Below are positions 1-47,905 of a stretch of DNA of 47,905 nucleotides, in pieces. Both the position numbers and the translations under genes were made by a program. The DNA is taken from assembly GCA_001899235.1 (NCBI GenBank), contig MKVR01000002.1, positions 179,222-227,126 on the forward strand, written 5' to 3'. The first letter of the stretch is position 1; every line of letters starts with the position of its first letter. The notes beneath the pieces are model-generated. The model was not told the DNA's origin, made no database searches, and saw only the letters and a program-made list of their open reading frames with translations. The DNA is from Nitrosospira sp. 56-18. GTDB lineage: Bacteria; Pseudomonadota; Gammaproteobacteria; Burkholderiales; Nitrosomonadaceae.

Positions 1-45
1 TCGATGGCAAACCGGGATGACCGCGACTGGCCGGTCATGCTGCCC

Positions 46-1071
46 CTACCCTCTATCCTCCAGCTTTTTTGACAGCGTCCGCCGCGCCTCATGCAGCGCG
101 CCAAGCAGCCCGGCCGTCGGGTTCATCACCACATGGACGGGGATTTCCTCCATGAGCGCCGCAAACCGGCCTTTGTCACGGAATGCCTTCAGGAATCCCC
201 CTTCCCTCAGTTTGCCGATAATCCTTGGCGCAATTCCGCCTGCGACATATACCCCGCCGTGGGTAAGTCCCGCCAAAGCCAGGCTTCCCGCGTAAGCCCC
301 GTAAACCGAGACGAACAGATCCATTGCCTCCAGCGCGACCGGATTACCCTCCTGGAAGGCGAGCTCGGTTACGCGGGGCGCGTCATCGGCATCCATCTGC
401 ATCCGCTCCGATACGGAAGTACGGGGATCCGCCTTGCTGGAAAGAAAATTAAAAACATGGGTCAATCCGGGGCCCGACAATACCCGCTCTACCGAAACAT
501 GCCCGAATTTCGCCCGCAGATACCCAAGCAACTCATCCTGCAATTCATCGGCAGGCGCAAAATCCATATGACCTGCCTCACTGGATAACGCAGCATATCC
601 GCCTTCCTGCCAGGACGACCACGCGCCCCCCATGCCCGTTCCCGCCCCAAACGCCACGCGCATTCCCCTGGCGAGCGGCTTTCCTGCCTGCAACGTGACC
701 AGATCGTGCCCGGACAATATCTCGATGCTGAGCGCTACTGCAGCAAAGTCATTGATGAGCCTGACGCAGCGAATGGAAAACTCGCTCGCGAGAGCCTCCT
801 CATTCATCAACCACGGCAGGTTCGTGAGGCTGGCGCCCTGTTCGGTTATCGGCCCCGCTACTGCAAAGCAGGCCGCGGCAGGGTTCCGGTCCGCCTCCAC
901 AAGTTGCGGCTGCTTCAGAAAATCCGCAACGATATCCGAGAAACTCGCGTACTCGCGGCTGGCATAACGGCGCTCGCAAAGCACTCGCATCTGCGAGCCA
1001 TCTTCCCATTCGGCTGCCTGCAGCAGCACCTTGGTTCCGCCAATATCTCCACCGATGAAATAGCCGCTCAT
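46..1071 (-). CDS. glk: Glucokinase
   Basis: ROK/glucokinase-type sugar kinase of 341 residues that phosphorylates glucose with ATP in the cytoplasm. The N-terminal phosphate-binding loop GGDIGGTK is at residues 7-14. A central GAGTGMGG glycine loop is followed by SSEAGHMDFAP, the usual active-site segment of bacterial glucokinases. The length is slightly above the E. coli enzyme (about 320). The ATG at 1071 has GGAG about eight bases upstream and overlaps the stop of the mtfA gene by four bases, so the two are probably co-transcribed and translationally coupled. MtfA is known in enterobacteria as a regulator of glucose uptake through Mlc, so the pairing makes sense as a small glucose-handling unit. 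An obligate lithoautotroph would use it for internal sugar or glycogen turnover (inference). Confidence 0.93.
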   Translation of the reverse strand: MSGYFIGGDIGGTKVLLQAAEWEDGSQMRVLCERRYASREYASFSDIVADFLKQPQLVEADRNPAAACFAVAGPITEQGASLTNLPWLMNEEALASEFSIRCVRLINDFAAVALSIEILSGHDLVTLQAGKPLARGMRVAFGAGTGMGGAWSSWQEGGYAALSSEAGHMDFAPADELQDELLGYLRAKFGHVSVERVLSGPGLTHVFNFLSSKADPRTSVSERMQMDADDAPRVTELAFQEGNPVALEAMDLFVSVYGAYAGSLALAGLTHGGVYVAGGIAPRIIGKLREGGFLKAFRDKGRFAALMEEIPVHVVMNPTAGLLGALHEARRTLSKKLEDRG

Positions 1072-1898
1072 GATTCACTCCATCGTCGCGCCGGGTCCTG
1101 CCGGTAAAAAAGGGCCAATTGCTCATAAACTGCTGGAAAACACTGCCTTACCATCAAAGGCCTTTCAAAAAAGGCCTCGCTGATGACAGCAAAAAATTCG
1201 GCAGGGTCCTCCGCGGCATAAGGGTCAAGGTAGGAGCCGACACCAAGCCCGATATCGTGCGGAACGTAAAAATCGGATGCAATGGCTTCCTCAGCCTCCG
1301 CATCCCCTACTTCCAGCCGAAATTTGGCATAGGCCGCACCGAATGCGTCGCTCCAGGCGCGCTGGCTCATGCCGGGGTGCAATGGCGGAAACCCATTGGC
1401 TTCCCCATTGAGCATATCCAGTTTATGGGCAAACTCATGTATCACCACGTTGTATCCTGCATCGGATTCAGCGGCTGCGGTATCTTCCCAGGAAAGAATG
1501 ACTGGTCCGCCCAACCATGATTCCCCCGAGGCAGGTTCCACCAGATCGTGCACCACGCCATCATCGTCGACATATTCGTAACGCCGGATGAACTCTCCGG
1601 GATAAACAATGATTTCCACCCATCCGCCATAATAATCCAGATCCAGGTTCAGGATCAGGATACAGGCTTGCGCCGCGATGAGCAGGCGCATTTCGTAGGT
1701 GACAACCAGCCCGTGCGCGCCGCTTATCTGCTTGCCGTGAAGGAATAGCGCAACGCATTCACGCAGGCGCAAAAGCTCATCCAGACTGAGGCCGCGCAGG
1801 AAACCCAGGCGATCCACCACACGTTGCCATGAATCGTCGGGTATGGGCTCGCTCTTGAGAATATGGCGCCGGCGCCAGCTTTTGATGTTCCACGCCAT
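1068..1898 (-). CDS. mtfA: MtfA-family zinc peptidase
   Basis: Cytosolic zinc metallopeptidase of the MtfA (Mlc titration factor A, DUF980) family, 276 residues from the ATG at 1898. The zinc motif HEFAH lies near residues 154-158, preceded by the typical NVVIHEFAHKLD context. A downstream PAEFFAVISEAFFE segment should supply the third ligand. In E. coli MtfA binds the glucose repressor Mlc; whether Mlc exists in this organism cannot be seen here. An in-frame TTG at 1916 with GGAG close upstream is an alternative start that adds six residues. The gene overlaps glk by four bases and leads a two-gene operon. Confidence 0.9.
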   Translation of the reverse strand: MAWNIKSWRRRHILKSEPIPDDSWQRVVDRLGFLRGLSLDELLRLRECVALFLHGKQISGAHGLVVTYEMRLLIAAQACILILNLDLDYYGGWVEIIVYPGEFIRRYEYVDDDGVVHDLVEPASGESWLGGPVILSWEDTAAAESDAGYNVVIHEFAHKLDMLNGEANGFPPLHPGMSQRAWSDAFGAAYAKFRLEVGDAEAEEAIASDFYVPHDIGLGVGSYLDPYAAEDPAEFFAVISEAFFERPLMVRQCFPAVYEQLALFYRQDPARRWSES

Positions 1899-1962
1899 CA
1901 AGGCAATCCTGGACAAATCTCCACTGACGCGACGATGCTATTCCTTATGTTCAGGAGTTCCC

Positions 1963-2052
1963 TTGGGAAGCGCTGAATGAATCTCCGCTGGCGCGGCGGT
2001 AGCTTTGCGGGATGGGATGCGCGAAAGGCGACGACGCGTATGGCTGATCCCT
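1963..2052. repeat. Truncated MITE copy, left end only
   Basis: About 90 bases match the left arm of the element at 3364-3793, starting TTGGGAAGCGCTGAATGA and continuing through the shared segment that includes GGGATGGGATGCGCGAAAGG. The match stops near 2052 and no right end with the inverted terminus follows, so this is a decayed solo left end. It fills most of the mtfA-rmuC gap (1917-2080); nothing else is visible there. Confidence 0.75.
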
Positions 2053-2080
2053 CCCGGTTCACGACCACTGTTCTTCATGT

Positions 2081-3226
2081 TCAAGGCATCCCTTGAGTAT
2101 CGGTCGCGGGCGAGTCCGGTACCGCCTCGCTCCCGGCTTGCCTGATGTCCAGCTCGACCGCATCGATACGGGCGAAACGCTGGCTGATCTTCCTGCTCGA
2201 AACATGCACCTCCTCGACATCCTGGTTGGCCTGGCGGATATGATCGGCCAGCTTTTTCATGCGCTCGTCGAAGCGGACAAAATCCTTGCCGAGCCGGGCA
2301 AGTTCATGCTTGATGACATGCACCTGTTCGCGCGTTTCTATATCTTTCAGTACCGCGCGGGCGGTGTTCAATACAGCCATCAGGGTGGTAGGCGAGACTA
2401 TCCACACCTGCTTTTGCATGGCGTAGTCGACGATGTCTGCATGATAGGCATGGATTTCGGCGAACACCGCCTCCGCCGGAACGAACATCACCGCACCCTC
2501 GCAGGTTTCCGGCGGCAGGATATATTTGCCGGCGATGTCATCCACGTGCCGCTTCACATCCGCCTTGAATTGCTTTTGCGCTGCAACCCTGCTGGCGTCA
2601 TCCGCATGCTGATCGAACATGCGGTGAAAATTTTCCAACGGGAACTTGGAATCCACGGCCACCATGCCTGTAGGCGGCGGCAGGCGCAGCACGCAGTCCG
2701 CGCGATGGCCGTTCCCGAGCGTGTACTGCATGGCGTAGGCCGACACCGGGAGAATATTTCGCACCAGCGCTTCCAGCTGTACCTCGCCAAATGCCCCGCG
2801 CGAACGCTTGTCGCCCAGCAATTCCTGCAGGCTGACCATGTTCGTGGTCAGGCTGTCTATTTTTTTCTGCGCCTCGTCGATGGTCGCAAGCCGCGTCATG
2901 ACGCTGGTGAACGTCTCGTTGGTTTGCTTGAATCCCTCGTCCAGCCTTTCGGTGACATGCCCGCTGATCTGGTCCAGCCGTGTTTCCACCGTCGAGCGCA
3001 ACTGCTCCGAAGTTTTGCCCAACGCTTCCGACAACCGGTCACCCTGTTTTGCCAGCCCTTCGTGCAGATCCTTGAGCATGTCGCGGTGCTTTTCCTCCAT
3101 GACTCTCGTTTGCTGCGACAGCAATTCGCGCACCAGCGTCGAAAGCATGCCCAGCCTTATTACCAGGAAAGCCATCGTGACAAGCAGAACAGCGGAAGCG
3201 GAAATGACGAGTAGCGTTTCGGACAT
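2081..3226 (-). CDS. rmuC: RmuC-family DNA recombination protein
   Basis: RmuC homologue of 381 residues. RmuC limits short inversions between inverted repeats and is predicted to be a membrane-tethered, PD-(D/E)XK-like nuclease. From the ATG at 3226 the protein opens with a membrane anchor (residues about 4-25). A long coiled coil follows (about 30-125), then the conserved RmuC core with segments such as ALVRNILPVSAY, VAVDSKFPLENF and FVPAEAVFAEI. An upstream in-frame start at 3277 would add 17 polar residues before the anchor and is less likely. It stands alone, with a MITE remnant downstream and an intact MITE upstream. RmuC acts on inverted-repeat rearrangements and here sits between inverted-repeat elements, but I read that as coincidence. 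Confidence 0.9.
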   Translation of the reverse strand: MSETLLVISASAVLLVTMAFLVIRLGMLSTLVRELLSQQTRVMEEKHRDMLKDLHEGLAKQGDRLSEALGKTSEQLRSTVETRLDQISGHVTERLDEGFKQTNETFTSVMTRLATIDEAQKKIDSLTTNMVSLQELLGDKRSRGAFGEVQLEALVRNILPVSAYAMQYTLGNGHRADCVLRLPPPTGMVAVDSKFPLENFHRMFDQHADDASRVAAQKQFKADVKRHVDDIAGKYILPPETCEGAVMFVPAEAVFAEIHAYHADIVDYAMQKQVWIVSPTTLMAVLNTARAVLKDIETREQVHVIKHELARLGKDFVRFDERMKKLADHIRQANQDVEEVHVSSRKISQRFARIDAVELDIRQAGSEAVPDSPATDTQGMP

Positions 3227-3363
3227 AGTGTTTCGAGTATACCGGAGAATCTTGCTGCCGGGCGTTTCCCCGTTCATACATGCCGATCATGCAGCATCAC
3301 CGCGTGAGGGATGGGCCGGAGGATCAGCGGCCTGATGGCCATCCTGGCTGGACGGCAACGCAC

Positions 3364-3793
3364 CTAGGGAAGCGCTGAATAAATCTCCGCTGGCGCGGCG
3401 GTGGCTTTGTGGGATGGGATGCGCGAAAGACGACGACGCGAATGGTTGATCCCCTTCGCCAGGAGCCTGACAAGGCAGACCGCCCGCAAAGCCCCGCCCC
3501 ATAAGGGTTGCGGTAAAATCTGGCGAGACAACGCAGGGCGGAGCAGTTTCTTCCAGAGGAAGATGCGACCCCGTAGCGGGTTGTTGGCACCCCAACAGTA
3601 CTTTGGCGCGGTCTGGCATCCCCGACGCTGCCCGATCCCCGCTTCGCGGGGCCCCTCGGGCCACGCTCTGGGGAGCCACCGCGTTGCGCTCCTTGGCATC
3701 GTAGTCCCGGCTACGACCTGCGTCGCGCGCCTTATGATCATCCCGATTTTACCAGCAACGCGCTCAGCGAGGATTTGTTCAGCGCTTCCCTAG
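3364..3793. mobile_element. MITE-like element, long copy (430 bp)
   Basis: A 430-bp non-coding element with near-perfect terminal inverted repeats: CTAGGGAAGCGCTGAATAAATC on the left and the reverse complement (GATTTGTTCAGCGCTTCCCTAG) on the right. A second inner inverted pair reads GTTGCGGTAAAATC (left, about 3507-3520) and GATTTTACCAGCAAC (right, about 3744-3758). It carries no open frame resembling a transposase. The CTAG at both ends could be a target duplication, as made by some IS5-group and IS630-type elements. Compared with the copy at 6560 it has about 149 extra bases in the middle (3521-3680 against 11 bases). The 157-base left and 113-base right arms are the same length in both copies. 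Confidence 0.8.
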
Positions 3794-3934
3794 CGAGGAT
3801 TTGCCCGAGGAGTTGCAAACCCCTGAGCAGGAATGTATACGCAGACAACAAGAAAAAATACAGGAGTAGAATCGCCGGTACCAGCAATCCATTTCTTATC
3901 ACGACGACTTCCTTTTTTAGCCGGAGGCAAGCAA

Positions 3935-4636
3935 ATGAATAAAGGCATATGCGTTATCGTCGGCGCCGGTCCAGGCAACGGCGCCGCCATGGGCGCTGAA
4001 TTTGCCGCAACCGGTTACCGCGTGGTGCTCTGTGCCCGCAGCAAGGAAAAATTGAATGCAATCGCGGAGAAGATTCCGGGCGCCAGCACCTATGCATACG
4101 ATGTCAGGGATACGCAAGCCACACCTGATGTCTTCGCCCGCATCCGCGCCGAGGTCGGCCCGGTGGGCATACTGATCTATAACGCTGGCGCCGGCGCGTT
4201 CAAGAATGTGGACAATTCGACTTTGGAAGACTTTCAGTCCGCCTGGGAGGTGAATTGCAGGGGATTGTTTCTTGCCGTGAAAGAAGTGCTTCCCGACATG
4301 CGGACGGCGGGAAAGGGCAGCATCATCGTCATTGGCGCCACCGCGTCAATAAAAGGCGGCGCCAACTTCGCGCCTTTTGCATCCGCCAAGGCTGGTCAAC
4401 GAGGACTTGTCCAATCGCTGGCCAGACACCTCGGCCCTGAGAAGATCCATGTCAGCTACGTCATACTCGATGGAGTCGTCAATTTGCAGCGGACACGGCA
4501 ACAGATGCCGGATAAAGCGGACGAATTCTTTCTGGAGCCTTCGCAGATAGCAAAAACGGTTCTCTTTCTTGCGCAACAGCCGACTCAGGCGTGGAGCTTC
4601 GAACTCGATCTTCGCCCTTTTGGAGAAAAATGGTGA
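3935..4636 (+). CDS. SDR-family protein with Phe in place of catalytic Tyr
   Basis: Short-chain dehydrogenase/reductase fold, 233 residues. The start ATG at 3935 has GGAGG nine bases upstream; a start at 3833 would add 34 residues with no homology look. The nucleotide-binding loop reads GAGPGNGAAM (residues 10-19) instead of the usual TGxxxGIG. NAG is at 83-85. The active-site region reads F148-A-S-A-K152, so the Lys of YxxxK is present but the catalytic Tyr is Phe. A described SDR subgroup (c10) shares exactly this pattern, so this is probably a natural family feature and not a lesion. Substrate and catalytic competence are unknown. It is followed at 17 bases by a HAD hydrolase on the same strand, likely an operon. 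Confidence 0.85.
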   Translation: MNKGICVIVGAGPGNGAAMGAEFAATGYRVVLCARSKEKLNAIAEKIPGASTYAYDVRDTQATPDVFARIRAEVGPVGILIYNAGAGAFKNVDNSTLEDFQSAWEVNCRGLFLAVKEVLPDMRTAGKGSIIVIGATASIKGGANFAPFASAKAGQRGLVQSLARHLGPEKIHVSYVILDGVVNLQRTRQQMPDKADEFFLEPSQIAKTVLFLAQQPTQAWSFELDLRPFGEKW

Positions 4637-4652
4637 AATCTGGCAGGAAGCC

Positions 4653-5348
4653 ATGAAGCAGCCTCACGCCAAGAAAGCCACACCGGAGGAATGCATATTC
4701 CTGTTCGACGTGGACAACACGCTGCTGGACAATGATCACGTCATCGAAGATCTGAAACATCACCTCACACAGGAGTTCGGCCGCGAGAGCAGCGATCGGT
4801 ACTGGACCCTGTTCGAGGCGCTGCGAACCGAACTTGGCTATGCGGATTACCTCGGCGCCTTGCAGCGATACCGGATGAACCACATCGATGAACCGGAACT
4901 ACTGCTGATGTCAGGCTTTCTGCTGGAATACCCTTTTGCCGAGCGCCTTTATCCGCATGCAATGGATGCCCTATCCCATGTCCGTCGCTGGGGAAAAACC
5001 GTCATTCTGTCGGATGGCGACGTCGTTTTCCAGCCGCGCAAGATCCAGCGTTCCGGATTATGGGACGCGGTCGAGGGCCGGGTATTGATCTACATCCACA
5101 AGGAAAAAATGCTGCACGCGGTGGAAGCACGTTACCTGGCCCGGCATTACGTGATGGTCGACGACAAGCTGCGCATTCTGGCTTCGATGAAAAATAGCAT
5201 GGGAAGACGCTTGACCTCCATCTTTCCCCGGCAGGGACATTACGCGCACGACCCCAATAATCTCGTGCTATACCCCTCGGCCGATATCACGCTCGAGCGC
5301 ATCGGCGATCTGGTTCATCACGATTTCGATCCCTTCCTCCCTACCTGA
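4653..5348 (+). CDS. HAD-family hydrolase
   Basis: Haloacid-dehalogenase superfamily phosphohydrolase of 231 residues. Motif I is DVDNTLLD (nucleophile D19, acid D21), motif II is ILSDGD, motif III is a Lys in the FQPRKIQRS stretch, and motif IV is VMVDDK. The helical cap between motifs I and II (about residues 25-115) fits the C1 type. ATG at 4653 with AGGAAG just upstream was chosen because the earlier ATG at 4569 overlaps the SDR gene by 68 bases without a ribosome site. It is co-directional with the SDR gene. The substrate cannot be read from sequence. Confidence 0.85.
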   Translation: MKQPHAKKATPEECIFLFDVDNTLLDNDHVIEDLKHHLTQEFGRESSDRYWTLFEALRTELGYADYLGALQRYRMNHIDEPELLLMSGFLLEYPFAERLYPHAMDALSHVRRWGKTVILSDGDVVFQPRKIQRSGLWDAVEGRVLIYIHKEKMLHAVEARYLARHYVMVDDKLRILASMKNSMGRRLTSIFPRQGHYAHDPNNLVLYPSADITLERIGDLVHHDFDPFLPT

Positions 5349-5403
5349 CGGATTTTCCCTCTCCCATCCCTCCGTTCTGCCCATTCCGGACCATTCTCGC
5401 TGC

Positions 5404-5865
5404 CTATCGCGCACCGATGGGATAGTAGCGCTGGCTTCCCATCTGGTTACGGCGGCGCTGGGATACCCGTTCCTTGTAGCTGCCCGAGTCATTGGCGCTT
5501 TCCATTTTTTTCTCCTGCCGCTCCCTCTCCTGCCGCTCCTTGCGCGCTTTCCTTCCGACCCGCCGGCCCTCCTCCTGTCCCTTCTGCGCCCACGGCCTCG
5601 TCTCCCAGGGTTTTTCCTCCGCCTGCTTTTCCCAGGGCCTTGCCTCCCACGACTTTGCCTCGCCACTTTGCAGCCTTGACTGCCTTGACTGACCCTGCTG
5701 CCTGCTGCTTCGGTTATAGCGCGGATCGCTCCTGCGCGAATCATCCTTTTGCAATTCACGCTGGCTCGACAAACCGCTTTCATATGCCATGGCGGATCGC
5801 GAATCCAGCCCCGCCAGGGCTGCCAGGACCACCGGGACGGTGAATGCCGCGTGGAAGATTTTCAT
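5404..5865 (-). CDS. Secreted low-complexity Arg/Glu/Trp-rich protein
   Basis: Hypothetical protein of 153 residues, family not recognised. It has a clear signal peptide (first 27 residues, hydrophobic core and an AMA-type cleavage site). The mature part is very polar and rich in Arg, Lys, Glu, Gln and Ser, with short irregular repeats of the type KSWEARPWEKQ and KPWETRPWAQK around residues 70-95, each carrying Trp-Glu/Pro units. It is expected to be disordered in the periplasm. AAGGAG lies eight bases before the ATG. The gene converges on the HAD gene across 55 bases and is upstream of the DUF488 gene on the same strand. The frames on the other strands here look like composition shadows. Confidence 0.65.
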   Translation of the reverse strand: MKIFHAAFTVPVVLAALAGLDSRSAMAYESGLSSQRELQKDDSRRSDPRYNRSSRQQGQSRQSRLQSGEAKSWEARPWEKQAEEKPWETRPWAQKGQEEGRRVGRKARKERQERERQEKKMESANDSGSYKERVSQRRRNQMGSQRYYPIGAR

Positions 5866-5924
5866 ATGGTTCGACTCCTTGGTTATCTATGCGCGTAATA
5901 TTCTTCTGCCGCCCGGGGGCTTCC

Positions 5925-6530
5925 TCATTTCCGGGGATCCTCGAACAAGTCTGCCTGGGCCTCGCGTTGCGGCGAAGGATAAGTGATGTTCAGCCCGTCG
6001 GTTCGCGCCCACGGAGTCATCGAATGCACTTTTCGAGGCCCCTTGCCGATGATGTCCTCTACCCGGATTCCCCGAAGGACGAGCGCATCCGCGATGAGCG
6101 AACGATGGCACCGCCAGGGCAGCGCTTCGGCGCACATCAGCACACAGCGCTCGCGGCCGCCAAGCTCCGCCACGGCCTGCACATTCCCGGCAAATTCAGG
6201 CGTTTGCATGTAATCGGCATATCCGCGGAAAGAAGCATTGCGCCAGCCATCATTGAGCGACTCCTTGCGGGCATGGCGAAGTCCGCCGAGGCCCGGCAGA
6301 TGGCTATAGCCGATGCCGGCTGTTTGCAGGGAACGGGGCAATGTTTCCTTATTGAACTGGGGGTTTTGCCGCGACCGGGGCACTGTGCGCACATCCAAGA
6401 CATGTCTGACTTCATTGTCCCTCAACAGATCGAGGAACTCGTCCAGGGGATGCGTGGAATGCCCGATAGTGCAGATCATGGGGCCGGGAAGCAGCTGGGT
6501 TTTCTCCATTTGCCTCGCTTGCTCGCTCAT
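5925..6530 (-). CDS. DUF488 family protein
   Basis: DUF488-family protein, 201 residues from the ATG at 6530, which has GGAG nine bases upstream. Characteristic segments are TIGHSTHPLDEFLDLL near the N terminus, DVRTVPRSR, the GLGG/R stretch, and CAEALPWRCHRSLIAD toward the C terminus (the conserved C-x6-CHR of the family). The biochemical role of DUF488 proteins is not established; structures suggest a nucleotide or nucleic-acid related fold. The start lies only 30 bases from the MITE at 6560, so that element sits directly in its promoter region. An in-frame TTG at 6551 is a poor alternative. Confidence 0.85.
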   Translation of the reverse strand: MSEQARQMEKTQLLPGPMICTIGHSTHPLDEFLDLLRDNEVRHVLDVRTVPRSRQNPQFNKETLPRSLQTAGIGYSHLPGLGGLRHARKESLNDGWRNASFRGYADYMQTPEFAGNVQAVAELGGRERCVLMCAEALPWRCHRSLIADALVLRGIRVEDIIGKGPRKVHSMTPWARTDGLNITYPSPQREAQADLFEDPRK

Positions 6531-6559
6531 GGGCCAGTGCTCCGCTTTCAATGGTCAGC

Positions 6560-6840
6560 CTAGGGAAGCGCTGAATAAATCTCCGCTGGCGCGGCGGTGG
6601 GTTTGTGGGATGGGATGCGCGAAAGGCGACGACGCGAATGGTTGATCCCCTTCGCCAGGAGCCTGACAAGGCAGACCACTCGCAAAGCCCCGCCCCATAA
6701 GGGTTGCAGTAAAATCGGGCGCTCATCGCGTTGCGCTCCTTGGCATCGTAGTCCCGGCTACGACCTGCGTCGCGCGCCTTATGATCATCCCGATTTTACC
6801 AGCAACGCGCTCAGCGAGGATTTATTCAGCGCTTCCCTAG
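6560..6840. mobile_element. MITE-like element, short copy (281 bp)
   Basis: Second intact copy of the CTAGGGAAGCGCTGAAT element, with both inverted ends present and CTAG at each boundary. The left 157 and right 113 bases align with the copy at 3364 and differ at few positions; the central 149 bases of that copy are missing. It lies between the DUF488 gene and the 3' end of the TPR gene, one base beyond the TPR stop. The hairpin formed by its ends may therefore serve as that gene's transcription terminator. Confidence 0.8.
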
Positions 6841-6841
6841 C

Positions 6842-8671
6842 TCACTCGCTTGCGCGTGGTTCACGCATCACTCTGGCGGGGGGCAAGGCCACGCAGCCAA
6901 AGCGCGAAGAATTGAGCTCCACATCGGCTCGCGCCCACGCCTCTTTGAAGCGCGCCTCGACGAGCGCCGCCCGATCGTTCTTGTTTTGAACACGCAACGC
7001 CTGTAGCAAGCCATACAACGCCCAGCCGTTGTTGCGGTTTCGCCTCAGATCCTCCCAATACACGGTTTCCGCCTCGGCCGGCCGTCCCGCTTCCAGAAGC
7101 ATGGCGCCCAGCGTAAGCCTGGCAGGGGCATGCAATTCCGGCGGCTCGGTGTAGGCCAGCTCATCCTCCAGACGAACGGCACGTTCGAGATGGTTGATGG
7201 CGGTTTCGAATTGCCCCCGGGCGAGCGCGATTTCCCCTGCGAGCACTTCGGGCCCGATAACGAGCACAGCGCGCCCCGTGTTGAGCGACATCAGCGGCAC
7301 ATCGAGGCCCGGCCCCTTGACGATCTCCCGCAGAGCCGCCAGTTCCTGCTCGGCCTGCTGCAATTGCCGCGTTGCGGAAAATGCCAGTCCCCGCACATAA
7401 TGCCAGCCGCCCTTGAGAAATGCGTTCGTCGCCGGCGGCGCGGGCTCCTGCAGGATCTGGTTCCACCTGCCAAACCTGGCATATGCCCAATAGGGCACCA
7501 CGCGGTATATGGCGGCTGCCGGCACCTGCCGCAGTGTTGCATCATCTATCGTGCTGGCAACCTGTCGCGCCGCATCGATCGCCAGCTGGCTTTGCCCGTC
7601 CATCGCGGCGGCTGCCCAGAGAACATGAATATTATGCGGAACATACATCACCGGATATATTCCAGACGCATGCCGCTGCGCGAGGTATTTTTTGTCCGCC
7701 GCCATGGCCATCTGGTTGCTCTTTATAGCATCCGCATATCGTCCCACCCGCAGGTAGATGTGAGAAGGCATATGCACCAGATGCCCTGCCGCGGGCATCA
7801 GGCCGAGCAGGGTGTCCGCCGCCGCCTCTCCCCGCTCGGGCGTGCTGGTCGGCTCGACCAGATGGATGTAAAAATGGACGGCTCCAGGGTGTATCGGATT
7901 ACGCCGCATGACGGACTCGGTAAGCGCCACGATTTCAGTGGTTTCAGGCATGGGATAGCCATCACGCATCCAGTAGCCCCAGGAGTTGAGATCCATCACG
8001 GATTCGACATACAGCATGGCTATGTCGAGATCATCGGTAAAGCGCGCGTGCGCCTGGCGCATGGCATCCGCATAGGCCTTGTCATTAGCCTTGCGCTGAT
8101 CGGGATTGCCCGTATAGCGCTTCTCCAGCGCGGCGATGAGCACCCGCTCCCGGGGAGATGCGCCAGCCTTGAGCGAAACGGCCTTTTGTATGTATTCCAG
8201 CGCCGGCCCCTCGGCCTCCGCCGGCATGGGTGCATTGATATTCGGTCCAAGTACGAGGGCCTGTCCCCAGTAGGCCATCGCAAGCGTCGGATCGAGCCGC
8301 GCCGCTTCCTCGAAAGCCCTACCGGCTTCGGCATGGTTGAATCCGTAGGAAAGATTCATCCCCTGGTTCATGTATCGCTGCGCCAGTTTATTCCGCGTCG
8401 ATACCGGAAATGTATGCGGACCCAGGTCCAGCAGTGCAGGCGCGGCGCGGCCGCCTCCGGTACTCCCGGCACCGTCTTCCTCCGGGGGTGAATGATGCGC
8501 ATGCGCTGCCGATATGCGCATGGCAGCGGATGCATCCGCCACGCCGGCCCCGGCGGATCGTGCGATTTCTGATGCCCGGGCAGCCTGGACAAAGCCGGCG
8601 GGAACGCAGACGGATGCGATAAAACATCCCGTAACGAATGCAGCGGGCAAACAATCGCCGCTCAATCGCAT
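6842..8671 (-). CDS. Secreted tetratricopeptide-repeat protein
   Basis: Protein of 609 residues from the ATG at 8671 (GGGAGA seven bases upstream). It has a Sec signal peptide (residues 1-32), then TPR-like helical pairs over most of the length. The first is recognisable in the segment around FNHAEAGRAFEEAARLDP and YWGQALVLGPN, and later ones near ARGQFETAINHLERAV and AGRPAEAETVYWEDL. A conserved middle block with HFYIHLVEP and HLVHMPSHIYLRVGRY is typical of a family annotated only as tetratricopeptide protein. It may organise a periplasmic complex; function unknown. It lies 22 bases downstream of the EI24 gene and is probably co-transcribed with it. Confidence 0.85.
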   Translation of the reverse strand: MRLSGDCLPAAFVTGCFIASVCVPAGFVQAARASEIARSAGAGVADASAAMRISAAHAHHSPPEEDGAGSTGGGRAAPALLDLGPHTFPVSTRNKLAQRYMNQGMNLSYGFNHAEAGRAFEEAARLDPTLAMAYWGQALVLGPNINAPMPAEAEGPALEYIQKAVSLKAGASPRERVLIAALEKRYTGNPDQRKANDKAYADAMRQAHARFTDDLDIAMLYVESVMDLNSWGYWMRDGYPMPETTEIVALTESVMRRNPIHPGAVHFYIHLVEPTSTPERGEAAADTLLGLMPAAGHLVHMPSHIYLRVGRYADAIKSNQMAMAADKKYLAQRHASGIYPVMYVPHNIHVLWAAAAMDGQSQLAIDAARQVASTIDDATLRQVPAAAIYRVVPYWAYARFGRWNQILQEPAPPATNAFLKGGWHYVRGLAFSATRQLQQAEQELAALREIVKGPGLDVPLMSLNTGRAVLVIGPEVLAGEIALARGQFETAINHLERAVRLEDELAYTEPPELHAPARLTLGAMLLEAGRPAEAETVYWEDLRRNRNNGWALYGLLQALRVQNKNDRAALVEARFKEAWARADVELNSSRFGCVALPPARVMREPRASE

Positions 8672-8693
8672 GATGCCGTCTCCCTGTTGACCG

Positions 8694-9416
8694 TCATCGG
8701 GGCGCAGGATGCCGTAGCGCCGCCAACTGCGCCAGACCGAAATGAATAAAGGCCAGCGCCGCCAGGACGGGAGCAAAAAGATTAAAAAACGGTATGAACT
8801 GCACCAGACCGGTCAGCAACCCCAGGCCCCACAATGACGCCTGATGGGTGGAAAATATGACACGCATTTCCTCGTGGCTGGCATGCTCCAGCAACGCATC
8901 GTACCGGAACAGCCGCTGGTTCAGATAGGCTGCGGCGACAAAGGGTATGATCACGCCCAGGCCGAGCAGCCAGAGGGGAAGCGTAATCAGCCATATGCCC
9001 AGAAAGATGCCAACCGCGATTGACGCATTGGCAAGGCTGCCTGTGAAGCCGCTGCCGCCCTTCAGTTCAAGCTGGGGGTAATCGCGATCCGCTACCAGTC
9101 GAATCAGGGCAGTCATGGCAAACAATGCGGTAAGCACCAGTGCGGTAGCAAATACCAGCGGCACGAAGAGCATCAGGTGTATCGTGAGCTGGATGCCATG
9201 GGCAACCCAGCTCGGCTTTATATCTTCCAGCCAGGTTTGCATCCCTATGGCGTCCAAGCCGCTAACGAGCCATCCGGAGAAGATGTCCCAGGATGCGATG
9301 CCCAGGATTATCCATGACAGGGACGCCGCGAGAACGGGCCAGACGACGATCCATAACACCTGAAACTGGAATAAATCCCGAAACGCACGAGTAAGCGCAT
9401 CAAGGACGAGAGCCAT
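8694..9416 (-). CDS. EI24/CysZ-like integral membrane protein
   Basis: Inner-membrane protein of 240 residues of the EI24 (CysZ-related) superfamily. From the ATG at 9416, with AGGAGG seven bases upstream, it shows about five hydrophobic segments: near residues 18-38, 75-100, 128-152, 155-170 and 205-225. The N-terminal ALTRAFRDLF and the central IIPFVAAAYLNQRLFRYDAL match the family. CysZ is a sulfate permease in enterobacteria, but most EI24 homologues are uncharacterised and I would not transfer that role. It probably forms an operon with the secreted TPR protein downstream. A 34-bp perfect palindrome sits 27 bases upstream of its start. Confidence 0.8.
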   Translation of the reverse strand: MALVLDALTRAFRDLFQFQVLWIVVWPVLAASLSWIILGIASWDIFSGWLVSGLDAIGMQTWLEDIKPSWVAHGIQLTIHLMLFVPLVFATALVLTALFAMTALIRLVADRDYPQLELKGGSGFTGSLANASIAVGIFLGIWLITLPLWLLGLGVIIPFVAAAYLNQRLFRYDALLEHASHEEMRVIFSTHQASLWGLGLLTGLVQFIPFFNLFAPVLAALAFIHFGLAQLAALRHPAPR

Positions 9417-9442
9417 GGAGCCTCCTTTGCCGGATATCCCTC

Positions 9443-9476
9443 GGGAGCAATAGCCAGGGCCCTGGCTATTGCTCCC
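9443..9476. promoter_or_regulatory. 34-bp perfect palindrome
   Basis: The arms GGGAGCAATAGCCAGGG and CCCTGGCTATTGCTCCC are exact reverse complements with no loop. It lies between the 3' end of the eCIS operon (stop at 9517) and the EI24 start (9416). No T-run follows on either strand, so it is not a textbook intrinsic terminator. It may still terminate or shield the eCIS transcript, or act as an operator or recombination scar. Confidence 0.6.
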
Positions 9477-9516
9477 ATGGTAGCACAATAGACTGGCTCT
9501 CTCGTCTTATCACGCC

Positions 9517-11571
9517 TCAACAGTTTTCACACTTGCCCGGTTCTCCAAGCGACTTGCCGCTCTCATGATCCTTGCAGTTGTGGCAATGCCAATACTTCCT
9601 CTTATAAGCCTTGCCCTCGCAATTCCGGCCCGACCAGCACCTGTACCCACCCTTCGCGGTTGCTTCTGCTTCTCCCCCTTCCCCCTCCTCCGCAGGAGCA
9701 GGAGCAGGAGCCGGGGCCGGTACGACCCGTTCTTCCCAGGAGAGATTGTATTGAGCAGTAGCATATGCCCAGTTCACATCCCCATCGGTGCCCCAGAACT
9801 CGTTCTCGCTGTCGGCAGCCAATTCGACGTAGGCCACCAGGTAAACGTCCACGCTCTTCCAGGCGCCTCCGCCCGGCTGGTCCCAGTTCAATGGCATGGA
9901 TTCATTCAGCACTGCCAGTTCGCCCTCATCCGTCTTGCTCAACGGAATTTTCACATCGACCGTCGCTTCACCCACGGGAAGCGAAACATCGACTTCGCCG
10001 ATGGACGACTTCTTCGCTTCGCTGCGCCCGCCGTCGTGAATGGGAGGAAACAGCGATTTTTGCGCGGGGGCAGGATCCCCAATGGTTCGCACCGCCACAT
10101 TTCCGGCAACCGCCGCGCCAGCCTGAGCATAGTGCAGATCGTCGGCTTCCGCACCTCCGAAAATGCTGGCCCCTCCCCTGAGGGTGAGCAGGTTGTTGTC
10201 GGTTCCGGTATGCACGAAGGTATAGCGCGTGTCGCGCCGCATCAGCAGATGGGCATTCCCGCCGTATATTTTCCAGAAACCCGCCACCTGCCAGGACTTG
10301 GCTTTTCCATAGACGCCCGTCGCGAGCGCAACCGCCAGATTGCTGGCGTTGCCGCTCGTACTGTCGCCGATTATCGGCTTGGTATTGGTGACCGTCTCGG
10401 TCAGTGCCCAGGCGCCCTGCATGACGTGGCCGTTGGTTCGCCCGCTGACATGGGGCAGTGCTGACGAACGTTGCACCCTATTCTCCGCCCCATCCGCAGA
10501 CAGGATGCGCTGTGCCTGAATGCCGCCGGAGAAACCGGATGCTGCCGATTGCTCTTTCTTCTTTTCCGCTTCGCAGGCGGAGCAGGCGCGCTGCAGGGAA
10601 GGGGCAAAGCTGGAACCGAGGCCGGCCTGTTCCGTTTGCGGCTTTCTTTCCGCCTGCAGCGGCGCTCCCCCGGTCTGCTGCACCACATGCGTGAGTTCGT
10701 GCGCGGTCAGCGCCAGGTCCTCCGGACCGTGCCCTGCGCCATAGTAGATGTCTGCCCCATGGGTGAAAGCACGCGCTCCCACGTCCCGATTCATCTGGAT
10801 GGCATCGGCTCCAGTGTGGGCGCGAACCTGGCTGAAATCCATGCCGAAGCGCGGCTCCATGAAGCTGCGCACCGCTTCCGGCAGAGGGTTGCCGCCGCCC
10901 TTGCTGCGGTTCAGGCTGGATTCGACATCTTCTCCGGCCTCGAAGCTTTCTGACAGGGAGGCAGGCTTGGCCTGCACGGCCTGGGTCCGTCGGATCGGCT
11001 GGGCCTGGTCTTCGTCCGCTCCAGCCTGCCGCATGGTCCCCATGCAGCTTCGCTGCAAGGCGGCTTCCTTTTCCGGCTCCTCTTCTTCAGGCTGGCGCTG
11101 GGGTTGCTGTGCCTGGACGAAAGGGGTAATAGCCGCGCCAAGCGAACCGGACCGGCTGGGCTGCAGCAGTTTGTCCCTGTCCTTGTCTTTTTCCGCTTCT
11201 TCCGGTGTGTGGTTCCCCGGGATGCCCGCGCGCTGGACGGAACCGGCCCCGAAGGATGGGAAGGCATCGGGCATGCTCATTACCTGGCGGGAAACGCGGT
11301 CGGCTTCCTGTTCGTACTGGTCGTCGGCAGCCCCCACGGTAAGCTTGGGCTGGATGCGGCTCATCCTGCAATCCATGATCCTGCCTTCGTGGGTGAGGCG
11401 TTTCGCCTGGATCAGCTCCGCTACCCGCCGATTGCCTAGTGCACGCTGCAACTGGAGGAACGGTGCGGAGCGCCCATCCTGATGCGAATGAAAAAAGGGG
11501 GGCTGGGCTCTATGATGAGCGAGCGGCTGTTTTGCTCTCTCAGGTGGCTCGGGCGAAAACTGTGCGGACAT
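9517..11571 (-). CDS. eCIS-associated DUF4157 protein with Cys-rich tail
   Basis: Protein of 684 residues ending the eCIS operon. N-terminal signature segments (QLQRALGNRRVAEL near residue 40 and QPKLTVGAADDQYEQEADRV near 75-95) are those found on eCIS-linked DUF4157 proteins. The DUF4157 domain covers about 230-305 with the metallopeptidase-like motif HELTH (H291, E292, H295) followed by VVQQTGG. After a CSAC pair near 330 comes a region of unknown fold (about 380-610), a Pro-Ala linker (about 625-640), and a final 43 residues with six cysteines arranged C-x5-C, C-x2-C, C-x2-C, probably a zinc ribbon or disulfide knot. DUF4157 proteins are a hallmark of eCIS clusters and are proposed cargo-related; the tail could be the effector or a docking module. 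It is separated by 165 bases from the ATPase gene, so it may also have its own promoter. Confidence 0.85.
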   Translation of the reverse strand: MSAQFSPEPPERAKQPLAHHRAQPPFFHSHQDGRSAPFLQLQRALGNRRVAELIQAKRLTHEGRIMDCRMSRIQPKLTVGAADDQYEQEADRVSRQVMSMPDAFPSFGAGSVQRAGIPGNHTPEEAEKDKDRDKLLQPSRSGSLGAAITPFVQAQQPQRQPEEEEPEKEAALQRSCMGTMRQAGADEDQAQPIRRTQAVQAKPASLSESFEAGEDVESSLNRSKGGGNPLPEAVRSFMEPRFGMDFSQVRAHTGADAIQMNRDVGARAFTHGADIYYGAGHGPEDLALTAHELTHVVQQTGGAPLQAERKPQTEQAGLGSSFAPSLQRACSACEAEKKKEQSAASGFSGGIQAQRILSADGAENRVQRSSALPHVSGRTNGHVMQGAWALTETVTNTKPIIGDSTSGNASNLAVALATGVYGKAKSWQVAGFWKIYGGNAHLLMRRDTRYTFVHTGTDNNLLTLRGGASIFGGAEADDLHYAQAGAAVAGNVAVRTIGDPAPAQKSLFPPIHDGGRSEAKKSSIGEVDVSLPVGEATVDVKIPLSKTDEGELAVLNESMPLNWDQPGGGAWKSVDVYLVAYVELAADSENEFWGTDGDVNWAYATAQYNLSWEERVVPAPAPAPAPAEEGEGGEAEATAKGGYRCWSGRNCEGKAYKRKYWHCHNCKDHESGKSLGEPGKCENC

Positions 11572-11736
11572 GTCTCATTTCCTGTATCGGCACTTGCATG
11601 CCATGATGGCGATTACGCTCGCCTCCCTGCTGACGCTTCGGCGCGAAGCGCATCCCTGTCTCGTTAAAATCCAGTCTAAACATAGACAATAGATCGCACG
11701 TAATCAAGTTTGAAGCGATTAGGAAAACATCGCTCG

Positions 11737-13941
11737 TCAGGTCTCCCCGATCGCCGCCAGTTCCTTGAAAGGAGCAACGAAATCGCTCTCGGAGACGAGC
11801 TTGCCCATTTTCTGGTACTCGCGCTGGGTTGCGCGGACGAGATGGCGCATTTCCACCACGCCGGTATCATCCGCTGCCAAAAACGCTGCGGATAGCGCGA
11901 TGTTTCGTATGTTGCCTCCTGTTATCTGGAACCGCCGCGCCAGGAAGTTAAGGTCCAGGCCAGGGTTGCGCGGCGTGGCCTCTGGCCAGACGCTCTCCCA
12001 AATCCTGCTCCTGTCCTCCTCCGCCGGAAACGGGAACTCGACGGTAAAATGCAGCCGGCGGACAAAAGCCTCATCCATGTTCTTGCGGAAATTGCTTGCC
12101 AGGATGACGATGCCCTCATGCTCCTCCATGCGCTGCAGCAGATAACCTGTCTCGATATTGGCGTAGCGGTCGTGCGAATCCTTGACCTCGCTGCGCTTTC
12201 CGAACAGGGCATCCGCTTCGTCGAAGAAGAGGATTGCATTCGAAGTTTCGGCCTCATCGAAAATCCGGGAAAGGTTCTTCTCGGTCTCGCCGATATATTT
12301 GCTCACGACGGTTGACAGGTCGATCTTGTACAGGTCCAAGCCCAGTTCGCCTGCGATGATATCCGCCGCCATGGTCTTGCCGGTGCCGGACGGACCTGCA
12401 AAAAGCACGCACAGACCCTTTCCCATTGCAAGCTTGCGGTCGAAACCCCAATCGCCATAGACGCGATCGCGGTATTTGACATGGTTGCAGATTTCGCGCA
12501 ATTGCTCGGTACGATCGCGGGGAAGAACGATGTCATTCCAGGAGTACCTGGATACGATCTTGTGCGCCAGAGCGGACAGCTTCTGGTTGGAATGCAGCCG
12601 GCACGCCTCATAGAGTTCGTTCAAGGTGATACGCGGCCTATCCGGATTCCGCCAGCGCGCGAGGTTTGCTGCGGTCTCCACCGTGCTGCGGATTTCGCTG
12701 CGCGAAAACTTGAATTTCACCGCAAGCTCGTCAATACCATGTGGGCTGGTATCGGTTTCATACGCAGCCAGCGCGGACCGCCATATCTGGCCGCGCTGGA
12801 TAAAACCGGGCCGGGGCAGCACAACCGCGTGGTAAATGATCCCGAGCGGCACATCGGCCGGATTCACGCCAGCCTCGCTGTCCACAAAAGATAGCGGACA
12901 ACCGTGTTTCAGGCTCTCCATGAAGATCAGGAATGTACTGCGGCGCTGGTCGGCGTTCAATGAATGCGCGCCTTTCCAGAATAATGCCGCATCCCCCAGG
13001 CGCGCTTCGCGCCGAATCAGGACAATCATTCTATTGAACTCGATATCGGATTCCACTGCGAGCCGCTCGAGATCGGCAACCAGCAGGCGCTGGTTTCGGT
13101 AGCGGCATGACGCCTGCGCCATGCGCAGCTTGTCCGGTGCGCCGGCACCCTGCAATTGCAGCACCAGGGGATGCGATTCCGAAGCAGCCGCTGCGAAGCT
13201 CATCATCCCTTGCCTGGTCTCCTCGTTCAGTTCGAGGGGATCGTCTTCCGCGGCGTCGCCGCTATCCATGAATTCCGCAAAAGGGCGAATGCGCTCGTCG
13301 ATGCCATTTGCGCCCAGCAGGTACTGAACGATGCGATCATCCGTTTTCAGATACTTCGACAGCAAGGGTGGGCGGGGCTGGGCAGGGTCCTCCAGCATCT
13401 CGACCAGATGGAAGCGCAGCAGCGGCGATTCCGGCTGAAGATTCCGCCGTGCCGCGATGCTTTGTTCGAGCGAAGGAGCGAGGAGGTTGAATATCAAGCC
13501 AACACCGGGCCTTTTCTTGCTGACATCATCCTGGAGGTAGGCGTACAGTTTCTCGTAGCGCAGATCGAATTCCACCGCCATGCAAACCAGCAAGACATCG
13601 ATGTCGAAGGGGTCGAGTTCAAACAGTTGCCGCACACGCTCCAGCCTCAGCTCGATTCCCTGTTGCAAGCTCGCCTGCCTGCACTGCTCTATGCGATGCT
13701 GCAGCATGCCCAGCTCGGAAGCCAGATCCTCGGGCCATGCCGGCTCGGGGGAGAGCCACTGCGGCAAGCCGATGGGCTTGCGCAATAACGCATCGACTTC
13801 CTGCTCATAAATATACAAGCCGCGAAACTGCTCGTCCTCGCCCGACAGCTCGCGCTGATGCGCGATCTGGAAACGCAGGAGCAGGTCGATGCGCTCCATT
13901 TCCGCCAGGAGATGAGACAAGGAGTCAGGGTAGGCCTGCAT
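11737..13941 (-). CDS. eCIS AAA+ ATPase (Afp15/Pvc15-like)
   Basis: Cytoplasmic AAA+ ATPase of 734 residues. The C-terminal AAA domain has Walker A GPSGTGKT (516-523), Walker B ILFFDEAD (570-577, D574/E575) and downstream ASNFRKNMDEAFVRR with the arginine finger. The first 470 residues include a second, degenerate ATPase-like region and a winged-helix-like segment, as in the Afp15 family. Every Afp/PVC-type eCIS carries one such ATPase, thought to assist particle assembly. The ATG at 13941 lies 44 bases after the preceding gene. It belongs to the same minus-strand operon as the structural genes. Confidence 0.92.
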   Translation of the reverse strand: MQAYPDSLSHLLAEMERIDLLLRFQIAHQRELSGEDEQFRGLYIYEQEVDALLRKPIGLPQWLSPEPAWPEDLASELGMLQHRIEQCRQASLQQGIELRLERVRQLFELDPFDIDVLLVCMAVEFDLRYEKLYAYLQDDVSKKRPGVGLIFNLLAPSLEQSIAARRNLQPESPLLRFHLVEMLEDPAQPRPPLLSKYLKTDDRIVQYLLGANGIDERIRPFAEFMDSGDAAEDDPLELNEETRQGMMSFAAAASESHPLVLQLQGAGAPDKLRMAQASCRYRNQRLLVADLERLAVESDIEFNRMIVLIRREARLGDAALFWKGAHSLNADQRRSTFLIFMESLKHGCPLSFVDSEAGVNPADVPLGIIYHAVVLPRPGFIQRGQIWRSALAAYETDTSPHGIDELAVKFKFSRSEIRSTVETAANLARWRNPDRPRITLNELYEACRLHSNQKLSALAHKIVSRYSWNDIVLPRDRTEQLREICNHVKYRDRVYGDWGFDRKLAMGKGLCVLFAGPSGTGKTMAADIIAGELGLDLYKIDLSTVVSKYIGETEKNLSRIFDEAETSNAILFFDEADALFGKRSEVKDSHDRYANIETGYLLQRMEEHEGIVILASNFRKNMDEAFVRRLHFTVEFPFPAEEDRSRIWESVWPEATPRNPGLDLNFLARRFQITGGNIRNIALSAAFLAADDTGVVEMRHLVRATQREYQKMGKLVSESDFVAPFKELAAIGET

Positions 13942-13985
13942 GAGCTTCTGTTATCGCTTGCTATTCCACTTCGCCAGTCGCCCGC

Positions 13986-14978
13986 TCAGTATGATATCTC
14001 GACCGAAACCAGGGATATCCTGGCATATCCGCTGCTCCTGATATCCAGCGAAAGCGTGCCGCACTCGGCATCGAGCTCTCCGCTTTTGATCACGCAGGTT
14101 TCGTCATAGGGTCCGCCGGAGATCTCCTTTTCAAGCAGCTTGTTGCCTTTATCCTCCCGCCCGCCGACATGTTTTTTCCCAACCGCGTCCCAACCGCCCC
14201 GGAAAAGGGTGATCGTCAGCTTTTTTTCATTTTCCTCACCCGCAATCCTCAGCCGGTGGACACGCGTCACTCCGGGGGGCAGCGGAATTGCCATGGTTCC
14301 CCCCGCACCCTTGGTATTGGGCTTGCCATCGAAATCGCGATGCGCTCTGGCTTCCGTCGCGCCGATCCGGAAAGGGGGAGGAGGCGCCTCTTCCTTCGGA
14401 TCATTATCCTGGGGAATGGCGGTCGGCCGGAATGGAAGCCGCAGCCAGCCCTTGCGCAACCCCGGCTCCAACATGGCGACGGTGACCGATCCGGGCGAAA
14501 GCACGTTGCGCAACTCCCGGCGATTCACGATACTGATCGATTCGGCAGACAGCTTGCCATGATCGTCGAGCTGCACGGTGGCAAGTGGTACCGCAGCCTC
14601 CTCGATTCCGGTCGAAGCAGCGAGTACGCCATAATATTCCATGCGCGAATGGTCCTTCGAAGGCTGCTCGGTTTCATAGCTGGCGGTGATCTGGACCTGG
14701 GAGGACGGCGGGAAAGCGGACAGATCGAGTGTCTCGGACTGGCCGAAAACCACCTCGCGGCCCCGGCCATCGATCGCATAGCCGGAACTGACGCTGACCG
14801 CTGTATCGCCGGCGCGTATCACGTCGAGTCCGCGCACCACTCCCCATCCGTGCAGGTTGAGACTGTGCCGGGCCCGTTCATGGGCATGATATCTCTGTTC
14901 ATCGATAAAATCGTCCTGCAGCAGCAATTGCCCATGGAAATAGGCCGGCTTCTTGCCGATGATTTGTCTTTTACGCAT
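13986..14978 (-). CDS. eCIS peripheral baseplate-associated protein (unknown fold)
   Basis: Protein of 330 residues from the ATG at 14978, chosen because AGGAGG lies exactly six bases upstream; an ATG at 14984 directly abuts that site. The N-terminal region PAYFHGQLLLQDDFIDEQRY and HGWGVVRGLDV recurs in proteins next to eCIS and phage baseplate genes and is followed by a beta-rich part. The C terminus (about 225-330) resembles an added beta domain with GAGGTMAIPLPPG and ends SVEISY. I do not recognise a named family. The position between the P2-I-like gene and the ATPase is where Afp clusters carry fibre and tape-measure genes. It may therefore be the external appendage, though it has none of the repeats of a fibre. 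Confidence 0.72.
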   Translation of the reverse strand: MRKRQIIGKKPAYFHGQLLLQDDFIDEQRYHAHERARHSLNLHGWGVVRGLDVIRAGDTAVSVSSGYAIDGRGREVVFGQSETLDLSAFPPSSQVQITASYETEQPSKDHSRMEYYGVLAASTGIEEAAVPLATVQLDDHGKLSAESISIVNRRELRNVLSPGSVTVAMLEPGLRKGWLRLPFRPTAIPQDNDPKEEAPPPPFRIGATEARAHRDFDGKPNTKGAGGTMAIPLPPGVTRVHRLRIAGEENEKKLTITLFRGGWDAVGKKHVGGREDKGNKLLEKEISGGPYDETCVIKSGELDAECGTLSLDIRSSGYARISLVSVEISY

Positions 14979-15082
14979 GATCATCCTCCTTCTCCCCTGA
15001 GAACCGCTGGGGCTCCCTCGATGAGCATTCCTCGGAAACAAGCATCCTTATCATTTTATCTGGCCCTTTTTCGTCAAATCAT

Positions 15083-15742
15083 TCAGGTTCTGATAGCTTC
15101 GTCCGATTGCGGAAACCGCAGCCGCAGCTCATAGGTTGTATGGGCCGGCTTGGCGAAATCGATGATCTCGCGCACCCGCTGCCCGAATTGTTCCCTGGAC
15201 TCCCTGTTTTCCTGCTGGAATTCGCGTTCTTCCACATCGATGGCAATGCAAAACCAGAATGGGCGATCACCGCCGAGCAGCGTATCCTCGCCCACTCTCG
15301 CCTGCCCGACAACCAGTCCCGACGCAGCCTGATCGTCTATTGCCACCCGTGAAATTTCCGGGAAACAGATTTTCAGCAACTGTTCCAGGTAAGGGCGCGT
15401 GCCGCGCCTGCCATACAGGGACGCAATGCGGAAGATAATGCTTCTCAGCTGCTGGGGCGGAAATAACGCGTGCGGCGTGAATGCGACCCAGGTAGCCAGC
15501 CAGGGCAGGAACCGGTCTGGCGCCTGGTCCACCTGCAGCCACCCGGGAACCTCGTCGCCGTGGGGAGAGAAGAGGCCGGGAATCGCTTCGATCTGCTCTT
15601 CGATTCCGGCCGGCTCCTGCTCCCTGGCGCGAAAAAGCATTTCCTCGAAAACACCCAGCAGGCGGCGAAGATTCCCCGTGGAATCCGCAGCGCGGTAGAT
15701 GGCGGGCAAGCTGTCCAGCAGCCGTGTTCCCACCTCACCCAT
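15083..15742 (-). CDS. P2 protein I-like tail protein
   Basis: Protein of 219 residues related to the phage P2 gpI/TIGR02242-type tail proteins of eCIS. It contains RLLDSLPAIYRA at the N terminus, then a Trp-rich segment WLQVDQAPDRFLPWLATWVAF and the conserved YGRRGTRPYLEQLLKI. In P2, gpI is at the baseplate rim where fibres attach. ATG at 15742 is preceded by GGAGG at five bases and overlaps the upstream gene by eight bases, indicating translational coupling. An earlier ATG at 15766 is possible but lacks such a site. No fibre gene follows it, which is unusual. Confidence 0.85.
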   Translation of the reverse strand: MGEVGTRLLDSLPAIYRAADSTGNLRRLLGVFEEMLFRAREQEPAGIEEQIEAIPGLFSPHGDEVPGWLQVDQAPDRFLPWLATWVAFTPHALFPPQQLRSIIFRIASLYGRRGTRPYLEQLLKICFPEISRVAIDDQAASGLVVGQARVGEDTLLGGDRPFWFCIAIDVEEREFQQENRESREQFGQRVREIIDFAKPAHTTYELRLRFPQSDEAIRT

Positions 15743-16949
15743 CGTAGCCTCCAATTCCTTGCGCATCGAGAATGCGCACATCCTCCGCGGCCAGGCTCAG
15801 CCGCAGGAGCTCCCAGGGCCGCAGAAGGATAGACACAAGCCTGCCTTCATCATTGCGAAGCAGGCGTCCCGAGCCCAGCATTTTCCGCCCGCCCAGCAGC
15901 GTATCAACCCCGATGGTCGAGCGGATTCCCACCTGGATGCCCAGCGCGGAATCCGGCTGGGCCAGGTCTTTCTCTCTGTCGCTCATCTGAAGGACGCGAA
16001 CATGCTCGACATAATCCACCCCGGCTGTTTCATCGATCGCCTCGATCAACTCCCCGATGCGCAACGGTTTGCCAAACAGCAAGCCGCCGGGACTGCCATC
16101 CATCTCCCTGGTCTGGAGATCCTGCCGCGGCAAGCTGAACCGGCGCCACAGGTTTTCGCTCAGGGCGGCTGACAATTGCTGCGCCGATTGCCCGGGCTGG
16201 GGAGCGATGGCTGCGCCGATGGCGACATGAAGATAAAGCGGCGCCACTACGTGCACGCGCGTCGTGAGAAGAGATCTCGCGAGCAGATCGTGCTTTATCT
16301 TTTCGCGCAGCTCCGCCGCCGAGGCCTCATCGAGTTCGCGTTCCGGCGCAACAATGACGCTGACGTGCGCCCGCTGATCGGGGGCGCCCGGATCCATGCG
16401 CCCCACCCGATCTGCTTCCAGGTTGATGCAGGGTACGCAGTGCATGCTTACCGGATACTCGGGCCCAAGGTGATCGCGAGCGGTATTACGCGCGATTTGT
16501 TCGAAATCCCGGGTGGTAACGGCGCACTCGTTGCCCATCAGATCCCGAACCACATAGCCTATCGCCGCGTCGAGTTCGGCAGCTCCGGCTAGCGCTATCG
16601 CACAATCCATTTCCTTTTCGAGGTCGATGGAACGAGACCGTGCAAGACTTTCCCCGCCTTCGCGCTGATCACCAGCGAGCAGAGCGAGAAACTGCGCCTT
16701 GCTCTCTTCCTCCAGGCCTTCCCAGTTTCCCCCTTTCAATAGCTTCAGGAATTGCAGCTTGCTTGCCGGAGTGATCCGGCCAATCCGGTAAACCAGCATC
16801 TCGGTGAAATAGGCCAGCAGCTCTACCAGCGTGATGCCGGGATCCGAAGGATTGTGATTGGTCCATCCCGGCGCGACGACTGGCAGCAGGGACAGGCCCT
16901 CCTGCAAAAGGTCGTCATAACTCCGGTCGTCGAGTTTAGGCGTCAGCAT
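15735..16949 (-). CDS. Baseplate wedge component (Afp12-like)
   Basis: Protein of 404 residues. The N terminus has LDDRSYDDLLQEGLSLLP and WTNHNPSDPGITLVELLAYF, the signature opening of eCIS and phage baseplate assembly proteins. The C-terminal half (about 215-330) has the beta-alpha pattern of a baseplate J-like domain, ending in AGVDYVEHVRVLQM. It should pair with the larger wedge protein encoded just before it to build the gp6/gp7-like baseplate ring. Its ATG lies within the stop region of that gene. It is shorter than Afp12 (usually 700-950 residues), so this is a compact version; the assignment rests on order and the N-terminal motif. Confidence 0.82.
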   Translation of the reverse strand: MLTPKLDDRSYDDLLQEGLSLLPVVAPGWTNHNPSDPGITLVELLAYFTEMLVYRIGRITPASKLQFLKLLKGGNWEGLEEESKAQFLALLAGDQREGGESLARSRSIDLEKEMDCAIALAGAAELDAAIGYVVRDLMGNECAVTTRDFEQIARNTARDHLGPEYPVSMHCVPCINLEADRVGRMDPGAPDQRAHVSVIVAPERELDEASAAELREKIKHDLLARSLLTTRVHVVAPLYLHVAIGAAIAPQPGQSAQQLSAALSENLWRRFSLPRQDLQTREMDGSPGGLLFGKPLRIGELIEAIDETAGVDYVEHVRVLQMSDREKDLAQPDSALGIQVGIRSTIGVDTLLGGRKMLGSGRLLRNDEGRLVSILLRPWELLRLSLAAEDVRILDAQGIGGYDG

Positions 16950-19900
16950 AGGCTGACCTCATGCCGCCCCGCGCAAACGAGAAAAATGCCTGCCGCCAGG
17001 AGGCCTGGCCGCTCCTCCTCGCTGTGCAGCTCCAGCGACCGGATATGATCCAGCCCACCGATCGCAGCGATCACCGGGTAAATATCGGATGCATGCGGCT
17101 GTTGCCCGAATCGCCAGCCTTGCCCGTCCAATCCGCCTGTCAGCGGATGCAGGAAGCGGTTCAACCGTGTTTCGCATTCGACTATCGCACCGGCCCGGGA
17201 GGCATCCGCACACCATGCGATTTCCATAATGACGGCGATACTGACATACTCGGGACCGGTTACGATCATATCCACGCCGATCGGCCGGCGATCATCCAGG
17301 AATGCCTTCACGGTCCGCAGCAACTCAAACGAAGGCCGGGGACGCGGCTCTGCTTTGCCGGGCACGATGATCACGCCGATCATGCCGGGCTCCGGCCGCC
17401 CTTCCAGGGAATCGCGCGGCAGGTCCTCGCCTGGAATGCATCTGGCATGGGCGACCAGGGGCGAAGCCATGCGGGCAAGATCCGCATAATCATCCATGCA
17501 GATTGCCCGGCCGCGATGCCTGATCTGGGCGGCCGCCCGGCGTCTCAGGGCCTCCTTGTCCTCCTGATCCTGGCCACCGGCCGCGGCTTCGGCATTCATT
17601 ACCGCTTCCACATAGGGAATCGTGGTATGCAATTGCGTGATGGCGCCAGCCGCTACATTGCCGCGCGCACCCCCTCCGGTATGATATTCCCGCAATCGGA
17701 TGTTGTTGGCTCCGGATGGAGGAATACGGCCATGCCTTCCATCTCCGAAGCGGATGCTGCCGGTGCGGCGGTCCACTACATAATGCGGCGAACCGGAGCT
17801 GGATACCGAGAAATCCTCGACCTCGATCCAGGTTACCCAGGTTATCCAGGTCTCACCGGCCGATGCTGGAATTCCCGCAGAGCCGGGCGCACGGAACCAT
17901 TCCTGCCGCGAATGGACCGCCCCCCATTCATCCATCGCCATGCGCGCTTCACGCACCTCGCACACTTCCAGCGCCAATTTCCCGATGATGGGGCGGCGCA
18001 GCGCATGGAATACCTGATTGGGCCTGCCGTTGCTGGACCCGAGAATCTCGTTTTCGAGCCGGATCGTCTGGGCTGCCAGGACGGTATTCAGCAATAGCCG
18101 GCGCGGCAGATCCGGATGCGGAAACCCAGGCTGGCGATCGGGCGCCGGACGAACCGGACCATTCCAGACCAGGCGCAGCCAGAAGAACCTCCGGCGCGGA
18201 TCGAGCACCGATCTCTCCCATAGCGATATATCCTCGGGGAACTGCAATTCCACTATGCCCGGAATACGGAACCCCTGCGTCAGGTCCGTGACCGTGCAGT
18301 CGTTCCAGCCTGATGCGCCGCGAACCTGCCAGCGTGGCAAAGGAAGGGCATCCGGGCGGCCTGCGCATGACAATCGAATGTCTCCGCCTCCGGGAACCGC
18401 GTAAAGGCTTACTGTGCGCCCGGCTAGTTCCACCGCGCTGCGGGCGGCGAGCGCCAGGTAAAGCAATAGCCCATCTTTTCCCGGCGCTGGAAACGGGTTG
18501 AATGGTTGCGCCGGCAATGGATCGACCTCACGGTATTCGAGATCGCTTTCAACGATCAGATACTCGGGGGGAAAGGGCCCTAGCTCGGAAAAGGAGGAGA
18601 GCGATAGCTTGGCGATGGAAGGCGGATTCACGGAAGGCCAGCCGCCCACGGCTGCCGGTTGATCGCCGGCATAGTGTCCGCTTGCCAGCCGCGCACGCAC
18701 CCACCCCCCTCTCGCCGCGTTCACCATGGCGGGAACGGCATCGTCCGGGATCAGCAAATCGACTTTACCATCCTGGGTCAGCGACAACGTCCCATCGGAA
18801 CACTCCAGCCGTACCCAGCCTCGCTCGGTATAGCCTTCCCACCGCAACTGCGGATTACCCACCCTGCTCACGGCAGGAATGGGAGAATCCGGGGCGCCCG
18901 CCGGGTTGGTAAGCCGGATATCCAGAACCGCGTGTGTCCGCGCCCTGGCGAAGCTTTCGGAGCGGACATAAAACACCTCTCCGAAGCGCGGCCTTTCGCC
19001 CAAAGGGAAAAAATCCATGCTGGTATCGAGTGGAATGCCGCCATGGAAAACGCCATCCATTTTCTCATGCTCGGCAATGAAACATCCGGTGATCTCGATC
19101 CGCCTGATGGAAACCACGGGACTGGAATCCGCGGGACCGCTGCCCGCCGAACCGGAGCCGGGAACAGATCCGGAAGCGGCATCGTCGTGGAGACTCCGGC
19201 TTTGGTATAGGCGGCACGTCAGCCAGGGAAGAGTTTCCGCACCGATCATCCAGCCCGGCCATTTTTCTGGTGGACTGAAAACCACCTCGCCGCTGCAGGA
19301 CAGGCCGCGGGTCGTGTCCACCTCGGGCTGGAGAGGAAAAAAGCCCTTTTCATCCCGTATTCCCCACTGGATACGCGTCCCCTGAGGTTGGGCTGGCTGG
19401 ACCGGCCCATCTTCCAGTTCTATACCCAGCCGAAGCCGGTTGATGCCGGACACACCGATAATTGCGGGTTGCCCGATATGCAGCGCCCGCTCCAGCGGGA
19501 CTGCTTCGGATGAAACAGGATAAGGGGAGCCCGCGGCGCCGTCGGGAGATATCATGCTGCTCACGTCGGCATGAACCCGCCTTTGCCCATCTGCCGCCAC
19601 CGCACGCACCAGTTCCGCCCGCGCCAGCGGCAGATCCTTCACCGTTTCGAACATCACCGCCCCGGCCCCGTCTTTTCCGGATGCGGAAACCTGGGTGAAT
19701 TTCTCCACGACGGCAGAGAAATTCTGCACGGAACCGGCCGCCTTGAACGTCAGCGGCACCCATGCGGGCGCCGCCGGCATGGGGGTGGCATTGAGCATGT
19801 CGATAAAGGCCTGGTGATGGCTTTCAGGCACTTGGTTCAAACGCTGGACCAGGATTCCGCAGTAGCGCGTAAATATGGCTGCCAGGGCATCTTGCAGAGG

Positions 19901-20014
19901 ATCCATTCCCGCTGGCGCGAAGCCTTGCGCCGCGAGACGCGCCGCCACCAGTGCGGCAATTTCCCCTTCCGACAGGACATGTTCCCGCACCAGCGGCGCC
20001 TGGATCGACTTCAC
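16943..20014 (-). CDS. Baseplate wedge protein, baseplate J domain (Afp11-like)
   Basis: Large wedge protein of 1023 residues. It opens with a GTG that overlaps the gp25 stop (GTGA). The C-terminal 300 residues carry the baseplate J/gp6-like region: ETWITWVTWIEVEDF, VDRRTGSIRFGDGRHG near 745-760, QDQEDKEALRRRAAAQIRHRGRA, and EPRPRPSFELLRTVKAFLD. The first 650 residues are beta-rich domains. In Afp and PVC the equivalent protein forms the wedge linking the hub to the sheath start. The neighbours gp25 upstream and Afp12-like downstream give the canonical baseplate order. Confidence 0.9.
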   Translation of the reverse strand: MKSIQAPLVREHVLSEGEIAALVAARLAAQGFAPAGMDPLQDALAAIFTRYCGILVQRLNQVPESHHQAFIDMLNATPMPAAPAWVPLTFKAAGSVQNFSAVVEKFTQVSASGKDGAGAVMFETVKDLPLARAELVRAVAADGQRRVHADVSSMISPDGAAGSPYPVSSEAVPLERALHIGQPAIIGVSGINRLRLGIELEDGPVQPAQPQGTRIQWGIRDEKGFFPLQPEVDTTRGLSCSGEVVFSPPEKWPGWMIGAETLPWLTCRLYQSRSLHDDAASGSVPGSGSAGSGPADSSPVVSIRRIEITGCFIAEHEKMDGVFHGGIPLDTSMDFFPLGERPRFGEVFYVRSESFARARTHAVLDIRLTNPAGAPDSPIPAVSRVGNPQLRWEGYTERGWVRLECSDGTLSLTQDGKVDLLIPDDAVPAMVNAARGGWVRARLASGHYAGDQPAAVGGWPSVNPPSIAKLSLSSFSELGPFPPEYLIVESDLEYREVDPLPAQPFNPFPAPGKDGLLLYLALAARSAVELAGRTVSLYAVPGGGDIRLSCAGRPDALPLPRWQVRGASGWNDCTVTDLTQGFRIPGIVELQFPEDISLWERSVLDPRRRFFWLRLVWNGPVRPAPDRQPGFPHPDLPRRLLLNTVLAAQTIRLENEILGSSNGRPNQVFHALRRPIIGKLALEVCEVREARMAMDEWGAVHSRQEWFRAPGSAGIPASAGETWITWVTWIEVEDFSVSSSGSPHYVVDRRTGSIRFGDGRHGRIPPSGANNIRLREYHTGGGARGNVAAGAITQLHTTIPYVEAVMNAEAAAGGQDQEDKEALRRRAAAQIRHRGRAICMDDYADLARMASPLVAHARCIPGEDLPRDSLEGRPEPGMIGVIIVPGKAEPRPRPSFELLRTVKAFLDDRRPIGVDMIVTGPEYVSIAVIMEIAWCADASRAGAIVECETRLNRFLHPLTGGLDGQGWRFGQQPHASDIYPVIAAIGGLDHIRSLELHSEEERPGLLAAGIFLVCAGRHEVSLC

Positions 20015-20421
20015 GTGAGCGCCCTTTCCAGATAAAAGGGATAAACCAGGTTGAAGCGGTTGTCCGTGGTTCGCACCCGGTAATCAATCAAAATCATCAG
20101 TTGCTCGCCCCTGTCCCCGGCGCTGGAGACGTCCACGCCCAGCACCTCGATCCTCGGTTCCCAGTTTTGCAGGGCTTCACGTACCTCGAATGCGGCCATG
20201 GCATGCGTCGTCGAATTGTTGATGGCAAAGGCGAGGTCGCTCAGGCCGCTGCCGAAATCCGGCCGCATTACCCTTTCGCCTTTGGCGGTGGATAGAATGA
20301 TCCAGATGGACTGGCGCACGGCTTCCTCGTACTCGGCAACGGCAAACCGCGCCGACTGCTCGGCGCTTTCCTCCAGCGCCACCGGAAATCCCCATCCAAC
20401 CCCGAGAACAGATACCGGCAT
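20011..20421 (-). CDS. gp25-like baseplate wedge protein (Afp9-like)
   Basis: T4 gp25/Afp9 family protein of 136 residues; gp25 seeds sheath polymerisation at the baseplate. It has GWGFPVAL near the N terminus, IWIILSTAKGERVMRPDFGSGL (the conserved E-R-x-x-x-P-x-F-G region) at about 40-62, and a C-terminal ILIDYRVRTTDNRFNLVYPF. AGGAAA precedes the ATG. It lies 73 bases after the spike gene and overlaps the large wedge gene by four bases. Confidence 0.92.
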   Translation of the reverse strand: MPVSVLGVGWGFPVALEESAEQSARFAVAEYEEAVRQSIWIILSTAKGERVMRPDFGSGLSDLAFAINNSTTHAMAAFEVREALQNWEPRIEVLGVDVSSAGDRGEQLMILIDYRVRTTDNRFNLVYPFYLERALT

Positions 20422-20494
20422 CAGTTTTTTTCCTCGCTATCGATCATCTTTTCGATTCATCCTTCGGCTTGTGCACGCGTAGCGGCCGATTCCT

Positions 20495-21118
20495 TCAATT
20501 GATATTGACCAGCGCCCCCTTGATATTGACTTGCGCATTGGCGGTAATGTCGATATTGGCCTGCGCCTTCAACTCGATGCCGATCGCATTCAGCTTGATG
20601 TTCCCTGTTTGGGATGTGATTTCGATATCCCCGGTCGCTTCCACCGCGATCCTGTTGCCCGACGCGCTGATGACAATCTTGTTGCTCCCCGTTTTGTCGA
20701 TGATTTCGATCTTCTCGTCCCCCGCCTTATCGCATAATCGGATGACATGTCCGCTGCGCGACTTGATGCTGCGATTGTCGTTCGCCCCGTCCGGGTTGCT
20801 TTCATGCGCCTGATCCCTGCCATTCCATAAAGACCCCACCACATAGGGATGCTCGATGCTGCCATGCTCGAAGGCGAGCAACACTTCATCGTCGACCTCG
20901 GGTAGGAAATAAGCGCCGCGGCCGTTGCCAGCCATGGGGCTTGCAACCCGCGCCCAGTTGCTCTCGTCGTTCTGGCTCAACCAGGGAAAGCGGACTTTGA
21001 CCCGATGCATATTGTCCGGATCGCGGTTGTTCGTCACGATACCCACTACCACGCCGTAGCATTTGCCGTCCGGATCATGCGCAGCCAGCATGCGGCGTAA
21101 GAGCTCATCCGGTATCAT
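20495..21118 (-). CDS. gp5/VgrG-type spike protein
   Basis: Central spike of 207 residues. The N-terminal OB domain of gp5/VgrG type is seen in GVVVGIVTNNRDPDNMHRVKVRFPW and WARVASPMAG, followed by FLPEVDDEVLLAFEHG and PYVVGSLWNG. The C-terminal 80 residues are an alternating beta-helix stretch (VISASGNRIAVEATGDIEIT and onward) that should form the trimeric needle. The ATG at 21118 overlaps the hub gene stop as ATGA, so the frame extending to 21499 is not used. In Afp and PVC the hub and spike are one protein (Afp8); here they are two coupled genes. The PAAR-like tip needed to cap it is encoded at 40121 in the opposite operon. Confidence 0.9.
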   Translation of the reverse strand: MIPDELLRRMLAAHDPDGKCYGVVVGIVTNNRDPDNMHRVKVRFPWLSQNDESNWARVASPMAGNGRGAYFLPEVDDEVLLAFEHGSIEHPYVVGSLWNGRDQAHESNPDGANDNRSIKSRSGHVIRLCDKAGDEKIEIIDKTGSNKIVISASGNRIAVEATGDIEITSQTGNIKLNAIGIELKAQANIDITANAQVNIKGALVNIN

Positions 21119-22185
21119 GTCGCATTCCTCCGGGCGGAAAAACCGGTGCGATATCCCTTTTGCATCGAATAGCGGTGCTCGACCGAACACAGGTAGTAAA
21201 GCCCGCTGAAGCGATTTCCTATGCCTTCGACCTTCACCACCGTTCCGGCGCGCAGCGCCGGATCTCCTATGCACGTTCCCTCGGCGCGGATATAACCCAG
21301 GGCTACTCCGGAAAGCCACTGGCGCGCCATCTGGTCCGCCTCTTCCTGGCTTTGCACCGGTGTGGCCGCCCACGTGGCGCCCGTATTGGAAAACAATTGC
21401 TGCACGCTGGACGGGCCCGAAGTCGCCCCGCCCATCAAAGTGGGTTCGCTGCCCGCGACGGCGTGCGCGACAATCTCTTTCTTGTCCTTCGCATTCCATC
21501 CCTGGACCACGAACTCCTGCACCTGGCCCATGGTCGTCATGCGCGGGCGGAACTCCAGCAGGCCGATGTCCCGCCGCAGCGTAAGCGTGGCGCTGTCACG
21601 GATTTTCCTGGAACGAAACAAGAGCGACCTATCCTCCACCACCACTTCGTAATCGATGCGGCGCGCACGCGCGAGCAGGAATTCCAGATCCGTCTGGTTG
21701 TGCTGGAGCACATAGGGAAGCACGACCTTGCTATCCTCGACCTCCGGTTTCAAGCCGGATCCGTTCGCCAGTTGGCTCGCGATATCGCTGTCCTTGAGAT
21801 TGGTGAAGGAGCGCGTTCTGCGCAGGCGCATCATCCTGTGGCGGCGGTCGTAGCCGCGCACAGTCAGGGTGGGAGGGCGAGCCTCGGGAAAATCAGGTTC
21901 CAGCCCCGTGATTTCACCACTGAATATCACCTGGAGCTGGTCGCGATACCCGATCTGGATCTGGACCGGATTACCTTCCCGAAAAAGCGCATCATCCATC
22001 CACTTTACTTTCATCTCGACCGAATCCCACCCGGAGAGCGTGATGGCGAACATGCTGGTTGCATCCACGTCCTCCAGTACGTGGATCGAGATGATATCTG
22101 CGACCGCGCCGTTGGGCAGCGGCGATCCATTGACCTGTATCCGGAATTCCGGAGCGAGCGTGTCGAATTGGTCTCTGGCTGCCAT
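21115..22185 (-). CDS. gp27-like hub protein (phage late control D family)
   Basis: Hub protein of 356 residues of the gpD/gp27 family. It has the typical N-terminal tube-like domain with IISIHVLEDVDATSMFAITL and VQIQIGYRDQLQVIFSGEIT, then VRGYDRRHRMMRLRRTRSF and FLLARARRIDYEVVVEDRSL. The hub is the symmetry adapter between the hexameric tube and the trimeric spike. The gene follows the LysM gene by 13 bases and overlaps the spike gene by four. Its split from the spike is described under that entry. Confidence 0.9.
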   Translation of the reverse strand: MAARDQFDTLAPEFRIQVNGSPLPNGAVADIISIHVLEDVDATSMFAITLSGWDSVEMKVKWMDDALFREGNPVQIQIGYRDQLQVIFSGEITGLEPDFPEARPPTLTVRGYDRRHRMMRLRRTRSFTNLKDSDIASQLANGSGLKPEVEDSKVVLPYVLQHNQTDLEFLLARARRIDYEVVVEDRSLLFRSRKIRDSATLTLRRDIGLLEFRPRMTTMGQVQEFVVQGWNAKDKKEIVAHAVAGSEPTLMGGATSGPSSVQQLFSNTGATWAATPVQSQEEADQMARQWLSGVALGYIRAEGTCIGDPALRAGTVVKVEGIGNRFSGLYYLCSVEHRYSMQKGYRTGFSARRNAT

Positions 22186-22198
22186 AGTGGATGTTCCG

Positions 22199-22876
22199 TC
22201 AAATATCGTGCAGGGCCGGCAGCACCAGGACTGCTCCCGGACGCAGGCTCATCGGATCATCGATTCCGTTGGCCTGGGCGATGGGCCGCCACTTGCGCGG
22301 GTCGCCATACTCCCGGCTGGCGATCGAAACCAGGGTCTGGCCATGCCTGACCACCCAGACCTTGGCGACGTCGGCCGACATGAGGTTCTGTTCCTTGAGA
22401 TCGCTGGTATTCGATTGCCACTGCCTGAAGGTGCACGTTGCCGTCGCGCGGACCGGGGTGCCATCTTCCATGAAAAGCGTGAACTGATTCTGAAGCTGCT
22501 GTAATACGCCCTGGAAAAATACGCTCATGCTGCCCCAGATCAGCCTGCACACCGGCGGCCTGTGCTTGTCTCCGTGCTCCTTGACTGTCGTCAGGAGATG
22601 CAATTTATTGGTGTACTCCCGGACGCTTTTTTTCTTTTTCTCCGGGTCATCGTAGGTATCAAAGAATAGCTCGACACCAAGGGTACTGGGCTCGGACCCT
22701 GTGTACTGGGTTTCCGGACAGTCGCGCTTCGCCACTTTCTCGCTTTGCCACTGGACACTCCGGCTCAGCGTGAGCCGGTTGGGATTGAACTTGGCGATGA
22801 TCACGCTCTCCGGATTGCTTTCGCTGAATTGAAGCTTGCCTCCCTCCAGCTCGACCAGGATTTTCATCTGTGCCAT
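22199..22876 (-). CDS. LysM-domain tail protein (Afp7-like)
   Basis: Protein of 225 residues equivalent to Afp7/Pvc7 (T4 gp53/gp54-like baseplate adapter with LysM). The first 160 residues are the conserved CIS part (ESVIIAKFNPNRLTLSRSVQWQ, GVELFFDTYDD, VCRLIWGSMSVFFQGVL). The last 55 residues form a LysM domain (VRHGQTLVSIASREYGDPRKW, GIDDP, LRPGAVLVLP). The gene overlaps the upstream 854-residue gene by 13 bases and precedes the hub, the usual order. Confidence 0.9.
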   Translation of the reverse strand: MAQMKILVELEGGKLQFSESNPESVIIAKFNPNRLTLSRSVQWQSEKVAKRDCPETQYTGSEPSTLGVELFFDTYDDPEKKKKSVREYTNKLHLLTTVKEHGDKHRPPVCRLIWGSMSVFFQGVLQQLQNQFTLFMEDGTPVRATATCTFRQWQSNTSDLKEQNLMSADVAKVWVVRHGQTLVSIASREYGDPRKWRPIAQANGIDDPMSLRPGAVLVLPALHDI

Positions 22877-25428
22877 GGCGCCAATCCCCTTCGTTCCTGT
22901 TCAATCACCAGCCGCTCCGAGATCAATCGCCAGGTCTGCGCAGCCATCTCATCGGTATCGGGTTTGCCTGTCGAAGTTTCAGCGGCAGCCACTTCGCTCC
23001 CCGGCGCGCCATGGACTCCCGCCGGGCCCTGAGAGGGCGCCGGCACCACGCCGTACCGGTCTTCCGGTGTTTCCTGCCGGGCCAGGGGAAAGGAATGGGC
23101 TGATCCGCCACGGGCATCATCATCCACCCGCATGATCCGACCCCAGGCAGCCTCCCCGTCCCCCATCCCTGCCTCCATTCGCTGCATCTGCGGCATTTGT
23201 GGTATCCGGGGTATCAGCACGAGCGGACGCCCGGCTGTGGCTGTATCTGCCCGGCTGCTGGCAGCGCGAGAAGGATTTGCCGGCGTTCCTTCATCCGGGC
23301 CTGCTTCCAGCCTGCCGCGCCCTCTGCTCCATGGGTGGGCCTGCATCGCGAATATCCGGGATGCCGGCGAAAGGACGGGCGAAAGAGCAGGCGATCCGGC
23401 AGGAGCGGAATTGGGCTTGCGTTGCACTGCCTCCTGGTTGCCATGCCATAATGGCGTGGCGGCTGGCCACGACTCTCCGATTCCTGCTGCTGGCACATGA
23501 ACCGGGACTGCAATGGAACCCGATGCGGAAACAGGGCTGGCGATAGCCGTGCGGCGAAGCGCGGCATCAGATCCCCGCAATTCCCCCATCGTGCCGGGAC
23601 GCTCTCCGGGAAGATGCACGAGTCCGGCGAGAATCGACTCCCCGCCGGATATCCTGCTTGCAGAGAGCGCATGAGACGCGAGGCCGGGTGTCCGCGCGAG
23701 AAAACTCCTCTCTTTTCCTCCGCTACCTGATATGGCTGGGGCTATGGCGGGGACCATTCCGCTTACCCTGTCTGCCCGGTCCACCGCACGCAGCACCGTA
23801 TCCGGCATCGCATGCCGTAAGGGAAAATGGGAATGCGTGGAATCGCCGTGCCGGTTTCCCTGTTCCCTTGCCGCCGGGCTGGCGGGCTGCTCCCATATCC
23901 GGGAACGGGCTATTCCGGATATTGCCTCCACGCGGGTCGGGCGTATCGCAAGGGCATCAGCCTGGGAGCGCAACGGGAGCCGCCCGGCGTGATGCGCATC
24001 CATGAATCCCTTTCGGGAAAGGTGTTGCGGCTCAACCTGGCGCAGAACCAAGGTAGACGATGAGGCCGGAAAAACAGATGGAAAAACAGGTGGAGAAACG
24101 ATCGGATCCGATGCGGAACCGGCATGCCCATGCACGGCCCGATTGCCTGGCGCATTCGTGTCCTTGGAAACCACCTCCGTGCGTGTGATGCTGTCGGCAT
24201 TTCCCTCCCCATTATGGATTTTCTGGGCCTCATTGGGCATGGATATATCGGGAATGGATTGCCGCGCCAGAACCGGGGCACGCGCAGTGCTTGGAGCATA
24301 TTCCTCGTTTGCGCTGCCCGTCTGCGTACCCGGTGTGACAACCTGGGCATTTCGTTCCGGCCTGGCTATCGCGACATCCGCGCTGATACGCGCTTCGCCG
24401 CGGGTTCGGGCCGTCTGTACGAGAAATTTTCCACGATATGGCAGGGACCGTTGCAGCTTCGCTGCTTCAGGCGGAACGTGCCGTTCGGCATGCATGCCGA
24501 TGGGAGTGCCAGCGAGCCGATTTGAATTTGAATCCGCCATGCCGCCTGCTTGTCGCGCAACAATCCCGGAGACCGGGGAAATCGCGGAAATTCCACGATT
24601 TCCCCGGTCTGGCGCCAAGGGCAGACGTGAACCGGACCCGATATCCGCGTGACGCCAATGGCTCACCGATAATGCGGATGCCGGCATTTCCGAGGAAGCG
24701 GGCGGCATGCTTCCGGACGAGCCTTGCAAGGCCGCGTTACCGGACTCTGCCGTGGCCGGCATGACAGGTATCCGGATAAGCGCTGCCGGTATGCCAATCG
24801 ATTCTGGGCGAACGGGGAATAGCCCTGTTTCTGGCGCCGCCAGTTCGTGTCCCCGTTCTCCGGATCGGTCATTGCCAGCCATGACCCCACCTGCGGCGAT
24901 GGAAGCGGATCGCGGGGAACCAGGCAATGAGGCGGAATCCTCAGGTCTGCCCCTGGGAATCCGCGGACTGATCAGGCTGCTTACGCCGTGAATGGCCCTG
25001 CGCACGGCATGGTCCCTTTGAACTTGCTGTGCCTGTGCCACCGCTTCCAGTGCAGGTGGGGAGCCAGATATCCGCGCAAATCCGGATTTTTCAGCCGTGG
25101 AACGGGTCAAACCTGTCCGGGCAGATGCGCCGGAACTGCGCGCCCTTCCGGATCGGCTCGCCAGATGAACGAACTCCATGTCGAGGCTATCCTGCCCGCC
25201 ATGGCCGCCGAGACCATCAGCGGCGGGAGGAACAATTTTTCGCGCCAGGATATGGCCAGCAAACTCGCCATGCCGCTCGAATGCCGTCCTCAAGCCACCG
25301 GCCGTTTCCCGCACCAAGGAGCTGCGGGCTGCCGGGCTTGCGCACAGGTGGCGTTGCGAGATGGAAAAACCCAGCGATTCAGGTTGATTCCAGGCCATGT
25401 CGGTTCTCGTTGTCGCGGAATGGGTCAT
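22864..25428 (-). CDS. 854-residue low-complexity eCIS protein (Afp6 position)
   Basis: An 854-codon uninterrupted frame between the second tube and the LysM gene, the place of small Afp6. It is rich in Ser, Ala, Gly, Pro and Arg with very few aromatic residues and little hydrophobic patterning, so it is expected to be disordered. The C-terminal 30 residues (AQTWRLISERLVIEQERRG) look helical and resemble the tail of short proteins at this position in other eCIS. I therefore read it as a conserved C-terminal anchor with a hugely expanded N-terminal part. It overlaps the LysM gene by 13 bases, which supports translation. It is the only long unassigned protein in the structural operon and could stand in for the missing tape measure or fill the tube lumen. 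It has no transmembrane helix. Start 25428 or 25398. Confidence 0.65.
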   Translation of the reverse strand: MTHSATTRTDMAWNQPESLGFSISQRHLCASPAARSSLVRETAGGLRTAFERHGEFAGHILARKIVPPAADGLGGHGGQDSLDMEFVHLASRSGRARSSGASARTGLTRSTAEKSGFARISGSPPALEAVAQAQQVQRDHAVRRAIHGVSSLISPRIPRGRPEDSASLPGSPRSASIAAGGVMAGNDRSGERGHELAAPETGLFPVRPESIGIPAALIRIPVMPATAESGNAALQGSSGSMPPASSEMPASALSVSHWRHADIGSGSRLPLAPDRGNRGISAISPVSGIVARQAGGMADSNSNRLAGTPIGMHAERHVPPEAAKLQRSLPYRGKFLVQTARTRGEARISADVAIARPERNAQVVTPGTQTGSANEEYAPSTARAPVLARQSIPDISMPNEAQKIHNGEGNADSITRTEVVSKDTNAPGNRAVHGHAGSASDPIVSPPVFPSVFPASSSTLVLRQVEPQHLSRKGFMDAHHAGRLPLRSQADALAIRPTRVEAISGIARSRIWEQPASPAAREQGNRHGDSTHSHFPLRHAMPDTVLRAVDRADRVSGMVPAIAPAISGSGGKERSFLARTPGLASHALSASRISGGESILAGLVHLPGERPGTMGELRGSDAALRRTAIASPVSASGSIAVPVHVPAAGIGESWPAATPLWHGNQEAVQRKPNSAPAGSPALSPVLSPASRIFAMQAHPWSRGRGRLEAGPDEGTPANPSRAASSRADTATAGRPLVLIPRIPQMPQMQRMEAGMGDGEAAWGRIMRVDDDARGGSAHSFPLARQETPEDRYGVVPAPSQGPAGVHGAPGSEVAAAETSTGKPDTDEMAAQTWRLISERLVIEQERRGLAPWHR

Positions 25429-25513
25429 CTTTGCTTGCCGGTCCTATAGGTTCCTGTGTCCCGTGTTCCCGTGCCCTGGCTTGTTCCAATACGTTTTCCC
25501 GTCGCCTGCCACC

Positions 25514-25963
25514 CTATCCGAGGCCGCGATGAACCAGCTCGAGTGATTCGAATGCGATAGCGGAAGTGCTCGCGCGCAGATCCGGTCCGGTCCATTTGAC
25601 CGGGCAGGCTGCCTTGAACAGCCATGACCTCAGCTTTTCACCCTGTTCGTCGTTAAGCCTGATGTCGATATCCTTCCGGATGACCTCTCCGCGCGCCACC
25701 AGCAGGTACCAGTCCCACAGGAATCCCGCATCGCCGAGCCCACGCTTGAGCACCAGGCGCGCAGGAAACTTCGCAGGGCCGGCGAGTTGAAGCTCCTGAT
25801 CGTTCATGCCTCCCACGCGCAGCGTATGGACTTCCGTCTCGAAAAGCAGGCCCGATATTTCATTGAATCCGCCGATGGCCCCATCCAGCCTGCCCTCCTT
25901 GTCCCTGTCTCCCCCCACGACCTTGAGTGAAAAACGGAAAGCGGAATAAGGATCGCGTTGCAT
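25514..25963 (-). CDS. Second inner tube protein (gp19/Afp5-like)
   Basis: Tail tube protein of 149 residues of the T4 gp19-like family. It starts QRDPYSAFRFSLKVVG, has GGFNEISGLLFETEVHTLRVGG, KFPARLVLKRGLGD and the C-terminal PVKWTGPDLRASTSAIAFESLELVHRG, all matching the other tube protein at 26540 in pattern but not in detail. In Afp and PVC two or more tube paralogues occur; the one next to the LysM gene (Afp5) makes the first ring on the baseplate. Confidence 0.92.
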   Translation of the reverse strand: MQRDPYSAFRFSLKVVGGDRDKEGRLDGAIGGFNEISGLLFETEVHTLRVGGMNDQELQLAGPAKFPARLVLKRGLGDAGFLWDWYLLVARGEVIRKDIDIRLNDEQGEKLRSWLFKAACPVKWTGPDLRASTSAIAFESLELVHRGLG

Positions 25964-25983
25964 GACTTGTATTCCCCATCGAT

Positions 25984-26223
25984 TTATGAAAACTCCGGGT
26001 ACCCGGACTTATTTTCATCAACACTTTCGCGATTGATGCGCTCATTGATCCTGGCGATTTCCTGGAGCCAGCGGCGCCGCTCGAGATGGTCGAGATTCAT
26101 CAGCTCGGTATACGGCCAATGGAAGTGATAGGCGACATAGGCTACCTCCTCGAACAGCTCGGCCGAGGGGTAGCCTATGGCTCCCCCGAACTCTGCACCT
26201 CGACCTGAAAATTGGCGCTGCAT
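25984..26223 (-). CDS. DUF6760 small eCIS protein
   Basis: Small protein of 79 residues with GAIGYPSAELFEEVAYVAYH and HWPYTELMNLDHLERRRW, the DUF6760-type segment found in tail clusters between tube genes. It is probably a tail-assembly chaperone partner of the 122-residue protein upstream, with which it overlaps by 49 bases in another frame. Such overlapping pairs are typical for assembly chaperones (inference by analogy with phage G/GT pairs). The first 10-15 residues are poorly conserved and an internal start is possible. Confidence 0.78.
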   Translation of the reverse strand: MQRQFSGRGAEFGGAIGYPSAELFEEVAYVAYHFHWPYTELMNLDHLERRRWLQEIARINERINRESVDENKSGYPEFS

Positions 26224-26543
26224 TCGGGACAGGCAACCGCAATCCGGTTATCTCCATTCGCGTTGATGCGGCGGTACATCTCTTCGAGAAACGCAAAATC
26301 CGCCGCAAACATTTCCTCTATGACGCGCGGGTTGACTTGAGGCAGGTCTCCCAGCCGGCGTATGACCCGTGATAGAAGAATGATCGCGAGATATCCGGGA
26401 TTGGATTGCACGCGCGGATCTTTCATTGGCGCAATTTCATCATTCGCCGTCGCAAGCCGCATCACTCCCTTCTTGTGGATATTTCCCTCGGCATCGACAT
26501 ATCCATGAGGAAGCGTGAAATCAAATTCCGTTTGCAGGCTCAT
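26175..26543 (-). CDS. eCIS tail assembly protein with zinc-binding Cys pair
   Basis: Protein of 122 residues directly after the first tube gene, overlapping it by four bases (ATGA). It contains FDFTLPHGYVDAEGNIHKKG, typical of phage tail assembly chaperone-like proteins of eCIS, then helices around LAIILLSRVIRRLGDLPQV and MFAADFAFLEEMYRRIN. It ends in CPECSANFQVEV, half of a zinc ribbon. Likely role: chaperone for tube or cargo loading. The exact function is not established. Confidence 0.8.
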   Translation of the reverse strand: MSLQTEFDFTLPHGYVDAEGNIHKKGVMRLATANDEIAPMKDPRVQSNPGYLAIILLSRVIRRLGDLPQVNPRVIEEMFAADFAFLEEMYRRINANGDNRIAVACPECSANFQVEVQSSGEP

Positions 26544-26989
26544 TTCGTCCGATCCAGTCCTTCATGGGTAAGTTCGAGCGTGTCGATGGCGACGTCGGGG
26601 GCGGTCGCATTGAATGTCGGACCAGTCCACTTGGTGGGCCACGCCGCCACGAAGTCCCACTGCGCGGCGTCATTGCCTTCGTCATCCATCAAGATGATGG
26701 AACCGTTCTTCCGCGCATCTTTTATTTTCCCGTCCATGACCTGCTTGCGCCATTTCCAGAGATCCAGATCGTCTGTTATGCCCCGCTTCAGCGTGATATT
26801 GGCGAATTTCTTCAACCCCGGCAGCTTCGAAATGGTCATCGTCTTGTCGTCTCCCACGCGGTAGTCGACCGAGTCCGTCGCGGAGTCGAGGCCGGATACC
26901 TCGCGAAAACCAGCCCGCTGTATCCCGTCGATCTGGACCCTGAACTTGAATCCGCGATAAGGATCTCTTCGTTCTCCTGTGCTTGCCAT
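26540..26989 (-). CDS. Main inner tube protein (gp19/Afp1-like)
   Basis: Tail tube protein of 149 residues that should stack in hexamers inside the sheath. It has DPYRGFKFRVQIDGI at the N terminus, GFREVSGLDSATDSVDYRVG, KKFANITLKRGITDDLDLWKW and the C-terminal WPTKWTGPTFNATAPDVAID followed by TLELTHEGLD. A strong GAGGAGG precedes the ATG at about eight bases. It follows the second sheath gene by 18 bases. Confidence 0.94.
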   Translation of the reverse strand: MASTGERRDPYRGFKFRVQIDGIQRAGFREVSGLDSATDSVDYRVGDDKTMTISKLPGLKKFANITLKRGITDDLDLWKWRKQVMDGKIKDARKNGSIILMDDEGNDAAQWDFVAAWPTKWTGPTFNATAPDVAIDTLELTHEGLDRTK

Positions 26990-27007
26990 GCTGTTTGCCT
27001 CCTCGAT

Positions 27008-28339
27008 TTATGAAACATTCAACCCAGTCACAGCGATTGCGCTGGCGCTTTGAATAATACGAACCACAACAAATTCGGCGGGAACAGCCGGCGCCAGGCC
27101 GACATCGGTGACGATGGCTCCCGCCTCCCGGCTATCCCTGGCGTTGGTCTCGGCATCGCACTTGACAAAGAATGCCTGTGCCGGGCTGTCCCCCGCCAGC
27201 GCGCCCTGGGCAAACAGATCCTGGCAGTGGACGGTAAGCCGCTGGGCAACCCGCTCCCATAAAATCGGATCGTTCCCCTCATAGACGATGTCCTGCATGT
27301 TTTGCCTGATCCATCGGGCCAACGTAAGGAACAGCCGCCGGACGTTGACGTATCGCCACTGCGGCTGTCCGCTGAGGGTTCTCGCTCCCCAGATCCGGAT
27401 TCCCCTTCCTGCGGAACCGCGCAGGCAATTCACGCCGGCATCGTTCAGCGTCCCATGCTCCGTGTCTGTCAGGTCGATGCCTGGTTCAAGCATGCCTTCG
27501 ACCACTTCGTTCGCTGGTGCCTTGTGCACGCCAGTCCGGGCATCCGTGCGGGAGTAGATGCCGGCGATGTGGCCGCAGGGGGGCACCAGCACCGGAGCAT
27601 GGAAATCGGCATAGCCGTTTCCGCGATATCTGTTTTCCATGATCAGCCGGTCACAGGGAAGTGCTGTCTCCGGCCTCGTATCGGGCCATGTTGAAAGCAA
27701 TTTCCTCACGTACATCCAGGGGAAATAGAGCGCGCCCGGCCCCGGCGGCAGGCTGCGCCATTGCGATATCGCCTGGGCGGTTCGGTCATCCGATGCCGCA
27801 GCAAGTCCCCGCCCGCTTTCCGGCCCATCCAGAATGGCAAAACGATCGCCCATCCTGGCGCAATGCTCCAGCACTGCAGACTGGATTTCCTGGACAGCGC
27901 GGGCACCCGCTTTGCGAATAGGGGCCGACATCGCGTCGGGCACGCAAACGAGATCCGCATCTTCGCAGCTATCCAGCGCCGCGCCAGGAGCAAGCAGGCG
28001 CAGGAGGGCATCGCTCATTTTTGCCGCGCCATTTTCACCACTTGGAACAGGCACCACGAAACAATGCTCTCCCCCATTTTCGAAAAACCCACGCACCGCA
28101 TAGCCGAGGTAGCTTTCAGGCGATGGTTTGCAGAAATGCAGGAACTGCTGCCAGTGGTCGATACGATGGATTTCCGCGGAAGAGTCTCTGCTCCGGGATA
28201 TCGAATCGCCGAATCCGGCAAAGATGGGCACGGCAGTCTGAAATGCGGCTTGCGCACGCACCGGACCCGGCATCTCGTAGTACACGCCTGGCGTACGGTA
28301 GCGCGTGGGCATTTCGCGATGGCCGATTCCGATTTCCAT
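27008..28339 (-). CDS. Second contractile sheath protein
   Basis: Tail sheath protein of up to 443 residues. The N-terminal RYRTPGVYYEMPGPV corresponds to YRAPGVYVEEIPSAR of the main sheath. The C terminus (MYVRKLLSTWPDTRPE, HIAGIYSRTDARTGVHKAPAN, WRYVNVRRLFLTLARWI, and the final VGLAPAVPAEFVVVRIIQ) is the conserved sheath core. It lacks the long insertion of the main sheath. Two starts are possible: ATG 28339 or ATG 28312. The latter aligns with the main sheath start; neither has a strong ribosome site. In Afp several sheath paralogues are present, with the minor one probably at the baseplate end. Confidence 0.9.
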   Translation of the reverse strand: MEIGIGHREMPTRYRTPGVYYEMPGPVRAQAAFQTAVPIFAGFGDSISRSRDSSAEIHRIDHWQQFLHFCKPSPESYLGYAVRGFFENGGEHCFVVPVPSGENGAAKMSDALLRLLAPGAALDSCEDADLVCVPDAMSAPIRKAGARAVQEIQSAVLEHCARMGDRFAILDGPESGRGLAAASDDRTAQAISQWRSLPPGPGALYFPWMYVRKLLSTWPDTRPETALPCDRLIMENRYRGNGYADFHAPVLVPPCGHIAGIYSRTDARTGVHKAPANEVVEGMLEPGIDLTDTEHGTLNDAGVNCLRGSAGRGIRIWGARTLSGQPQWRYVNVRRLFLTLARWIRQNMQDIVYEGNDPILWERVAQRLTVHCQDLFAQGALAGDSPAQAFFVKCDAETNARDSREAGAIVTDVGLAPAVPAEFVVVRIIQSASAIAVTGLNVS

Positions 28340-28394
28340 GGTCAGCGGCGGTTACCGGACGTCACCCGGCCAGCAATTGTCATGGCGGGCCGCA

Positions 28395-30011
28395 TCAGAT
28401 TTTTTCCTGGCCTGTGGATTGGGAAATCCGGAAAATGACAAATTCCGCCGGCCGCACGATAGCCACGCCAATTTCTGTAATCACCTGTCCCAGATCGCGC
28501 ACTTCCGGCGGATTCAATTCGGCGTCGCATTTCACATAAAATGCTTCTTCCGGGGTCAGGCCGAAAAGCGCGCCGCTGCGCCAGACATTGGTCAGGAACG
28601 CAGTCACGTTGAGGCGGATCTTTCCCCACAGCATATAATCGTTCGGTTCAAAAACCACCCATTGGGTGCCTTTGTCGATGGATTCCTGCAGGAAAAGGAA
28701 GAAACGGCGCACAGGGATATATTTCCATTCCCCATTGCGATCGCCGCCGATGGTTCGGGCGCCCCATACGGTAACCGCTCCGTTGATGGTGCGTATCACA
28801 TTGACTCCCTGGGGATTGAGGATTTCCTGTTTCGGCTTGCTGACGTAGTACATGACGCCGGTGGCGCCGCGTACCACACAATTCGCCGGGGCCTTGTGCA
28901 CGCCGCGCTCCTCGTCGGTACGCGCGTATATCCCCGCCATATGGCCGCTGGGACCTACATAGGTGCGTCCCCGGTATTTCGCTTCGACTCCGCGCACCGG
29001 ATCGGTATCCTGCAACTGCTTCGCCGGATCCACCACTTCGATCTGCGGAAAATAAAAAGCCGCATTCTCGCTCGGGCGCGGTATCGGTTGCTCGCCGGAT
29101 TCGGAATAGGTCAGTTTCTCGATATCGAAGTCATTAGGATCGCCGACCACTTTCGGACTATCCAGGATGGCAAAAACATTTTCGTGGTTCTCATCCTCGC
29201 TGTAATCGATAAGGGCGTTCCACACATCCGGCGTCTTCGGCAAGCCCGGCGCCGCGATGATGGCGACTTCATCGATCGACTCGAAATTCATCAGCACCTT
29301 TTCGAGCTCGGCGGGAGATCTTACCCGGGCCACGAAGCAACGTGACCCTCCATTCTTGAAAAACCCGTGGACCGCATGGGTCAGCTCATAATGGCCGGGA
29401 TACATTGGCCTGGAGGCGTCCGCTCCGGACCTGAATGCAGAAAAAGGCCCAAAGCGTTTCGTATATTCCGTGAAATTCGTGCAAAATTTGGTGTCTCCCG
29501 GCGCAACATCCACATCAAACCTTTTGAGGTAGTACGGACGCTGATCGACCGGTTTCAACAGGTCGGCATCGGGCTCGCCGTGATCGTAGGTGAGATCTTC
29601 GTTCTCGACAGATCCCGCCGCCGGCGCGGGAACCGCGGACACCTCACTTCTGGCGGCGGTTATTTCCTTGTCCTTGTCTTTTATCTGCTTCGCAAGCCGC
29701 TTCTCGTCGTCGCCGGGCGCCACAGTCGCCTGTGCAGCCTTGAGATCATCCATTTCACGCTGCAGCCTGGCAAGCCGGGCATCCGGCGTTTCCACGGGCG
29801 TACCTGCCGGGCCTGGAGCGGTACTCGTTTTTTCGATTTCCTGGCGGGCAACGACAGGATCGTAATCGTCATTCACCACCGGATAATAAAGCGTATCCGG
29901 CACGATGCCGATGAATGCCGCCGTGTTGGTTCCCACCCCGGCTATGGGTTGTCTGGCGGAAGGTATTTCCTCCACGTAAACGCCGGGGGCGCGATAAGTC
30001 GTTCTTGCCAT
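28395..30011 (-). CDS. Main contractile sheath protein with charged insertion
   Basis: Tail sheath protein of 538 residues from ATG 30011 (GGGAGGAAAA just upstream; a longer frame to 30206 is not used). N-terminal YRAPGVYVEEIPSARQPIAG and the C-terminal core (GHMAGIYARTDEERGVHKAP, WKYIPVRRFFLFLQESI, ending RPAEFVIFRISQST) are diagnostic. Residues about 52-138 form an unusual highly charged stretch with a predicted coiled coil (LARLQREMDDLKAAQ, KRLAKQIKDKDKEITAARSE) between the N-terminal arm and the first globular part. That makes this protein about 95 residues longer than its paralogue. The gene is first of the structural run and 172 bases after the 130-residue gene. Confidence 0.93.
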   Translation of the reverse strand: MARTTYRAPGVYVEEIPSARQPIAGVGTNTAAFIGIVPDTLYYPVVNDDYDPVVARQEIEKTSTAPGPAGTPVETPDARLARLQREMDDLKAAQATVAPGDDEKRLAKQIKDKDKEITAARSEVSAVPAPAAGSVENEDLTYDHGEPDADLLKPVDQRPYYLKRFDVDVAPGDTKFCTNFTEYTKRFGPFSAFRSGADASRPMYPGHYELTHAVHGFFKNGGSRCFVARVRSPAELEKVLMNFESIDEVAIIAAPGLPKTPDVWNALIDYSEDENHENVFAILDSPKVVGDPNDFDIEKLTYSESGEQPIPRPSENAAFYFPQIEVVDPAKQLQDTDPVRGVEAKYRGRTYVGPSGHMAGIYARTDEERGVHKAPANCVVRGATGVMYYVSKPKQEILNPQGVNVIRTINGAVTVWGARTIGGDRNGEWKYIPVRRFFLFLQESIDKGTQWVVFEPNDYMLWGKIRLNVTAFLTNVWRSGALFGLTPEEAFYVKCDAELNPPEVRDLGQVITEIGVAIVRPAEFVIFRISQSTGQEKI

Positions 30012-30183
30012 TTTTCCTCCCTTTCGGATATGAGTCCTATGAATCGGTATGAGCCGATAACCCAGTTCTTCGAGCCGCAGGATCCCGTCCTGAAAACAGG
30101 CCTCAAAACAGGTACCCGGTCCACAAAAAATCCCTTGATCCCCTACCCCAGCGATTGCGGCGGATCGCAGGCCACGCCTGCCG

Positions 30184-30576
30184 TTACTGCTGCGGCTGCA
30201 TGACAAGCTCTATCCGATACCCATCTTCAGCCTGGCGATCCTTTACTTCCTTCTTCCTGGCGTCCTCCTGCACCGAGACGATCTGCTCGGCACGCATGCC
30301 GGACTTCCTGTCTATCGCAGTGATCACATACCGCCCGCCGGGACAATCCAGGAAAAAGAACAGGCCGTCCGCGCTCGATTCCGCCTGCCGCAGTGCCTTG
30401 CCGGCTGCAATCCCGGCACTTGCCGGCTGCGATCTCCCGGTACGCGGCGCTGCCTTTTCCATGGCTGGGCGGATATCGAGCTGGATGCCCGGCATCGGGT
30501 TGTGCTTTGCATCGGTTACCCGGCCGCAAACACTGACGTAATGGCTTATCCTTTCCCGGCTCGTCCATGCGCTCAT
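30184..30576 (-). CDS. Carboxypeptidase regulatory-like domain protein
   Basis: Protein of 130 residues with a beta-sandwich pattern (SVCGRVTDAKHNPMPGIQLDI, then GLFFFLDCPGGRYVITAIDRKSG), matching carboxypeptidase regulatory-like domains, and a charged tail. Similar small proteins occur beside the Pvc16-like gene in many eCIS clusters; their role is not known, perhaps capping or decorating the sheath end. Its ATG overlaps the stop of the Pvc16-like gene (ATGA). The 172 bases between it and the main sheath gene hold a short direct repeat (AAAACAGG twice) and nothing else I recognise. Confidence 0.78.
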   Translation of the reverse strand: MSAWTSRERISHYVSVCGRVTDAKHNPMPGIQLDIRPAMEKAAPRTGRSQPASAGIAAGKALRQAESSADGLFFFLDCPGGRYVITAIDRKSGMRAEQIVSVQEDARKKEVKDRQAEDGYRIELVMQPQQ

Positions 30577-31172
30577 GACGCGTTTCCAGCCTGCATGCGA
30601 AATTCGAGCACTTTTTCAGTAACCAATCCCACCACTTCCGGCTGCGCAGCATCCACCGCCAGGGTAACGGTATAATTGAGCGCCGCCTTGGGCTTTCCTC
30701 CTAGTGCCTGCCAGAATTCCCCAAGGCTCTGCAGGCGCCCAGGCTGCAGGGTGCTGACCGGAAGAGGCAAGTCCTGATCCAGGAGGCTGCCCTGAAGCAC
30801 CTCTTCGGGGAGAGTCCGGTAGCGCAGCAGCGCCCGTATCACCTCCCCAAGCAGCCGATGCTCATCCTCAGATGGATCCGCAACGCTCTGGCTTGGCCAC
30901 GCGGTTATGAGGTAGGACGCGTCTATCCGCACAGGGGCCATTGTTCGTGTCGCCGTCCCATCCATATGCCGGTCCAGATACACCTCATTGCTTCGCAACT
31001 CCAGGTTTTCGCGTATGTCATACAGAAAGAGATCGATCGCCGGCAAGGTAACGGAAGACGGAGGAAATTGATCGTCTGGAGCACCGAAACTAACATGCAC
31101 CTGCTCGGCCAGCCCCTTGGGCAACTCCCGCTTCAACAGCACGGCCAGCGTTTCATCCAGATCATTGATCAT
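30573..31172 (-). CDS. Pvc16/Afp16-like tail terminator (DUF4255)
   Basis: Protein of 199 residues of the Pvc16 N-terminal/DUF4255 family, which caps tube and sheath and sets tail length in Afp. N-terminal INDLDETLAVLLKRELPKGL, PPSSVTLPAIDLFLYDIREN, and later RIDASYLITAW with EDEHRLLGEVIRALLRYRTL are family hallmarks. The ATG at 31172 was chosen over 31262 because the sigma-54 promoter (31237-31252) would start the transcript near 31226, downstream of the longer start. It leads the eCIS operon. Confidence 0.92.
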   Translation of the reverse strand: MINDLDETLAVLLKRELPKGLAEQVHVSFGAPDDQFPPSSVTLPAIDLFLYDIRENLELRSNEVYLDRHMDGTATRTMAPVRIDASYLITAWPSQSVADPSEDEHRLLGEVIRALLRYRTLPEEVLQGSLLDQDLPLPVSTLQPGRLQSLGEFWQALGGKPKAALNYTVTLAVDAAQPEVVGLVTEKVLEFRMQAGNAS

Positions 31173-31236
31173 GATTGCTTTCGATATTTCCGATTTATCG
31201 CGTAAACCGCATGCATAGCTGATTGACTTTGACAGA

Positions 31237-31252
31237 TGCAACATCCGTGCCA
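31237..31252 (-). promoter_or_regulatory. Sigma-54 promoter of the eCIS operon
   Basis: On the minus strand the sequence is TGGCACGGATGTTGCA, an exact match to the sigma-54 consensus TGGCACG-N4-TTGCA with GG-N10-GC spacing (GG at 31251-31250, GC at 31239-31238). The predicted transcript start is near 31226, about 54 bases before the Pvc16-like ATG. A sigma-54 activator gene is present at 40773. Confidence 0.85.
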
Positions 31253-31404
31253 GCAGAGTCATATAAAATAGAGTTTGGAATCAGTAAGTTAAACAACCTA
31301 TCCGATCCACTATAAGTTGCGGCAGCCGCCGGAATCTCCTGCCGCATCGATAGAAATCGTCGTTCTCTATCCGCTAATCCCTTTCAATCAGTGACTTATA
31401 TGCA

Positions 31405-31430
31405 TGGGTTATTTCCAACCCAGGGTGGGT
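31405..31430. promoter_or_regulatory. Candidate activator site for the eCIS promoter
   Basis: Plus-strand arrangement TGGGT-N8-ACCCA-N3-TGGGT. The outer edge is 179 bases upstream of the -24 GG of the eCIS sigma-54 promoter, a normal enhancer distance for sigma-54 activators. The same arrangement is found at 31758-31783 and a compact form at 41865-41876. Confidence 0.55.
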
Positions 31431-31443
31431 CATAGTTGCGGGA

Positions 31444-31611
31444 CTAGCAGCCCGTCGGACTTGAAGAATCGAAGCGAAAATGTGACTGGGCGAGGGTGGG
31501 TTTTGACGATTTTGAAGGCCAATAGTCGTTCTATTGGTCGAAAAAGCGGCGAAATATAGACCAGCCAGATGCTTTTGCAGCCGATTTCCTTTAAATCCGA
31601 CAGGCTGCTAG
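31444..31611. mobile_element. 168-bp MITE of a second type
   Basis: Left end CTAGCAGCCCGTCGGACTT and right end AAATCCGACAGGCTGCTAG are imperfect inverted repeats (two mismatches over 19 bases), bounded by CTAG at both ends. There is an inner hairpin CCAATAG-TCGTT-CTATTGG at 31519-31537. It has no coding capacity. Ends starting with TAGCAGCC-GTCGGA are seen on IS1182-type elements, so this may be a remnant of one (family assignment is an inference). It lies between the two candidate activator sites of the divergent promoters. Confidence 0.65.
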
Positions 31612-31757
31612 AGCCGGCAAATCTCCCTTTCCGCCCCCGGATACCGAAACAACCATCCACGCCAGCAGCCAACTGCAAGAAACGCGCGGGAAAAAATGCA
31701 TTGGAACTGTATGGAAGCATGGCGCGACTGATGGGGAAATCGGGCAAATCGAAAAAG

Positions 31758-31783
31758 TGGGTGGACTTTGACCCATGTTGGCA
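31758..31783. promoter_or_regulatory. Candidate activator site for the signalling-operon promoter
   Basis: TGGGT (31758-31762), eight bases, ACCCA (31771-31775), three bases, TGGCA: the same layout as at 31405-31430 with two changes in the last half-site. The ACCCA begins 179 bases upstream of the -24 GG of the plus-strand sigma-54 promoter. Confidence 0.5.
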
Positions 31784-31948
31784 TTCTGTCAGTAGCGGCA
31801 CAAGCAACTGATTTACCGTGAAAAATAATTCCTGATCACCTATCCGGTCCGTGCCGTCCCCGATCGGTGGACAGGTATACCCCACCCCCGCAGGCGAATC
31901 AAAAGTTGATTAATGCCTGATTTCAAATGTTTTATTTTTGTAATATCT

Positions 31949-31964
31949 CGGCATGAAATTTGCT
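31949..31964 (+). promoter_or_regulatory. Sigma-54 promoter of the signalling operon
   Basis: CGGCATGAAATTTGCT keeps GG-N10-GC (GG 31950-31951, GC 31962-31963), GGCA and TTGC of the sigma-54 consensus, with T in place of C in the -24 box and C for the leading T. Predicted start near 31975, giving a leader of about 105 bases to the VWA-FHA gene. I see no riboswitch in that leader. Confidence 0.7.
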
Positions 31965-32080
31965 TTGGAGTGAATCATGGAACCTGAAAATCCCTATCCG
32001 GATAGTTGCCGCTGGTTTCAGGGAAATAGGGAAATATTCGCTTCAGAAGATCTTTATCGGCAGCCAATAGCAGCCATCGG

Positions 32081-33652
32081 ATGGTCGGCATGGATTATTT
32101 ACGGAGCTTATGGAAAGCGCTTGCGGGCGGCCCTGGTTCTACTGGCTGCAAGGCCGCCATCGTTCCTTTATTTTTCGCATACGGATTTCTCCCGTATGGG
32201 CTCACGCATGCCGGCGAGTTCCAGCTTTTATCGGTCAACGAACACCCTCCCGGCACGGTAGCGGCAACCGTTGCGATCCTGGCCGGGGACAATCCTCGCG
32301 CAACCGCCTTCCGGCTGAAGGTGAATGAGCACACCGTCGACGCGAACGATATAAAGCCTGCTTCAGCAGTTGCGTTCGATACGTCGATTATTCTCGAAAT
32401 CGACCAAAGCGGATCGATGGGACCCAACCGTATCAGGCAGATCCAGGAGGCGTTGCGGACGGTTCTGGGCAAGCCCGAGTCGAAACCGAATCTCGCCCTG
32501 TGGGCTTTCGACACCGAGGTAAGAAAAATCCATGGCTTTTCGAGGGACCCAGCCGAGATATCGAAAAGCATCGCTGAAATCAGCGCCAGATACGGGCGGG
32601 ACAGCAAAACCAAGCTGTTCGAAGCCATCGAGCTGGGTCTCTCGGAGTTGCGCAGCCGCGATGGCAAGGATCTCAAGCGCCTGATCGTCATCACGGATGG
32701 AAGGGATGACGGGAGCAGCATCACGGAGGACGTGGTCGCGAGCAAGGCCAACGCGCAAAACATCGCCATCGATGTGATCGGATTCGGCAATGTTGCCGCT
32801 CCGGACGCTGAACTGCTTGCGCGTCTGACGAAAAACACCGGGGGGTATTTTATTCCTGTGCGCTCCGCGCAGGATTTGTCGCGGGAACTCTATAAATTGT
32901 TCAATATGGTCCCGCCCCGGACATTTGACGTGACATTCCGCTACCAGCCTTCCCCCGATGGACGGCAAGCGGATTCCGCCCAAGTGGAATTCAACCCGTC
33001 CGGCAAAGCACCTGCGATACAGGCAGTCACGCAGAGGCTTTCGGCATTTCAAGCTGTGGGTTCGCCAAAACCCGCTTCCAGCGATAAAACCAGGGAGGGA
33101 AATCTCGACGTGGGAACGCTACTGGGTATCCTTATAGGCATCATTGTGGCCATTGTCCTGTTCGTGATGGCAAGAAAACGGCCGTCTCCTCCCCCCGCTC
33201 CGCTGCCGCCGCCCGTGACCCCGCCTGCGCGGCCTGTACCCGTACGGCGTGCGCGGACATCGGTGGGCTTCACATTCCCCGATCCTGCCCCCGGACGGCC
33301 CGCGGCTTTCCTGTACTGCACTGCCGGTCCCCTCAAGGGGCGGAAGATTCCGGTGGAGCAGCCAGTCTTCCGGATTGGATCGGGGGAAGACAGTGAACTG
33401 CAGCTGAGCGATGATTACGTGTCGAACAGGCACGCTGTCATAAAGTATGACGAAGGCAGTCTTTACCTGAGCGACAGCGAATCGCGCAATGGAACCTGGC
33501 TGAATGATGCAAGACTGGACGAAACCGCCCGGGCGCTTAGTCCTGGCGACCGTATCCGGACCGGAAGATCGGCCTTCGAACTGCGAGCCCCGAGTGAGGA
33601 AGCTGCGGGCGAGGTTTACCAGAAAGATGAGGGAGAATCCCTGGTGCCATGA
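32081..33652 (+). CDS. VWA-FHA transmembrane protein
   Basis: Protein of 523 residues with a signal-peptide-like segment (about 22-45, ending THA-GE). A von Willebrand A domain follows (about 100-275) with an intact MIDAS motif D108-x-S110-x-S112, plus ITDGRDDGS. Next come one transmembrane helix (346-364), a Pro-rich stretch, and a C-terminal FHA domain (about 410-510) with R431-I-G-S, S448-N-R-H and N470-G-T. The likely topology is VWA in the periplasm and phosphothreonine-binding FHA in the cytoplasm. It would link an envelope partner to the kinase/phosphatase encoded downstream. It is first in the operon after the sigma-54 promoter. The ribosome site is weak; ATG 32090 is an alternative. 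Confidence 0.88.
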   Translation: MVGMDYLRSLWKALAGGPGSTGCKAAIVPLFFAYGFLPYGLTHAGEFQLLSVNEHPPGTVAATVAILAGDNPRATAFRLKVNEHTVDANDIKPASAVAFDTSIILEIDQSGSMGPNRIRQIQEALRTVLGKPESKPNLALWAFDTEVRKIHGFSRDPAEISKSIAEISARYGRDSKTKLFEAIELGLSELRSRDGKDLKRLIVITDGRDDGSSITEDVVASKANAQNIAIDVIGFGNVAAPDAELLARLTKNTGGYFIPVRSAQDLSRELYKLFNMVPPRTFDVTFRYQPSPDGRQADSAQVEFNPSGKAPAIQAVTQRLSAFQAVGSPKPASSDKTREGNLDVGTLLGILIGIIVAIVLFVMARKRPSPPPAPLPPPVTPPARPVPVRRARTSVGFTFPDPAPGRPAAFLYCTAGPLKGRKIPVEQPVFRIGSGEDSELQLSDDYVSNRHAVIKYDEGSLYLSDSESRNGTWLNDARLDETARALSPGDRIRTGRSAFELRAPSEEAAGEVYQKDEGESLVP

Positions 33653-33682
33653 ACCCGACCATGCCGTATCAGGGAGAATCGC

Positions 33683-34618
33683 ATGGGTAAGGAATCCCGA
33701 GGTGCGCTCACCAGGGAATGGTCGGTAGGCGCGCGTTCGGAAACAGGTTATGTCCGTAATGAAAATCAGGACAGGATGAGTTGCGTCGGCACGCCTGCCG
33801 GTTATGCTTATATCGTATCCGATGGCATGGGAGGACATCGCGCCGGTGCGCTGGCGGCCCAAATGACGATCGAAACCTTGACGCGGGCCTTGCCCGGCAT
33901 CCAGTCCATTCCATGCGCCCCTGCTCAAATAAAGCAGGCACTGGAGGAAGCTAACCGGAGAGTGTACGAGCAGGGGCATTCGGGCAATGCCGAAACGCAG
34001 GGCATGGGCGCAACCGTTGTCGTGCTGTTCGTAGCCGGCCCGCAGGCGTTGATCGCCCATGTGGGAGACAGCCGGGCTTACATCCATGCCGGTGGCACGC
34101 TGCGGCAGCTCACCAGGGACCATAGCTGCGTCCAGAAAATGGTGGATGCAGGCCTGCTTGCCGCAGCCGACGCGGCATCGCACCCGGATGCCGGCGTATT
34201 GGACCGGGCAATCGGGGTGCTGCCGGATGTGAAGGTGGAACTTTCCGGCTGGATACCCCTGCACGGCGGCGATCGCATGCTTCTGTGCTCGGATGGCCTC
34301 CACGGATATGTCACGGACAGCGAAATCATGACCGTCCTCGAATATAAAGCCAGCCCGCAAGAGCTGACAAACCGCCTTGTCGATCTTGCGCTGCAGAAAG
34401 GGGGGGAAGATAACATTACGGTCCAGTTGCTCGAGTACGGACGCTCCCGGAAAAGTGCATGGTCGAAAATAATCCGGCGTATTGCCTGCAAAAAGACGAG
34501 GCGGGCAGCGAAAGCTTCCGGAATACAACATTCCGCACCATTCCCACTGCCTGCTTCAAGCAGGCCGATAGTGCCAATGATCAGGAATTCTGCAAATGGA
34601 CTCCAGATCAAAATCTGA
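33683..34618 (+). CDS. PP2C-type protein phosphatase (PppA/Stp1-like)
   Basis: Metal-dependent Ser/Thr phosphatase of 311 residues. It contains NENQDR (26-31, metal ligand D30), VSDGMGGHRAG (45-55, D47), the GATVV strand, HVGDSRAY, CSDGLHGYV and EDNITVQLL, so the metal-binding Asp set appears complete. The last 60 residues beyond the catalytic core are basic and low-complexity. AGGGAGAA precedes the ATG. It overlaps the FHA gene by 23 bases. Expected to reverse the phosphorylation made by the kinase at 37742, as PppA does to PpkA in type VI secretion (role transferred by analogy). Confidence 0.93.
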   Translation: MGKESRGALTREWSVGARSETGYVRNENQDRMSCVGTPAGYAYIVSDGMGGHRAGALAAQMTIETLTRALPGIQSIPCAPAQIKQALEEANRRVYEQGHSGNAETQGMGATVVVLFVAGPQALIAHVGDSRAYIHAGGTLRQLTRDHSCVQKMVDAGLLAAADAASHPDAGVLDRAIGVLPDVKVELSGWIPLHGGDRMLLCSDGLHGYVTDSEIMTVLEYKASPQELTNRLVDLALQKGGEDNITVQLLEYGRSRKSAWSKIIRRIACKKTRRAAKASGIQHSAPFPLPASSRPIVPMIRNSANGLQIKI

Positions 34619-35351
34619 GGGCATTTTCGGGTGGTGGAAGAAATTTACCGGATCTGATTCGTCTGACAGTCCCCGCGTATGCGAAAAAGGACATCCGATG
34701 GATCCCAACTGGAAGATCTGCGCCTATTGCGAGGCCGAGAACCGCGCCCACCAGAAGACAGCTCAGGAACCTTCCCAACCTGTTTCAAGCGAACCACTGC
34801 AAAGGAGCACAGCCATGGAAAGAACAACCACGAAGGTAGAGGGCGCGATATCGCAAGAAGGCCAGGGAGAAACAAAATTCGATACCTCCGGCTTCAATCC
34901 ATATGAGAATGCCCCGCCCCCTAGAAGACCCTCCCCCACCCATCAACGGAGACTTACCGGCGTGCTGGTCACGTTCAAGTGGAGGCTGCAAGGGGAATTG
35001 TTTCCACTATACGAGGGACGCAATGTCATCGGATCGGGCGAGACCTCCGATGTGCACGTCACGACGGACAGGATGATGTCCGGCGAACATGCCGTGATTC
35101 TCTGCCGCGCCGGCAGGGACGAATTGCATGACATGCTGAGCACCAACGGCACCTTTCTCAATGAGAAATATGTGGAAAGGGATGGCGCAGACCTGGTGGA
35201 TGGTGCGTTGATCAAGGCGGGAGCCACTATTTTCGAGTTCCGGAAATTTACCAGCGGGGGCGAAAGGCGTCCGGAAGGAGAAAGAACCGGCTATTACGAG
35301 GATGAAGGCGGCAGCGGGCGATCCCGCTCCCAGGGAGAAACATCGATCTGA
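34596..35351 (+). CDS. Zinc-ribbon FHA domain protein
   Basis: Cytoplasmic protein of 251 residues. The N-terminal zinc finger is C29-x3-H33-x8-C42-x2-C45. A Thr-rich linker with ERTTTKVEG (75-83) could be the phosphothreonine target, much as the TT motif of GarA (inference). The FHA domain is at about 120-220, with GRNVIGSGETSD, MSGEHA and STNGTFLN carrying the phosphothreonine-binding residues. The C-terminal tail is charged. It is comparable to Fha1 of type VI secretion, the scaffold that switches on firing when phosphorylated. ATG 34596 has AGGA nine bases upstream and lies inside the phosphatase gene. Confidence 0.88.
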   Translation: MDSRSKSEGIFGWWKKFTGSDSSDSPRVCEKGHPMDPNWKICAYCEAENRAHQKTAQEPSQPVSSEPLQRSTAMERTTTKVEGAISQEGQGETKFDTSGFNPYENAPPPRRPSPTHQRRLTGVLVTFKWRLQGELFPLYEGRNVIGSGETSDVHVTTDRMMSGEHAVILCRAGRDELHDMLSTNGTFLNEKYVERDGADLVDGALIKAGATIFEFRKFTSGGERRPEGERTGYYEDEGGSGRSRSQGETSI

Positions 35352-35416
35352 CAATGAGGCTACGGCAAGAGGAAGCACATCTGGCGGGATTTGCGGCAAT
35401 CGATGGAGGGAACATC

Positions 35417-36055
35417 GTGAGGATTAGCGCTGTAATGCTGTTGGCCGTGATGACGGGGTGCAGCACCATGGGGGAAAAGCCGGGAAGCTCGGGAATGGCT
35501 GCGCTGGAATGCGGCGCAGTGGGCGCCGGCCTCGCCACCGCAATATGCATCGCGGCGGGCGGCAGTGCCGCGGCCTGCGCCGGCGCCGCCGCTGGCGGTG
35601 GGGCGCTGGGAGCCGGGATCTGCTATACGTATGCCCAGAAGTATGAAAAGCGCCGCCAGGAACTCGCCGGAAAAGAGAATGACCTGGACGCGCGATTGAA
35701 ATATGTGCGTGGGCTGAACGCAGACTCCGAAAAACTGAACCAGGACCTGAGCACGCGCGTAGCACAAGTCTCGAAGCGCACCGACAAGATCGTGGCTCAA
35801 ATAAATGAAGGCACCATTTCCCAACAGGAATTGGTCAGGGAAAGAGAAGGACTGCTCAAGGAGGAAAATACGGCGAAAGACCAGATCGCGCTTGAGAAAA
35901 GCGCACTGGAAGACATGAAGCGGTTCCAGGTGCGCCAAGCCAAGGCAGGAAGCCAAAGCGCGGAACTGGATGCCGAAATCCGCAGGCAGGAGCATCTGCT
36001 GGCCGAAACGCAAAATGCAACCCGGGCGCTCGCGGCACAGCGCCAGCGGATATAG
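35417..36055 (+). CDS. Glycine-zipper coiled-coil lipoprotein
   Basis: Predicted lipoprotein of 212 residues. I chose the GTG at 35417 (GGAGGG six bases upstream), which gives MRISAVMLLAVMTGC, a standard lipoprotein signal with Cys15. An upstream ATG at 35354 would add 21 hydrophilic residues before it. After the Cys comes a Gly/Ala-rich hydrophobic stretch (about 28-68) of glycine-zipper type, which may insert in a membrane, then a coiled coil of about 130 residues to the end. No family recognised. It is paired with a second coiled-coil lipoprotein 18 bases later. Confidence 0.75.
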   Translation: MRISAVMLLAVMTGCSTMGEKPGSSGMAALECGAVGAGLATAICIAAGGSAAACAGAAAGGGALGAGICYTYAQKYEKRRQELAGKENDLDARLKYVRGLNADSEKLNQDLSTRVAQVSKRTDKIVAQINEGTISQQELVREREGLLKEENTAKDQIALEKSALEDMKRFQVRQAKAGSQSAELDAEIRRQEHLLAETQNATRALAAQRQRI

Positions 36056-36073
36056 CCTGGATATCATGCCATT

Positions 36074-36541
36074 GTGGCGAATGAGATGACGGACGGAAGA
36101 GCAGGCATCGGCACATTGACAGCGGCAGCGCTTTTAGTAGCCGGGGTCGGCGGCTGCACCGTCATGCAACTCAAGAAGGACGTGGAGGCCGATGAGCTGC
36201 GGGTGGCGACCAAGGAAGAAGAGCTCAAAACCCAGGAGGCGCGGCAGGCTTCGTTGCAGGAGCAGATCGCCTCGCTGCGCAAGGACCTTGAAACCCGTCA
36301 GGTCACGATGGAAGACTTGCGGTCGCGCCTTGCTCAATTGCAGCAGGCAAACATGAATATGCATGCCCGTACCCAGGAGCAGCAGGCGCTTAAGCGCCGC
36401 CGGGAAATAAAATTGACGGCGCATCAGAAAGAACTGGCCGACATCCAGCAAAGCGACGCAACTATCGAGGAGAAGAAAAGAAAGCTGGAGCATCTCAAGG
36501 AAGAAATCAGGAAATCCCTCAATCTCCTGGTGCACTCCTGA
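36074..36541 (+). CDS. Small coiled-coil lipoprotein
   Basis: Protein of 155 residues (GTG at 36074, or 151 from ATG 36086) with signal sequence and lipobox AGVGGC (Cys28), then a continuous coiled coil with heptads to the end (EEELKTQEARQASLQEQIAS, EEKKRKLEHLKEEIRKSL). It is likely anchored to the outer membrane and may pair with the preceding lipoprotein. In the type VI threonine-phosphorylation pathway the sensor arm also includes an outer-membrane lipoprotein (TagQ); this gene pair holds a similar place, without visible homology. Confidence 0.75.
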   Translation: MANEMTDGRAGIGTLTAAALLVAGVGGCTVMQLKKDVEADELRVATKEEELKTQEARQASLQEQIASLRKDLETRQVTMEDLRSRLAQLQQANMNMHARTQEQQALKRRREIKLTAHQKELADIQQSDATIEEKKRKLEHLKEEIRKSLNLLVHS

Positions 36542-36547
36542 TCCGGC

Positions 36548-37714
36548 ATGAAACAGATATGCATCCGCAAAGAAACCGCCATCCTGGTATTGATGGCGGC
36601 CTTCCTTGGCGGCTACGTTGCCGGGCCTGCTCTGCCCTGGATGAAGGAAGCAGACGTTCCGCCAGGTGCGCGGCCGTCTGAAACCAACGAACCGGCAATC
36701 AGGCACTACGCGGAAGCACTGGTTCACATAGAGCGCGACGCAATGTTTTCAACACCTGCCGACAGCCCCCAGGAAATCGTCGCTTCATCCCTGAGAGCTT
36801 ATCTCGGGCAAAAAGATCCTTACTCGGATTTCCTCACGAAGGAAGAATATGCAAAATTCATGGAAGCGAGCCGCGGGGAGCAGACTGGGATTGGCATGGA
36901 TATCGAAAAACGGCGCAATGGAGACATCCTCTGCTATCCCATCCCGAATGGTCCCGCCGCACAGGCGGGAGTCAAGCCGGGAGAGCAGTTGCTTTCGCTC
37001 GATGGCGTTGCCACGCGCGGGAAATCCCTTCCCGCTATCGTCTCCCTGGCTGCCGGCAGACAGGGAGTCCCCATCGTGGCCGAACTGGAGAACAGTAGCG
37101 GCAACCGCAGGCTGGTGTCCATCATTCGCGCCAGATTCTCTGCCCAGCCGGTATCGGAATATACCCATCGCTCCAGCCGCATTATCAGGCTTGCCAGCTT
37201 CACGCCCAATACCAGGCAGGAGCTCGACTACCTCGTTTCGAAACAGCGCCAGCATGACTATATCATCATCGATCTGCGCGGCTGTGGCGGAGGGGATTTT
37301 TATGCCGCGGTGGATTCGGCAATGCTCTTCCTGGCGAAAGGCGAAGAGATCGTTTCGGTAAGCGGGCGGTCCGGCAGCCAGGATTATTCGGCCACGATTT
37401 CGCATGTGCCTCCCGCGCAGCGCATTTTCCTGTGGCAGGATGAATTCACCGCCAGCGCAGCGGAGATATTCATCGCCGCGCTCACGGAAAATGATCGCGG
37501 CATTTCGGTCGGCACGGCAACTGCCGGAAAAGGAACCCGGCAGGACATCATCAAGCTGCAGGATGGCGCAGCATTGATTCTGACCACCGGGTACCTTCTG
37601 ACCCCGCGGGGAGTCGAATTCGACGGCTCAGGCTTGAGACCCATGCATCAGGTCGAGGGGGATGCTCCCGATGAGGATGATTTTTTAAGCAAAACGGCGA
37701 TGTTGACGGGTTGA
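36548..37714 (+). CDS. S41-family C-terminal processing protease
   Basis: Membrane-anchored or periplasmic serine protease of 388 residues. N-terminal signal anchor at 9-30, PDZ domain about 110-195 (GIGMDIEKRRNGD, GPAAQAGVKPGEQLLSLDG) and the S41 catalytic core with IIDLRGCGGGDF, nucleophile S303 in TASAAEIF and general base K328 in TAGKGT. All catalytic residues are visible. The place inside a phosphorelay operon suggests regulated cleavage of an envelope partner, perhaps the kinase or VWA ectodomain (inference). It is six bases after the small lipoprotein gene. Confidence 0.9.
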   Translation: MKQICIRKETAILVLMAAFLGGYVAGPALPWMKEADVPPGARPSETNEPAIRHYAEALVHIERDAMFSTPADSPQEIVASSLRAYLGQKDPYSDFLTKEEYAKFMEASRGEQTGIGMDIEKRRNGDILCYPIPNGPAAQAGVKPGEQLLSLDGVATRGKSLPAIVSLAAGRQGVPIVAELENSSGNRRLVSIIRARFSAQPVSEYTHRSSRIIRLASFTPNTRQELDYLVSKQRQHDYIIIDLRGCGGGDFYAAVDSAMLFLAKGEEIVSVSGRSGSQDYSATISHVPPAQRIFLWQDEFTASAAEIFIAALTENDRGISVGTATAGKGTRQDIIKLQDGAALILTTGYLLTPRGVEFDGSGLRPMHQVEGDAPDEDDFLSKTAMLTG

Positions 37715-37741
37715 GCGAGCCTGAAGGAATGGAGCGATGGC

Positions 37742-39070
37742 ATGGAAAACGATGACCTGGTCGGCACGATAGTTCATGGCAGCTATGCCATCATCTCCAA
37801 GCTCGGCGAAGGCGCGATGGGAAGGGTTTACCTGGCCGAAAATGCCCTTGTGAAGGACAAGAAATACGCTATAAAAGTTCTCAAACGGGAATTGACCCGG
37901 AGTCCGAATTTCAAGCAGCAGTTCTACGATGAGGCCGCGCACCAGGCGCAGCTTTCCCATCCCAATATCGTTCAGATGTACGATTATTTTCAGGTGGGCG
38001 AGGACTATTTTCTTGTCCTCGAATACGTCGACGGCCGCTCGCTGGCCGACATGATCGATGCGCTGGATGGTCCGATGCCGGAGAAGCAGGCCCTGGCCAT
38101 CTTCAAGGGCATCCTCGCGGGTCTCAATTGCGCGCACGAGAAAGCCATCCTGCACCGCGATATCAAGGCGTCGAATGTGATGGTCGATAGCTCCAATCGC
38201 GCCCTCCTGACCGATTTCGGCATCGCACGGCAGATTGGGGGCGAACATGCGGCCAATCTGGGACGCGTCATTGGCACTCCCGAATACATGAGCCCGGAGC
38301 AGTTCGTCAATTCCGACAAGATTGACCACCGGTCGGACGTGTATTCGGCAGGCATTCTCCTGTTCGAAATGCTTACCGGGCAGCTTCCATTCAAGGGCGC
38401 CACCCAGGACGTACTCAAGGCGCAGCACGTAGGCACGCCCATTCCCAATCCTCGCACGATCAATCCCAGGCTCAAAAAACCCCTGGCTGAAATGATATTG
38501 AAGGCGACCGAGAAGAATCCAGACGCCAGATATCAGGGCTGTCTCGCTTTCCTGAAAGCGATCGAATCGTATGAACGGGGCACAAGCTGGAAAATCTGGG
38601 GACTGAGCCTGTCCATCCTCCTCGCGGCAAGCATATGGTATTTTGTGCAAAACCTGAAAGCAGTCAGGACCCTGGCAACCCTTGCAACCGATAACTATGC
38701 GTTGCTGTGCCGGGAAGCGGAGATATTGAAGCGCAAGGAAACAGGCTTGCATGTCGCGTCGGAAACCGGCAACGCGGAGATGGTGGAAGCATTTTCACGA
38801 CATGTGAAGGACCATAATGCGAATATCGAGAAATTTTATGAAGACTATGCCAATGCACTCCGCGAATTGGCAAAATTCCGCACAGCTACCGCACACAAGG
38901 TATTTGCCGCGCCGGAACAAATAGATGAAGCGCAGCGTGCGCGATACGAGCAGGCCGATGAATTGAAGCGGGCGCGATTCTGGGAACTCACCGGCGGGGA
39001 CTACGAGAGATTCAGGAATAGCGGCGAAGATCCATCGAAGGCAGCGATGCTGGCGCAGTGCCCGCCCTGA
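37742..39070 (+). CDS. Transmembrane Ser/Thr protein kinase (PpkA/PknB-like)
   Basis: Hanks-type kinase of 442 residues. Glycine loop GEGAMGRVY (22-30), K45 in AIKVLK, catalytic HRDIKASN (D140, N145), DFG at 158-160, GTPEYMSPEQ in the activation region: a complete active kinase. A single transmembrane helix lies at about 284-303, then a periplasmic domain of about 140 residues that is helical and charged, without PASTA repeats. It would sense an envelope signal and phosphorylate the FHA proteins in the same operon. The upstream gap is 27 bases. A second, weaker start is not needed. Confidence 0.94.
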   Translation: MENDDLVGTIVHGSYAIISKLGEGAMGRVYLAENALVKDKKYAIKVLKRELTRSPNFKQQFYDEAAHQAQLSHPNIVQMYDYFQVGEDYFLVLEYVDGRSLADMIDALDGPMPEKQALAIFKGILAGLNCAHEKAILHRDIKASNVMVDSSNRALLTDFGIARQIGGEHAANLGRVIGTPEYMSPEQFVNSDKIDHRSDVYSAGILLFEMLTGQLPFKGATQDVLKAQHVGTPIPNPRTINPRLKKPLAEMILKATEKNPDARYQGCLAFLKAIESYERGTSWKIWGLSLSILLAASIWYFVQNLKAVRTLATLATDNYALLCREAEILKRKETGLHVASETGNAEMVEAFSRHVKDHNANIEKFYEDYANALRELAKFRTATAHKVFAAPEQIDEAQRARYEQADELKRARFWELTGGDYERFRNSGEDPSKAAMLAQCPP

Positions 39071-39086
39071 CGGCAGCCTGGAGCAG

Positions 39087-39100
39087 GGCAGCGGTCTGCC
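39087..39100 (+). terminator. Weak hairpin after the kinase gene
   Basis: GGCAG-CGGT-CTGCC followed by GGTCTTTCT between the kinase and the DUF5675 gene (64-base gap). The five-bp stem and broken T-run suggest at most attenuation, not full termination. Confidence 0.25.
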
Positions 39101-39134
39101 GGTCTTTCTATTCGAGATAAAAAGGAGAATTGAA

Positions 39135-39527
39135 ATGGAACTGCAGGTAAAACGGACGGATTTCTTCGATAACAGCACGATAGGCGAACTGTCGGTAAAC
39201 GGACAATTTGAATGCTATACGCTGGAAGACAAGGTCAGGCCGGTCAAAATCAAGGGAGAGACTGCGATTCCGGCCGGACGCTATGAGGTCATCATCAACT
39301 ACTCCCAACGTTTCGATCGTCTGCTCCCGCTTTTGCTCAGCGTCCCCAATTTTGAAGGCGTGCGTATCCATCCCGGCAATACAGCGGCCGATACCGAGGG
39401 GTGCATATTGGTGGGTGTGACGAAAGAGCAGGAATTCATAGGTCAAAGCAGGGTGGCGTTCGAACAGCTTTTCGCCAAGCTGAAACCCGCGTCCGAAACT
39501 GAAAAGATATTCATCGAGATAGCATGA
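39135..39527 (+). CDS. DUF5675 family protein
   Basis: Protein of 130 residues of the DUF5675 family. Conserved features are FECYTLEDKVRP, TAIPAGRYEV, and VRIHPGNTAADTEGCILVG with a His and a Gly-Cys pair that recalls the HxxxxxxGC arrangement of L,D-transpeptidases. Family members occur in phages and near secretion systems; a peptidoglycan-related activity is suspected but not shown. A strong AGGAGA lies seven bases before the ATG. The stop overlaps the start of the secreted Cys-rich gene (ATGA). Confidence 0.83.
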   Translation: MELQVKRTDFFDNSTIGELSVNGQFECYTLEDKVRPVKIKGETAIPAGRYEVIINYSQRFDRLLPLLLSVPNFEGVRIHPGNTAADTEGCILVGVTKEQEFIGQSRVAFEQLFAKLKPASETEKIFIEIA

Positions 39528-40072
39528 AAGTACAGGCACTCCGCCAAATCACACTGGGCTTCCTGAAAACTTTCGCTCTTGGCTTTGCTATCCTGGCTTC
39601 TTCCGGAGCCTCGGCGCAAGAGGCGCCCACCCCCTTCCTGCACGACAAGACATATATGCTTCCATCGGGGAAAAAAGTTGCAGTGAAATTCCGCGAGCGC
39701 CGCTGCGCCCCTGGCGAATGCCGCGAGGTCGACGCGGGCGTCTGGGGGATGGATGGAGGCATACCCCGATTTGTCACCGAAACTTTCTCGGTGGTCATCG
39801 ACGGCAAGCAATTCCTCATTCCCGAGAAATTCTACAGGGACCTGACCAATACCACCCATCTCGCCGTTTCCGAAATGCATGAGCAAATCATCATGGAGCT
39901 CCAGGGAGGAGAAGGCACCGGTGCCTACAAGGCCAAGTTCATGCTCGGCGGCATGTGCGGATTCGAGCGAAAAATTTGCGGTGAAATATGCAATGAAATC
40001 TGGGAACAAAGTGTGTGGCATAACTCGTTCGCATACACGTCCGATCCATTTTGCAAAAGCGGAATTCAGTGA
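39524..40072 (+). CDS. Secreted Cys-rich protein, possible immunity partner
   Basis: Unrecognised protein of 182 residues with a signal peptide (1-32, cleavage near ASAQE) and six cysteines in the mature part (CAPGEC, MCGFERKICGEIC and a last FCKS), fitting a disulfide-bonded periplasmic protein. It is translationally coupled to the DUF5675 gene and is followed by the PAAR-like gene. This order (possible cell-wall enzyme, periplasmic protein, spike tip) is like effector-immunity-PAAR groups of type VI secretion, which is inference only. Confidence 0.7.
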   Translation: MKVQALRQITLGFLKTFALGFAILASSGASAQEAPTPFLHDKTYMLPSGKKVAVKFRERRCAPGECREVDAGVWGMDGGIPRFVTETFSVVIDGKQFLIPEKFYRDLTNTTHLAVSEMHEQIIMELQGGEGTGAYKAKFMLGGMCGFERKICGEICNEIWEQSVWHNSFAYTSDPFCKSGIQ

Positions 40073-40120
40073 AAACCCATTCCGCAAATATCAATCGAAA
40101 CTCGACAAGGAGACCCGGCC

Positions 40121-40510
40121 ATGCCGAATCACGTTTGTAATGGCGCAACGCTGACATGCAGTTTCGGGCTCGCACCGAGTCAGCTTGCCGTATTGCCCGT
40201 CAACAGGATGATGACAAGCAGCCAGCCCGCAGCCACCATCATGGATTACAAGCCCATGGTAAATATCCTCCCCTTTGGCGCATGTACCAGTCTCGCCAAT
40301 CCGGCCGTGGCCGCAGCCACATCCGCGGCTTTTGGCGTGCTTACCCCGCAACCCTGCATCCCCTTCACGGCGGCCCCCTGGGTGCCGGGCGCCGCAACTG
40401 TCCTGTTGGGAAATCAGCCCTCCCTGGATAATGTCTCGACGCTCAATTGCGTCTGGGGAGGAATCATCCAGGTTGCCGCTTCCGGACAATTCAAGGAACT
40501 CATTCCATAG
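40121..40510 (+). CDS. PAAR-like spike tip protein (DUF4280)
   Basis: Protein of 129 residues of the DUF4280/PAAR-like family: HVCNGATLTCSFG at the N terminus, MDYKPMVNILPFGACTSLANP in the middle, PQPCIPFTAAPW and the C-terminal LNCVWGGIIQV. The Cys pattern of the family is present. Such proteins sharpen the gp5 spike in CIS. The structural operon on the other strand has no PAAR gene, so this should be the missing tip (Afp10 role). AAGGAGA precedes the ATG. Confidence 0.9.
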   Translation: MPNHVCNGATLTCSFGLAPSQLAVLPVNRMMTSSQPAATIMDYKPMVNILPFGACTSLANPAVAAATSAAFGVLTPQPCIPFTAAPWVPGAATVLLGNQPSLDNVSTLNCVWGGIIQVAASGQFKELIP

Positions 40511-40772
40511 TATTGAACCTGGCTGTATTCGAACCGCCCCGAAAAGCCATCCACCTCTTTCGCGTTTCCCTTTCCCATGTTCCTCCAGTTTTCTTCTCTG
40601 ACGGGCATGCTTCTTCCCGGATACTCCGTTCCCCCCGGCATTTTGTACGTTACCGCACAGACCGGGAAGACAGGGTACGAGATTCTCAATTCCCTATATT
40701 TAATATAGGTATTAGCGCGCTCGAACAAGGTTTTCGGAAAACACCGGTATAGGCGAACTTAAAGGGGATGGC
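40511..40772. other. Intergenic region before the sigma-54 activator
   Basis: A region of 262 bases with no convincing gene. It holds the 17-bp palindrome at 40693-40709 and an AT-rich patch around it (TATATTTAATAT) that could serve as a -10 region. No sigma-54 element was found, so the activator is probably made from a housekeeping promoter. Confidence 0.5.
40693..40709. promoter_or_regulatory. 17-bp palindrome, candidate operator
   Basis: CCTATATT-T-AATATAGG: perfect 8-bp arms around one base, 64 bases before the activator ATG. The AT-rich arms overlap a possible -10 hexamer, so a repressor or autoregulator site is plausible. Confidence 0.45.
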
Positions 40773-41855
40773 ATGAACTACGAAGAGTATGAGCCTTGCC
40801 GCAGGGGAAAAGCGGATGCGCAAAGACTGTTTGCCGCGGAAGACGGCATGGCTGAATCAGGAATCAGGACGGACAAATTTCTCCTTCTGGGCCGCTCCGA
40901 GGCCTTCATCCGCATGATTGCGTTAATCGACAAACTTGCAAAAGTGCAAGCGCCGCTACTCATCGAAGGCGAAACCGGAACAGGCAAGGAAATGGCGGCA
41001 CGCGCCATACATTATCGTGGAGCCCGGCGCGACCAGGCATTCGTTCCGATAAATTGTGGAGCGGTTCCGGATAATCTGGTCGAAAGCGAACTTTTCGGAC
41101 ACATCAAGGGCGCATTTACCGATGCCCGGATAGACCGGCCTGGCCTGGTGGAAACCGCCGCGGGAGGAACCCTGTTTCTCGACGAAGTCGATGCCCTCAC
41201 GCCCCGCGCCCAGGTGACGCTGTTGCGATTTCTCCAGGATGGCAGTTACCGCCCCATCGGCGCCCGTGTAGAGCGCAAGGTGGATGTCCGCATCATCGCT
41301 GCCACCAATAGCCGCCTGGAGGATCTGGTGAAAACGGGGGCTTTCCGCCCGGATTTACTGTACAGGCTGCGAATTCTCGGGATGAAGCTGCCGCCGCTTC
41401 GTGAGCGGGAAGATGACGCCGCATTATTGGCGAATGCCTTTTTCGAGCGCTGCAAGCAGCAGTTTCCCTGTAATGCCAGGGAGATCGATGAGCGGAGTTG
41501 CAACTGGTTCCGAAGCTATCCCTGGCCGGGGAATGTCCGCGAACTGGAGGGATTGGTATACCGCCAGGCGGTCATCTGCGATGATACCACGCTGCGATTG
41601 ACATGCCCCGCCGGAGTCGACTCCGGAGTTGAGGATGGAATCGGCCACCGCATGTCCAACCTATGCACACACAGCTATTCCACCTACTCGTCGGCGAAAT
41701 CCGCGGCACTGGAACAATTTGAACAGGAATATCTCAGCCGTTTGATGACGCGAGCACATGGCAATGTCAGCCAGGCTGCCCGTCTCGCAGGAAAGGAGAG
41801 GCGCGCGCTGGGCAAACTGTTAAAAAAGCATGGAATCAGGGCGCGCGAGCTGTGA
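40773..41855 (+). CDS. Sigma-54-dependent transcriptional activator
   Basis: Enhancer-binding protein of 360 residues without a receiver domain; only about 35 residues precede the AAA+ core. Walker A GETGTGKE (66-73), sigma-54 contact loop GAFTDA (113-118; the usual GAFTGA with Asp117, a variant found naturally in the family), Walker B TLFLDEVD (133-140), R-finger region FRPDLLYRL, sensor [12 protein letters not shown]-terminal Fis-type helix-turn-helix lies at about 330-355 ([20 protein letters not shown]). With no N-terminal sensor it must be controlled by level, by a partner or by phosphorylation. It is the expected activator of the three sigma-54 promoters in this cluster. GGGG precedes the ATG. 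Confidence 0.93.
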
Positions 41856-41864
41856 CAAAACTGA

Positions 41865-41876
41865 CCCAGGTGGGTG
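41865..41876. promoter_or_regulatory. Candidate activator site before the 98-residue gene
   Basis: ACCCAGGTGGGT, a compact perfect dyad starting 175 bases upstream of the -24 GG at 42040. The half-sites are the same ones seen in the divergent control region. Confidence 0.5.
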
Positions 41877-42038
41877 ATATTTGGCACACTTGCCAGAACC
41901 CGTTAAACAGGCCCCGCACCTGGGTTTGTTCAGGTGATCGCTTCCCGGTTCGGCATCCGGACACGCATCCCTCTCGCATGAAAAAACTGATGTCCCGCTT
42001 TGTCAACGCATGCAGCTGCCAGGCAGTTTCTTATTCAA

Positions 42039-42054
42039 GGGCACAATTTTTGCT
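42039..42054 (+). promoter_or_regulatory. Sigma-54 promoter of the 98-residue gene
   Basis: GGGCACAATTTTTGCT: GG 42040-42041, ten bases, GC 42052-42053; GGCAC and TTGC agree with the consensus. The predicted start is near 42065, 38 bases before the ATG at 42103, which rules out the longer reading frame from 42010. Confidence 0.7.
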
Positions 42055-42102
42055 TCTGTATTGAACAGATCAATTGCATATCATCGCACGTTCAAGGAAG
42101 CA

Positions 42103-42399
42103 ATGCCGATGACACCCGAGAGGACGAAGTCCGAACCCGGACCGTATACAGGTACGGATCCCCGCCTGGAAATAATAGAGTATCTGCATCTGCATCCCTA
42201 CGCTGCAGACACCGTGGATGGCATCATCCACTGGTGGCTCTCCCGCCAGCGATACGAGACGGCGAAGGCGGTGATACAGCGCGCCCTCGACGACCTGGTG
42301 AACCAAGGCGTCATCGATTGCGTGCAAGCCGCGGACAATACCAGGGTTTTCCGGCTATCCCTGGATCGCAAATCGCAGGAACCGCCGAGGAATGAGTAG
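42103..42399 (+). CDS. Small winged-helix-like protein in the sigma-54 regulon
   Basis: Protein of 98 residues. The core (RLEIIEYLHLHPYAADTVDG, then ETAKAVIQRALDDLVNQGVI and a short beta pair ending TRVFRLSL) reads like a winged helix-turn-helix. Similar small proteins are annotated only as hypothetical. Start 42103 is supported by AAGGAAG and by the promoter at 42039-42054. As the third sigma-54 target next to the activator it may be a co-regulator or anti-activator, but this is inference. Confidence 0.75.
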   Translation: MPMTPERTKSEPGPYTGTDPRLEIIEYLHLHPYAADTVDGIIHWWLSRQRYETAKAVIQRALDDLVNQGVIDCVQAADNTRVFRLSLDRKSQEPPRNE

Positions 42400-42416
42400 A
42401 GAAGATAAAAAAGAAT

Positions 42417-42475
42417 CAGGAAGCACTGAATAAATCCTCGCTAATACGGCGGAGATTTGTTCAACGCTTCCTTAG
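42417..42475. repeat. 59-bp miniature of the CTAG MITE
   Basis: GGAAGCACTGAATAAATC on the left and GATTTGTTCAACGCTTCC on the right enclose only about 20 bases, so this is an internally deleted, diverged copy of the element at 3364. It sits just after the 98-residue gene and ten bases from the cysS stop; the hairpin could terminate both converging genes. Confidence 0.65.
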
Positions 42476-42484
42476 GAGATCCGC

Positions 42485-43864
42485 TTAGCCTCTGCGCCAG
42501 CTGGTGCCTTGAGGACCATCTTCGAGAACGATGCCTGCCTCGAGCAATTCCCTGCGAATACGATCCGCCTCCCCGAAATTCCTGCTCGTCCGCGCAACGA
42601 GGCGTTGCTGGATTAACTCATCCACGCGCTTCGGATCCAGGCCGGTGCCGCAACCCGTCGCCTCCTGCAAGTAATGTTGCGGATCCTGCTGCAGCAATCC
42701 CAGTATTCCCCCCAGGGTTTTCATTAAGACGAGATCCTTGCCCGACCCGGTTCTATTGGCCTCGCTGGCTAGCTCAAACAGCACGGCGATGGCATCGGAG
42801 GTATTGAAATCATCGTTCATCGCATGCCGGAAGCGCTGCGCATACGGCTGCTCCCAGTCCGGCTCCGCCGTGACGCCTTGCGCTTCGACCGCCTTCAGTG
42901 CCGTGTAAAGCCGGTCGAGCGCGCGCCTGGCGTCTTCCAGATTCTGGTCGGAATAATTCAACGGGCTGCGGTAATGTGCCCGCAGGATAAAAAACCGCAC
43001 CACCTCCGGCTGATATCGGGCAAGAATCTCGCGCACGGTAAAGAAATTTCCCAGCGATTTCGACATTTTCTCGTCGTCGACCCGAACAAAACCATTATGC
43101 ATCCAGTAATTGACGAAAACATGATCGTGCGCGCCTTCGCTTTGCGCTATTTCATTTTCGTGATGGGGAAATTGCAGGTCCTGTCCACCGCCGTGTATGT
43201 CGAAATGCCAGCCCAGGCAATGTTCGCTCATGGCGGAGCATTCGATATGCCACCCTGGCCTGCCCATGCCCCACGGCGACTCCCATTGCGGCTCTCCAGG
43301 CTTGCCTGCCTTCCAGAGCACGAAGTCGAGCGGATCCCGCTTGTGCACGTCTACGCCGACCCGTTCACCCGCGCGCAGATCATCCAGCGATTTACCCGAG
43401 AGCTTGCCATAATGGGGAAATTTGTGCACCGCGTAATACACATCGCCGTTATCTGCGCAATACGCAAGATCCTTTTCGAGCAATGCGCGAATCATGGCGA
43501 CCATGTGCGCCACATGATGCGTAGCTCGGGGTTCGCACGTGGGCGCAAGCACGCCCAGAGCAGCCGCATCTTCCTCCATTGCCCGGATAAAGCGGTCCGT
43601 GAGAACTTCGATCGGCTCGCCGTTCTCAAGCGCCCGCCTGATGATCTTGTCGTCGACATCGGTAATGTTGCGCACGTAGGTGACATCGAAACCGCTTGCC
43701 CGCAACCATCGCACCACCATGTCGAACACGACCATCATGCGCGCATGGCCAAGATGGCAATAATCGTAAACGGTCATGCCGCAGACATATATTCCGACCT
43801 TGCCGGGTACTATGGGCACAAAGTCCCGTTTTTCTCTGACAAGGGAATCGTGGATTTTGAGCAT
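42485..43864 (-). CDS. cysS: Cysteinyl-tRNA synthetase
   Basis: Class I aminoacyl-tRNA synthetase of 459 residues, attaching Cys to tRNA-Cys. Start ATG 43864 gives [15 protein letters not shown]; the longer frame to 44044 has no homology look. The HIGH-type motif is HLGHAR (39-44) and the KMSKS motif is KMSKSLGN. The zinc-site Cys is in VCGMTVYD, with further ligands in the [14 protein letters not shown] region. Length is standard. It marks the return to core chromosome after the eCIS cluster and is divergent from the TPR gene. Confidence 0.97.
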
Positions 43865-44226
43865 ATGGCGAGATTGTGGACTGAGCAGGCTTCTTGTTAG
43901 AATTTTGGGGTAGAATCCGGGGAAATATTGAGGTACCTTGAAGTCATGCTCAGACGCGACGCCAGGGAATCCGGCGGCCGCCAAAGCGGGATGCGGAGAT
44001 CGGCACGTCGCTCCAGCCTGGCGAAGCAGTCCTTCCGGAAGCAATGTTCAATGCGGCTTGCAGCAATATCAAACCCCCTCCGCGCATGTCTCCAGCACAG
44101 GAGGCCGAGCCGCGATCTCGCCATTTCCTGCTGGCCATTCCGGTCCAGGAAATAATTCCTTCCGCACCAAGCCTTGGTCAGGAGCTTTCTTCGACACCCC
44201 ATGAACAAGAGGGGCAGTATAGCATA
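43865..44226. other. Gap between cysS and the TPR gene
   Basis: 362 bases without a convincing gene; the frames here have neither ribosome sites nor recognisable products. A possible sigma-70 promoter on the plus strand is TTGTGG (43874-43879), 18 bases, TAGAAT (43898-43903), but it would leave a leader of about 310 bases. I see no riboswitch or tRNA. Confidence 0.4.
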
Positions 44227-45363
44227 ATGAAAACACGTAATTTTCACCGGATAAACGTACCCATGGCCATTGCTGCCTCGGTTGCCGTCGCGCTGCTGGC
44301 GGGACCCGCTGCGTTCGCCGATGAAAATGAGGACGTTTCCAAACTGTACAAACAGGGAAGCCTGAGCAAGGCGCTGGAGCGGGCGGACGCTTATCTCGCA
44401 TCTCATCCCAGGGATGCGCAAATGCGTTTCCAGAAAGGGCTGATTCTAACTGAGCAGAACGAGACCGATGATGCGATAAAAATATTTTCGGCACTGTCCG
44501 AGGATTATCCGGAACTGCCGGAACCCTACAACAACCTTGCCGTGTTATATGCCAGCCAGGGTGATTATGCCAAGGCGAAGACAGCGCTGGAAATGGCGAT
44601 GCGCACCCACCCCAGCTATTCCACGGCACATGTGAATCTGGGCGACATTTACGCGAAAATGGCGAGCCAGGCTTATGGCAAGGCTCTACAGCTCGACAAG
44701 GAAAATACTACGGCCCAGACCAAGCTTGCCATGATAAAGGATCTGTTCACGCCGGGCAGATCCAGGGAAAGCCAGACGGCATTGGCGATGTCCGGTGGTG
44801 GCGCAGCTCCCGCCGTCACGGAAGAAATTACAGATAAAGCACCAAAAAAAGTAGCAAAAAAGGTCCCAGAAAAAATCCCGGAAAAAGTACCGGAAAAATC
44901 ATCGGGCAATGCCTTCGGGAAAACAGCAGAAAAAACACGGGAACAGCAGGCTCCGGGGAAACCCACCCTTGCGGAAAAACCAGCGCCGGAAAAACCCGCT
45001 CCTGCGGATGATTCCGATAAAATCCTCGAAGTCCTCGAAACCGTGTCCTCCTGGGCAAAGGCTTGGTCCGACAAGGACGCCGCCCGGTATCTCGGGTTTT
45101 ATTCCAGCAATTTCCATCCTCCGCATGGAACCTCCCGCGCCGCCTGGGAGAACCTCCGGAAGGAGCGTATTGACAAGCCGAAGTCGATTCATGTATCAAT
45201 CATCCATCCCACCGTCAGCTTTAAAGACGCGAGACACGCCAGGATCCGCTTCAAGCAATTGTATCATTCGGATAATTTAAAAAAAGTCATGACATCCAAG
45301 ACACTGGAAATGGTCAAGGTAGGAGAAAAATGGCTGATTCAGCAAGAATCGGCAAGCAAATGA
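44227..45363 (+). CDS. Secreted TPR protein with C-terminal NTF2-like (Cds6-type) domain
   Basis: Protein of 378 residues from ATG 44227. A signal peptide (1-36, AFA-DE) is followed by TPR repeats (about 40-175: SLSKALERADAYLASHPRDA, QGDYAKAKTALEMAMRTHPS). A Lys/Pro/Glu-rich linker (about 195-260) holds PEK repeats. The last 110 residues (ILEVLETVSSWAKAWSDKDA onward to WLIQQESASK) form an NTF2/SnoaL-like fold of the type seen behind L,D-transpeptidases. The next gene overlaps it and encodes such a transpeptidase with the same kind of C-terminal domain, so the two likely act together on peptidoglycan. Confidence 0.82.
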   Translation: MKTRNFHRINVPMAIAASVAVALLAGPAAFADENEDVSKLYKQGSLSKALERADAYLASHPRDAQMRFQKGLILTEQNETDDAIKIFSALSEDYPELPEPYNNLAVLYASQGDYAKAKTALEMAMRTHPSYSTAHVNLGDIYAKMASQAYGKALQLDKENTTAQTKLAMIKDLFTPGRSRESQTALAMSGGGAAPAVTEEITDKAPKKVAKKVPEKIPEKVPEKSSGNAFGKTAEKTREQQAPGKPTLAEKPAPEKPAPADDSDKILEVLETVSSWAKAWSDKDAARYLGFYSSNFHPPHGTSRAAWENLRKERIDKPKSIHVSIIHPTVSFKDARHARIRFKQLYHSDNLKKVMTSKTLEMVKVGEKWLIQQESASK

Positions 45364-46664
45364 TGCGCTGCGACAGTATGGCTGATCGCAGGCACAGCCA
45401 GTTCGGTTTGGCGGTTTCCACCATATTGGCGGTCTTCTTCCTTTCGCCAGCTGGCGCTTTATCCAGCGATAGCTTCGGAGCAACCCCGGCTCCGGCGAGA
45501 CCGGAAACCATGCTCGTCAAGAGTCTGCAGGAAATCGCGGAAAACCGGATCGACTCCGCGCTGAACGGTATCGAACAGCTTCTCAAGGCCAATCCCAATT
45601 TCCGGCTTGCCCATTTGATCAAGGGAGATCTGCTCCTCGCCCGTGCCCGGCCCATCAATAACATTGGCGAAATGCAAGGAGTTTCGCAGCAGCATATTGA
45701 TGAGCTGCGAGAGGAAGCGAAGGCCCGGATGCAGCACTATCAGGATCCGGTGCCGCTCGACAAGGTTCCCCGGTTTCTGCTGCAGATGCAGTCCGAACAA
45801 AAATATGCCCTGGTCGCGGATACGCACAGAGCCCGGCTTTACATATATCGGAATGTCGGCGGTGAAGCCCATTATGTTGCCGACTACTATATCAGCACTG
45901 GCAAGAATGGCTCCCAGAAGCTGAGAGAAGGAGACAAGAAAACGCCTATTGGTGTTTATTTCGTCACGGCCAATCTGCCCCGCCAGAAACTGGCCGACTT
46001 TTACGGAAGCGGTGCATTTCCTATCGATTATCCCAATGATTGGGATAAACGCCACGGACGCAATGGTTCTGGAATCTGGCTGCATGGCACGCCTTCGAAT
46101 ACCTATAGCCGCCCGCCCCGAGCCAGCGACGGTTGCGTGGTGCTCGCAAACCAGGATCTCGATGCCGTGGGGGCGACACTGCAAGTCGGCGTTACACCCG
46201 TCATCATCAGCGACGGGATGGAATGGGTCAAGCCGTCTGAAAGTCTCCCCTTGCGTGAGAAACTATCTCGTTACCTGGAAAATTGGCGCCAGGACTGGGA
46301 AAATGGCAATATTGATGCTTATATCCGGAACTATGGGCAAGACTTCGCCAGCGGGAAGCAAAACCTGGATGAGTGGATAAAGCACAAGCGCGAGGTAAAT
46401 GCAGCCAAGCCACGGGTGAAAGTAAAAATCAGTAATGTGGGTATGTTTTCGTATCCGGGCAGGGACGATCTCGTTGTAGTCAACTTCGACCAGGAATATT
46501 CAGGCGACAACCTTTCCAGAAAAATGAAAAAACGGCTATATTGGAAAAAAGAAGACAAGACGGGGCATTGGAAAATCGTGCACGAAAGCGCGGTCTGCCG
46601 AGCCGGCAAGATTGATATGTTATTCTTTTCAGGGGAACCATGCACATCACCAGGCACATCATGA
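45330..46664 (+). CDS. L,D-transpeptidase with C-terminal NTF2-like domain
   Basis: YkuD-fold protein of 444 residues, periplasmic after an N-terminal signal (core 27-45). The YkuD domain covers about 155-290 with H252 in WLHGTP and nucleophile C269 in SDGCV; both are present. A C-terminal NTF2/Cds6-like domain covers about 320-435. It should cross-link or hydrolyse peptidoglycan meso-diaminopimelate peptides or attach lipoproteins. ATG 45330 has AGGAGA five bases upstream and overlaps the TPR gene by 34 bases; ATG 45360 is an alternative. It overlaps the cyclophilin gene by 25 bases, so these four genes form one operon. Confidence 0.88.
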   Translation: MADSARIGKQMMRCDSMADRRHSQFGLAVSTILAVFFLSPAGALSSDSFGATPAPARPETMLVKSLQEIAENRIDSALNGIEQLLKANPNFRLAHLIKGDLLLARARPINNIGEMQGVSQQHIDELREEAKARMQHYQDPVPLDKVPRFLLQMQSEQKYALVADTHRARLYIYRNVGGEAHYVADYYISTGKNGSQKLREGDKKTPIGVYFVTANLPRQKLADFYGSGAFPIDYPNDWDKRHGRNGSGIWLHGTPSNTYSRPPRASDGCVVLANQDLDAVGATLQVGVTPVIISDGMEWVKPSESLPLREKLSRYLENWRQDWENGNIDAYIRNYGQDFASGKQNLDEWIKHKREVNAAKPRVKVKISNVGMFSYPGRDDLVVVNFDQEYSGDNLSRKMKKRLYWKKEDKTGHWKIVHESAVCRAGKIDMLFFSGEPCTSPGTS

Positions 46665-47284
46665 AGCTTATCCCGGTCCTGCTGCTTCTTTGCAGCACGG
46701 CATCCTCCGTTGCCGGCGAAATCACGCATCCCCAGGTCGAAATAAAGACCAATCTGGGCAGCATGATACTGGAACTGTATCCTGACAAGGCGCCGAAAAC
46801 CGTTGAGAATTTTTTGCAGTATGTAAAGGACGGCTATTATGCCGGAACGATTTTCCACCGTGTCATTCCCCGGTTCATGATCCAGGGCGGCGGAATGGAT
46901 AAGGAATTCAGGCAGAAACCCACAAGACAACCCGTCGGGAACGAAGCGGCCAATGGCCTGAAAAACGACATTGGCATGGTTTCCATGGCACGAACCTCCG
47001 ATCCGCATTCGGCTTCGTCGCAATTTTTTATCAACGTCGCCAATAATGCATTCCTGAACCATACGGCGCCCACTCCGCAGGGCTATGGCTATACCGTATT
47101 TGGCAAGGTGGTGAAGGGAATGGATGTCGTCAACAGGATCGCCGGGGCGCCCACGGGACCGGGAGGCCCCTTTCCGGCAGATGTGCCGCGCTCGACGGTG
47201 ATCATCGAGGATGCGCGGCTCCTCCCGGAATCCCCGCAGCGGGCGGGCACTCCCGGGGAAACCAGCAGTAAGACAAATCCGTAA
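46640..47284 (+). CDS. ppiA: Periplasmic cyclophilin-type peptidyl-prolyl isomerase
   Basis: Cyclophilin of 214 residues with a signal peptide (about 1-26), catalysing proline isomerisation in the periplasm. The active-site segment [13 protein letters not shown] carries the catalytic Arg and the Phe/Met/Gln set. [17 protein letters not shown] and LNHT complete the pocket. A 25-residue Pro/Ser/Thr-rich tail follows the fold. AGGGGA precedes the ATG, which lies inside the transpeptidase gene. A cytoplasmic paralogue follows 11 bases later. Confidence 0.93.
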
Positions 47285-47295
47285 AAGGGAAAAAT

Positions 47296-47787
47296 ATGAT
47301 CAAACTTGAAACGACTCTCGGCGATATCACTCTCGAGCTCGACAGCGAAAAAGCGCCGCTCACCGCGAAGAACTTTCTGGAATACGTAAACAGCGGCCAT
47401 TATGACAACACCGTGTTTCACCGGGTCATAGATGGCTTCATGATCCAGGGAGGAGGATTCGAACCGGGCATGAAACAGAAGCAGACCCGCGCCCCAATTC
47501 AAAATGAGGCTGCCAACGGCCTCAAAAATGAAAAATATACCATCGCCATGGCCCGTACGTCCGACGTACATTCCGCAACCGCGCAGTTCTTCATCAACGT
47601 CGCGGATAATTCCCCCCTGAATCATGCTTCACCCACGCCCCGCGGCTTTGGTTATTGCGTGTTTGGCAAGGTCGTGGATGGCAAGGACGTGGTGGACAAG
47701 ATCAGAAAGGTAAAGACAGGCAGCCGAAGCGGTCATCAGGATGTTCCGCTGGAAGACGTGGTAGTGCGTAAAGCCTATGTGGTTTGA
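47296..47787 (+). CDS. ppiB: Cytoplasmic cyclophilin-type peptidyl-prolyl isomerase
   Basis: Cyclophilin of 163 residues without signal peptide. Active-site segment [14 protein letters not shown], then [17 protein letters not shown] and LNHA. Standard PpiB length. It ends the operon; the MITE fragment at 47806 begins 18 bases after the stop. Confidence 0.95.
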
Positions 47788-47805
47788 AGCGCATCTTGCA
47801 GAGTT

Positions 47806-47905
47806 CTAGGGAAACGCTGAATAAATCCCCGCTGGCGCGGCGGTGGCTTTGCGGGATGGGATGCGCGAAAGGCGACGACGCGAATGGTGCGACCGCGCAG
47901 GGCGG
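47806..47905. mobile_element. MITE copy cut by the window end
   Basis: Starts CTAGGGAAACGCTGAAT and follows the left arm of the element at 3364 for about 84 bases. It then jumps to sequence ending GCGCAGGGCGG, which resembles the central part found only in the long copy (near 3530-3540). It is therefore a rearranged variant lacking part of the left arm. The right end is outside the window. Confidence 0.7.

Follow-up and report, generated by a model that had tools for sequence, protein, structure and literature searches.

How injectors that act as free particles are timed, and how the cell that makes them stays unharmed, is an open question, and a locus of the soil nitrifier Nitrosospira sp. 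56-18 raises it in concrete form. In the 47,905 nt of DNA analysed here (GCA_001899235.1, MKVR01000002.1, positions 179,222-227,126; the window), a complete eCIS-type contractile injection system stands divergent to an operon of signalling genes, as seen in a Pfam scan of 40 window ORFs. Searches of the open-licence literature yielded no report of a phospho-signalling module dedicated to an eCIS. Could the second operon be a switch for the particle encoded by the first?

The injection system

The sheath, tube, baseplate, hub, spike, Pvc15 ATPase, Pvc16 and DUF4157 genes lie in one cluster, as in Afp, PVC and AlgoCIS, and class the system, by gene content, as an eCIS. The initial annotation had called the structural set complete, and every part that it named is present by Pfam.

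9517..11571, minus: DUF4157/eCIS_core protein, candidate cargo (PF13699, 3.3e-25)
11737..13941, minus: Pvc15-type ATPase, winged helix and AAA (PF22977, 4.6e-59; PF00004, 1.9e-26; tree)
13986..14978, minus: fibre-like protein (named from position and resemblance)
15083..15781, minus: P2 gpI-like tail protein (PF09684, 0.0096, below cut-off; syntenic)
15735..16949, minus: second baseplate-wedge-like protein (position, synteny; homologue in G014 matches J weakly)
16943..20014, minus: baseplate J-like wedge (PF04865, 5.7e-19)
20011..20421, minus: gp25-like sheath initiator (PF04965, 2.4e-26)
20495..21124, minus: spike, OB fold (PF04717, 2.5e-30; start set from homologues)
21115..22185, minus: GPD-like hub (PF05954, 5.4e-07, just below cut-off; PF24032, YQBQ, 1.1e-06, above its own)
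22199..22876, minus: CIS tube protein with LysM (PF19266, 9.4e-35; PF01476, 2.1e-04)
22864..25428, minus: 854-aa low-complexity protein
25514..25963, minus: second tube protein (PF06841, gp19, 2.6e-29)
26175..26543, minus: tail assembly chaperone-like protein (phrog_508, 1.4e-08)
26540..26989, minus: main tube protein (PF06841, gp19, 1.8e-45; relatives of solved structure)
27008..28339, minus: second sheath (PF04984, 7.1e-17; PF17482, 1.3e-06)
28395..30206, minus: main sheath, start uncertain (PF17482, 2.3e-14; alignments with same-type homologues in the genus begin at residues 54-62)
30184..30576, minus: small conserved eCIS protein (syntenic in five other same-type genus loci)
30573..31172, minus: Pvc16-like terminator, corrected start (PF14065, Pvc16_N, 7.6e-33)

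The fibre-like protein has no Pfam, PHROG or PDB match. The 854-aa protein, with conserved ends, a variable middle and no Pfam or PHROG family match, may be the tape measure. The Pvc16 gene probably starts at 31172 rather than 31262, because five of the six same-type homologues align from residues 29-31 and that of G010 from residue 14. A hydropathy scan, the one method applied, found no clear membrane anchor in the structural proteins; marginal segments (1.6-1.7) lie in one wedge protein and in the second sheath.

The signalling operon

A kinase, a PP2C phosphatase, two FHA proteins, two lipoproteins and an S41 protease had been described for the divergent operon, and all were confirmed by Pfam or, for the lipoboxes, by reading the sequence.

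32081..33652, plus: VWA (predicted periplasmic)-TM-cytoplasmic FHA protein (VWA, 7e-14; FHA, 3e-16)
33683..34618, plus: PP2C phosphatase (PF00481, 1.4e-14)
34596..35351, plus: FHA protein, its N-terminus zinc-ribbon-like with four Cys, Thr79 in the linker (FHA, 9e-10)
35354..36055, plus: coiled-coil lipoprotein 1, start uncertain (lipobox and conserved Cys)
36074..36541, plus: coiled-coil lipoprotein 2 (lipobox; weak spanin-like match, phrog_739, 7.9e-04)
36548..37714, plus: exported PDZ-S41 protease (PF03572, 1.1e-29; N-terminal hydrophobic segment)
37742..39070, plus: Ser/Thr kinase with C-terminal ectodomain (PF00069, 1.8e-54; one predicted, weak membrane segment)

By hydropathy, the VWA-FHA protein has one strong membrane segment (344-362), its N-terminal signal scoring only 1.36. 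The kinase segment (285-303) scores 1.57 in the window, under the cut of 1.6, with scores of 1.43-2.66 at a like place in eight relatives; the C-terminal part of the kinase has no Pfam match. The motifs taken to be catalytic show no variation in alignments of the kinase (7 rows), the PP2C (9 of 9 rows) and the S41 protease (8 rows). For the six signalling genes compared in four genome pairs (lipoprotein 2 left out), dS far exceeds dN, as expected under purifying selection. The metal-site motif of the VWA domain is missing from the G022 alignment row, and the PP2C scores just below the cut-off of the NCBIfam Stp1 model (220.1 vs 230).

GarA, OdhI and FhaB are FHA proteins that work with Ser/Thr kinases. 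Like them, the Cys-ribbon FHA protein has a conserved threonine in the linker ahead of its FHA domain; unlike them, it carries a Cys ribbon and is linked to an eCIS, and the FhaB and OdhI models fall below cut-off. The threonine at linker position 79 is found in eight of nine aligned rows by eye (G346 is unclear). Since the alignment column is not invariant, we rejected this residue as a universal phospho-site and retain it as a lead.

The control region

Elements beyond the initial annotation are a sigma-54 activator, a DUF4280 PAAR-like protein and paired promoters.

31237..31252, minus: sigma-54-type -24/-12 promoter, directed towards the eCIS operon (TGGCACGGATGTTGCA; 12/12)
31405..31422, unstranded: inverted repeat TGGGT-N8-ACCCA, candidate activator site (pattern count against shuffles)
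31758..31775, unstranded: second TGGGT-N8-ACCCA repeat (pattern search)
31949..31964, plus: sigma-54-type -24/-12 promoter, directed towards the signalling operon (CGGCATGAAATTTGCT; 10/12)
40773..41855, plus: sigma-54 activator without receiver domain (PF00158, 6e-61; HTH_8)

The two promoters, one per operon, flank the repeats, of which the window holds two against none in each of 100 shuffles. In all seven genus genomes with the module, the signalling-facing site scores 10-11 of 12 and the best eCIS-facing site on its strand 9-12 of 12, the modest 9s being those of G010 and G016, where a site as good turns up in 16 and 9, respectively, of 300 mononucleotide shuffles. The AAA domain of the activator begins at residue 39, and homologues of at least 69% identity occur in the genus's seven module genomes only. 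Together, the sites and the nearby activator gene mark this, by sequence, as a sigma-54 operon arrangement. Neither the promoter pattern nor the repeat pattern occurs in exact form in the 60 kb covered of each of G003, G011 and G013, which have another eCIS type and no module. An injector and a switch that are adjacent, co-inherited and seemingly under one control region suggest cellular regulation of a kind of particle that is commonly viewed as just built and released.

The module might, alternatively, be a transcriptional sensor that tells the receiver-less activator when to switch both operons on, the particle being an ordinary free eCIS. Such a role would suit an activator that lacks a receiver domain and is co-inherited with the island, as well as the paired sites and repeats between the operons. 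Two modules outside the genus argue against it: Paraburkholderia has a nearly complete module with no sites and no activator within the 46 kb read, and a genome of another family (G346) has a partial module with no sites and no activator match at 1e-80. Shared sigma-54 control is thus indicated for the genus only, and the module's older role probably did not run through the activator; we regard the sensor reading as unlikely.

Distribution and co-inheritance

Full-length VWA-FHA matches were found in 7 of 23 genus genomes, in G346 and on one Paraburkholderia caribensis plasmid, and the module adjoins eCIS genes in all nine loci. Of 72,556 plasmid records, this one alone matches both module markers, and the same record ranks top for Pvc15. 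No full-length match lies away from eCIS genes in these sampled, threshold-limited searches (in two of them, three to four first-look candidates per genome at thresholds 1e-20 and 1e-15), which may miss diverged modules. A scan of contigs with two short peptides gave six loci, five of them module relatives and one FHA-only, in Sphingomonas jatrophae. Partial matches in G643, G128, G126, G095 and G075 were not counted as modules; around G643, the only one of these whose surroundings were scanned, there is one FHA match. The initial annotation had held that its proposal would fall if such signalling operons were widespread without an eCIS, or if the two operons were not co-conserved. Neither was seen in the samples searched: all full-length VWA-FHA matches lie near eCIS genes, and the operons are co-conserved in the Nitrosospira relatives and Paraburkholderia, and partially in G346.

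Both operons are syntenic in six genus genomes, the seventh having another eCIS type. Across the genus, presence, absence and relocation affect the whole unit at once, activator gene included, and divergence is matched (r 0.87, a value as high arising in 30 of 5040 permutations). In a Pvc15 tree (13 of 30 IMG/VR loci; G1073, G980, G971 and both G024 loci left out; several rows long-branched; root for drawing only), eight of the nine module loci fall in one clade. These comparisons speak strongly for a link between the signalling operon and the eCIS, and there is good support for a phospho-signalling module that is dedicated to the particle and co-regulated with it. Chance neighbourhood or passive hitch-hiking in a mobile island would agree with a unit that is inverted, relocated and patchy across the genus; the adjacency in all nine loci, the low dN and the retention of the module beside a different eCIS type leave it hardly any credence.

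With profiles built from the module itself, no module was detected at 18 other eCIS neighbourhoods (G971 giving no match at all and one G024 locus only gp25 and Pvc15), nor at 30 IMG/VR eCIS loci (27 contigs, flanks of at most 10 kb; 26 carry some eCIS gene other than the ATPase). Scanning viral sequences with alignments of the FHA, fibre-like and VWA-FHA proteins returned no relatives. An orphan PP2C fragment lies 14 kb from the eCIS of G036. Three of the ten genus genomes with full-length Pvc15 have no module. The stretches read around two close eCIS relatives, a Nostoc plasmid (Pvc15 51% identical to that of the window) and IMG/VR L120, also hold none, so that particles of this type can evidently do without the module; some 27 kb past the Nostoc eCIS there is an annotated Ser/Thr kinase.

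The contig of G346, whose module is rearranged as well as partial, has only the ATPase and DUF4157 of the eCIS, and tblastn of its first 20 kb found no homologue of the S41 protease or of either lipoprotein. This bears on the idea that the protease and lipoproteins, under control of the kinase, let particles escape by remodelling the envelope or by lysing some of the cells. Envelope-directed parts and the weak Rz-like spanin match of lipoprotein 2 speak for such a release device. The spanin-like match is only marginal, the window proteins scanned gave no hit to a holin or endolysin family (PHROGs on 10 only), and none of the device's parts was found in that stretch of G346, which makes this reading improbable. 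An immunity role, the kinase being akin to anti-phage kinases and sharing the island with the eCIS by chance, draws on matches of the kinase to PADLOC PD-T4-6 models (1.6e-82) and of the PP2C to one candidate model (9e-9). The kinase matches span the kinase domain only, with many models alike; three other module proteins scanned gave no PADLOC match, and the module adjoins an eCIS wherever found, with a common control region. We consider a defence function very improbable.

A different particle with the same module

Nitrosovibrio sp. Nv6 (G019) has an eCIS of another type and keeps the signalling genes, promoters, repeats and activator. Its fibre-like protein is chimaeric, the C-terminal ~170 aa being those of the window's particle type; no other domain of that type was found on the Nv6 particle. 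Since it is the sole such domain on this module-adjacent particle, the C-terminal domain could be the plug that couples particle to module. We offer tentatively, as possible rather than probable, that an eCIS-type particle is retained by the cell that makes it and gated, through this plug, by threonine phosphorylation that senses the envelope, in what would be a third way of deploying contractile injectors.

Comparison with known systems

The type VI secretion system (T6SS) threonine phosphorylation pathway has PpkA, PppA, Fha1 and TagF as members. The module resembles it in having a Ser/Thr kinase, a PP2C (whose intact motifs qualify it as a phosphatase of such a pathway), a cytoplasmic FHA, an extracellular VWA, lipoproteins and a neighbouring contractile machine. 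Unlike in that pathway, the VWA stands on the FHA protein and not on the kinase, which is thus not of PpkA type; the machine is an eCIS, and the S41 protease and Cys-ribbon FHA protein are extra. As described in the relevant passage of PMC3224232, the VWA of P. aeruginosa PpkA lies within the kinase's own sensor domain. Scores with the TagH/Fha1 model TIGR03354 (35.8 and 17.7 bits) fall far short of its cut-off, 120.25, and no Tss family matched any of the 40 window ORFs scanned, so that the machine does not class as a T6SS. Among eight module carriers searched, which included G346 (85% complete) and left out Paraburkholderia, a TssK match was found in one, the window's genome, on another contig. 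The T6SS there comes with kinase, FHA and PP2C genes of its own (TagF, TssM and TssL named by eye). The PpkA-PppA-Fha1 analogy drawn in the initial annotation thus holds for the logic and fails for membership, with the VWA on an FHA protein, TagH far below cut-off and seven of eight carriers without TssK. The same absence, together with the T6SS's own signalling genes, led us to reject service to a T6SS in trans.

In the passages of the eCIS survey PMC8213781 considered here, regulators are GerE, BTAD and RfaH, and the VWA is read as a toxin domain; its text nowhere mentions FHA or phosphatase. The module raises the possibility that certain VWA genes next to an eCIS, so far interpreted as toxins, belong to signalling instead. 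The Anabaena thylakoid-anchored CIS is a particle kept in the cell, as is tentatively suggested here for the window's eCIS; according to the passages seen of PMC8894136, it is anchored via a predicted membrane helix of Cis13, unlike the window's fibre and baseplate proteins, in which the hydropathy scan found no such helix.

Proposed mechanism

Based on linkage, co-inheritance, promoter-like pairs, apparently intact motifs, purifying selection, retention beside another eCIS type and the lack of a TssK match in most carriers searched, all read from genomes, we propose that the two operons probably form one unit, an eCIS with a dedicated phospho-signalling module gating a late particle step. The divergent sigma-54 promoters would drive both operons, probably via the activator at the unit's edge. 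The kinase and PP2C would set threonine phosphorylation of the FHA partners, while the VWA-TM-FHA protein, lipoproteins and S41 protease may report on the envelope. Phospho-dependent binding to the presumed target could then permit assembly, membrane docking, firing or release. The initial annotation went further, with a particle kept in or at the producing cell and fired or released on an envelope signal, which may be one form of such a step. Points against the mechanism are that the structural proteins show no clear membrane anchor, that the membrane segment of the window's kinase is weak, that some promoter scores are modest, that the G022 VWA lacks its metal-site motif and that close eCIS relatives do without a module. 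If the switch of kinase, phosphatase and FHA proteins is passed on with the particle, and stays when the particle is exchanged, it would join the control worlds of T6SS and eCIS. Nature supplies the controls: similar particles that lack the module, one different particle that has it, and island-less sites.

Island edges

39135-40072: DUF5675 gene and 182-aa secreted gene, treated as flanking (neighbours of CysZ at island-less sites)
40121..40510, plus: DUF4280 PAAR-like protein, spike-tip candidate (PF14107, 4.7e-34; IglG-like, 6.6e-15, below cut-off)
42010..42399, plus: small gene beside the activator (position)

The DUF5675 and 182-aa secreted proteins were considered as an eCIS effector-immunity pair and rejected; because both genes also neighbour CysZ at each of two sites without the island that were read, we treat them as flanking genes. 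Both are decayed in Nv6.

Results

Gene content of the two operons

Pfam scans of 40 window ORFs confirmed both of the divergent operons that the initial annotation had described, one for an extracellular contractile injection system (eCIS) and one for threonine-phosphorylation signalling.

Operons assigned by Pfam scans of window ORFs
9517-31172, minus strand: eCIS operon
32081-39070, plus strand: signalling operon

The eCIS operon encodes, from one end, DUF4157, a Pvc15-type ATPase, a fibre-like protein, proteins of tail and baseplate, gp25, spike and hub, and in its remainder a tube protein with LysM, a low-complexity protein of 854 aa, two tubes, a chaperone-like protein, two sheaths, Pvc16 and one small protein. 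The top solved relatives of the main sheath by sequence are chains of 8bky, 9ezm, 8bl4, 7b5h, 7adz and Afp/Pvc entries, all of them eCIS-like particles. The signalling operon, hereafter the module, reads VWA-TM-FHA, PP2C, an FHA protein with a four-Cys N-terminus (Cys-ribbon FHA), two lipoproteins, a PDZ-S41 protease and a Ser/Thr kinase, and is followed 3' by flanking genes for DUF5675 and a secreted protein, then by DUF4280 and a sigma-54 activator.

Co-occurrence of module and eCIS

A genome search bore out the association, placing full VWA-FHA matches near eCIS genes in the genus of these ammonia oxidisers (the Nitrosospira group), in G346 (another family) and on one plasmid. The VWA-FHA protein occurs in 7 of 61 relatives, all within the genus (7/23 genus genomes): G000 (the window genome), G004 (Nitrosospira sp. 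Nl5), G010 (Nitrosovibrio tenuis Nv1), G014 (Nitrosospira sp. NpAV), G016 (a Nitrosospira MAG), G019 (Nitrosovibrio sp. Nv6) and G022. In 7/7 it shares a contig with a Pvc15 homologue, ~18-20 kb away (7 kb in G019). Pvc15 homologues (E < 1e-100) are encoded by 10 of 23 genus genomes; in G003, G011 and G013, the three of these that lack the module, the eCIS is of another type, at ~40% identity.

Matches to VWA-FHA number 2 in a class sample of 369 genomes (the window genome and G346), 3 in an order sample of 399 (the window genome, G016 and, with FHA alone, G643) and 5 among 94 relatives of G346 (that of G346 plus four restricted to a single domain). One 26.5-kb contig of G346 carries DUF4157, VWA-TM-FHA, Cys-ribbon FHA, a further FHA, PP2C, kinase and a Pvc15 that is 55% identical to that of the window; local profiles run on that contig found no sheath, tube or baseplate genes. 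Among 72,556 plasmid records Cys-ribbon FHA (G346 query) and VWA-FHA (window query) each match a single one, that of Paraburkholderia caribensis MBA4, and it also ranks first for Pvc15, a search in which the AAA protein draws matches of some degree from 1,887 records. This plasmid has the arrangement of the window, with a full eCIS divergent to VWA-FHA, PP2C, FHA and kinase, the signalling side continuing with lipoproteins 1 and 2, S41, a second kinase and DUF4280. The module was not seen at 18 other eCIS neighbourhoods or at 30 IMG/VR loci.

In a tree of Pvc15 built from 36 chosen rows, a single clade (support 100/99) unites eight module-bearing eCIS, and the module label requires 2 changes, a value equalled by none of 500 shuffles. 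Nostoc adjoins this clade; the module was not seen in the Nostoc stretches read.

Several variations were observed. In G010, G014, G016 and Paraburkholderia (stretches L026, L022, L025, L100) lipoprotein 1 is separated from Cys-ribbon FHA by a second, shorter kinase, which was not found at this junction in the window, G004, G019 or G022. The VWA domain of G022 is without its metal-binding motif, the remaining protein being kept (L029:13402-15000), and G010 has an extra FHA-less VWA copy between the activator's small neighbour and a flanking TPR gene (L028:14246-15358). G004 has, besides its module-bearing eCIS, a very different eCIS-like cluster that lacks the module (G004:C23:303000-342999; L090, L091).

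Inheritance as one unit

The interval between the genes for CysZ and L,D-transpeptidase, calculated from gene coordinates, measures 2.9-4.2 kb in most genus genomes (15 of 23). It reaches 9.3 kb in G003 and 36-62 kb in five carriers (G000, G004, G010, G016, G019), and is divided between contigs in G014 and G018. In G022 the interval has the short form, and eCIS, module, DUF4280, activator and small gene are located elsewhere; in G014 the unit is spread over two contigs, of which one carries CysZ beside the module and the other the activator. Of the two island-less sites read in detail, that of G022 has no activator match and that of G003 a sole match of 49 residues. The block between CysZ and DUF4280 is inverted in the window relative to G010.

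The 7 module genomes of the genus all have an activator of 69% identity or more, which none of the other 16 genus genomes has; seven of those 16 have homologues at 49-52% and nine none at 1e-80. Mean identities of six signalling proteins and of up to ten eCIS proteins correlate over seven loci (r 0.87; 30/5040 permutations as high), also when Paraburkholderia is removed (r 0.65; 20/720). The six signalling genes tested show dN values far lower than dS in four genome pairs, several dS values being at or near saturation.

Shared control region

Two -24/-12 sites stand in the divergent gap, a perfect one towards the eCIS and a good one towards the signalling operon. The pattern YGGCAYG-N4-TTGCW occurs with zero mismatches nowhere in the window outside this gap; with one mismatch it occurs 5 times versus 3.39 expected, which is not above chance.

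Promoter sites in the divergent gaps of genus carriers (matches of 12 facing eCIS; matches of 12 facing signalling operon; mononucleotide shuffles of 300 reaching the gap's best site; sides with exact pattern)
G000: 12; 10; 0; both
G004: 11; 11; 1; both
G010: 9; 10; 16; one
G014: 11; 10; 2; both
G016: 9; 10; 9; one
G019: 11; 10; 1; both
G022: 11; 10; 0; one

All seven genus carriers have one or two TGGGT-N8-ACCCA repeats between the promoter sites. The window has 2, versus 0 in each of 100 shuffles, and 1.09 Mb of other stretches hold 11, ten in the carriers' gaps and one near the G019 activator; additional single copies lie outside the gaps in G014 and G022 stretches. We regard these repeats as candidate binding sites of the sigma-54 activator. 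Promoter and repeat patterns are both absent in Paraburkholderia and G346, whose best promoter scores (9 and 7) are equalled or bettered in 85 and 287 of 300 shuffles.

Zero-mismatch sigma-54-type promoters were also seen 0.2-0.4 kb upstream of sheath frames in other eCIS without the module (G041:C24:8454, L086; G058:C21:272853, L084), and sigma-54 may control eCIS beyond the module-bearing loci.

Discussion

Proposed mechanism

With the parts, motifs, linkage, shared control region and co-inheritance of the unit established, we propose a mechanism modelled on the threonine phosphorylation pathway of type VI secretion (T6SS), in which, according to PMC3224232 and PMC12607579, Fha is phosphorylated by a kinase and thereby brings components to the inner membrane. 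By this analogy, periplasmic parts would report a cue to the kinase, which, opposed by PP2C, would phosphorylate an FHA partner; the phosphorylated partner would then license a late step of the particle. Cue, phosphorylation target and gated step are inferred.

The module could instead be a T6SS accessory. This reading was rejected, as TssK was found in 1/8 module-bearing genomes searched (the seven genus carriers and G346). The match is in the window's own genome, on contig C17, where the T6SS comes with separate kinase, FHA and PP2C genes as well as lipoprotein-like genes and a TagF-like gene (G000:C17:60000-81875; L106, L107). This T6SS provides an internal comparison for the eCIS module.

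Among the open-licence PMC papers listed for eCIS with FHA/kinase/phosphatase, for Nitrosospira contractile injection systems or for sigma-54 with contractile injection, none describes such a module in its title or in the opening of its abstract. PMC8213781 names VWA as a toxin domain, and term searches find in it no FHA, phosphatase or Nitroso-, and in PMC12210884 no kinase, FHA or phosphatase.

Probable particle exchange in Nitrosovibrio sp. Nv6

G019 has intact genes from VWA-FHA to kinase and keeps both promoter sites and two repeats; its eCIS is of the other type (Pvc15 38% and sheath 42% to the window), and its Pvc15 groups with that of module-less G013 (100/100), elsewhere in the tree than the module clade. 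The sheath gene begins at 925970, and the promoter site, at 925768, precedes it by 0.2 kb. Residues 1-485 of its fibre-like protein (662 aa) are 59% identical to that of G013, whose frame ends at 497, and residues of about 494-659 match the C-terminal domain of the window's fibre-like protein (66%) and that of Paraburkholderia (51%). Layout and fibre-like matches together indicate that the promoters, the signalling genes, the activator and a single particle domain belong to the window's kind and the other particle parts do not. From this arrangement of genes we infer that a particle exchange, rather than another history, probably took place in the G019 lineage. The C-terminal domain may either link the particle with the cell or be a target-binding part.

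In this genome with its other-type eCIS, DUF5675 is frame-broken and the adjoining secreted gene contains stops (L031:6975-7894). After the ATPase gene of this eCIS come five DUF4157 frames (G019:C6:934377-943850; L032).
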